A DNA stretch of 38,440 nt from a virus: positions 1-38,440 of IMG/VR virus record IMGVR_UViG_3300037336_000213. One strand, written 5' to 3'. Within the stretch, counting starts at the first letter, position 1; each line of letters starts with the position of its first letter. The position numbers and the translations under genes are program-made. Under the pieces are notes generated by a model that was not told where the DNA came from, did not search any database, and saw nothing but the letters and a program-made list of their open reading frames with translations. Positions 1-38,440 of the stretch are shown piece by piece.

Positions 1-39
1 GAGGCTGGAGGGACAGGATCCCCGTGTATAGGAGACGAA

Positions 40-3000
40 ATGGCTGTAGGTCGCATATCCGGTCCGTTGCTTAAGGAAAATCTCATCCGTAATGGTATAG
101 ATTTAGCTTTTGAAACAGACCTATTATATTTAGATGTCAATAATCAGCGTATCGGTATCAAGACTACGAGTCCTACACACGAATTACAAATTTCCGGCAC
201 AACAAAAACAACAAATTTAATAGTAGACACACAAGCAAATCTTGCAGATGTTACTATTTTAGGTAATACAATTAGTAGTACACAGCAATATTTGAATCTA
301 GGCACACTAGATAATGTTGTATATCAAAATAAAGCAGTTATTGATAGCATTGATATCGAAGGCAATGTTATTAGCACTAATAGTTCAAACGCTAATCTAG
401 AATTCCGTCCCAACGGCACAGGCACTGTTGAAGTGCATTCAGACATGAATGTTACTGGCAATATACATGCAACAGGTAATATTACAGCCGACGGCGACAT
501 CACAATTGGTGATGCTAATACTGATACTATTATTTTAAATGCAGAAGTTGCAAGTAATATTATTCCAGATGTAGATAGGACATACAACTTAGGTAGTGAT
601 CCTAGCACAGGTGGCAAAGAGTGGAACGACATTTGGGTTAACAATTTTTATGCATCAAATATTGTTAGCGGTGGATTAGATGTTGACGGTATTGACCTAA
701 CATTACGTCAAGGTAATATCATCTACGTTGCTGAAAATGGTAACGATGCTAATTCAGGCACTCATCCGCAAGACCCGTATGCAAGTGTTGTACAAGCACT
801 AAGTGCCGCAACAGCAGGCGATACAATACACGTATATCCTGGTGTATATACAGAAATATTTCCACTAACTGTTCCTGTAGGAGTTACAGTTAAAGGACAA
901 GGATTACGTTCAGTAACGATACAACCAACTGTGGGTACAAATACAAATTCTGCATTTTTACTTAATGGCGAATCTACTGTAGAAGACTTAATGATTACTA
1001 ATTTTTATGCACCAGGTTATGCATTTGAATTTGCACCAGGATTTACTGTAACTACTCGTAGTCCATACATTAGAAACATAACTGTTATTACAACAGGCAG
1101 CACAACTACAGTGGAAGATCCTAGAGGGTTTAACGCAGGAGATGCAGGCGGCGGTGCATATATTGACGGTAGTGTAGCAACAATAAATTCAAGAGAAGCA
1201 AGTATGCTTTTCCACAGTGCTACATTTATTACTCCGGGCGTTGATGCAATTACAGCAACTAATGGTGTTAGAATTGAATGGCTTAACAGCTTTACATATT
1301 TTGCAAACCGAAGTTTTTATGCATTTGATGGCACTACTGGCAAATACAATGATGGTAAAACACGTATACGTTTAGGCGGAGTTACTGGAACATTTGCAGC
1401 AAGCGACACAGTAACATTTACGTCGACTGATGCATCAACAGTTGCAGTAGCCACAGTAGAAAGTATCGACGGCGATATACTTGTAGTAGACGGAAAATTT
1501 GAAGACTTAATTGGATTTGATACAACTCCGCAAAGTATTTTAAACGGAACTGGTGCTACAGCTACAACCATATTAAATTATGACTTAAGAGATTTTGGTG
1601 CAGAGATCCGTATGATTGGATCTGCAAGTGTTTATGGAAACTATGGCCTATATGGCAACGGCCCAGGAGTTATCATATATGCCATAGGACATAATCTTGC
1701 ATATATTGGTACAGGTAAAGAAGTAACTAACGATCCATTAGAAGTAATACAGGCTAACGAAGTTACAGAATTAAACGGAGCTAAAGTAAGATATAACTCA
1801 GTTGACCACAAAGGCGACTTTAGAGTTGGTGATTTATTCTATGTAAACCAAGAAGACGGTACAGTTAGTTTTTCAGTTAATGCATTAAACATCGATTTAA
1901 CAAATGGTGTTACGTTTACCACCGGTGGCAGTAATACATTTATTAGTGGTGAAAGAATTGACACTGGTAATTTACGCATTAGCGGAAATACTATCGAAAG
2001 TTTAATCGGCGACATAACATTTAGTGCAGCAACAGATCAAATTAATTTACAGAATAATGTTGCTATTACTGGCAACTTAGACGTTACTGGTGATGTAAAT
2101 ATTGGCGGTAATATACAAATTGGTGACGAAGCAACTGACAGCATATCTATTGTTGCAGGCATCAACAGTAATTTAATTCCTGCAACTAATAACACTTATA
2201 GTTTAGGTACTGAAACAAATATTTGGTCAAACTTATATGTTGACGAAGTTGAAGTTGACGATATTACTATTAATACTAATGTTATTACAACTACTACATC
2301 AAATGCAGACTTAGAATTACGTGCTAATGGCACTGGTAATATACTAGTACCAAATAACAATGTACAAATAGATAATAATCTAACTGTTAATGGATTAACA
2401 ACACTGGCTAATACTAATATTACCGGAACAGTTACATTAGTAGGCAATTTAAATCAAACCGGTGATACTGATATCACCGGAGATTTAACTATTACACAAA
2501 CACTAACAGTTGATTCAGCAGTACAATTTGAAGAAATATTAGTTGAAGATAACTTTATTACTACAACAACATCAAATGCAGATTTAGAACTACGTGCAAA
2601 TGGCTCAGGACAAATTGTTATTCCTAGCAATGATGTTGTAATTACTAACGACTTAACTATTAATGGAACATTAACTGTTGCTAATATTAGTGTTAGCGGA
2701 ACAGTGCAAGCTGATACATTCTCAACTGGTAACATCTTAATTGATGACAACTATATTACTACAACTCTAAGCAATAGTAATTTAGAATTACGTGCAAACG
2801 GAACTGGTAATATAGTATTTGAAGATTTTAGTTTTAGCAGTAACGTTATTAGTACAACTGGAGATTTAATATTACAACCTAGTACAGAATATGTGCAGAT
2901 TAATTCTACCGGAGCATTAAAACTTCCTGTAGGAACTACTGCTCAACGTCCTAGCAGTGTACCTGGCCAAATTAGATACAATACTGATCTAACTAGATTT

Positions 3001-3582
3001 GAAGGTCATAACGGAGTTAACTGGATCGGTCTTAAAGGTGTTGAAGATTTAGACGGCAACACACGAGTTACTGCTGAATTAACTGAAGGTGCTAATGATA
3101 ATATTATTAGATTTGATGTTGCAGGAAGCACAATTGTAGATATTAATAGTACTAGACTTAACGCACCACGCATAACTGTAGACGACATCCAGATAGACGG
3201 AAATGTGATAAGTACTATTACAACAGATACAAACTTAAAATTTACAGCAAATGGTACCGGCTCAGTTGTTTTTGAAAACTTTGCAATCAAAGGAAACACA
3301 ATAACAAACACTGTAGCAAACAGTGTTACACTTTTTGATTATACAGGTGAAGGTTATGTAAAGTTTAATGGCACATACGGTATGGTATTGCCAGTAGGTA
3401 CATCATCAAACAGACCAAATCCTGCATATACGGAAACTGGTATGATGCGATTTAATACTGCTGATGCTAGAGTTGAAGTATTTGACGGAGTAGCATGGGT
3501 TAGTGTAGCAGGGTCGAGTGGTTCGATTACAGCAACAGATGCACAGTATTTGGCAATTGAAACAGTATTGTATTTAGGATAA
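40..3582 (+). CDS. Large tail-fibre/structural protein with pectate-lyase-like segment
   Basis: An 1180-residue protein whose N-terminus (MAVGRISGPLLKENL, then FETDLLYLD) resembles structural proteins of marine T4-like phages. Residues about 227-300 (YVAENGNDANSG, then DTIHVYPGVY and VTVKGQGLRS) look like the opening rungs of a DUF1565/pectin-lyase-like beta-helix. A 24-residue repeat with core SNADLELRANGTG recurs five times, mostly in the C-terminal half. Around residue 590 is a KGDFRVGDLF segment also found in the two giant fibres downstream. The C-terminal part holds two copies of a module of the form LPVGT..RP..G..R.NT, shared with the glycine-rich proteins. Probable role: a trimeric fibre or baseplate-attached spike. 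The start follows AGGAG at 30-34; the frame stays open upstream to base 1, so a longer form cannot be excluded. Structural role is confident, exact fibre position is not. Confidence 0.8.
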   Translation: MAVGRISGPLLKENLIRNGIDLAFETDLLYLDVNNQRIGIKTTSPTHELQISGTTKTTNLIVDTQANLADVTILGNTISSTQQYLNLGTLDNVVYQNKAVIDSIDIEGNVISTNSSNANLEFRPNGTGTVEVHSDMNVTGNIHATGNITADGDITIGDANTDTIILNAEVASNIIPDVDRTYNLGSDPSTGGKEWNDIWVNNFYASNIVSGGLDVDGIDLTLRQGNIIYVAENGNDANSGTHPQDPYASVVQALSAATAGDTIHVYPGVYTEIFPLTVPVGVTVKGQGLRSVTIQPTVGTNTNSAFLLNGESTVEDLMITNFYAPGYAFEFAPGFTVTTRSPYIRNITVITTGSTTTVEDPRGFNAGDAGGGAYIDGSVATINSREASMLFHSATFITPGVDAITATNGVRIEWLNSFTYFANRSFYAFDGTTGKYNDGKTRIRLGGVTGTFAASDTVTFTSTDASTVAVATVESIDGDILVVDGKFEDLIGFDTTPQSILNGTGATATTILNYDLRDFGAEIRMIGSASVYGNYGLYGNGPGVIIYAIGHNLAYIGTGKEVTNDPLEVIQANEVTELNGAKVRYNSVDHKGDFRVGDLFYVNQEDGTVSFSVNALNIDLTNGVTFTTGGSNTFISGERIDTGNLRISGNTIESLIGDITFSAATDQINLQNNVAITGNLDVTGDVNIGGNIQIGDEATDSISIVAGINSNLIPATNNTYSLGTETNIWSNLYVDEVEVDDITINTNVITTTTSNADLELRANGTGNILVPNNNVQIDNNLTVNGLTTLANTNITGTVTLVGNLNQTGDTDITGDLTITQTLTVDSAVQFEEILVEDNFITTTTSNADLELRANGSGQIVIPSNDVVITNDLTINGTLTVANISVSGTVQADTFSTGNILIDDNYITTTLSNSNLELRANGTGNIVFEDFSFSSNVISTTGDLILQPSTEYVQINSTGALKLPVGTTAQRPSSVPGQIRYNTDLTRFEGHNGVNWIGLKGVEDLDGNTRVTAELTEGANDNIIRFDVAGSTIVDINSTRLNAPRITVDDIQIDGNVISTITTDTNLKFTANGTGSVVFENFAIKGNTITNTVANSVTLFDYTGEGYVKFNGTYGMVLPVGTSSNRPNPAYTETGMMRFNTADARVEVFDGVAWVSVAGSSGSITATDAQYLAIETVLYLG
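2278..2820 (+). repeat. 24-codon coding repeat (core SNADLELRANGTG)
   Basis: Three close copies lie at 2278-2349, 2551-2622 and 2749-2820. More divergent copies of the same unit are at 364-435 and 3202-3273. All are in frame with the 1180-residue fibre gene. A related unit (FEPNGTG) also occurs near residue 35 of the S74-type fibre at 17614. Such units fit a repetitive beta-structured fibre shaft; the fold is inferred. Confidence 0.8.
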
Positions 3583-3586
3583 CAAG

Positions 3587-3916
3587 ATGGCAACATTATT
3601 TAAAAATAAAGTAGTAAACAGCGTAGGGGCAGTACCAGTTGATGTATACGAAACTGATGCAAGTACACGAGCAACTGTCATTGGAATGAGTTTAACAAAT
3701 CTAACACAGAGTTTTGTGTATGTAGATGTGTTAATACAAGATGATACTAGCGTTACTGGTTATTACTTAAAACAAGCATTGCTACCAGCTAACACAAGTT
3801 TACGGGTCGTAGCAACAGGTGAAAAATTAATTATAGCACCGAGTAATAAACTACAGGTGAAATCAAGTATTAACGACAGTGTTGATATTGTCTTAAGTTT
3901 TGTGGAGATTGTATAA
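3587..3916 (+). CDS. Small virion structural protein
   Basis: A 109-residue protein with no family I can name. It is rich in short beta-prone stretches (SFVYVDVLIQDD, LRVVATGEKLIIAP, VDIVLSFVEIV), with no signal peptide or membrane segment. It starts 4 bases after the fibre gene stop, with AGGA about 10 bases upstream of the ATG. It ends by sharing one base with the next ATG (TAATG). In length, beta character and position beside a large fibre gene it parallels the 111-residue gene at 17268. I infer a small accessory or connector subunit of the tail fibre or baseplate. Confidence 0.6.
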   Translation: MATLFKNKVVNSVGAVPVDVYETDASTRATVIGMSLTNLTQSFVYVDVLIQDDTSVTGYYLKQALLPANTSLRVVATGEKLIIAPSNKLQVKSSINDSVDIVLSFVEIV

Positions 3917-4290
3917 TGAGTCATTATATAGGTAATAATCCAGAATCAATTATTGAAGGATTTATCAAACAATATTTTTACGGTATGCGTAGAAATGAAG
4001 ATGGAGAACTTTTCTTAATAAGACAAGATCAACTAAGTGGCCAAGGTACTGTAACTATTAATGATATTGGTATTGGTGAGAACAACTATCCTGACTTTGA
4101 AGAAGGCATTGACTTTCTTGAAGGTATAGATGCTAACCACAATATTGTTTATAAAAATTTAAGATACCAACAAATGAAATGGGACGGAAGATTGTTAACA
4201 TATTATATTGATCCTACAGACGGGCAATTTATTATAAGAATTTCAGAAGATTACATATATCCTGATAATATTTCAGGACCAGGATACTAA
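3916..4290 (+). CDS. Hypothetical phage protein, probably structural
   Basis: A 124-residue acidic protein that I do not recognise at family level. It begins SHYIGNNPES and has aromatic-rich stretches (IKQYFYGMRR, RYQQMKWDGRLLTYYID) ending in a Gly/Pro tail (NISGPGY). The ATG overlaps the preceding stop by one base and is preceded by GGAG, so translation is probably coupled to the small structural protein upstream. The giant fibre gene follows after 10 bases. Its place inside an unbroken fibre operon suggests a virion or assembly role; nothing in the sequence shows an enzyme activity. Confidence 0.55.
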   Translation: MSHYIGNNPESIIEGFIKQYFYGMRRNEDGELFLIRQDQLSGQGTVTINDIGIGENNYPDFEEGIDFLEGIDANHNIVYKNLRYQQMKWDGRLLTYYIDPTDGQFIIRISEDYIYPDNISGPGY

Positions 4291-4300
4291 GGAATAAAAA

Positions 4301-7300
4301 ATGGCTGAGTTTAAACTAGAACGATTTAAGTACAACTGGAGAGGCGCTTGGACTACAAGTGCAGCTTATAAAAGAGATGATGTAGTAAGAGTTAATGGTA
4401 AAAGTTATGTTTGTATAATTACTCACGTAGCAAGTGCTACTTTTGCAGCAGACTTAACTGCTATACTTCCAGGTTCAGTACCTCCGCAACCGCAACCTAA
4501 ATGGGTAGTAATGACAAACGGTCAAAGTTTTCAAGGTGATTGGACTACTGCTGTTGCTTATAATTTAGGTGACATTATTAACTATAACGGCTCTCTTTGG
4601 AATTGTATAGATTCGCATACTTCAGATAACTTTGCTACACAGTTTGATAAATGGGAATTATTTGCACAATCACAAGGATTTGTTAGCGAATGGGCTAGTG
4701 CTACTACATATGCCCCTGGAGCAATTGTAAAATATAATGGCATAGCATATAAATGCGTAAGTGCCCACATATCAGAAGCTACATTAGAAGCAGCACTAGG
4801 CGGGGACGATAGTTCAGGATCTTGGGTAGTATTTCATGAAGGCCAAGAGGTGCGTGATAGTTTTTCTTCAGGTGTTGAATATAGATTAAATGACCTAGTA
4901 AAAGATGGCGGTAGTATATATCGCTGTACGGAAACACATACCTCTGGTCAAAAAATAGATATTACTAAATTTGTTATAGAAGTTTTCGGAACACAGTATG
5001 AAGGCACTTGGAATGCCGCAATTAATTATAATATTGGTGACGTTGTTCGGCATCTTGGATTTATGTATTATGCTATTAATGATAATAATAGTTCAGTACC
5101 ATACAGCGATAATCAGTCTGAAAACTGGATATTACTATCTAGAAATTATAGTTTTGTTGGTACTTGGTCTCCTTCTACTGTAACAGTAAATAGCACAACT
5201 GGGTTATTAAAAGGTATGGTAGTTAGTATACCTACTGGTGTTGGACAATTTGCCGAAAATACAAAAATTACTTCTATAATAAATAGTTCACAATTTACAA
5301 TATCAAAAAAACCAATAATTGCACTAGGCGGAGCAAGTGTTACCGGTACAATTAATAATCAATCAGTAACAGCAACGGTTGCAACTAGTAATGCAACTGC
5401 ATATAGAACAGGTGACATTGTTCTTAGAGGTGGATATCTATATCTAGCACTAAGAGACATTTCAGGCAGTTTTGATGATGGCAGTACTTTAGACTACATT
5501 GACCCTACAATATGGGAATTGGTTGTTCCGGGTAAAAGTTTTAAAGGAACTTGGAATGCGAATAATTTATATAGTATAGGCAGTGTTGTTGTTTTTAAAG
5601 GATCAGCACATACTTGTAATTTTGAACACGAATCATCGTTTGTAAACTTTCCAGGTGATAACGGCAGCGGTATCACTTATTGGGACATACTAATTGAAGC
5701 AGGACAACCTGCAGCATTAGAGCAAAAAGGCGATATATTAACGTTTGGTCCTGATAGACGCCTCGATAACGACGGAAGCACAGTATTTGATGATAGTAGT
5801 TTAGGTGACACTAGATTACCCGTCGGATTAACAGATCAAATATTATCTGTATCACCTGGCTTAGAAACGTATTGGAGAGACATAGCTGAAGATGCCGACG
5901 TAGTGTTTGTTACATCAAATGGTATAGATGGCGAAAATACAGGAACATACGAATCACCTTTTAAAACTATTAGGTATGCTGCTGAATATGTTGAAGATAC
6001 ATATGCTGCATTAACCCCAGTGCTAATTAAAGTTAGCACAGGCAAATATAATGAAATTGGACCTATAATTGTACCAGCAGGATGTGCAATAAACGGCGAC
6101 GAATTACGTTCGACAACTGTACTTGCTTCTCCTGCTATAACAGATTATCAAAACGATTATGCTTATGTTGTTGACTACCTAACTCATTTTACGTCTATTG
6201 TACAAGATATAATATTAGGAAACGCTATATCCCCTCAAACAGGAAATACAGAAACTCAAATAATATCTCAAGATCTTATAGTAATAGACGAACTAACAGG
6301 AGATCAGAGAATTGAACCTTCAACGTATCCTGTTTCAAATCTTGATGCTGCTGAGCAGATTGCTAATTTAGTTACTGATTTTAAGAATTTTATTGGATTT
6401 AATATACTGTCAGGCTCCAATAATCCTACAGTATCAGGCTCAAATATAGTAAATGCCAATCAGACCATTACCAATGCAGGCCTAGGACTTAAATTAAATC
6501 GTAAATTTTTACAACAAGAACTTCTATCGTATTTAGAAAATCAATACCCTGCTATCACTTTTGGCCAAATAAGAGTTACTAATGATGTTCGGAGTTTGTT
6601 AAGGGGTATTATTAGAGATGTAACGTATTCGGGTAATTATGGCACATTGGTTGCTGCTAAAAGATATGCAAATGCAGTTAACGGAAGTCAAACAACAAAC
6701 TTATTTTTAATGAGAGATACTACAGGCCTAAGAGATATGACCACAGGTGGTCTAAAAGGTGTTCTTAATCCTCCAGGTGTATTTGAGTTGTATCAAAAAC
6801 CTACAGGGGGGTCTCTTGTAAGTCTTGACCCAGGTTGGGGACCAACAGACGAACGTACTTGGATTAAAAGTAGATCACCATATATACAAGGCGTAACTAA
6901 TACAGGTACAGGATGCACTGGTATGAAAGTTGACGGTGCACTTCACGCCGGCGGCAATAAGTCTATGACAGCCAATGACTTCACTCAAGTGTTGAGTGAT
7001 GGTATCGGAGCCTGGGTCACAAATAATGCAAGAGCAGAACTAGTTAGTGTGTTTACATATTATTGTCAAATTGGTTATTTTGCTGAAGACGGCGGCATAA
7101 TACGTGCAGCCAACGGTAACAACAGTTATGGAAAATATGGATCAATTGCAGACGGAATTGACGATACAGAAGTGCCACAGGTTGTTGCAGCATTTAATAG
7201 AAATAACCAAGCTACCGTAGCAGAAGCATTTGCTGGCGGAGAAGCAGACGAATTACTGGTATTTGAATATTCAACTACAGGACAAGAATATACAACAGCA

Positions 7301-10300
7301 ACAGCAACAGTTACAGGTGCTGGTGCTAATGCTAATGTAGAATATACAGATTTTAGAGACGGCGGAGTATTTGAAGGAAGATTAATTACTAGTGATGGGT
7401 CTAGTGCAGCCGGCGGCACAGGATATTTAAGAATACAGGGCAATGCACAAGAAATTGCAGATGCATCAGTTACAATTAAACTTTCTGCAAATGATGTAAC
7501 GCAATTTGAGTCAGAAATACTTGGATTAAGAATAATAGTTACAGACGGATTAGGTGTAGGACAGTATGGATACATAGACGGATTTACTTTTGCATCAAAG
7601 GAAGTTACAGTTAGAAAAGATAGTGACGACACTGCCGGGTGGGACCACTTAATTCCAGGAACACCGTTAGTAGCAACGTTTGACTTAACTACACGCTATA
7701 GAATAGAACCAAGAGTAACTGTTCCGGCACCACCTTATCTTGCTACAAGTAGTAGCTTATTTACAAATAGATCTTATGTTGATATGGCCTTTGGTAATAT
7801 TACTGATTCATATACTGGTGTAACAGGGGGTGGAAACGTAATTTGGAGAGATGATGATCAACTTAGAGTTACTGTTAATTCAGTTATTAGTGATATAGCA
7901 ATTCAGTTTAATGCGGATTTTTCTGCAAATCCAAATGTACCGTTCAATATAAAAGGTAGAACATCAGGAGCAACAGCAACAGTTACAGCAATCAGTGCAA
8001 ATACTGATACGTTAATTGAAGTTGACGTAGAATCTGGAGGGAACGGCTTCCAAGTAGATGAAGAAATTGATTTAGTTCTTACATCTGGTACAGGAGACAC
8101 GTTTGATGGCGCAGCTATAAACGCAGTGTTTAGTGTAGTTAGAACCGGAACTACTTATAGTGTATCTACAACAAATAGTGGTGCAGGATATACAGCTGGT
8201 GATAAGATTACTATACTAGGAACTGCACTGGGCGGAATAACCCCAGCAAATGATCTAACAATTACTGTAGGTACAGTTTCAGACGATAGTACAAGTAGTA
8301 TATTATCATTAACGAGTAGCGGAATTGGCAGAGTAGGAAGATTTGTTTCTTTAACCAATGCTGAAAAAGCAAGATGGAGCAATAACGGATCAGAATGGAC
8401 AGAAGTTGCACTTCCGTTTGTTGGTACAATGACAAGTTTAACAGCAGGAAATAACAGATTTATAGCAACTGCTAGTGGAGAATCTAAAGTAGCATCTAGT
8501 TTGAATGGTATTACTTGGAGCGAAGTTGCACTACCTTTAACAGCAGCGTGGGCAGATAGTGTACACGGTAATGGTAAATTTGTATTAGTTGCAACAGACA
8601 CAAATACAGTTGCAAGCAGCACGGACGGAGTAACTTGGGTCACTGGAAATATTCCAGACGACGTTCCAGGAGGAGCCACTAGTACAATTAGTACGTGGAC
8701 AAGTGTAACCTACGGTAAAGGTAAGTATGTTGCAATATCATCAAGTGACGGTGCAACTGCATCAAGTATCAACGGTACTACCTGGACTAGACACGATGAG
8801 GCAATAAGTTTCCTTCCAGCTTATATTGCTTACGGTAACAATAGATTTGTTGCAGTAGCAGCAGTAGATGGCGAATCGGCTTATAGCTTTGATGGTATAA
8901 CTTGGTATACAAATAGTGATACTCTAAGTGATATATCAAGTGTATCATTTGGACCAAAAAATGTTAAATATGCCAATGGAGTGTTTTTTGTAGTAGGCAC
9001 AGTTTCGGGAGCTGCAACAACTGTAGCGTTTACTAGTGAAGATGGAGTTGCTTGGACTCAAAGGGCGTTACCGGCAGACGGCTTGTGGAGTGCATTAACA
9101 TTCGGAAATACAAAATGGTTTATTAAAGCAAGTGCTGCAAGCACAAATGCAGTTGCAGCAGTATCAGTAGGTGCAAAGGCACTACTAAGAGCAGAAGTTA
9201 GTGTAGGTAGTATTAGTGAACTTAGAGTAATTAATCCAGGTAGTGGCTATTCTAGAGATACAGTTCCTTTAATAACTATTACAGATCCTAACCTTATAAC
9301 TGAAGTAGCTACTGAATGTAGAATAGGAAATAAAGTTCTTTCGCAGCCAGACTTTATTAATAGAGGTGCAGGCTACAGACGTACTACTAGCACAATTACA
9401 ATTATCGGCGATGGCTTTGCTGATATTATTCCTGTAGGAAATAAACTTACTATATCCGGTGTAACTACTATTCCTGGACCAGGAGTGCAAATTAAGATTG
9501 CAGGAGTATTTGATCCTACTGCATTAGAGCCTGATATACTTGCAGTATTTGTTGGAGTAACTGTAAAAGATCTAGGCGATGACGGCACAGGCAACGAAAC
9601 AAAATTGATAGAATTTCAAATATCTCCAAGAATAGATGTAGAAGATGTAGTACTTCACGGAACACAAATAACATTACAAGAACGATATAGCCAATGTAGA
9701 ATTAGTGGACACGATTTCTTAGACATTGGCACTGGTAACTTTACACAAACTAATTATCCGGCAGTTTATGCTGGCGGCGCATTCTTTAGTGCTGCTCCTG
9801 AAAACGAAGTTTATGAAAATAACAGTGGCAGAGTGTATTATGTAAGTACAGACCAAGATGGTAACTTTAGAACTGGTGAGTTGTTTAGTGTGCAACAAGC
9901 GACTGGTATTGTTACTATTAGTGCTGAATTCTTTGACTTAGATGGCCTAAGCGAACTAGCACTAGGCGGAGTTAGACTAGGCGGATCAGGAACAGTTGTT
10001 AGTGAATTTTCAACAGATGGAACATTTAGTGCAGATTCAAATAATGTTATTCCGACGCAGCGAGCTATTGCCACATTTCTACAAAATAGACTGTCAGTTG
10101 GCGGCTCGGAATTAGAAGTTAACAAATTGCAAGCCGGTAGAGTATTATTAGGCGGAACACCTGAAAATGAAATTAATACAATTACCGGTCAATATTTAAT
10201 AATACCATCAGATGTAGTATTTGATGGTACTTTTACAAGTGACGACGGCGAAGGTACTGTAACAACTAATCAAACAGGAATATCTGGTACTATTGTAAGT

Positions 10301-10342
10301 CAAATAATGATGTTAAGAACATTAGACGATTCAATGCAATAA
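4301..10342 (+). CDS. Giant multidomain tail-fibre protein (2013 aa)
   Basis: A 2013-residue protein beginning MAEFKLERFK. Residues about 9-470 hold seven repeats of the form W..Y..GD.V...G..Y.C..H, resembling the CBM5/12 carbohydrate-binding fold. A segment at about 530-610 (FKTIRYAAEY, then VLIKVSTGKY and GDELRST) looks like a DUF1565/pectin-lyase-like beta-helix and leads into a core with RSPYIQG and NGNNSYG. Residues about 1345-1610 carry six S.DG.TW units like Asp-box propeller blades. The C-terminal part contains DQDGNFRTGELF, shared with the neighbouring fibres. It is a full-length paralogue of the 2282-residue gene that follows. RBS AGGAA lies before the ATG. The likely role is cell-surface glycan recognition by a long fibre; glycan binding is inferred from fold resemblance only. 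Confidence 0.8.
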   Translation: MAEFKLERFKYNWRGAWTTSAAYKRDDVVRVNGKSYVCIITHVASATFAADLTAILPGSVPPQPQPKWVVMTNGQSFQGDWTTAVAYNLGDIINYNGSLWNCIDSHTSDNFATQFDKWELFAQSQGFVSEWASATTYAPGAIVKYNGIAYKCVSAHISEATLEAALGGDDSSGSWVVFHEGQEVRDSFSSGVEYRLNDLVKDGGSIYRCTETHTSGQKIDITKFVIEVFGTQYEGTWNAAINYNIGDVVRHLGFMYYAINDNNSSVPYSDNQSENWILLSRNYSFVGTWSPSTVTVNSTTGLLKGMVVSIPTGVGQFAENTKITSIINSSQFTISKKPIIALGGASVTGTINNQSVTATVATSNATAYRTGDIVLRGGYLYLALRDISGSFDDGSTLDYIDPTIWELVVPGKSFKGTWNANNLYSIGSVVVFKGSAHTCNFEHESSFVNFPGDNGSGITYWDILIEAGQPAALEQKGDILTFGPDRRLDNDGSTVFDDSSLGDTRLPVGLTDQILSVSPGLETYWRDIAEDADVVFVTSNGIDGENTGTYESPFKTIRYAAEYVEDTYAALTPVLIKVSTGKYNEIGPIIVPAGCAINGDELRSTTVLASPAITDYQNDYAYVVDYLTHFTSIVQDIILGNAISPQTGNTETQIISQDLIVIDELTGDQRIEPSTYPVSNLDAAEQIANLVTDFKNFIGFNILSGSNNPTVSGSNIVNANQTITNAGLGLKLNRKFLQQELLSYLENQYPAITFGQIRVTNDVRSLLRGIIRDVTYSGNYGTLVAAKRYANAVNGSQTTNLFLMRDTTGLRDMTTGGLKGVLNPPGVFELYQKPTGGSLVSLDPGWGPTDERTWIKSRSPYIQGVTNTGTGCTGMKVDGALHAGGNKSMTANDFTQVLSDGIGAWVTNNARAELVSVFTYYCQIGYFAEDGGIIRAANGNNSYGKYGSIADGIDDTEVPQVVAAFNRNNQATVAEAFAGGEADELLVFEYSTTGQEYTTATATVTGAGANANVEYTDFRDGGVFEGRLITSDGSSAAGGTGYLRIQGNAQEIADASVTIKLSANDVTQFESEILGLRIIVTDGLGVGQYGYIDGFTFASKEVTVRKDSDDTAGWDHLIPGTPLVATFDLTTRYRIEPRVTVPAPPYLATSSSLFTNRSYVDMAFGNITDSYTGVTGGGNVIWRDDDQLRVTVNSVISDIAIQFNADFSANPNVPFNIKGRTSGATATVTAISANTDTLIEVDVESGGNGFQVDEEIDLVLTSGTGDTFDGAAINAVFSVVRTGTTYSVSTTNSGAGYTAGDKITILGTALGGITPANDLTITVGTVSDDSTSSILSLTSSGIGRVGRFVSLTNAEKARWSNNGSEWTEVALPFVGTMTSLTAGNNRFIATASGESKVASSLNGITWSEVALPLTAAWADSVHGNGKFVLVATDTNTVASSTDGVTWVTGNIPDDVPGGATSTISTWTSVTYGKGKYVAISSSDGATASSINGTTWTRHDEAISFLPAYIAYGNNRFVAVAAVDGESAYSFDGITWYTNSDTLSDISSVSFGPKNVKYANGVFFVVGTVSGAATTVAFTSEDGVAWTQRALPADGLWSALTFGNTKWFIKASAASTNAVAAVSVGAKALLRAEVSVGSISELRVINPGSGYSRDTVPLITITDPNLITEVATECRIGNKVLSQPDFINRGAGYRRTTSTITIIGDGFADIIPVGNKLTISGVTTIPGPGVQIKIAGVFDPTALEPDILAVFVGVTVKDLGDDGTGNETKLIEFQISPRIDVEDVVLHGTQITLQERYSQCRISGHDFLDIGTGNFTQTNYPAVYAGGAFFSAAPENEVYENNSGRVYYVSTDQDGNFRTGELFSVQQATGIVTISAEFFDLDGLSELALGGVRLGGSGTVVSEFSTDGTFSADSNNVIPTQRAIATFLQNRLSVGGSELEVNKLQAGRVLLGGTPENEINTITGQYLIIPSDVVFDGTFTSDDGEGTVTTNQTGISGTIVSQIMMLRTLDDSMQ
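4325..5706 (+). repeat. Seven CBM5/12-like coding repeats
   Basis: Seven units of roughly 50-70 residues each contain a leading W, then Y..GD.V, a G..Y.C or related strand, often H[TVI]S, and a closing W. Representative cores are GDWTTAVAYNLGD, GTWNAAINYNIGD and GTWNANNLYSIGS. The pattern resembles chitin-binding CBM5/12 domains; whether these bind sugar is not shown. Confidence 0.65.
8335..9135 (+). repeat. Six Asp-box-like propeller repeats in the 2013-aa fibre
   Basis: Six spaced units contain NGSEW, NGITW, DGVTW, NGTTW, DGITW and DGVAW, each followed by a strand pattern such as GNGKFVLVA or GKGKYVAIS. The spacing of roughly 45 residues suits a six-bladed beta-propeller of the BNR/sialidase-like type. 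No sialidase active site was identified, so a structural or binding role is more likely. Confidence 0.55.
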
Positions 10343-10363
10343 AAAACAAAGAAATCATAATAT

Positions 10364-10371
10364 GATAAATA
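10364..10371 (+). promoter_or_regulatory. Putative T4-type late promoter (GATAAATA)
   Basis: The octamer GATAAATA lies in the 56-base gap between the two giant fibre genes, 27 bases before the ATG at 10399. It matches the T4 late -10 consensus TATAAATA at seven of eight positions. An AGGAA ribosome site follows in the expected place. Confidence 0.6.
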
Positions 10372-10398
10372 TACATAACGTGCAAGTAGGAACATAAA

Positions 10399-13300
10399 AT
10401 GGCAGAATTTAAATTAGGTAGAATTAGATTTGTATGGAAAGGTAACTGGACTACAGAAACCGTCTATTACCAAGACGATGTAGTTGCTTTCGGCGGCAAA
10501 ACATATATTTGTGTAACAGGCCATGCCGGTAATGCAGATTTCTTTACAGATTTAGACATTGTTCCGAGTAAATGGAATTTAGTAAGTGAAGGACAAACGT
10601 GGAAGGGAGCGTGGTCAGTATCTACTGATTACGTATATGGAGACATAGTTAGTTATGGTGCTAGAGTATACATTGCTAATACTATTCATACTAGTGCTGC
10701 TACTGCGATAAACGCCACTGACGGGTTGGAAGTTGACTTAGCTAAGTGGGATTCATTTGCTGAAGGATTAGAATGGCGAGGTGACTGGGCCGTTAGTACT
10801 CGTTATCGTATAAATGATTTTATAAAGTATGGTGGTGCATCTTATGTATGTAACACATTACACGTATCTACCTCGTCTCTGTCAGACGGTTTAGAAAGTG
10901 ATATTGCAAACTGGGATTTATTAAACCAAGGAATTGAATATAAAAGTACTTGGACAGCGAATACAAGGTATAAAGTAAACGACTTAGTACGATATGGATC
11001 AGGTGTTTCAATTTGCGTAACTGCACACACTTCTGGATCAACCTTTGCTGATAACTCTGTTAATTGGACTAAATTTGTTGAAGGGTTCCAGTATGAAAAT
11101 GATTGGGGACCAATTACACCGTATCAATCAGGTGATGTTGTTCGATTTGGTGGTAATCAATATATTTCAAAGACATCTAATACAAACAGTCCGCCTACAA
11201 GTAACATTGCAGACTGGGATTTATTTACAGAAGGTTTCCGCTTTATTGGAGACTGGAACGAAGACAGTGCTAATCAGCATTACAAGATAGGTGAAGTAGT
11301 ACGTCAAGGCGGCTTTACTTATGTATGTGTGTTAGATCACGAAACAGGACAACAACCACCAAATACTACATACTGGAAACGCTTGAATGAAGGTTTCCGT
11401 TGGAGAGGTGAATGGCTTGACGATCAAGAATACTTCGAAGGTGATGTAACTAGATATAGTAGCAACTCTTATGTATGTCTTAAATATCACATCTCAGAAG
11501 GTGATGATTATTCTACAGAGACTTTAGTAGGGGCCGGAGGCGGAGCAGAAGGCAGTCGTCCAGACTTAGCAGACAGCGGCCAATACTGGGCAGTTATTGC
11601 AATTGGTGTAGAACAAAGTGTGCTTACTACAGCAGGCGACTTAGTTTACTTTAGCGGAAGTGCTCCTACAAGATTGCCAATTGGTCTAGAAGGCCAAGTA
11701 CTAAAAGTTAGCTCTACCGGAATCCCGGATTGGGAGTTTTTACAAAGTGTAGAAGATGTTTATTTTGTTTCAGAACACGGTACTGATTTACCGTATCCAA
11801 CACGTGGCGGCACATTAGATCGTCCATTTAAATCAATACGTTACGCATGTGAACAAATTGAAAAAGGCGCAAAAAATCCTAATGCACAACACTTATTAGA
11901 AATGAATAGAGTGTTTATTCAAGAAGAAGTTGGATCTTGGATCAATTATCAAATTGCTAATGCAGGCGGTTCGGGCATTTGGAACGCATTTACATACGGT
12001 GAAGACAAATGTAAACGTGATGTTGGATATATTGTTGATAGACTAAAATGGGATATTGGACACGGCGGAAACTTAAAAACAAGAGCAGCAGCACTTTCGT
12101 TTGTTAACGGATTTAGTGCGCTTGGTGAACTTTCAGATTCATCAGAAGACAAAGTTTACGGCGGAGCAGGACTAGCAGGCGAAGCGGCACAATCAGTTGC
12201 AGCTTATGCTCATATGTTAACAGTTATTGATGCAGTTCTTAATAATACAGCACCGGCTACACTTTACCAAAATGTAAGTGATGATAGTACAGCAATTGTT
12301 GATCAATTTACTAGTGCAACTCTTGTATCAGAAACAGGTGTTTCTGCTAAAATTACAAGTTTAGTTGGTATAATTACAACAACAATTACAGCTGGAAATA
12401 CTAGCGTAATTCCTGCTCGTGATGTTCCTCAAACACTAGTTAAAGTATCTACAGGTGAACACTACGAAGTTCTACCTATCAGAGTACCAGCATACTGTGC
12501 TATACTTGGCGACGAACTGCGTTCAACAAAAATTATTGCACAAGGAGCAACAACCCCGACAACTGATACACCAAACACAGTAGCAACATTTGATAGAATT
12601 GCTGAAGTTGTAAAGTCAATTGTTACAGGATCAACGGTTACAGCATCTACAAATAATGTTGAGCCACAAGATCAAAACTGGCCATATGCAGTAGCTACTC
12701 AAGCAGACACTGTAGAAAGTCTAGTAGATACAATAAAGTATCAAATTGACTATGGTTTACATACTATGAGTGCAGGGTATTACACTGATCCTATAGGCTT
12801 TACTTCAGCATTAGAAAATGCTAGAATCAACCTTTTAGCTAATATACCGTTTTTACAAGCAGAAGTAATTGCATATTTAGATACTGAATATCCAACACTG
12901 AAATACGGTAAAACCGACAGTCGTCGAGACACTCGATTTATTATTGATTCTTTAATTTACGATTTAACATATGGCGGCAACTCAATGGCTGTAATAACCG
13001 GACTAGCATATTGGGACGGCGATGACGAAACTTTTGATCAATTACCGGCATCTATTAAAACACAAACTATCGCAGCAATTAACTATTTAAAAACTACGGC
13101 ACAAAGCGTTGCTGGAAACGTAATTATTGCAAGCCCAAAACAAACTGCGGTATTACAAAATTCAGTAAGTTTATCAGCAGGTAGTATTACTGAAATTGCA
13201 AACAATATTGAAGATATTATTGATATTATTAACAATGGACCAGATGCTGTAGGCGACTCGACTACATTAGTTAATCCGACACTAGCAGACGGTGTTAACT

Positions 13301-16300
13301 CAACAACAGCACTGATTGCTGCTAAATCTGCTCTAGATGCAGCAACAGCTGGAATTAAAACTGACACAACTAGCTGGATTACAGCGAACTATCCTACACT
13401 AGTATATAACAGCACTAAGTGTGAAAGAGATGTTGGTAAGATATTAGAAGCAGTAGGATTTGACTTTGCTATAAACAGTAACTACAGAACACTCAAAGCA
13501 GCACATGCATACTTACGTAAAACTGCTGTCGAAGTGTACACTGGTGGACAGAAAGCACAAACTAGAGCAGCAATTCAATATGCTCTACTAGATCTAACTG
13601 ATGGTGCTATTGCTAATGTTGCAAGCGATGCAACTGCAATTGCAAGAATTACCGCAAGTGCAAGAATTATCGATGCTGTACTATTTGGTGCAACTAATGA
13701 AGGAAGTGTTTGCGTAACTGATGATCAAAATGCATACTATGCAATGCTACAATTAGAACGCAACAGAGAGTTTATTGCAGCTGAAGTAACTGCTTGGATC
13801 AATGTTCAAATTGCTGCTGCAGGCACAGGCGATATTTGGGAAAATTATACATACGATAGTGCATTGTGTTTACGTGACGTAGGCTACTATATTGATGCAT
13901 TAAAATATGACCTAATGTGGCCAGGCAACTATGCTTCAAAGTATGTTGCACGTTTCTATAACAACAGTGTAACAGGGTCTCAAGAAGAAGATATGTTCTA
14001 CTTAAGAGATGCTACAGGCGTAAGAAACTCAACACTACTAGGCCTAAGCGGCGACCTACTTCCAGAAAATGCATATGGTTATAGCAAAGTTAGTGCTGGA
14101 GCATATTGTTCATTAGATCCAGGCTGGGGACCAGACGATTTCCGCACTTGGATTATAACACGTTCACCTTACATTCAAGGTAATACTTGTTTTGGTACAG
14201 CAGCAACTGGACAAAAAATTGACGGTGCATTACACAATGGCGGTAATGACTCTATGGTGTCAAATGACTTTACACAAGTTATTAGTGACGGTATTGGTGC
14301 ACACATTCTTAACAACGGTAGAGCAGAACTTGTAAGTGTGTTTACATACTACTCACACGTTGGCTACTTAGCTGAAACGGGTGGTAGAATACGCGCCACA
14401 AATGGTAATAATTCATATGGTGATTTTGGCTCAATTGCTACTAGCGTTGACCCAGATGAAACACCTGTAATAGCAGTAGTTGATAATCGTACACAGTATA
14501 ATGCAACGATTGGACAACTTAATACAGATAATGTTCAACTATTAAATGTTGAATTTAATCACGCAGGTAATGACTACACAGAGGCACAGTTTAATATATT
14601 TGGCCCTGGCGACAACGAAGTAGTAGTAGCAGATGAATTCCGTGATGGTGGATTTAATTATGCTTACATAAATCAAAATGTAGATCCAGATGTTCCACTA
14701 GGCGGTAGTGGATATGTATTAGCAAGTAACGTTGCACAAAGTGGTAGTCTAACAGGATTATTCCTTAGTGCTACAGATGGCGCACTAAGCTCTGCATATA
14801 TTGGTATGAAAGTTTATATTATTGGTGCAGCAGGCATTGGACAATATGCTATCATTGCAACTTACAACGCAGGTACAAAAGAAGCTACAATTACTAGAGA
14901 AAGTGACGGAGTTGCAGGTTGGGATCATGTTGTTCCTGGAACAACTATTGTTGCTCCTAATAGTTCATCAACTTATCAGATTGAACCAAGAGTTGCAATT
15001 ACTGCTCCTACAAACGCAAACGCAGCACACACCTTGTCAACATCTACTACTTGGTATGATGTAGAATATGTTAGAACATCAGCTCAATATACAGGAGTTA
15101 GTCAAACTGGCGGTACTGGAACAGGAGCAACCTTTGATATCACACGCAACGGCGGGAAATATTATTTAACTACTAATACAGTAGGCACCGATTATACACG
15201 CTTAGATCAGCTTACAATACTAGGCTCAGCATTAGGTGGTGTAACTACAGCTAATGACATTACTATAACTGTAACCTCCGTAAACAGCGTTACAGGTGCC
15301 ATTGTAGACTTTGACTTTACAGGATTAGCACAACGGGGTAAATTCCTTGCAGTTGGTGCAGGCACCAACGGTGCAGTAAGCATAGACGGCAACACCTGGA
15401 CAGCAGAAGTTCTTCCTGCACTTGGTTCAGGAAACTGGTCAAGTATTGCAGATGGACTACAAGATGATGGATCGAGTACATTCCATCCTAGCATAGCAAT
15501 GGTAGTTGCAGATGGTGATTCAACAGTTGCATATAGTTCAGATACGGATACTTGGCAAACTACTACACTTCCTGGAGCATTTAATGCGACAGGTGAAAAT
15601 ACTGTAGCATTTGGACAAATTACAAGCGCAATTGCAAGATTTGTTGTTATTAGTGATTCAGATCAAGATGTTGTATATTCAGACAATGGCGGTACAACTT
15701 GGAGCGTAGCAGCTACAGCACTTCCTGCAACTGGATTTGGAGAGATGGTATACGGTGCAGGCAAATTTGTTACTATTAACAGCGGCACTACAAGCGTAGC
15801 ATATTCAGCAGACGGTGTTAGTTGGACAGCAGCAACAGCACCGGCAAGTTTTGCAGCAGTAACAGACATTGTATGGGGTAACGGTAAATTTGTAGCACTA
15901 GGTGGTACAAGTGGTATTATGTATTCTTTAGATGGTGTTACTTGGGTTGATAATGCACTTACACTTCCGCTAACTGCTACAGAACGTAAATTATCATACG
16001 GTCAAGGTACATTTGTTATTACAAGTGATGATACAGATCAAGTTCAATACAGTCACGATGGACTATACTGGCAAGCATACACCCTAGTAACTACTATAGC
16101 CGGCGGTTACAATGCAATAGCATTTGGCAATCCTGCTAATGAAGGTAAGTTTGTAATACTACCAAATGCAGCAGGCACCGTCGGTAATACTGCTAAAATT
16201 AATACCCCTGCAAAAGGTAGAGCAAGTGTAGCTAATGAACAAGTGTTTGCTATTAGAATTACAGAGCCGGGTAGTGGTTATACAAGTGCACCGACTATTG

Positions 16301-17247
16301 CAATAACGGATCCTAACAACATTTATGATGTTAATTTAGTACCGCAAATTGGTAATGGAGTATTAGGACAGCCAACATTTGTTAACAGGGGTACTGGTTT
16401 TACAAGTTCAACAGCAGAAGTTGATGCAACAAACTCAAATGGTAATGCAGACTTCCCGCAAGCAGGAAACTTTATTGCTGTGCGAAGATTAACACAACGC
16501 CCAGTAGTTGGTTCAAACGTTGAATTTGCAAGTTTACCAGAAGAGTTCTACAAATTAGTTAATGTAGTAAGTTTCTTAGGTGCAAATGACGGTAGTTATA
16601 CTGCATTCTTACAAATATCACCAAGTATAGCAGTAGATGATAGTTTATCAGATGGTGATGCAGTAGAGCTGCGTATTAGATTCAGTCAAGTACGACTAAC
16701 AGGACACGATTTCTTAGATATCGGTACTGGAGGATTTGTAGATACAAATTATCCAGGAACACCACTCAATCAACCAAGCCAAGTTAAAGAAACTAGTGAC
16801 TTTAACGGAGGACGAGTATTCTATACTGCTACTGACCAAGACGGTAACTTTAGAGTAGGTGACTTGTTTACAATTGAACAAAGTACTGGTGTTGCAACAT
16901 TAAATGCTGATGCGTTTAACATTGCGGGCTTGCAAGAATTAAGTCTAGGTGAAGTTACACTAGGTGGTAACTCGGCAAGCATTACTGAATTCAGTACAGA
17001 TCCATTCTTTACTGCTAATAGTGATAGTGTAGTGCCAACTCAACGTGCTATTAAAGCATACATCGAAGCACAAATTGGTGGTGGTGGTGCTACACTGAAT
17101 GTAAATAGTGTAACAGCAGGTGATATATTTGTCGGCGGCAATACTATTACAACACTAAGCGGAAACGCGATAAATATAAATGCAAATGTAGTGTTTAGCG
17201 GAACAGTATTAGGATTACCGTTAGCATACAACTACTTCTTAAGATAA
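10399..17247 (+). CDS. Giant multidomain tail-fibre protein (2282 aa)
   Basis: The largest gene here, beginning MAEFKLGRIRF and paralogous end to end to the 2013-residue gene upstream. Residues about 10-403 carry seven CBM5/12-like repeats. The beta-helix start (FKSIRYACEQIE, 475-490) is separated from its continuation (LVKVSTGEHY, GDELRST) by about 190 residues that include a helical-looking unit. Four units of that kind lie at about 500-1180. The RSPYIQG...NGNNSYG core is strongly conserved with the paralogue. Six Asp-box-like units lie at about 1648-1920, one a canonical SDNGGTTW. DQDGNFRVGDLF lies near residue 2150. It has its own late promoter and an AGGAA ribosome site. It is probably a long distal fibre or adhesin scaffold; oligomeric state and receptor are unknown. 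Confidence 0.8.
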   Translation: MAEFKLGRIRFVWKGNWTTETVYYQDDVVAFGGKTYICVTGHAGNADFFTDLDIVPSKWNLVSEGQTWKGAWSVSTDYVYGDIVSYGARVYIANTIHTSAATAINATDGLEVDLAKWDSFAEGLEWRGDWAVSTRYRINDFIKYGGASYVCNTLHVSTSSLSDGLESDIANWDLLNQGIEYKSTWTANTRYKVNDLVRYGSGVSICVTAHTSGSTFADNSVNWTKFVEGFQYENDWGPITPYQSGDVVRFGGNQYISKTSNTNSPPTSNIADWDLFTEGFRFIGDWNEDSANQHYKIGEVVRQGGFTYVCVLDHETGQQPPNTTYWKRLNEGFRWRGEWLDDQEYFEGDVTRYSSNSYVCLKYHISEGDDYSTETLVGAGGGAEGSRPDLADSGQYWAVIAIGVEQSVLTTAGDLVYFSGSAPTRLPIGLEGQVLKVSSTGIPDWEFLQSVEDVYFVSEHGTDLPYPTRGGTLDRPFKSIRYACEQIEKGAKNPNAQHLLEMNRVFIQEEVGSWINYQIANAGGSGIWNAFTYGEDKCKRDVGYIVDRLKWDIGHGGNLKTRAAALSFVNGFSALGELSDSSEDKVYGGAGLAGEAAQSVAAYAHMLTVIDAVLNNTAPATLYQNVSDDSTAIVDQFTSATLVSETGVSAKITSLVGIITTTITAGNTSVIPARDVPQTLVKVSTGEHYEVLPIRVPAYCAILGDELRSTKIIAQGATTPTTDTPNTVATFDRIAEVVKSIVTGSTVTASTNNVEPQDQNWPYAVATQADTVESLVDTIKYQIDYGLHTMSAGYYTDPIGFTSALENARINLLANIPFLQAEVIAYLDTEYPTLKYGKTDSRRDTRFIIDSLIYDLTYGGNSMAVITGLAYWDGDDETFDQLPASIKTQTIAAINYLKTTAQSVAGNVIIASPKQTAVLQNSVSLSAGSITEIANNIEDIIDIINNGPDAVGDSTTLVNPTLADGVNSTTALIAAKSALDAATAGIKTDTTSWITANYPTLVYNSTKCERDVGKILEAVGFDFAINSNYRTLKAAHAYLRKTAVEVYTGGQKAQTRAAIQYALLDLTDGAIANVASDATAIARITASARIIDAVLFGATNEGSVCVTDDQNAYYAMLQLERNREFIAAEVTAWINVQIAAAGTGDIWENYTYDSALCLRDVGYYIDALKYDLMWPGNYASKYVARFYNNSVTGSQEEDMFYLRDATGVRNSTLLGLSGDLLPENAYGYSKVSAGAYCSLDPGWGPDDFRTWIITRSPYIQGNTCFGTAATGQKIDGALHNGGNDSMVSNDFTQVISDGIGAHILNNGRAELVSVFTYYSHVGYLAETGGRIRATNGNNSYGDFGSIATSVDPDETPVIAVVDNRTQYNATIGQLNTDNVQLLNVEFNHAGNDYTEAQFNIFGPGDNEVVVADEFRDGGFNYAYINQNVDPDVPLGGSGYVLASNVAQSGSLTGLFLSATDGALSSAYIGMKVYIIGAAGIGQYAIIATYNAGTKEATITRESDGVAGWDHVVPGTTIVAPNSSSTYQIEPRVAITAPTNANAAHTLSTSTTWYDVEYVRTSAQYTGVSQTGGTGTGATFDITRNGGKYYLTTNTVGTDYTRLDQLTILGSALGGVTTANDITITVTSVNSVTGAIVDFDFTGLAQRGKFLAVGAGTNGAVSIDGNTWTAEVLPALGSGNWSSIADGLQDDGSSTFHPSIAMVVADGDSTVAYSSDTDTWQTTTLPGAFNATGENTVAFGQITSAIARFVVISDSDQDVVYSDNGGTTWSVAATALPATGFGEMVYGAGKFVTINSGTTSVAYSADGVSWTAATAPASFAAVTDIVWGNGKFVALGGTSGIMYSLDGVTWVDNALTLPLTATERKLSYGQGTFVITSDDTDQVQYSHDGLYWQAYTLVTTIAGGYNAIAFGNPANEGKFVILPNAAGTVGNTAKINTPAKGRASVANEQVFAIRITEPGSGYTSAPTIAITDPNNIYDVNLVPQIGNGVLGQPTFVNRGTGFTSSTAEVDATNSNGNADFPQAGNFIAVRRLTQRPVVGSNVEFASLPEEFYKLVNVVSFLGANDGSYTAFLQISPSIAVDDSLSDGDAVELRIRFSQVRLTGHDFLDIGTGGFVDTNYPGTPLNQPSQVKETSDFNGGRVFYTATDQDGNFRVGDLFTIEQSTGVATLNADAFNIAGLQELSLGEVTLGGNSASITEFSTDPFFTANSDSVVPTQRAIKAYIEAQIGGGGATLNVNSVTAGDIFVGGNTITTLSGNAININANVVFSGTVLGLPLAYNYFLR
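10426..11607 (+). repeat. Seven CBM5/12-like coding repeats (second set)
   Basis: Cores include GNWTTETVYYQDD, GAWSVSTDYVYGD, GDWAVSTRYRIND, STWTANTRYKVND, NDWGPITPYQSGD, GDWNEDSANQHYKIGE and GEWLDDQEYFEGD. Each is followed by G..Y.C-like strands and a closing W. The copy number equals that of the 2013-residue paralogue. Confidence 0.65.
11884..13935 (+). repeat. Four copies of a helical-looking unit with a C/R.RD.....D core
   Basis: Approximate copies are 11890-12075 (CKRDVGYIVDRLKWD), 12820-12990 (SRRDTRFIIDSLIYD), 13366-13495 (CERDVGKILEAVGFD) and 13747-13930 (CLRDVGYYIDALKYD). Each is preceded by an E..[AS][WY][IL] helix-like stretch or its remnant. The 2013-residue paralogue has one related copy near 6490-6665. 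The unit is unnamed to my knowledge and appears amplified in this gene. Confidence 0.6.
15340..16165 (+). repeat. Six Asp-box-like propeller repeats in the 2282-aa fibre
   Basis: The units contain DGNTW, DTDTW, NGGTTW, DGVSW, DGVTW and DGLYW, preceded by YS-type strands (VAYSADGVSW, IMYSLDGVTW). One copy, SDNGGTTW, fits the classic Asp box S.D.G.TW; the others are one residue shorter. A six-bladed propeller is likely. Confidence 0.55.
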
Positions 17248-17267
17248 ATTAAATTGGAGATTTAAAA

Positions 17268-17603
17268 ATGGCAAACGGAATATTAGGTTCAGCAGATTTA
17301 GTTGCTGTAACATACACAGGAATTTACAATGTACCAGTAGACACATTTAGTGTAGCTACAGTAAGTATCTGCAATAAAAACACAACTAGCATCACAGTTA
17401 GATTAGCTATTGCAAAAACAGACGCAACGGGCAATACTTTACCAGCAGCAGATGACTATTTGGAATATGAAACAGAAATACTATCAAACGGTGTACTAGA
17501 AAGATCTGGTCTTGTTATTGATGCTAGTAGACAGATATATGTACGTTCATCAGCAGCTAATACAGCAGTTATGGTATATGGCATAGAAACCGCAACAGCG
17601 TAA
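17268..17603 (+). CDS. Small virion structural protein
   Basis: A 111-residue protein made mainly of beta-prone stretches (FSVATVSICNKNTTSITVRLAIA, shown here only as a pattern of alternating hydrophobics), then LERSGLVIDASRQIYVRSS and a C-terminal VMVYGIE strand. No signal peptide or membrane segment is seen. It starts 20 bases after the 2282-residue fibre with a GGAG ribosome site. It parallels the 109-residue gene at 3587 in size and position, and the two may be remote homologues. A subunit attached to the giant fibre, or a fibre-baseplate adaptor, is plausible but unproven. Confidence 0.6.
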   Translation: MANGILGSADLVAVTYTGIYNVPVDTFSVATVSICNKNTTSITVRLAIAKTDATGNTLPAADDYLEYETEILSNGVLERSGLVIDASRQIYVRSSAANTAVMVYGIETATA

Positions 17604-17613
17604 GGAATATAAA

Positions 17614-18477
17614 ATGGCTAGAAAAATTACATCAGGAATTGTAGGTAGACAGACTTTAGGAAATCTTACTACGTCAACTAATACTGTTTCGTCACTTGAA
17701 GCAGATACAAATATTATATTTGAACCAAACGGAACTGGTATTGTAGATGTAAAATCAGATATACAATTAGGTCTTGGATCTACACTTAGACTATCAGATG
17801 ATACAGATGCTGGATTTATTGGATTTACAGCACCAACTACTGTTTCTAGCAGTGTAACATATGTTATGCCGGCAACAGGACAGTCGGCAAACTACGTATT
17901 AAAAACAGACGGCTCTAATAATTTAAGTTGGGGTGTAGCTGGATTGAATGTTACTAATAGAAGTGCAGCTGATAATACTACATATTATGTAGCATTTACT
18001 GATCAAACTACTGGTTTAGAAGATACGCTTAGTACTGCTAATGATAGAATGACATTCGTTCCAAACCCAGGAAGACTAACAGTTAGCTATATTAACAGTG
18101 GAAACGTTACGTTTACAGGTGGATCTATTAATGGAACCACACTAGGAGCAACTACTCGTTCAACAGGAGCATTTTCAACTATGACTGCTACATCGATTGT
18201 TGAGGACTCGAGTATCGTTTATAAAGAAAATGTAAATCCAATTACTGATGCTCTTGAGTCAATATTACAATTGTCAGGAGTTACTTATGATCGTAAAGAC
18301 GGTAGTACTCAAAATGAAGCAGGATTAATTGCTGAAGACGTTAATAAAATTTTACCAAATTTAGTAGCTAAAAATTCAGATGGAAACCCAGATGGTATTA
18401 ATTATACTAAACTTAGTGCATATTTAATCGAAGCAGTAAAAACATTAAAATTAGAAATTGAGCAACTAAAAAGGTAA
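17614..18477 (+). CDS. Tail fibre with C-terminal S74-type intramolecular chaperone domain
   Basis: A 287-residue fibre. The N-terminal part contains an EADTNIIFEPNGTG unit like the repeats of the first fibre gene. The last 90 residues match the peptidase S74/intramolecular chaperone fold: YKENVNPITDALESI, then GVTYDRKDG, AGLIAEDV, INYTKLSAYLIEAVK and a short coiled-coil end (LKLEIEQLKR). In endosialidase-type members a Ser and a Lys five residues later carry out self-cleavage after trimer folding. Ser199 and Lys204 occupy that spacing here, so autocleavage is plausible. It lies in the fibre operon with AAGGAA before its ATG, 10 bases after the preceding gene. Confidence 0.85.
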   Translation: MARKITSGIVGRQTLGNLTTSTNTVSSLEADTNIIFEPNGTGIVDVKSDIQLGLGSTLRLSDDTDAGFIGFTAPTTVSSSVTYVMPATGQSANYVLKTDGSNNLSWGVAGLNVTNRSAADNTTYYVAFTDQTTGLEDTLSTANDRMTFVPNPGRLTVSYINSGNVTFTGGSINGTTLGATTRSTGAFSTMTATSIVEDSSIVYKENVNPITDALESILQLSGVTYDRKDGSTQNEAGLIAEDVNKILPNLVAKNSDGNPDGINYTKLSAYLIEAVKTLKLEIEQLKR

Positions 18478-18483
18478 TAATTA

Positions 18484-19587
18484 ATGGCACAACTACAAGA
18501 TACTACGTTTGCAAATTTAGTACTTCCAGAAGGTACTACAGCACAGCGGCCGGGAAGTCCTGTAGCCGGAATGACTCGTTATAATACCTCACTTAATCTA
18601 ATTGAATTTTATGACAATGGATGGAGACCTGTTACCGGTATTAGTAAGGGAACGCTTGGATCAGGCGGCCAGTCTATACGATATGCAGGAAATAGTAGCA
18701 GTAGCCAATCTGGTAGTATAGCACATTTATTTACAACAGTTGGAAATCATACATTTACACCTACCTTTACTGGCACTGTAGAAGTGCTAATAGTTGCTGG
18801 TGGTGGATCAGGTGGCAGTCACTGGGGCGGCGGCGGCGGTGGCGGCGGCGTTATACATTCGAGAAGTTATCCAGTTACTAATGGTTCAGGAATTAACGTT
18901 ACTGTTGGCAACGGAGCTGCTAGACCAACTTACCCTGCAAAAGGCAATGCAGGCGGCAATAGTGTATTTGGTGGAACTACTGCTAATGCTGGCGGCGGCG
19001 GTGGCAGCTGGGACGGATCGGGAGCAGATGCCGGCGGCTCAGGCGGCGGCGGACCAAATGGCAGTGGCAGAGGTTCAAGAGAAAGATATTTAGGTGGATA
19101 CGGAATAACAGGACAAGGCTTTCCTGGAGGCAGCGGAGTAAGATTTAATGCACAAACTGATAATACTCACTCGAGTGGAGCAGGTGGTGGAGCAGGTGGT
19201 CCAGGAATGTCGGGACCTGATAATGCATATCACGGACAAGTAAGCGACGGTGGACCAGGACGAGCGTCTGATATTATGGGAGAATCGTTATATTGGGGCG
19301 GTGGCGGATCAGGCACTGCACACCTAGGTAATGGTAGACGAGGCCCGTCAGGCGGCATTGGTGGTGGTGGCGGTAGTAATTTCTTACACGGCGGACCAAG
19401 ACATCCAACTGCACAGCACTACGGAATAGGTGGCGGAAAAGCACTTAACAACGGTCAAAATGGAATAAGTATTCAACACTCAGGAGATGGTGGCACAAAT
19501 ACAGGTGGCGGGGGTGGTGGCACCAATTATCAATATGCCGGCGTTGGTGCAGCAGGCGGTTCAGGCATAGTGATAGTAAGGTACTAA
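18484..19587 (+). CDS. Glycine-rich adhesin-like tail-fibre protein 1
   Basis: A 367-residue protein. Its first 60 residues form the shared tip module LPEGTTAQRP..G..RYNT...IEFY...WRPVTG. A beta strand segment follows (HTFTPTFTGTVEVLIVAGGG), then about 250 residues dominated by Gly-Gly runs broken by conserved landmarks (GQGFPGGSGVRFN, SLYWGGGG) and a hydrophobic closing strand GSGIVIVRY. It is the first of three tandem paralogues. Poly-Gly adhesin tips of this kind recall gp38-type receptor-binding adhesins of T4-like phages, in which polyglycine-II helices present variable loops; that likeness is by composition only. Likely role: distal receptor binding. Confidence 0.75.
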   Translation: MAQLQDTTFANLVLPEGTTAQRPGSPVAGMTRYNTSLNLIEFYDNGWRPVTGISKGTLGSGGQSIRYAGNSSSSQSGSIAHLFTTVGNHTFTPTFTGTVEVLIVAGGGSGGSHWGGGGGGGGVIHSRSYPVTNGSGINVTVGNGAARPTYPAKGNAGGNSVFGGTTANAGGGGGSWDGSGADAGGSGGGGPNGSGRGSRERYLGGYGITGQGFPGGSGVRFNAQTDNTHSSGAGGGAGGPGMSGPDNAYHGQVSDGGPGRASDIMGESLYWGGGGSGTAHLGNGRRGPSGGIGGGGGSNFLHGGPRHPTAQHYGIGGGKALNNGQNGISIQHSGDGGTNTGGGGGGTNYQYAGVGAAGGSGIVIVRY

Positions 19588-19588
19588 A

Positions 19589-20695
19589 ATGGCAAATATA
19601 AAAAATACATCAATGACAAGTAGTGGAGCAAACACATTACCTGTAGGAGCAACAGCAGCAAGACCTAGTGCTGTGCAAGGCAGGTTGCGTATGAATTCTA
19701 CTTATAGTCCAGCAGTGTTAGAATTTTTTGACGGGTCTAATTGGCGTCCTGTAACTGGTTATAGTTCAGGAACAGTTGGCACTGGCGGCCAGGCAATTAC
19801 ATATAAAAACGGCGGCATATCACACGCATTTACATCAGTTGGAAGTCATACATTTACTCCGGCATTTAGTGGCACAGTACAAGTACTAGTTGTTGCAGGC
19901 GGTGGCGGAGGTGCAGGAAGTCACGGCGGAGGTGGCGGAGGTGGCGGAGTACTATATAATGATACGTATCCGGTTACAGCTGGTTCAGCTATTAGTGTAA
20001 CTGTCGGTGGCGGTGCAACAGACGGCGCCTACAGTAGCTTTCCAAGTAATGGCGGTAATTCAGTATTTGGATCAACTACTAGTATTGGCGGAGGCGGTGG
20101 CGGCATTTGGAATCAAGGTACCACAGATAGTCGCAGTGGTGGATCAGGTGGCGGAGCAGGATCTAGCGGTGATGACGGATCAAGATTTAGAGTAAGCGGC
20201 GGCAACGGAACCCAAGGACAAGGATTTCCGGGTGGTGCTGGTGTAAGATTTAACACTTCGGGCGATAATGCTCACTTATCAGGTGGCGGCGGCGGGGCTG
20301 GCGGACCTGGACATTATTCAAGTGATAATAGAAATGACGGCATTAATCCAGCTGGTGGTCCAGGAGCAGCAAGTAAAGTTCTTGATGGCGAAACATTGTA
20401 TTGGGGCGGCGGAGGTGGCTCAGGACCTCACTTATCACCAGGCGGTGCAGGCGTTGGAGGCATCGGCGGCGGTGGAGGCGGCGGAGCACATCACGGCAGC
20501 CCAGCTATGCCCGACAATTTTCCTAGACTATTAGGTAGAGGTGGCGGTCAAGCAATTAACACAGGACAACCAGGACAAAGTCAAACAACTGGCGGCAATG
20601 CTGGAGCAAATACCGGCGGTGGCGGCGGTGGCGGCAACAGCCCTCCAGCTTCACATCAAAACGGTGGTTCAGGCATAGTAGTAGTAAGGTATTAA
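19589..20695 (+). CDS. Glycine-rich adhesin-like tail-fibre protein 2
   Basis: A 368-residue paralogue of the preceding gene, starting one base after its stop. It keeps the tip module (LPVGATAARP, SNWRPVTG), the HTFTPAFSGTVQVLVVAGGG strand, GQGFPGGAGVRFN, LYWGGGGG and the terminal GSGIVVVRY. The Gly-rich loops between these landmarks differ clearly from both neighbours, as expected if they are the receptor-contacting parts. AGG lies just upstream of the ATG. A role in host-range variation is inference. Confidence 0.75.
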   Translation: MANIKNTSMTSSGANTLPVGATAARPSAVQGRLRMNSTYSPAVLEFFDGSNWRPVTGYSSGTVGTGGQAITYKNGGISHAFTSVGSHTFTPAFSGTVQVLVVAGGGGGAGSHGGGGGGGGVLYNDTYPVTAGSAISVTVGGGATDGAYSSFPSNGGNSVFGSTTSIGGGGGGIWNQGTTDSRSGGSGGGAGSSGDDGSRFRVSGGNGTQGQGFPGGAGVRFNTSGDNAHLSGGGGGAGGPGHYSSDNRNDGINPAGGPGAASKVLDGETLYWGGGGGSGPHLSPGGAGVGGIGGGGGGGAHHGSPAMPDNFPRLLGRGGGQAINTGQPGQSQTTGGNAGANTGGGGGGGNSPPASHQNGGSGIVVVRY

Positions 20696-20705
20696 GGAAA
20701 AATAA

Positions 20706-21830
20706 ATGGCAACATTACAAGATACAAATATTAACGATACTGGGTTTATAACAATGCCAGCAGGCAATAACGCTCAACGTCCTACTGCAACTACAGGAAT
20801 GCTAAGATATAATAGTCAATCAGCAGACGCTTTAGAGTTTTATGACGGAACTAATTGGAGACCTGTAACAGGTATTAGTAAAGGAGCTATCGGTACAGGT
20901 GGCCAAAGCATTACATACGGCAATGGCGGCATAATGCATATGTTCACTACAGTTGGAAGTCATACATTTACACCTACTTTTAGCGGCACAGTACAAGTAC
21001 TAGTTGTTGCAGGCGGCGGCGGATCAGGATTCGACTGGGCCGGTGGTGGTGGCGGCGGCGGCATGATTTTTAATAGATCAGTATCAGTATCAGCCGGTAC
21101 GGGGGTTGGAGTAACTGTTGGCGGTGGTGGTGCGAGAGGCCCAGGTTGGAGCCAAGGAGCACCTAACGGAGGCAATAGTGTATTTGGTAATATTACAGCG
21201 AACGGCGGCGGCGGCAGTGGCTGCTGGGGACATCCACCAAGTGGACGAGCTCTAGAAAGCTGGACTGGACGTGACGGAGGTTCGGGCGGTGGCGGCGGAA
21301 ACACCGGAGACGGCTTAGATAGTAGACAACGAGTTAGAGAAGGTGACGGTATTACAGGACAAGGCTTCCCAGGCGGAAGTGGAGTAAGATTTAATCAGTC
21401 AAATGAAAACACACACAGTAGTGGAGGTGGCGGCGGAGCAGGTGCTCGAGGCAGAGATAGCTCAGACTATACTCAAAGCGATCAAGATTCTCAAAACGGA
21501 GGAGCCGGAGCAGCAACATCAATACTAGGACCAACACTATACTTTGGTGGTGGTGGCGGTGGTGGAGCTCACCTAGGTGCCGGACAAGTTGGCGGTGCTG
21601 GAGGCATCGGTGGTGGTGGAGGTGGCGGCATTTACCACGGTAGTTCATACAGACCTGGCGATCCATATTTTGGACGCGGTGGAGGCCAAAGTTTAAACGA
21701 TGGACAGCAATCAGCAGCATACTTTAACAGAGCCGACGGCGGTGCAGGCGGTGCTAATTCAGGCGGTGCAGGTGGAGGCGGCCAGTATGGTAATGCTGGC
21801 GGTAGTGGTGTAGTAATAGTTAGATATTAA
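20706..21830 (+). CDS. Glycine-rich adhesin-like tail-fibre protein 3
   Basis: A 374-residue third paralogue with MPAGNNAQRP, TNWRPVTGISKG, HTFTPTFSGTVQVLVVAGGG, GQGFPGGSGVRFN, LYFGGGGGGG and a closing GSGVVIVRY. Its loops carry more acidic and Gln/Asn residues than the other two. The RBS AAGGAA precedes the ATG. The TAA stop shares the tetranucleotide TTAA with the stop of the convergent gene on the other strand, marking the end of the fibre operon and the start of the enzyme island. Confidence 0.75.
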   Translation: MATLQDTNINDTGFITMPAGNNAQRPTATTGMLRYNSQSADALEFYDGTNWRPVTGISKGAIGTGGQSITYGNGGIMHMFTTVGSHTFTPTFSGTVQVLVVAGGGGSGFDWAGGGGGGGMIFNRSVSVSAGTGVGVTVGGGGARGPGWSQGAPNGGNSVFGNITANGGGGSGCWGHPPSGRALESWTGRDGGSGGGGGNTGDGLDSRQRVREGDGITGQGFPGGSGVRFNQSNENTHSSGGGGGAGARGRDSSDYTQSDQDSQNGGAGAATSILGPTLYFGGGGGGGAHLGAGQVGGAGGIGGGGGGGIYHGSSYRPGDPYFGRGGGQSLNDGQQSAAYFNRADGGAGGANSGGAGGGGQYGNAGGSGVVIVRY

Positions 21831-22537
21831 TTTTTCTTAATATCACTATATGATTTATATCTTTCTTTTAACGGACGATTTAGATCAGCATTTCTTATAT
21901 CGTTACATATAATTATTTCTTTCCAAGGCGTAGCAGCAGTTTGCAATTTGACATTATCATCTGCTAAAAATTTAAAATAACAAAGCGCATCTCCTTTTTT
22001 AATTGATATGCGTTCTTGTTTATTCTTAACTTCAAATACTAGTTCAACCGGCCTTACCCATTTATTAATATCATATTCACCAGGCACAGTAGTAGCCTTA
22101 TTTGTAAAATCATTGTAATGTAAAAATGCCGGTAGGGTTTGTAACATTAATGATTGGCCACAAGTGAACGTATTCAAAAGGTCTAATCCTATAATAGGAT
22201 ATGGGCTTATTCCTCTTTCGTCTTTTTCTAAAAATCTAATGTCGACCATCAAGTTAAAAAACTCTTGATCTACATTGTCGCAATATACATTACTATAAGT
22301 TTGATTTACATCAATATCGATATTTAAGTCTATAGGACTTTTAAAAACCCAAGTATTTTGAAACGTATCAGTTACAGCCGGGCACCTCATAAAAGTTGCA
22401 CCTTTTCTACTTGTAGCAATTTCCTTAGTTAGTTTAGAAAACGGATTATAATCAACAGGTAAAAACTTTTTAATATGATCAGGCAAATCAACAGTAAGTT
22501 CGTGTCCAGTAGAAAATGAATGGTTTACAATTGTCAT
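21827..22537 (-). CDS. Uncharacterised protein flanking a halogenase (copy A)
   Basis: A 236-residue protein with no assigned function. Residues 25-70 contain FLPVDYNPFSKL, then FMRCPAV..T..NTWVFKSPIDL, a pattern also seen in the gene at 24003 (NQFFPSWFKKLP, MKGCVG...TTGFVMPLWSDL). The two are probably remote homologues. The middle holds a hydrophobic strand (FTCGQSLMLQTLPAFLHY) and the end a strand-rich RISIKKGDALCYFKFLAD. The shape may correspond to an uncharacterised domain such as DUF6065, a weak impression. Its ATG overlaps the halogenase stop as ATGA, so it is translated as the last gene of a three-gene minus-strand operon. A substrate-handling or partner role for the halogenase is inference from context. 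Confidence 0.65.
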   Translation of the reverse strand: MTIVNHSFSTGHELTVDLPDHIKKFLPVDYNPFSKLTKEIATSRKGATFMRCPAVTDTFQNTWVFKSPIDLNIDIDVNQTYSNVYCDNVDQEFFNLMVDIRFLEKDERGISPYPIIGLDLLNTFTCGQSLMLQTLPAFLHYNDFTNKATTVPGEYDINKWVRPVELVFEVKNKQERISIKKGDALCYFKFLADDNVKLQTAATPWKEIIICNDIRNADLNRPLKERYKSYSDIKKN

Positions 22538-24006
22538 TTTAAATTAAACTGTTCCCTAAGTCTATCAATTTCTGCACTATGAATTACTCCGTGTAAAGAT
22601 TTATATTTTTCTTTTAGAATATACTCCTCAATGAGAATGAGACGAGCATCTTCTTTTGTAAAATTTGTGTTTCTTTCTGCTATTTTAAAATCCATCTGAG
22701 CTAGCCACGTTGTCCAGTTTGTACCAATAAACATACTGTTCCAATGACCATCATACGGAAGAGGTTGATCCGGATCTTTCATTCTATTAATATAATGTTC
22801 CATTCGATCTGTAATATAAAATTTTGATTTTACAAAATTCCAAAAAGGCGTGTCACGTTTGTTTTCAAAATAATGCATACTAACAAAATCTGCACAATCT
22901 TCATAGATTATAGACAGCTGTAGGTTAAAGAAATCTATATCTAATTGAGTTACATATTCTTCTCTAATAGCATTGCATAATTTTGTAATACCGGCAGTAA
23001 TCATTCCAACTCCGGTACTTTCTAGTGGTTCTATAAATCCAGAACTTAACCCTATGGATACTCTATTCCCTTCCCACATATCTTTATAATAATAAGGAGA
23101 CCAGTCTAGTACTTTTAACTGATCTTTAGAAATTCTATAGTCCCAGTATTTGCAAAAATATTCCTTTGCTTCTTCAACATCAGTAACATCTTTATTAAAA
23201 ACTAACCCACTACCGATTCTACTAGAAACAGGAATATTCCAAATCCATCCGTGATCTACCGCTTCACTTATTACATATGGATGTAACTCTTTTTCTCTAT
23301 CGTTGTAAGGGATATGTCCTGCAATAGCAGCATTGCAAAATAACTGATCAAACTCAACACGCTTTTTAGGAGTGCCTAATATGTTTTTCCATCCAGTACA
23401 ATCTACAAATATATCTCCTTTAATACACATACCGTTTTCAAGATCAAGTGATGATATTATATTATCATCATCCATATTAACTTTCAAAACATCAGACTGT
23501 ATAAAAGTTATTTTATTTTTTAATTTTGTATGAGCGTAATGTACTAACTTGCCACAATCTATATGAAATGCGTATGACTCTAAGTCACGCATACTAACTT
23601 TGTTTTCTAATGATAATTCATAAAAGGCACTTGCATATGTTGCAAACGGTAAGTCTTGATTTTGAGTCCATAAGTCTTGCAATCTTATTCCTGTTTGCTC
23701 GTCTATGATTGTAGGACGTTTATAAAATGGGTGCCATATGTCTTTCCCCGTCTCCTGCCAATTAGCAAACAATATTGAAGATTTATATGTAGCATCAGTA
23801 TTAACCATCCATTCCTGCTTTGGAAATCCACACTCGTCTAAAAATGGGCCTAAATTTAATAACGTCCCTTCTCCTACGCCTACTGTTGAAGGAACAATTT
23901 TATCAATTAATGTTATTTTTAATTGCGGCATTTGTGCAGACAAATATGAAGCAGTTAGCCAACCAGAAGTTCCGCCCCCTACTATTACTATTGATTGTAT
24001 TTTCAT
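22534..24006 (-). CDS. Flavin-dependent tryptophan-halogenase family protein (A)
   Basis: A 490-residue member of the tryptophan halogenase family (Trp_halogenase). FAD-binding GGGTSGW is at residues 10-16 and VGVGEGT at 42-48. Lys75 in ATYKSSI aligns with the catalytic Lys that carries the hypohalous acid equivalent in PrnA/RebH. The signature WIWNIP is at 254-259 and EPLEST at 326-331, where the second Glu aligns with the PrnA/RebH catalytic Glu. Length is near the family norm. These enzymes use FADH2, O2 and halide to halogenate an electron-rich aromatic; the substrate is unknown and need not be free Trp. It is the middle gene of an operon with two related unknown proteins, overlapping both by ATGA. 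No reductase is nearby. Confidence 0.92.
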   Translation of the reverse strand: MKIQSIVIVGGGTSGWLTASYLSAQMPQLKITLIDKIVPSTVGVGEGTLLNLGPFLDECGFPKQEWMVNTDATYKSSILFANWQETGKDIWHPFYKRPTIIDEQTGIRLQDLWTQNQDLPFATYASAFYELSLENKVSMRDLESYAFHIDCGKLVHYAHTKLKNKITFIQSDVLKVNMDDDNIISSLDLENGMCIKGDIFVDCTGWKNILGTPKKRVEFDQLFCNAAIAGHIPYNDREKELHPYVISEAVDHGWIWNIPVSSRIGSGLVFNKDVTDVEEAKEYFCKYWDYRISKDQLKVLDWSPYYYKDMWEGNRVSIGLSSGFIEPLESTGVGMITAGITKLCNAIREEYVTQLDIDFFNLQLSIIYEDCADFVSMHYFENKRDTPFWNFVKSKFYITDRMEHYINRMKDPDQPLPYDGHWNSMFIGTNWTTWLAQMDFKIAERNTNFTKEDARLILIEEYILKEKYKSLHGVIHSAEIDRLREQFNLK

Positions 24007-24758
24007 TTAATATCCTTTGGAGTTATTATACTGGTTTTTGAATTTTCTTTCGCTTCACGTATGCGTCTAGATTCTTTGTACCCGTTTACAAAAAACGGAA
24101 AACTATTATTGTTCATAACTCTCATTAATTCATTAGGTCCTACTACGTGTAATTTAAGTTCAACGTTGTGTTCAGTTATAGGCATCAAATGTACCATTGG
24201 TCTGCCTGCGGCAAAATCATATCTTTGACCTTTTCTAAGTAGCATATTAATATGCGATGTGTGTTGATATTTATATTCAACCATTCCGGGCGGGGTATGT
24301 TGTGTCATTATATCTCTAGGATGACTCCAAGGCAATCCTGTATATAAAAAATTAATTCCGCTTTTTTCTCGAATTCTCCAAGGACTAATAAGTTTAATAT
24401 GTGTATATTGGGCAAACTCTGTTCCTAACTGATCTAAGCTGTGAAATCCTATTTCACTTGTATTGTCAGCATATTGATAACTATAATTTTGTCCGTGTGT
24501 TTGTAATACTAGGTCGCTCCACAACGGCATAACAAACCCTGTAGTATACAAGTTAGTTAACCCAACACACCCTTTCATTGTTCGTTGCTTAATAGGAACA
24601 CCAGCACTACTTTCGACTTCAGTTGTACTAGGTAATTTTTTAAACCACGATGGAAAAAATTGGTTAGCTCGATCTATCGGAAATAAATCGTATGCAGTTG
24701 TATTTGCAGTAAAACAGTCTACAGTTATTGTTTTTCGTCGAGTAAAGAAATCAAACAT
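24003..24758 (-). CDS. Uncharacterised protein flanking a halogenase (copy B)
   Basis: A 251-residue protein from the ATG at 24758, which has AGGA nine bases upstream. A GTG at 24791 would add 11 residues but overlaps the putative promoter. The pattern NQFFPSWFKKLP (32-43), then MKGCVG.....TTGFVMPLWSDL, and later GMVEYKYQHTSHIN and RYDFAAGRPMVHLMP, resembles the layout of the gene at 21827; the two appear to be remote homologues. Several His and aromatic residues are present but no known catalytic motif. First gene of the three-gene minus-strand operon, joined to the halogenase by an ATGA overlap. Function unknown; association with halogenation is inferred from this coupling. Confidence 0.65.
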   Translation of the reverse strand: MFDFFTRRKTITVDCFTANTTAYDLFPIDRANQFFPSWFKKLPSTTEVESSAGVPIKQRTMKGCVGLTNLYTTGFVMPLWSDLVLQTHGQNYSYQYADNTSEIGFHSLDQLGTEFAQYTHIKLISPWRIREKSGINFLYTGLPWSHPRDIMTQHTPPGMVEYKYQHTSHINMLLRKGQRYDFAAGRPMVHLMPITEHNVELKLHVVGPNELMRVMNNNSFPFFVNGYKESRRIREAKENSKTSIITPKDIK

Positions 24759-24781
24759 TGAATAGATCCTATTAATAAAAA

Positions 24782-24789
24782 TACTTATC
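24782..24789 (-). promoter_or_regulatory. Putative late promoter (GATAAGTA, minus strand)
   Basis: Read on the minus strand the octamer is GATAAGTA, 23 bases before the ATG at 24758, with an AGGA ribosome site between. It would drive the three-gene halogenase A operon. Confidence 0.5.
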
Positions 24790-24818
24790 ACTATTTAACA
24801 TTGCAGTACTGTGGTCTT

Positions 24819-24826
24819 GGTAAATA
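24819..24826 (+). promoter_or_regulatory. Possible late-type promoter (GGTAAATA)
   Basis: GGTAAATA ends 8 bases before the ATG at 24835, and the same octamer occurs at 38001 before another gene. If the start of transcription lies about 6 bases downstream, as in T4 late promoters, the message would be nearly leaderless. Weak match. Confidence 0.3.
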
Positions 24827-24834
24827 TCTGTGTG

Positions 24835-25419
24835 ATGATAATTAAAGACGATTTTTTAAAACTAGACGATTTTTTAAAACTACAGGAATTTGTATTGTCA
24901 AATGAGTTCCCTTGGTTTTATTCAGACAGGGTTTCGTTGCCGCCAGATGAATACAATATCATTGATGATGCTGCAAGAGAAACTGATGGATTTTATCATT
25001 TACTATACGCCGCTGATGATAACAGTAATCAGAGCGCATATATGAAATATTTTCAACCCTTTTTTGAAAATTTAACTCAAGAGTTTGGGTATACCAGTGA
25101 CTCGTTAATACGAGCAAGATTGGGTCTAAAAATGCCCAATGTTAATCACAAAATAGAAAATTATAATTTGCCGCACATAGACTACCATTTCCCTCACGAT
25201 ACTATAATTTTCTATTTAAATACCAGCGATGGTAATACTAGAATGTTTGACCAGTATGGTGAGGAAAATAAAGAAACTTCAAAATTTACGGTAAAGGAAG
25301 AAATTGAACCTATACAAAATAGATTGTTATTATTTAACGGCCTTCAATATCATACTGCTAGTAATCCGATAACCTCTAGTAGACGTATAGTATTAAATTT
25401 AAATTTAAAATGCAAGTAG
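24835..25419 (+). CDS. 2-oxoglutarate/Fe(II) oxygenase-like protein (1)
   Basis: A 194-residue protein of the double-stranded beta-helix oxygenase type. The facial triad is H114 and D116 in PHIDY, with H173 in QYHT. Arg183/184 in SSRRIVLN is placed to bind the 2OG carboxylate. It is a clear paralogue of the 217-residue gene at 29334 (PHIDY, FNG..YH, NPI..S.RIVLN). The ATG at 24835 was preferred to GTG 24811 because homology begins at IIKDDF; no Shine-Dalgarno is seen. Near the N-terminus DDFLKL is repeated by an 18-base tandem duplication. The last ten bases overlap the next oxygenase gene. Likely a hydroxylase; the substrate is unknown. Confidence 0.82.
   Translation: MIIKDDFLKLDDFLKLQEFVLSNEFPWFYSDRVSLPPDEYNIIDDAARETDGFYHLLYAADDNSNQSAYMKYFQPFFENLTQEFGYTSDSLIRARLGLKMPNVNHKIENYNLPHIDYHFPHDTIIFYLNTSDGNTRMFDQYGEENKETSKFTVKEEIEPIQNRLLLFNGLQYHTASNPITSSRRIVLNLNLKCK
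24847..24882 (+). repeat. Perfect 18-base in-frame tandem duplication
   Basis: Copies 24847-24864 and 24865-24882 are identical (gacgattttttaaaacta) and encode DDFLKL twice at residues 5-16 of the oxygenase. This looks like a recent slippage or duplication; the paralogue at 29334 lacks it. Confidence 0.95.
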
Positions 25420-26027
25420 AAAATATATTTCCTAATCCTATACTAAAGTTTTCAATAGATTCAGAATCTATTGAACGTAGTCTTGTAATTGCAAAGGACT
25501 ATGCAAAAGAAGTAAATTGGTTTGAAGCAGAACATTACGGCCAGTCGTTAACTTCTTTTTTTAGTGATGGATCTAGAAATTATTTAGGTATCAAAGACCC
25601 AAATCTAGCACACGAAATAATAAATGCTGCAAGATGTTATCTTGATAGTATAGCGTGGCACAAAGACGCAGATTTAGTAATGGAAAGTTGGTTAAATCTA
25701 AATCCTTACAGTACTTGGCACGGTGCTCACGAACATTTTGATTCTTTGATGAGCGGAGTAGTTTGGCTGCAAACAAATCAAGACAGCGGAGCACACTTTG
25801 TTTTTATAGAACCTAATAGTGTAAAAACACAAATATTTCTTCAATATAGTGACGTCAAAATTAAAGATAACGAATTTAACAGAAGTACATATACTATTAA
25901 TCCTAAATCAGGTGAAGGCGTAATTTTTCCATCCTGGATGAGGCACCAAGTATTACCTAATAAATCAAAAGAACATAGATATAGTATTGCATTTAATATA
26001 TGGATTGATAAAAATGGCAAAAATTGA
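25410..26027 (+). CDS. Putative 2OG-Fe(II) oxygenase, HxH family (2)
   Basis: A 205-residue protein resembling the family of putative 2OG-Fe(II) oxygenases with N-terminal 'FP.P' (IFPNPILKF) and a H.H.....SGV.[YW] core (PF13759/TIGR02466-like). Here H107-E-H109 precedes SLMSGVVWL, with distal H179 in WMRHQV and R190 in the EHRYSIAFN strand. The usual HxD pair is replaced by HxH, as in its two paralogues at 26014 and 28717. It overlaps oxygenase 1 by ten bases and oxygenase 3 by fourteen, so the plus-strand genes from 24835 to 27223 form a four-oxygenase operon. The substrate is unknown. Confidence 0.8.
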   Translation: MQVENIFPNPILKFSIDSESIERSLVIAKDYAKEVNWFEAEHYGQSLTSFFSDGSRNYLGIKDPNLAHEIINAARCYLDSIAWHKDADLVMESWLNLNPYSTWHGAHEHFDSLMSGVVWLQTNQDSGAHFVFIEPNSVKTQIFLQYSDVKIKDNEFNRSTYTINPKSGEGVIFPSWMRHQVLPNKSKEHRYSIAFNIWIDKNGKN

Positions 26028-26601
26028 ACTATGGTTCCCTACAATAATATATTCTGAAGAAGATTTATTTTCAAACATCACCAATGAAAAATGGGCAAAT
26101 TCTCTATTTGAAATAGAAAAAACTGTTAAATCTGGTGGAGAAGATTGGGAGGGGAAAACATACACTACTCATACTACATACGAGCTTGCTTCCGATAACA
26201 CCTTTAATAGTTTAATTGAAACTATTACACAGCACGTAAATGGATTAGCAGCTCAATATGGATCAACCGTAAAATATAAAGTAGACGGTGCTTGGGCAAA
26301 TATAGCTAGAGAAGGAAATTATCAAGAGTATCATACTCACGACGGTAGTGTGTTTAGTGCAGTTTATTATGTTAAAGTACCGGAAGGTTCTGGTAATATT
26401 ATATTTGAAGATCCTAGGATGCCAGATATGCTACCTGTAAAAAATATACCTGAAAGAAATTCTTTAAGTTTTAATAAAATAGGTTACACTCCTGCAGAAG
26501 GAACACTTATAATATTTAGATCATCTCTTCGACATTGTGTACAAGAAGGAACAAACGTCGATCCAAGAATTTCAATATCGATGAATTTTGGCTATGAATA
26601 A
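26014..26601 (+). CDS. Putative 2OG-Fe(II) oxygenase, HxH family (3)
   Basis: A 195-residue protein starting at MAKIELWFPTIIY, the family's usual N-terminus; an in-frame start at 25987 would add nine unconserved residues. It has H107-T-H109 in YHTHDGS, then VFSAVYYVKVP, distal H174 in LRHCV and R185 in PRISISMNF. It is a paralogue of the genes at 25410 and especially 28717, which shares the YY.KVP..SGNI.F stretch. The 14-base overlap with the upstream gene and 8-base overlap with the next indicate coupled translation. Likely oxygenase; metal ligation by the second His is untested. Confidence 0.8.
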   Translation: MAKIELWFPTIIYSEEDLFSNITNEKWANSLFEIEKTVKSGGEDWEGKTYTTHTTYELASDNTFNSLIETITQHVNGLAAQYGSTVKYKVDGAWANIAREGNYQEYHTHDGSVFSAVYYVKVPEGSGNIIFEDPRMPDMLPVKNIPERNSLSFNKIGYTPAEGTLIIFRSSLRHCVQEGTNVDPRISISMNFGYE

Positions 26602-27223
26602 TTTATTTGATATAAATTCATTATCTGATAATGTAACTGTAAAAGTTGTAAACAATACTAAGATTTATATAAAAGATAACTTTTATAAAAATCCCCACAA
26701 AGTAGCAGATTTTATATTATCTCAACCTTGTAATAAATGGAAATCGTGGGAAAGCCCATCTTACAACGGAACACACTTTTTAGATCAACGGCACGATTTT
26801 TATGATGAGAGGATGATACTAGTTTCTGCTGAAATAGAAAAATTGTGTAATGAAAAAGTAGCACAACCTACTCAAGTAGTAACAAACTGTATGACATTTT
26901 ATGATAAACTATTTAATAATTATAACGACAATTACTGGGGGCCGCACAGTGATTTAGGATATACTGCATTAATTTATTTAAATTTAGAAACCTGCGAAGG
27001 AACTAATTTTTATGAACAATTAGTTGACGATCCGTGGCCTACTCCGGAACACTATGAACCTTGGAGATTAAAAAGTAGATATAAATTAATTGACACTGTA
27101 GAGTCTAAATTTAATAGAATGGTATTATTTAATGGAGCAAAACTTCAGCACGGTATGAGTATAAATTCTGATTTATTTTTTAACAAACTTCGAATAAATC
27201 AAGCTATCTTTTTAACTCCGTAA
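26594..27223 (+). CDS. 2-oxoglutarate/Fe(II) oxygenase-like protein (4)
   Basis: A 209-residue protein beginning MNNLFDINSL; a TTG two codons earlier is less likely. The triad is H118 and D120 in GPHSD and H186 in KLQHGM, with R200 in LRINQAIFL as the likely 2OG anchor and FNGAKLQH comparable to FNG..YH of oxygenases 1 and 6. The N-terminal half (IYIKDNFYKNPHKVADFIL) is typical of phage proteins of this superfamily. It ends the four-oxygenase operon. Its last 25 bases are antisense to the end of halogenase B. The reaction is probably hydroxylation; the target is unknown. Confidence 0.75.
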   Translation: MNNLFDINSLSDNVTVKVVNNTKIYIKDNFYKNPHKVADFILSQPCNKWKSWESPSYNGTHFLDQRHDFYDERMILVSAEIEKLCNEKVAQPTQVVTNCMTFYDKLFNNYNDNYWGPHSDLGYTALIYLNLETCEGTNFYEQLVDDPWPTPEHYEPWRLKSRYKLIDTVESKFNRMVLFNGAKLQHGMSINSDLFFNKLRINQAIFLTP

Positions 27224-28686
27224 AGCTCTTTAATATAATTTATAAATTGACTATGTGTAACTAATGGCGTTTGCTCATCATAACTCATAGATTCTGCTAA
27301 CACATTAATTGCATTATTTTTAATCCAAGGATGCATCATATTAAATTCAGATTCTATAGAAGCTTGATCAAAAAGTTTAAGCCCGTTTAATACGTGTATG
27401 TGATGAGTTTGATTAAATAATGCATATTTGGTAATACCTCGAAAATCATCTTCAATTGGTAAATTATGCTTCCAGCGTTCTAATTTTTCTGCGAGACTAT
27501 CTGGTATTGGCATTGATTGAATGTCTTTCCAAAAATTAGAATTATTCTTTTTAGTAAGATAATGCATTATAACAAAGTCTCGAATATTTGTCATAATGTC
27601 ATTTATGTCTTTATTATAATCATTAATAGTTGTTTGATTGTAATTAGGAAGCCTATGCATTAGTAAAAATATTTGTTGTATTGAAGTTCCTATAGATGTT
27701 GCTTCTAATGGTTCTACAAAGTTTGCACTTAGGCCAACAGCACAACAGTTATTAATCCATACCTTGTCTAAACAGCCTGGAGTGAAATTAATTTTTCTAG
27801 CAACTTCGATATCTTTATTAAAAAATTTATCAATTTCGTCTTTTGCTTGATCTGCTGTTATATAATCGCTATCAAAAATATAACCGTTACCAGTTCTAGT
27901 TTGTACAGGAATACTAAACATCCAACCGTAGTCCATAGTTTGTGCTATTGTCCACAGAGGGTAATTATCTAACGATTCAGTAGGAAACATAATAGCAGAC
28001 TTCATTTTTAAATACTTGTCATAAGACTTCCAAGATGCACCTAGTTTTGATATTAATATTTTTCTAAACCCAGTACAGTCTATAAAGAAGTCAGCAGTGT
28101 ACGACGACTTCTCGCCAGCTAACGAAATTATATTACCATTATCGTTTATTATAGCATCTACAATTATATCATCTATTACTGTAATACCTTTGTTAATCGC
28201 AACTTTAACTAAAAAATCGTTAAGTTTATTTGTATCAAAATGATATTGATTATACGGTGCGGCTGCACTAGGATCAGTAGCTTGCCAAGTTGGTATTCTA
28301 GAATACCAAGTACGCTTTGGATTCATATTACTACAAGGTTGTTTACTAGACATAATATGACCATACACATATGGATATTGTCCGTTAGATATGTCATAGT
28401 CTGGGCTAGTACTGTGTAAATAATCTTCGCTGCCCCATCCACGAAACATAATTCCGGATTTAAATGTAGCATTACATTCTAAAATTACGTCTCTCCAAGA
28501 AACACCGATATAATTCATAAATTCAGACCAGTGTTCAGTTGATCCTTCACCGACTCCAACAATTCCTATATCTGTTGATCTAACAACTTCAATATTGATA
28601 TGGGGAAACCTAGTTTTTAAAATTAGAGCAGAAACAAACCCAGCTGTTCCGCCGCCTGCAACACATATTTTATTCAATTTATTCAT
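27199..28686 (-). CDS. Flavin-dependent tryptophan-halogenase family protein (B)
   Basis: A 495-residue halogenase-family protein. GGGTAGF is at 11-17, VGVGEGS at 43-49, Lys76 in ATFKSGI fits the catalytic Lys position, and EPLEAT is at 325-330. The signature at 255-260 reads WMFSIP, so the second Trp of WxWxIP is Phe; this also occurs in protein D. The motif is thought to disfavour monooxygenase chemistry, so the change may affect flavin reactivity or be neutral. It is monocistronic on the minus strand, divergent from oxygenase 5 across only 30 bases and convergent with oxygenase 4. The ribosome site before the ATG is weak. Substrate unknown. Confidence 0.9.
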   Translation of the reverse strand: MNKLNKICVAGGGTAGFVSALILKTRFPHINIEVVRSTDIGIVGVGEGSTEHWSEFMNYIGVSWRDVILECNATFKSGIMFRGWGSEDYLHSTSPDYDISNGQYPYVYGHIMSSKQPCSNMNPKRTWYSRIPTWQATDPSAAAPYNQYHFDTNKLNDFLVKVAINKGITVIDDIIVDAIINDNGNIISLAGEKSSYTADFFIDCTGFRKILISKLGASWKSYDKYLKMKSAIMFPTESLDNYPLWTIAQTMDYGWMFSIPVQTRTGNGYIFDSDYITADQAKDEIDKFFNKDIEVARKINFTPGCLDKVWINNCCAVGLSANFVEPLEATSIGTSIQQIFLLMHRLPNYNQTTINDYNKDINDIMTNIRDFVIMHYLTKKNNSNFWKDIQSMPIPDSLAEKLERWKHNLPIEDDFRGITKYALFNQTHHIHVLNGLKLFDQASIESEFNMMHPWIKNNAINVLAESMSYDEQTPLVTHSQFINYIKELYGVKKIA

Positions 28687-28703
28687 TTCGTTTATCTTGT
28701 GAT

Positions 28704-28711
28704 TATAAGTA
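28704..28711 (+). promoter_or_regulatory. Putative late promoter (TATAAGTA)
   Basis: TATAAGTA ends five bases before the ATG of oxygenase 5 at 28717 and matches the T4 late octamer at seven positions. The same octamer precedes genes at 33392 and 38034. Its closeness predicts transcription starting at or beside the ATG. Confidence 0.5.
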
Positions 28712-28716
28712 TTAGT

Positions 28717-29337
28717 ATGACATCAATTACTGAACATCAATTATTTGTATCATCTTGTTATAGTACTTATCTTGACTTGCCTATCAATGAACAGTTAACT
28801 GATATTGTAACTAGTCTTAAAGAATCTGTAGAAAGTAATCAATTTAGTAACCAAGGAGGGTGGCAATCAAAACCTTATCAGTTTTCGGATGTAGATAATA
28901 TAGTTATTATGGATCTATTTGCAAAAGTAATTACACCTATGGCTCAAAAAATTATCGACAGTTGGAATTATCCTGTAGAACTATCTAGTTATAGCTACTG
29001 GTATAATGCTAATCAAAAATATAATTACAACACAAATCATTCGCATCCTGAATCATATATTAGCGGAGTGTATTATATTAAGGTTCCATCCAATAGTGGC
29101 AACATTGTTTTTAGTAGAGCAGAATCTGAAACTGAGAGAATGTACTTTCAAACAAAAGAAATAATGGATAAGTTGTTATCTGTTAATGATTCTAGAGTTA
29201 ATACCGAACACTGGTTTACTCCCAAGGAAGGAATGTTATTGCTATTTCCAGGGCACCTTAAGCATACAGTTGAACAAAATTTATCAGAAGAGATAGACTC
29301 TACAAGAATTTCAATGAGTTTTAATTTTAATAATTAA
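28717..29337 (+). CDS. Putative 2OG-Fe(II) oxygenase, HxH family (5)
   Basis: A 206-residue paralogue of the proteins at 25410 and 26014. It shows NHSHPESYISGVYYIKVP with H108 and H110, distal H183 in LKHTV, and R197 in TRISMSFNF. The ATG at 28717 was chosen over GTG 28699 because the latter lies upstream of the promoter-like octamer. No Shine-Dalgarno precedes either. It is divergent from halogenase B and shares its stop tetranucleotide TTAA with the convergent oxygenase 6. Compared with the other two family members it has a longer loop (residues 134-165) before the distal strand. Substrate unknown. Confidence 0.8.
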   Translation: MTSITEHQLFVSSCYSTYLDLPINEQLTDIVTSLKESVESNQFSNQGGWQSKPYQFSDVDNIVIMDLFAKVITPMAQKIIDSWNYPVELSSYSYWYNANQKYNYNTNHSHPESYISGVYYIKVPSNSGNIVFSRAESETERMYFQTKEIMDKLLSVNDSRVNTEHWFTPKEGMLLLFPGHLKHTVEQNLSEEIDSTRISMSFNFNN

Positions 29338-29987
29338 TGTTCTAAAAAATCAAAGTTTAATACAATACGTGAGCTGTGATTGATTGGAAAATTTCCACTA
29401 TGATACCTGTGCCCATTAAAAATTAATGCTTCTCCTTTTTTAGGAGTATGTCGATATACTTCTGTAATCTTTTCATTTAACACAGGATTGTACACATCTG
29501 TTTGAGGATTAAACATTTTATCAAATAAAATAGTATCACCGTCTGCATCGTTTACATAATATATCAATGTAGTGTAGTCGCTATTGTTTGGGTAGTCTAT
29601 GTGAGGGGCAGCATATTTTGTACTATTGTGTCCGGGACTTGGACTTGTATATCTTGCACGTATTCTAAAAATTTGATCTATAGTTTTGCCTGTCTTTTCA
29701 CAATAAAATTCTAAAATCATTCTAAAAAAATCATAATGTGCAGATCTAATTTCGGCATCGTCTTGTATGATATGAAAAAACCCAGAATCGTCTGTTACAT
29801 TAGGATCTATGTAAATATCTTTTTGATCAGCAGTGAAGTAATCTTTATGACCAATTTTATGTAATAGAAACCAAGGAAAAAAGTTTTCACCCTGCATACG
29901 ATCAATTATAGCGTTTTGATAAGAAACTGGAATAATATCTTTTATCATATGAATTTCTTCCGCAACGTGTTTAATTTTGTAGGTCAT
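29334..29987 (-). CDS. 2-oxoglutarate/Fe(II) oxygenase-like protein (6)
   Basis: A 217-residue oxygenase-like protein, paralogous to oxygenase 1: PWFLLHK, DSGFFHII, H129 and D131 in PHIDY, DADGDTILFD, H196 in HRYHSGN and R207 in SRIVLNFDF. The ATG at 29987 overlaps the stop of halogenase C as ATGA, which supports this start over the internal Met14. The pair is a minus-strand two-gene operon behind the strong promoter at 31557-31564. Being coupled to a halogenase suggests the two act on the same or a sequential substrate; this is inference. Confidence 0.82.
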   Translation of the reverse strand: MTYKIKHVAEEIHMIKDIIPVSYQNAIIDRMQGENFFPWFLLHKIGHKDYFTADQKDIYIDPNVTDDSGFFHIIQDDAEIRSAHYDFFRMILEFYCEKTGKTIDQIFRIRARYTSPSPGHNSTKYAAPHIDYPNNSDYTTLIYYVNDADGDTILFDKMFNPQTDVYNPVLNEKITEVYRHTPKKGEALIFNGHRYHSGNFPINHSSRIVLNFDFLEH

Positions 29988-31522
29988 TGTGTATCTCTTT
30001 CTTCTCTAAAAAATGTAATCATTTCTTCCCAAGTATAGTGATTTTGTAATTCCTCATACCACTCGGTGTGATATGCTACATAATCATTTTGCACAACATT
30101 TTTTAAATTATCTACATTCGGTATCTTTAAGTCTAACTCTTTATCAGTAACATCTTTATTAATAAGATTTATACCCTCCATAACGTAACTATACAGAGGC
30201 CATCCTGCACTACCGTAGTATGTTGGAAAGTCGTGATGTGTAGGCATTCGAGTTTTTGACATTTCAATTAAATTTGATACAAATTCTGGTTTAGGTACGT
30301 TATCCTTTATGTTACGCCAAAAAGCAGTGTCAGTTCTTCCTCCACAATAATGCATAGTAATAAAGTCTCTAAGATCATCAAACATTTTTCTAGTTCGTTG
30401 ATTATAGATATTCATTGAACCTTGATTTAGTGTATCATTGATATTATCTCTAACATAATCAAATGCAAGATTTTTAATTTGCACTACTGTAGAATGAATA
30501 CTAGTTGCTTCTAGCGGCTCTAAAAATGCAGATGATAGCCCTATAGTAACACAGTTATTAATCCAAGCTGATTCCTGGCGACCGGTAGTAAATTTAATTG
30601 TTTTTGCTGGCGTTATCTTTTTACCTAATTGAGCCTCTATTTCTGCTTGTGCTTCTTGTTCTGTAATATACGCATCGTCATACACATAGCCGCAACCTTT
30701 TCTATCAAGTAATGGAATTTGCCACATCCATCCTGCGTTCTGTGCCCAAGCTGTAGTGTAAGGTTCGGGAAATTCCCCGTCTTCGTATTTTAATATAAAT
30801 GGCATTGCAGAGTTTACAGGTAGATGATCCATATAACTTACCCAATCATTACCGGGCATTTTTTTCATTAATAATCTTGATAGTCCTGAACAGTCAATAA
30901 ACAAATCACCTTCAATTTTTTGACCGTCTTCTAAAATAATATTTTTTATGTAACTATTTTCGTCTAACTCTGCATCAACAACAAGAGCATCAATTAACGA
31001 AGCATTAGGGTTACGTAGTGTTACTTTTTGAAAATACTTGCCTACTAAATGTGCATCAACGTGCATTGCGTGGGTTATACTAGAGAAATTATTTGTAGTT
31101 TTATCAAAATTACTCATACCTTTAGCAATCCAATTTCCAATTCTCGATGTTTTAATTAAATCTTTTCGACTTAACGAACTAACACCGTTTGCAAATTGTA
31201 CATCTGGAGTATGCATTTTAGTAATGCTACCGTCGATAGGACCTATATAATAGTCATCAGTATCAGACGTCCACCCTTTGAATTTAATTCCATACTTTAA
31301 TGAAGCTCCAGTTTCTTTAACAAATTCATTATGATCGCATCCAAAGTCCCAAAGATGGTTCGTTAATAAATCGGTCAATAATCCAGTAGTGCTTTCTCCT
31401 ACTCCTATTACGCCAATGGCTGATGATTCAACTAATGTTATTTTATGATTAGGGTGTCTTGACGACATTAATAACGCTGTCATCCATCCGGCAGTGCCGC
31501 CGCCAACAATTATAATATGCAT
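29984..31522 (-). CDS. Flavin-dependent tryptophan-halogenase family protein (C)
   Basis: A 512-residue halogenase with the most complete motif set: GGGTAGW at 7-13, GVGEST at 40-45, catalytic-position Lys76 in SLKYGIKF, the canonical WMWQIP at 265-270 and EPLEAT at 335-340. FAD-linked strands IEGDLFIDCSGL (about 204-214) are also typical. The ATG has GGAG nine bases upstream and a perfect TATAAATA octamer 35 bases upstream. It is co-transcribed with oxygenase 6. The usual reaction would be FADH2-, O2- and halide-dependent aromatic halogenation. Marine phage halogenases of this family are known (cyanophage VirX1), so the family is not new; the setting is unusual. Confidence 0.92.
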   Translation of the reverse strand: MHIIIVGGGTAGWMTALLMSSRHPNHKITLVESSAIGVIGVGESTTGLLTDLLTNHLWDFGCDHNEFVKETGASLKYGIKFKGWTSDTDDYYIGPIDGSITKMHTPDVQFANGVSSLSRKDLIKTSRIGNWIAKGMSNFDKTTNNFSSITHAMHVDAHLVGKYFQKVTLRNPNASLIDALVVDAELDENSYIKNIILEDGQKIEGDLFIDCSGLSRLLMKKMPGNDWVSYMDHLPVNSAMPFILKYEDGEFPEPYTTAWAQNAGWMWQIPLLDRKGCGYVYDDAYITEQEAQAEIEAQLGKKITPAKTIKFTTGRQESAWINNCVTIGLSSAFLEPLEATSIHSTVVQIKNLAFDYVRDNINDTLNQGSMNIYNQRTRKMFDDLRDFITMHYCGGRTDTAFWRNIKDNVPKPEFVSNLIEMSKTRMPTHHDFPTYYGSAGWPLYSYVMEGINLINKDVTDKELDLKIPNVDNLKNVVQNDYVAYHTEWYEELQNHYTWEEMITFFREERDTQ

Positions 31523-31548
31523 TTATTTTTAACTCCATTAAGTACGTA

Positions 31549-31556
31549 GATAAATA
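31549..31556 (+). promoter_or_regulatory. Putative late promoter, plus half of bidirectional palindrome (GATAAATA)
   Basis: GATAAATA lies 33 bases before the ATG of oxygenase 7 at 31590. It forms one arm of the 14-base perfect palindrome ataaatatatttat at 31550-31563. Confidence 0.6.
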
Positions 31557-31564
31557 TATTTATA
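31557..31564 (-). promoter_or_regulatory. Putative late promoter, minus half of bidirectional palindrome (TATAAATA)
   Basis: On the minus strand this is exactly TATAAATA, the T4 late consensus, 35 bases before the ATG of halogenase C at 31522. It abuts the plus-strand octamer head to head. Confidence 0.7.
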
Positions 31565-31589
31565 GTAAAGAGAGTCAGGCCAAAAAATA

Positions 31590-32180
31590 ATGTCATTTAT
31601 AGAAACTACATTTTTAAACGATTTAACAATTTGTGATAAGTTGATTGCATATTTTCTAGATAATGATAGTCGTCATTGCCGTCCTAAACATTTCTTAAAC
31701 GGAAAAAGCGTAGAAGCAGCACCTGAATATAAACAATCAACTGACGTAGCTGTAGTAAACGATAATATGTTAGAGTGTCCTGCAATTGGTGACTATTTAG
31801 ATGAATTAGATTTAGCTACAACCAATTATGTATCTAAATGGCCACCTTGTAACGCATATGCTCCTTGGTCAATAACAACAGCATTTAATATACAATATTA
31901 TAAACCTGGAGAAGGATTTAATTCTTGGCATACAGAACGATGTAGTGCTAATAAAATAGCATCAACTAGACACTTAGTTTTTATGACATATCTCAATACA
32001 GTTAGTGACGGTGGAGGTACAGAATTCTTAAATCAAAATATTACTATTAACGCCGCAAAAGGCAAAACAGTAATATGGCCAGCAGACTGGACACATACAC
32101 ACAAAGGAGTAATATCTCCTACTGAAGATAAATTTATTATTACAGGTTGGTTTAACTATACCACAGAGGACTCTAAATGA
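31590..32180 (+). CDS. 2-oxoglutarate/Fe(II) oxygenase-like protein with HxE triad (7)
   Basis: A 196-residue protein with the jelly-roll core FNSWHTERC (H114, E116), HLVFMTYLN, GGGTEFLNQ and WPADWTHTH (H169 likely distal ligand), followed by ISPTEDKFIITGWF. The acidic ligand is Glu rather than the common Asp, and the 2OG anchor position appears to be Lys181 in place of Arg. Related proteins occur in marine phages, so both may be family traits. It is divergent from halogenase C under the bidirectional promoter. Its stop overlaps the ATG of halogenase-like D by ATGA. Oxygenase activity is likely but less certain than for proteins with a standard triad. Confidence 0.75.
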   Translation: MSFIETTFLNDLTICDKLIAYFLDNDSRHCRPKHFLNGKSVEAAPEYKQSTDVAVVNDNMLECPAIGDYLDELDLATTNYVSKWPPCNAYAPWSITTAFNIQYYKPGEGFNSWHTERCSANKIASTRHLVFMTYLNTVSDGGGTEFLNQNITINAAKGKTVIWPADWTHTHKGVISPTEDKFIITGWFNYTTEDSK

Positions 32181-33352
32181 AAATCGCAGTAATAGGATCA
32201 GGCACAGCCGGAATACTATCTTTAGCACATTGCTTATCATTCTTTCCAAAAGAATATAATATAACTTCTATTTACGATCCCGATATTCCAATGCTAGGAA
32301 TAGGCGAAAGTACATCAACACAAATTCCGTTAACATTATTTTATGCGACTGGACTAAATCTTTTAGATATGCCAGATGAATTAGATATGACTATAAAACA
32401 CGGAGTAAAATACGTAAATTGGAGGGCGGAAGACTTTTTTACAAAAATTCCACCGCCCTTTTATGCAATGCATTTTAACAACTTTTCTTTAAAAACTTTT
32501 GCATTTAAGCAGTTTAAACAAAAATGGAAAACTAGATTTAATGTTATAGAAGGCGAAATTAATAATGTTGTTGATTTTAATGACAAAGTTACTATAACAA
32601 TGTCAAATAAAGATTTACATCAATATGACTATGTTATTGACTGTAGGGGATTCCCTCAAGATTCTACAGAACACATTCCGGTTACAACCATACCAGTTAA
32701 CCATTGTTTAGTTAATACAATAGATGCACCGGGCGATTGGAATTACACATATCATCAAGCAACTAAAAATGGATGGATGTTTGGTATACCTCTTCAAACT
32801 AGACAAGGATGGGGATATTTGTATAACGACACTATAACAACAAAGGACGAAGCTGTTGCTGATATAGCAGATATTTTTAATACTAGTCCAGACAAGCTGA
32901 CATTGCGAGAATTTTCTTTTAAAAATTACAAAGCAAAGAAATTTATTAATGGCAGAATAATAAAAAATGGTAATATGGCATTATTTTACGAACCAATTGA
33001 AGCACTAAGTGGATGGTTTTATGATAATATTTTACGAGCATTTTTTGATGTTGTAGTTACTCAAAGTATGACCGAAGATGATGCAAATAGATATTTACAT
33101 AATTTAGCTGACGAATACGAAACATTTATATGCTATATGTATCACGGAGGATCTGTATTTGATTCAAAGTTTTGGAATATTACTTCTAAAAAATGCAAAG
33201 CAACATTAAATAATAGCAGTATGTTCAAACAACATATTGAAAAACTAAACACAACACAGCTATCATTTGACAACAATCCGTCTATAGTATTTCCTATAGG
33301 TGTTTGGAGAGAGTTAGATAAAAATTTAAAATATCAATATTTAAACATATAG
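32177..33352 (+). CDS. Short, divergent tryptophan-halogenase-like flavoprotein (D)
   Basis: A 391-residue protein with the halogenase-family plan: GSGTAG at 7-12, LGIGEST at 40-46, Lys74 in TIKHGVKYVNW at the catalytic Lys position, CRGF at 156-159, WMFGIP at 200-205 and EPIEAL at 272-277. It is about 100 residues shorter than its three relatives: spacing before the WxWxIP-type motif is cut by about 55 residues and the C-terminal part is also shorter. The EPLEAT/S motif is altered after EP. It may have a smaller substrate pocket, different chemistry, or a degenerate function. It is coupled to oxygenase 7 by ATGA. The frame is intact, arguing against a pseudogene. Confidence 0.8.
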   Translation: MKIAVIGSGTAGILSLAHCLSFFPKEYNITSIYDPDIPMLGIGESTSTQIPLTLFYATGLNLLDMPDELDMTIKHGVKYVNWRAEDFFTKIPPPFYAMHFNNFSLKTFAFKQFKQKWKTRFNVIEGEINNVVDFNDKVTITMSNKDLHQYDYVIDCRGFPQDSTEHIPVTTIPVNHCLVNTIDAPGDWNYTYHQATKNGWMFGIPLQTRQGWGYLYNDTITTKDEAVADIADIFNTSPDKLTLREFSFKNYKAKKFINGRIIKNGNMALFYEPIEALSGWFYDNILRAFFDVVVTQSMTEDDANRYLHNLADEYETFICYMYHGGSVFDSKFWNITSKKCKATLNNSSMFKQHIEKLNTTQLSFDNNPSIVFPIGVWRELDKNLKYQYLNI

Positions 33353-33363
33353 AATAATAGAGT

Positions 33364-33371
33364 TATAAGTA
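33364..33371 (+). promoter_or_regulatory. Putative late promoter (TATAAGTA)
   Basis: TATAAGTA lies in the 39-base gap, 20 bases before the ATG at 33392, followed by a strong AGGAGA ribosome site. It would drive the three-gene run of oxygenases 8 to 10. Confidence 0.6.
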
Positions 33372-33391
33372 TAGTACTAGGAGAGACAACG

Positions 33392-33994
33392 ATGGAAACT
33401 ACAGATTTTACAACTAGCCCGCAGGCTAATCCAACAAGTGATATGAAACTAGCAACATTAGAAATTATGTCAATGAATAAAGCTATACTTTTTTCAAAAG
33501 AACAATGTGAAGATATTGTTAATGGGTGTATCGAAGACTTATGGTTAAACACTCGAGTTGTTGGTGATAACCAATTGCATTCTGCACGTCGACAAAAATT
33601 AAAAGGGAATCCTCAAGAGTTTCCTTTCGATCCAATCCGACACATTACTAAACAAGCTAACGATGAAATTTATGATTTTAAACTATTGGGAATTATAGAT
33701 CAAGACTTTCCACAAATATATCAATATAAACAAGATGATTTCTATAAAATGCATATTGATATTAATCCTATGGCAGCAACAAGAAAACTAAGTTTTATTA
33801 TTAATTTAACTAATGCAACCGAATACGAAGGCGGCGAAACAATATTCTTAAATGCTAATACAGATAATAACAATATTAATGAACAAGGCACTCTCCTCGT
33901 ATTTCCTGCGTTTCTGCCTTACGAAATTAAACCAGTAACTAGCGGAGTTAAAAATATTATTATAGGACATATACACGGAGCTGTGTTTAGATGA
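33392..33994 (+). CDS. 2OG-Fe(II) oxygenase-like protein lacking the distal His (8)
   Basis: A 200-residue protein of the prolyl-hydroxylase-like jelly-roll type. H121 and D123 are present in YKMHIDINP, followed by RKLSFIINL and EYEGGETIFL, all standard. Where relatives have an FPS...H.V.PV strand it reads FPAFLPYEIKPV, so Tyr177 stands at the expected distal His. The usual G.R 2OG anchor reads GVKN, with Lys187. Two of the residues needed for iron and 2OG binding therefore appear lost, suggesting an inactive or repurposed partner. It has a strong RBS and its own late promoter; the stop overlaps the start of oxygenase 9 by ATGA. A heteromeric partnership with that neighbour is possible but speculative. 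Confidence 0.75.
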   Translation: METTDFTTSPQANPTSDMKLATLEIMSMNKAILFSKEQCEDIVNGCIEDLWLNTRVVGDNQLHSARRQKLKGNPQEFPFDPIRHITKQANDEIYDFKLLGIIDQDFPQIYQYKQDDFYKMHIDINPMAATRKLSFIINLTNATEYEGGETIFLNANTDNNNINEQGTLLVFPAFLPYEIKPVTSGVKNIIIGHIHGAVFR

Positions 33995-34788
33995 TACTAG
34001 ACAATTATTACTATTACTTTCCCGGAGCATTAAGTGAAAGTATGTGTGATGCTATTATGGAGCAAGGTCTAGAAAAAATGTATCTTGCAAAACAGAAATT
34101 TGGAAAAGATTCAATTGAAGCAACTACAGGTGACTGGCGACAGAAATCAGTAACTTCTCAAACAGAAAAAGCAGTTTCTCTTGCTTCTGATACACTTGAA
34201 ACTATATCTAATCAAGGATCGTCACTTGAAGATATATATGTTAGAGATTCTAATGTTTCTTGGTTAGATGATGATTGGATATATAAGGCTTTATGGCCGT
34301 TTATACACGAAGCTAATAAAAATGCAGGTTGGAATTTTGATTGGGATTTTACTGAAAATATTCAGTTTACAAAATACGGAGTTAACCAATTTTACGGTTG
34401 GCACGCTGACACTGGACCAAAACCATATGAAGAATTTGATCCTGCTGTACATAAAGTTAAATTAGATAAAGACGGTAATCCAGTAATATCTGGTGACGGA
34501 AGTTTTGTTGCTGAAGCACACGAGGCTACAACTGATCCTAAAATGATTGGCAAGATGCGAAAACTAAGTGTTACGGTTAGTTTAAGTGATCCAAAAGATT
34601 ACGACGGTGGCAATTTGAATTTTGATCTCGGGCCGCACCGACCTGACAGATATCACGAATGTACAGAAATACGTCCTCGCGGGTCAATAATTGTATTTCC
34701 TTCGTATGTGTACCATCAAGTAACTCCAGTTACTAGAGGCACTCGTTACAGTTTAGTTGCCTGGAATTTAGGATATCCGTTCAAATGA
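33991..34788 (+). CDS. PKHD-type 2OG-Fe(II) hydroxylase-like protein (9)
   Basis: A 265-residue protein resembling PKHD/PiuC-type hydroxylases. H138 and D140 are in FYGWHAD, KLSVTVSLSDP..YDGG at about 191-207, H242 in YHQVTPV and R252 in GTRYSLVAWN. All ligands and the 2OG Arg are present. An insertion of about 40 polar residues (141-182) follows the HxD pair and probably forms a substrate lid. It overlaps oxygenases 8 and 10 by 4 bases each, giving a tightly coupled operon. Proteins of this kind are widespread in marine T4-like phages, with unknown targets. This is one of the most confident oxygenases here. Confidence 0.88.
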   Translation: MILDNYYYYFPGALSESMCDAIMEQGLEKMYLAKQKFGKDSIEATTGDWRQKSVTSQTEKAVSLASDTLETISNQGSSLEDIYVRDSNVSWLDDDWIYKALWPFIHEANKNAGWNFDWDFTENIQFTKYGVNQFYGWHADTGPKPYEEFDPAVHKVKLDKDGNPVISGDGSFVAEAHEATTDPKMIGKMRKLSVTVSLSDPKDYDGGNLNFDLGPHRPDRYHECTEIRPRGSIIVFPSYVYHQVTPVTRGTRYSLVAWNLGYPFK

Positions 34789-35444
34789 ATAATTCAACTC
34801 TTTTTAAAAATGATTCATATTTAGACTTAAAAGGAATAATTCCTAAAGATATGTGTAATTTAGTATCACAGTATGCATTATTACAAGAACTAGTAACTCC
34901 AAGAAAAGAAGAAGCAGAAGGTCAGGTACCGTTTGCACATTCAGGGTACGGTGACTTATTAATGGAAACATTGATGCTGTTTATGAAGCCACATATGGAA
35001 GCACATACCGGATTGGAGTTGTGCCCGACATATACTTATTTTAGAGTATATCGTCCTGGAATGATACTTGAAAGACATACAGATAGACCAAGTTGCGAGG
35101 TTAGTACTACTGTATGCTTAGGAACTAATTATACAAATGTTAATCGAGACTTTAATTGGGGAATGTACGTTGACAATACGTATAGGCACAATGCTGATGA
35201 TAATGGATTTATTTCAGTTAATAATCCTGGAAAAATGATCACTCAATCACCAGGTGATATTATTGTATATCGAGGTTGTGAAATAGAACATTGGCGCGAA
35301 GAATTTGCTGCCGGTGAAGGAAGCTGGCAAGTACAAGCATTTTTTCATTATATAAATAAAGATGGACCGTATTATCCTGAATTTGCATATGATAAACGTC
35401 CCGGAATAGGCTTTCCGTTGAGACATCCTGCGGAAAAAACATAA
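34785..35444 (+). CDS. 2-oxoglutarate/Fe(II) oxygenase-like protein (10)
   Basis: A 219-residue protein. H98 and D100 lie in ILERHTDRPSCEVS, the distal H169 in EIEHWREEF, with the flanking strand QSPGDIIVYRGC. The region between carries a WGMYVD segment and a polar loop. Instead of a clear Arg after the distal His, the following strand reads SWQVQAFFHY, so 2OG anchoring is uncertain. Similar proteins are common in marine T4-like phages. Third gene of the operon with oxygenases 8 and 9; its stop overlaps the next promoter octamer at 35440. The likely substrate class (protein side chain or small molecule) cannot be told. Confidence 0.78.
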   Translation: MNNSTLFKNDSYLDLKGIIPKDMCNLVSQYALLQELVTPRKEEAEGQVPFAHSGYGDLLMETLMLFMKPHMEAHTGLELCPTYTYFRVYRPGMILERHTDRPSCEVSTTVCLGTNYTNVNRDFNWGMYVDNTYRHNADDNGFISVNNPGKMITQSPGDIIVYRGCEIEHWREEFAAGEGSWQVQAFFHYINKDGPYYPEFAYDKRPGIGFPLRHPAEKT

Positions 35445-35447
35445 ATA
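35440..35447 (+). promoter_or_regulatory. Putative late promoter (CATAAATA)
   Basis: CATAAATA spans the stop of oxygenase 10 and lies 27 bases before the ATG at 35475, with TGGAGA as ribosome site. It matches seven of eight late-consensus positions. Confidence 0.55.
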
Positions 35448-35474
35448 CAAGTAGCAATGACTTTGGAGAATTAA

Positions 35475-35888
35475 ATGGCATTAACTATTGAATCAATTTC
35501 AACAATACAACGAGGAACCAATCTTGACGATGACATATATTGTCAAGTTAAGTTTGCTGAAGTATCGTTTCCGGTTGATGTGTATGCACACAGACTAGGG
35601 GACGAAGAATTTCAACGAACCTTATGGCAGAGATTAGAAGATGGTGAGTTTGGTGAGGTGACTTTTCCACCAACAAACTACCCACGCCATCCTAAAACTC
35701 AAACAGAACTTGCAGCAGAAGCTAGAGCTAAACGTGATAACTTGCTTGTAACAAGTGACTGGACTGAGTCAACTGAAAGATTATCTCTTAGTGTAAAAGC
35801 TAATTGGGCTACATATAGAGATAGTCTTAGAAACATTAGCGATCAAGCAGGATTTCCATATGAAATTACTTGGCCAGTTTCACCGTAA
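35475..35888 (+). CDS. Phage tail-fibre assembly chaperone-like protein
   Basis: A 137-residue protein whose C-terminal half matches the phage tail assembly chaperone pattern (Phage_tail_APC-like): AAEARAKRDNLLVTSDWT, then WATYRDSLRNISDQAGFPYEITWP. Members of this family often lie beside tail-fibre genes and assist fibre folding or attachment. The N-terminal 65 residues are a less conserved beta-type segment. It has its own late promoter and TGGAGA ribosome site and is followed by a hairpin terminator. Its presence downstream of the island suggests the enzymes were placed within what was once a continuous fibre-assembly module. Confidence 0.8.
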   Translation: MALTIESISTIQRGTNLDDDIYCQVKFAEVSFPVDVYAHRLGDEEFQRTLWQRLEDGEFGEVTFPPTNYPRHPKTQTELAAEARAKRDNLLVTSDWTESTERLSLSVKANWATYRDSLRNISDQAGFPYEITWPVSP

Positions 35889-35911
35889 TATTGCATAGAA
35901 ATTAATAGAAT

Positions 35912-35942
35912 AAAAAAGCAGTACTTAGTACTGCTTTTTTTT
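35912..35942. terminator. Bidirectional intrinsic terminator
   Basis: A perfect hairpin with arms aaaaaagcagtac and gtactgctttttt around a TTA loop lies between the convergent ends of the tail chaperone gene (35888) and groEL (35956). The A and T runs at its ends give U tracts for transcripts from both directions. It is the clearest terminator in the window. Confidence 0.92.
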
Positions 35943-35955
35943 GGCTACAAACGTA

Positions 35956-37629
35956 TTAAGTTCTATTATTGTAGTTTTGTGGAAGATCGTGATTAGATGG
36001 TGGAGAAGGTTTTAATTGTCCTTCTGCAGATTTATCAGGAACTTCATATATTGCACATCCTGTTGTTAGTAATAGTCCCGCAACTGATGCAGCATTAATT
36101 AATGCTGTTTTTACAACTTTTGTAGGATCGATAATCCCAGTTTCAAACATATCACCGTAAGTTGAATCTGCTGCATTATAACCTATATTATTGTCTAAAC
36201 TAATAACTTTGTCAATAACAACATCTGGTTTATCTCCTGAGTTTGCTGCTATTTGTCGCAACGGCTCTGACAACGATTCAATAACAACTTTAACACCTGC
36301 ATCTTGTTCAATATTGCCTGTTGTAAAATTTTCTAATACCTTGATTAATCTTAGGTATGCAACGCCGCCGCCTGCTACAACTCCTTCTTTCATCGCTGCT
36401 CTAGTTGCGTGAATTGAGTCATCAAATCTATCTCTTTTTTCATCCATCTCTATTGTTGTTGCACCGCCTACTTTGATAAGTGCAATACCACCTTGTAAAT
36501 TTGATACACGCTCGGTATATTGATCTTTAGTAAAGTCTTGAGGACCAAGAGTCCAATTTTCTAGTACTTCGTTAATTTGAGAAATTCTTGCGTCAATTTT
36601 TACTTGTTCACCGCGTCCGCCAATAATAATAGTAGAATCTTTAGTAACTTCAACTTTGTTACATTGACCTAGATCTGTTAACTCTCCATTTTCGGGACGT
36701 TTTCCATTTTCATCTGAAAAAACTGTTCCCCCGGTTAGAACAGCAATATCTTCAGCTAAGTGCTTACGCTTTTCGCCCTTCCAGTCTGGTGCTCTTACTG
36801 CACAACAAGTAATATTTCCTTGGGCATTATTTACAACTAACGTAGAAAGTGCATCATTATTAATCTGCTCTGCCATAATTAAAAATGGACGTCCTGTTTC
36901 TGCTATTTTATCAATAAGAGGAACAATATCATTAACATTTAAAATTGGTCTGTCTAAGATTACAATATAAGGATTATCTAAAACAACTTTATTTTTATTA
37001 GTGTTAATAAAATACGGAGAATAAAATCCGTGATCATACGAAAATCCGTTAACAAGAATCATTTCATCTTTAACTTGAGTTCCACTTTCTACACTAACCG
37101 CACCGTTTTTACCAACAGCTTGCATTGCGTCTGCAATAATGTCACCCATTGCAATATCGCTATTTGCTGAAATAGTTGCAACTGCTCTAATAGTAGCATC
37201 GTTGTCACACGGTTTACTAATTCTATCTAACTCTTGAATTGCAATTTCAATAGCCTGGTCTATTCCGCGTTTAATATTAATACTGCTAATACCTGCAGTT
37301 TGGTACTTTGTACCTTCTCGAATCATCGATTGTGCAAGTACTGTAGCTGTTGTAGTTCCATCGCCAATGTCATCGGCTGTTTGATTAGCTGCTTGTTTTA
37401 CTAACCTACAACCTATATCTTGTAATGGATCTTCTAAAAATATTTCGCGGGCAACAGTAACTCCGTCTTTTGTTACGTGCGGCGGACCGTATGTGCGTTG
37501 AATAATAACATTACTGCCCTTTGGGCCAAGTGTTATTTTAACTGCATTTGCAAGGATATTTACACCTTCGATTAGCTTTGATTTTGCTAAATTTCCAGTA
37601 ACAACTACCCGTGGTTGAATTCCTGACAT
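35956..37629 (-). CDS. groEL: Phage GroEL-type chaperonin
   Basis: A 557-residue 60-kDa chaperonin. ATP-binding signatures are TLGPKGSN (33-40), VTKDGVTVA with D55, GDGTTT at 89-94 with D90, and DDSIHATRAA with D404 at the ATP-hydrolysis Asp position. The apical client and GroES-binding segment is recognisable as YDHGFYSPYFIN (198-209), and the C-terminal equatorial part as GYNAAD and TKVVKTALINAASVAGLLLTT. The tail ends SPPSNHDLPQNYNNRT and lacks the Gly-Gly-Met repeat of many bacterial GroELs. It starts immediately after the groES stop with no gap, with AGAGGAG inside groES as its ribosome site. It probably folds abundant late phage proteins, as host GroEL with gp31 does for the T4 major capsid protein. 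Confidence 0.97.
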   Translation of the reverse strand: MSGIQPRVVVTGNLAKSKLIEGVNILANAVKITLGPKGSNVIIQRTYGPPHVTKDGVTVAREIFLEDPLQDIGCRLVKQAANQTADDIGDGTTTATVLAQSMIREGTKYQTAGISSINIKRGIDQAIEIAIQELDRISKPCDNDATIRAVATISANSDIAMGDIIADAMQAVGKNGAVSVESGTQVKDEMILVNGFSYDHGFYSPYFINTNKNKVVLDNPYIVILDRPILNVNDIVPLIDKIAETGRPFLIMAEQINNDALSTLVVNNAQGNITCCAVRAPDWKGEKRKHLAEDIAVLTGGTVFSDENGKRPENGELTDLGQCNKVEVTKDSTIIIGGRGEQVKIDARISQINEVLENWTLGPQDFTKDQYTERVSNLQGGIALIKVGGATTIEMDEKRDRFDDSIHATRAAMKEGVVAGGGVAYLRLIKVLENFTTGNIEQDAGVKVVIESLSEPLRQIAANSGDKPDVVIDKVISLDNNIGYNAADSTYGDMFETGIIDPTKVVKTALINAASVAGLLLTTGCAIYEVPDKSAEGQLKPSPPSNHDLPQNYNNRT

Positions 37630-37929
37630 TTAAATCTCCTCTTTTAATACTGCTAGAACTTCTTTTTCTTCTAGAATAAGCAATTCTTCACCGTCTATTT
37701 TTACAGAATGACCTGCATATTTTGGATATAAAATTATATCATCTTTTTTAATTTTCATAGGTAAAATAACCCCATCCTCGTTCATTCTACCCTCGCCGAG
37801 ATCTAAAACCTTTCCTTTAGTAGGACGTTCTATTACGTCATCAGAGAGAACTAAACCGCTTTTAGTTTTTTTATCATCGTCTATCTTTTTAACTAGTAAC
37901 CGATCACTAGTAGGACTTACTGTTGTCAT
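37630..37929 (-). CDS. groES: Phage GroES-type co-chaperonin
   Basis: A 99-residue co-chaperonin. PTSDRLLVKKI (6-16) opens the beta-barrel. The mobile loop KTKSGLVLSDDV (21-32) carries the hydrophobic LVL tripeptide that docks on GroEL, followed by TKGKVLDLGEG and later KKDDIILYPKYAG and EELLILEEKEVLAVL. Length is near the 95-100 residues of bacterial GroES. It is closer to bacterial GroES than to T4 gp31. First gene of the groES-groEL operon; AGGAG precedes the ATG and a perfect TATAAATA lies 34 bases upstream, implying late-phase expression. Confidence 0.96.
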   Translation of the reverse strand: MTTVSPTSDRLLVKKIDDDKKTKSGLVLSDDVIERPTKGKVLDLGEGRMNEDGVILPMKIKKDDIILYPKYAGHSVKIDGEELLILEEKEVLAVLKEEI

Positions 37930-37963
37930 TTAATGCTCCTGTGTATGATACATTGTCTACTGA

Positions 37964-37971
37964 TATTTATA
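37964..37971 (-). promoter_or_regulatory. Putative late promoter for groES-groEL (TATAAATA)
   Basis: On the minus strand it reads TATAAATA exactly, 34 bases before the groES ATG. It overlaps the plus-strand octamer at 37968-37975, so the two directions may compete. Confidence 0.7.
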
Positions 37972-37975
37972 AGTA
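37968..37975 (+). promoter_or_regulatory. Putative late promoter (TATAAGTA)
   Basis: TATAAGTA on the plus strand, 58 bases before the ATG at 38034. It overlaps by four bases the groES promoter of the opposite strand. Confidence 0.45.
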
Positions 37976-38000
37976 GAGATATGGTGTTCACGTTAAAAGT

Positions 38001-38008
38001 GGTAAATA
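38001..38008 (+). promoter_or_regulatory. Possible late-type promoter (GGTAAATA)
   Basis: GGTAAATA, 25 bases before the ATG at 38034, is at a more usual distance than the TATAAGTA at 37968. The same octamer precedes oxygenase 1. Which of the two is used cannot be told. Confidence 0.35.
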
Positions 38009-38033
38009 CTACTATAATATAGGATGTATATAA

Positions 38034-38440
38034 ATGGCTTCAAATTCCGCACCAATAGTAGACAGAATACGAATTATACCTAGGCCAGACGATTTCTTAG
38101 ATCGTAATGTAGGATCAAGCGGCGAAGTATTCTTTAATAAAGTTACTAACAGTTTAAGAGTCTACAGCGGCAAGGATGTTAGTGGGTTTGAGATAGCTCG
38201 AGCTGATTTAAATAATGTCACTGGTGCAAGTTTACTTTCAAAACTAACTATTACAAACGACGATATAACCTGGATAGCATATGCCGAACTTGTAGATTTG
38301 CCAAGTGCAGCTGACAATCACGGAATGTTTGCACACGTACACGTTACAGGTAAAGCATACTATGCTCACGCAGGTGCTTGGATAGAACTCGCTAATCAAT
38401 CAGAAATTAATTCTATTGCAGACATATCAGAACTAACTGA
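38034..38440 (+). CDS. Virion structural protein, N-terminal part (runs off window)
   Basis: The first 135 codons of a gene continuing past the end of the window. The N-terminus reads MASNSAPIVDRIRIIPRPDD, then a segment FLDRNVGSSGEVFFNKVTN and LRVYSGKDVSG, like the 'condition/annotation' heads of phage fibre and baseplate proteins. Later, GMFAHVHVTGKAYYAHAG and WIELANQSEI have the strand-turn character of fibre knobs. AGGA lies about 10 bases before the ATG. It is probably another tail-fibre or baseplate protein, showing that the structural region resumes after groES-groEL. The C-terminal part and total length are unknown. Confidence 0.7.
   Translation, partial: MASNSAPIVDRIRIIPRPDDFLDRNVGSSGEVFFNKVTNSLRVYSGKDVSGFEIARADLNNVTGASLLSKLTITNDDITWIAYAELVDLPSAADNHGMFAHVHVTGKAYYAHAGAWIELANQSEINSIADISELT

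Follow-up and report, generated by a model that had tools for sequence, protein, structure and literature searches.

A conserved halogenase and oxygenase island beside the adhesin genes of a marine T4-like phage, with a possible role in tail-fibre maturation

A dense enzyme island lies between adhesin and fibre-chaperone genes

A marine T4-like phage carries an enzyme island of 16 packed genes at positions 21827-35444 of the window, the whole stretch of 38,440 nucleotides that we analysed (IMG/VR record IMGVR_UViG_3300037336_000213). The island is a conserved module, and on balance we think that it serves the late, virion-directed modification of a fibre or adhesin and is not a pathway for a free metabolite. 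An earlier note on this DNA had described a 13.6-kb island of four tryptophan-halogenase-family proteins, ten 2OG oxygenase-like proteins and two related unknown proteins between fibre genes and a fibre chaperone. Its coordinates and content hold: we counted four FAD-dependent Trp_halogenase proteins, ten proteins of 2OG-Fe(II) oxygenase type and two mutually related unknowns. All 16 open reading frames (ORFs) are accounted for, 13,599 of 13,618 bases are coding (99.9%, overlaps counted twice), intergenic gaps are at most 67 bases and the coding strand switches six times. Three glycine-rich adhesins bound the island on one side and a tail fibre assembly chaperone bounds it on the other. The flanking genes are:

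4301..10342, + strand: long tail fibre with CBM5/12 repeats (phrog_9851, tail fibre; PF02839, E 1.7e-36)
10399..17247, + strand: long tail fibre with CBM5/12 repeats (PF02839, E 2.5e-24)
17614..18477, + strand: fibre protein with a Peptidase_S74 intramolecular chaperone domain (PF13884, E 3.7e-11)
18484..19587, + strand: glycine-rich adhesin 1 (PF21722, E 4.7e-12)
19589..20695, + strand: glycine-rich adhesin 2 (phrog_2295; aligned with adhesins 1 and 3)
20706..21830, + strand: glycine-rich adhesin 3, adjoining the island (PF21722)
35475..35888, + strand: tail fibre assembly chaperone, Phage_tail_APC (PF16778, E 4.1e-16)
35956..37629, - strand: GroEL (PF00118, E 2e-70)
37630..37929, - strand: GroES (PF00166)

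The best PDB match of an AF2 model of adhesin 3 (pLDDT 80) was the fibre of cyanophage Pam3 (7ypx; Z 14.5 over 176 residues), and the model gives this adhesin the Pam3-type glycine-rich domain fold. In the Pam3 fibre, a chaperone shields the distal loops until maturation (PMC9608196). A tblastn search of isolate phages with adhesin 3 gave no match at default filtering, and a regular-expression search for Trp repeats on the fibres was uninformative.

None of the island's 16 ORFs encodes an NRPS-, PKS- or RiPP-type core synthase or a precursor peptide, and the island contains no scaffold-making enzyme, exporter or other pathway gene and no glycosyltransferase or sugar gene. The flavin-reductase family PF01613 had no match in 11 related records. 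Where it could be computed, dN/dS for island genes was 0.08-0.29, similar to GroEL (0.09). The island genes tested are under purifying selection, and intact frames together with dN/dS rule out decay.

The four halogenases are old, separately maintained paralogues

22534..24006, - strand: Hal1, FAD-dependent halogenase by family (PF04820, E 2.6e-85)
27199..28686, - strand: Hal2, the same (PF04820, E 2.8e-93)
29984..31522, - strand: Hal3, the same (PF04820, E 5.6e-101)
32177..33352, + strand: Hal4, short and divergent (PF04820, E 9.3e-33; Lys and Glu kept)

By family, Hal1-Hal4 are FAD-dependent halogenases with predicted activity. All four matched PF04820 (114-339 bits; cut-off 21) with the catalytic Lys and Glu intact. 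In an alignment of 17 halogenases, G10, G12 and G15 of the GxGxxG motif (Hal1 numbering) are invariant, as are K75 and E329 of Hal1 (17/17), whose register to the catalytic K79 and E346 of PrnA was taken from a Hal3-PrnA alignment. The WxWxIP motif reads WIWNIP in Hal1 and WMWQIP in Hal3; at this position Hal2 has WMFSIP and Hal4 WMFGIP, the second Trp being replaced by Phe. The 17-row alignment yielded no searchable pattern and narrower alignments were used instead. In the halogenase tree, five clades are kept side by side. The island's four halogenases are thus paralogues that parted long ago and have been maintained separately; the tree contradicts their origin by recent tandem duplication.

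Ten oxygenase-type proteins and the related pair unkA and unkB

24811..25419, + strand: OG1, 2OG-Fe(II) oxygenase (H122-D124-H181-R192; PF13640 below cut-off)
25410..26027, + strand: OG2, 2OG oxygenase (PF13759, E 8.3e-21)
25987..26601, + strand: OG3, 2OG oxygenase (PF13759, E 4.1e-22; PDB relative 2rg4)
26588..27223, + strand: OG4, 2OG-type, DUF6445-like (conserved H120-D122-H188-R202; HSD...H...R)
28699..29337, + strand: OG5, 2OG oxygenase (PF13759, E 3e-21)
29334..29987, - strand: OG6, 2OG oxygenase (H129-D131-H196-R207; PF13640 below cut-off)
31590..32180, + strand: OG7, 2OG oxygenase, HxE...H (PF13640, E 8.2e-10)
33392..33994, + strand: OG8, 2OG fold (PF13640, E 1.3e-9)
33991..34788, + strand: OG9, PiuC-like prolyl-hydroxylase-type oxygenase (PF13640, E 2.2e-12; PiuC 9ghl, E 2e-7)
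34785..35444, + strand: OG10, probable 2OG-type (HTD...H conserved in 17 sequences)
21827..22537, - strand: unkA, homologue of unkB (phrog_17480)
24003..24791, - strand: unkB, modelled as a dUTPase-fold (beta-clip) protein (phrog_7084)

The count of ten oxygenase-like proteins is fair, with nine well supported and one, OG10, probable from its motif. The facial triad and distal Arg are present in OG1, OG4, OG6 and OG9. OG1 and OG6 fell below the PF13640 cut-off (E 7e-5 and 1.7e-4) with HxD...H...R intact in both, and their HMMs cross-matched OG4 (E 6e-23 and 1e-31). The PF13759 members OG2, OG3 and OG5 keep an HxH...H...R signature, and the triad of OG7 is HxE...H with no matching Arg. OG8 lacks the distal His in all 13 aligned sequences; it belongs to the family by HMM but is probably not a canonical enzyme. 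OG10 (HxD...H) has no Pfam match, and we rate it no higher than probable because its profile match to OG7 and OG9 (probability 2%) is below confidence. Its PHROG label, ferrochelatase, is misleading given the motif, as are the labels DNA endonuclease V and minor coat protein on island proteins given the Pfam, HMM and motif evidence.

The two unknown proteins match each other by HMM (E 1.1e-35) and by hhalign (probability 95.9%, E 5.6e-9) and are homologues. An AF2 model of unkB (pLDDT 92) matched dUTPase 2y8c (Z 11.4, 126 residues aligned, rmsd 3.1), which gives unkB a dUTPase (beta-clip) fold at the level of the model. The dUTPase family HMM PF00692 matched only one of 48 family members (E 0.023), and the consensus PGIVxYKYQH appears unlike the dUTPase catalytic motif. 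unkA and unkB may be non-catalytic adaptors or substrate-binding partners.

Late-promoter boxes precede the enzyme operons

T4-type late-promoter boxes lie upstream of two enzyme operons, the fibre chaperone, groES and one long-fibre gene, and a hairpin separates the chaperone from groEL:

35 nt upstream of the long fibre at 10399..17247: GATAAATA
31549..31564, divergent: GATAAATA (+ strand) and TATAAATA (- strand) for OG7 and Hal3, 41 and 42 nt upstream of their starts
35440..35447, + strand: CATAAATA, 35 nt upstream of the fibre chaperone
37964-37971, - strand: late-promoter box for groES
35912..35940, no strand: 13-bp palindromic terminator-like hairpin between the convergent chaperone and groEL

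The divergent pair is kept in relatives. Five of nine sites in the window are so placed (p ~6e-9). Only this placement is informative: exact matches to TATAAATA in the window were at chance in number (4 observed vs 7.6 expected). Sigma-70 promoter scans were also at chance (77 vs 74.4). The NATAAATA boxes at the enzyme operons support the predicted late expression of the enzymes, which the earlier note had proposed.

The island is kept beside fibre genes in related viruses

The same place holds 4-5 halogenases and about 9-13 oxygenases in at least ten further contigs of viruses. The adhesin-island-chaperone position is kept in G001, G003, G008 and G010, the enzyme order beside the chaperone is retained in G006, L109, L110, L112 and L115, and the island adjoins adhesins and chaperone in every relative with visible flanks. 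Homologues of the long fibre at 10399..17247 also adjoin it. The synteny beside fibre genes that the earlier note suggested looking for is therefore present in related phages. In G008, a 152.8-kb relative, all four halogenases and 11 of 12 oxygenases lie inside one 18.6-kb stretch, so the clustering is not chance. More generally, fibre or glycine-rich homologues occur within 10 kb of viral halogenases at 20 of 51 loci and at none of 32 helicase control loci (Fisher 1.1e-5).

Comparison with known phages

The cultured T4-like marine cyanophage Syn10 (HQ634191), from which the characterised halogenase VirX1 (PDB 6qgm) comes, has a smaller form of this locus by its fibre genes: three glycine-rich proteins, then a NATAAATA box, VirX1 and a second halogenase, an unkB homologue and about eight oxygenases, with a DUF6445-like protein in the run. 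It differs from the island in having two halogenases and not four and a single coding strand; its proteins have low identity to those of the island (about 22-38%), and unkA was not found in the Syn10 locus. VirX1 falls in the Hal5 part of the halogenase tree, and the window has no Hal5. Direct BLAST of a Syn10 glycine-rich protein against adhesin 1 was not significant; given this and the tblastn result, their likeness is one of composition and PHROG only. The Syn10 locus likely gives VirX1 a biological context.

Pelagiphage HTVC008M has a run of OG7-, OG9- and OG10-like 2OG proteins adjoining baseplate and fibre genes, but its single halogenase (PrnA) is elsewhere, between the terminase subunits. 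Many PF13640 and PF13759 oxygenases are also found in the T4-like cyanophages S-SCSM1 (24 2OG oxygenases) and S-CREM1 (10, plus PrnA), where the available parts of the accounts explain them by a reprogramming of host metabolism and describe no fibre-linked island with several halogenases (PMC9602691, PMC9964418). So dense an enzyme set, which the earlier note had called unusual, is less so than supposed, given Syn10 and published isolates with 10-24 2OG oxygenases per genome. Both enzyme classes have been described from phages before; what this island adds is a new form, linked to fibre genes and with several paralogues.

The island as a possible fibre-maturation locus

The earlier note had proposed late tailoring of residues or metabolites. 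The conserved island and the late boxes agree with late tailoring, and the evidence favours the fibre or adhesin over a metabolite as target because of the fixed position by adhesins and chaperone and the general fibre linkage of viral halogenases. We infer the substrate, the modified residues and the benefit to the phage as follows. 2OG-Fe(II) hydroxylases, together with halogenases that take their reduced flavin from reductases of the host, would alter side chains of new glycine-rich adhesins, CBM5/12 long fibres or both, probably while these are unfolded or chaperone-held and before virion assembly. Each old paralogue may have its own site or residue type, and the altered surface chemistry could shield the fibre or fine-tune its binding to receptors. 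A more specific form, which we hold only tentatively, is that site-dedicated halogenases and oxygenases put non-standard side chains on adhesin loops or CBM repeats and so create post-translational diversity in host recognition; VirX1 would then belong to such a fibre-modifying set.

In the literature, in the parts available, both enzyme types count as auxiliary metabolic genes of phages, and the roles given to them, such as antibiotic protection or nitrogen signalling, are guesses. That the enzymes work on the virion is a specific, testable claim given the fixed adhesin-chaperone placement and the late promoters. If it is true, virions would carry a previously undescribed class of modification, halogenated or hydroxylated residues, along which host range could also evolve, and the natural substrate class of VirX1 would be identified.

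Several observations count against modification of the fibre. Halogenases lie away from fibres in some phages, among them S-RIM44 and HTVC008M, six strand switches are odd for a single late operon, and well-studied FAD-dependent halogenases work on small molecules or peptides, with VirX1 taking many small aromatics. A host or phage-induced metabolite, for example a tryptophan-derived or cell-surface one, might be halogenated and hydroxylated into an antibiotic or signal, which we consider unlikely. VirX1 does halogenate many small aromatics (PMC8407142), and antibiotic production has been proposed in the literature for cyanophage prnA. Hal3 has a YY pair at the free-Trp binding residues Y443 and Y444 of PrnA but a Pro at position 450, which is Glu in wild-type PrnA; Hal1, Hal2 and Hal4 do not align clearly across this region. 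A metabolite pathway would also leave the fixed adhesin-chaperone placement unexplained, and the island supplies it with neither an exporter nor a precursor ORF nor an enzyme that would build a scaffold.

In T4-like phages the fibre regions are hot spots of recombination, and adjacency to a fibre may therefore be neutral. Oxygenases and halogenases with unrelated jobs could have gathered here by recombination with no functional link: G010 has two fibre cassettes, G001 shows some reshuffling of the genes and 2OG genes are spread over T4-like genomes (helicase control loci have 0.99 of them per 10 kb). We regard this as improbable, since the content is non-random: Hal1-Hal3 orthologues, unkA and most OGs stay together across highly diverged viruses, and G008 has nearly its whole enzyme set here.

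Least probable, though close to the last, is chemistry on host-envelope sugars or lipids or on fibre glycans, for superinfection exclusion or receptor remodelling: some fibre-linked halogenase loci have sugar-nucleotide or carbamoyl-transfer genes in place of oxygenases (L120, L132 and L140 share an arrangement, with PfkB/CTP-transferase and epimerase proteins in L120; L118, L150 and S-SSM7 encode carbamoyltransferases), which also counts against fibre modification, and bacterial relatives adjoin TonB receptors and glycoside hydrolases, but the island has no glycosyltransferase or sugar gene and FAD-dependent halogenases require electron-rich aromatic or similar carbons.

The bacterial Trp_halogenase/SapC/Cupin_8/DUF6445/TonB-receptor clusters, which include an outer-membrane receptor, differ from the island in being chromosomal, without a fibre and with mostly separate halogenase clades. 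Like the island, they place a halogenase beside 2OG/JmjC-like and DUF6445 proteins.

Organization of the locus

The island of 16 genes lies between adhesin genes and a tail fibre assembly chaperone, arranged as follows.

Main features of the window
38,440 bases, window, IMG/VR virus fragment
40-18477, baseplate and fibre genes of the marine T4-like type
4301-17247, two long fibres with CBM5/12 carbohydrate-binding repeats
18484-21830, three paralogous glycine-rich adhesins, directly after the baseplate/fibre genes
21827-35444, island, after the adhesins and before the chaperone
35956-37929, groEL and groES, both phage-encoded, beyond the chaperone
37964-37971, late-promoter box of groES

Neighboring genes in the island overlap or are separated by at most 67 bases, and coding sequence sums to 13,599 of 13,618 bases when overlaps are counted twice. 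The G+C content of the adhesin genes is 51% versus 33-38% in the surroundings, probably because of glycine codons. The CBM5/12 (chitin-binding type) repeats of the long fibres are rich in Trp and Tyr, which suggests a carbohydrate as the receptor. The chaperone and groEL genes are convergent with a 13-bp palindromic hairpin between them.

The island is conserved with its flanking genes

The first relatives found were contigs in which Hal3, one of the four island halogenases (Hal1-Hal4), is 64-79% identical. All close relatives are uncultured fragments, with apparent near-duplicates among them (G001/G002; G003/G004/G005). Contig G001 contains 14 of the 16 island genes in a partly rearranged order, G003 has the complete set of 16, a fifth halogenase, and an additional 349-aa protein, and G006 has a truncated copy. 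On the 152.8-kb contig G008, four halogenases and 11 of the 12 detected oxygenases occur within 7.5-26.1 kb. A profile search added loci L109-L115, every one of which has 4-5 halogenases alongside 9-13 oxygenases. Glycine-rich adhesins and the chaperone flank the island in G001, G003, G008, and G010, the contigs where both flanks are visible. Between the window and G001, dN/dS was 0.08-0.29 for island genes with computable dS (leaving out the oxygenase-type genes OG7, which was saturated, and OG2 and OG6, which have no G001 partner); the groEL value was 0.09, and the adhesins gave 0.11-0.12. Another contig (IMGVR_UViG_3300021373_002801; L355-L358) carries two fibre cassettes, at 3694-27781 and 50350-75200, separated by adhesins, island, and groES/EL; several genes of the second are 76-92% identical to the window.

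The cultured cyanophage Syn10 has two fibres, three glycine-rich proteins, a late-promoter box, and a 164-aa protein, followed by two halogenases (the second being the characterized VirX1), a homologue of unkB, and some eight oxygenases. Thus, the window contains a large form of a locus also present in cultured phages. Cyanophage prnA, VirX1, and phages carrying up to 24 oxygenases are already published; among the open-licence papers searched, we found none that links a halogenase island to adhesin and chaperone genes.

Halogenases often lie near fibre genes in other viruses

We scanned 10 kb fetched around viral halogenases (loci of at least 10 kb, closest clade excluded) for homologues of the window's fibres and for long glycine-rich proteins. 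One or the other occurred at 20 of 51 loci, a lower bound, versus none of 32 T4-like helicase loci (Fisher 1.1e-5), at distances of 13 to 5,570 bases. The density of 2OG oxygenases was 1.94 per 10 kb at halogenase loci versus 0.99 in the helicase controls; given this high background in T4-like phages, the set of halogenases and where it lies carry more weight as evidence than does the density of oxygenases by itself. Three fibre-linked loci (L120, L132, L140) show another arrangement, two halogenases close to a long fibre-like gene, and no 2OG oxygenases were detected in them. The halogenases of L120 neighbor sugar-nucleotide enzymes (PfkB/cytidylyltransferase and epimerase proteins).

Features of the island proteins

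All four halogenases match PF04820, and the two of four compared with structures both matched solved FAD-dependent halogenases. The Lys and Glu aligning with K79 and E346 of the tryptophan halogenase PrnA are invariant in 17 of 17 phage sequences; in the WxWxIP motif, Phe replaces the second Trp in Hal2 and Hal4. In a maximum-likelihood tree, Hal1-Hal4 form separate, well-supported clades, each with several viruses, indicating old paralogues maintained together. This long side-by-side retention argues for non-redundant roles.

Among the oxygenases, HxD...H...R is kept in OG1, OG4, OG6, and OG9, the PF13759 signature HxH...H...R in OG2, OG3, and OG5, HxE...H in OG7, and HxD...H in OG10. OG8 (33392-33994) lacks the distal His in 13 of 13 aligned sequences with the fold and first His conserved; it is a conserved, probably non-canonical oxygenase, adjoining the PiuC-like OG9. 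Three oxygenase-type proteins (24811-25419, 26588-27223, 34785-35444) bear the PHROG labels 'DNA endonuclease V' (phrog_274), 'minor coat protein' (phrog_1644), and 'ferrochelatase' (phrog_2954). The phage 'ferrochelatase'-2OG gene pairing in PMC9599517 may derive from such a label.

The remaining proteins, unkA and unkB, are homologous to one another. A dUTPase-like beta-clip fold is predicted for unkB with high confidence; a search for a convincing dUTPase family match yielded none. Its homologues adjoin VirX1 in Syn10/Syn9 and are present in haloarchaeal HF2-like viruses. Proteins of this type show a weak DUF6065 hint and occur two to three times in tandem (L057 5836-8002; L058 5839-7250).

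Probable late expression and a possible target

Late promoters of cyanomyoviruses have the sequence NATAAATA (PMC2984593). The window contains nine such sites, five of them 35-42 nt upstream of a gene start (second long fibre, OG7, Hal3, chaperone, groES; binomial about 6e-9, for a distance range picked after the data were seen). The chaperone box recurs in six of six related contigs, the groES box in five of six, and the Hal3 and/or OG7 box in G001, G003, G006, and G008. From this placement and recurrence, island enzymes and fibre genes look co-expressed late.

The best reading, to which we give slightly better than even chances, is that a fibre or adhesin is modified during late assembly; the claim at its centre is testable. 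The adhesin model matched the solved fibre of cyanophage Pam3 (Z 14.5), whose chaperone binds the glycine-rich domain and shields receptor-facing loops until maturation (PMC9608196). By analogy, the island enzymes, with genes located between those for adhesin and chaperone, could act on adhesin that is nascent or chaperone-held. A flavin reductase family was not found in 11 related records and was present in 13 of 14 control genomes, so the host would supply reduced flavin to the halogenases.

In bacteria, a halogenase adjoins a Cupin_8 protein in locus L219 and a DUF6445 protein in L250, and TonB receptors and SapC were common beside bacterial halogenases in the scanned set. Such neighborhoods may be a counterpart, on bacterial chromosomes, to the modification of surface proteins.
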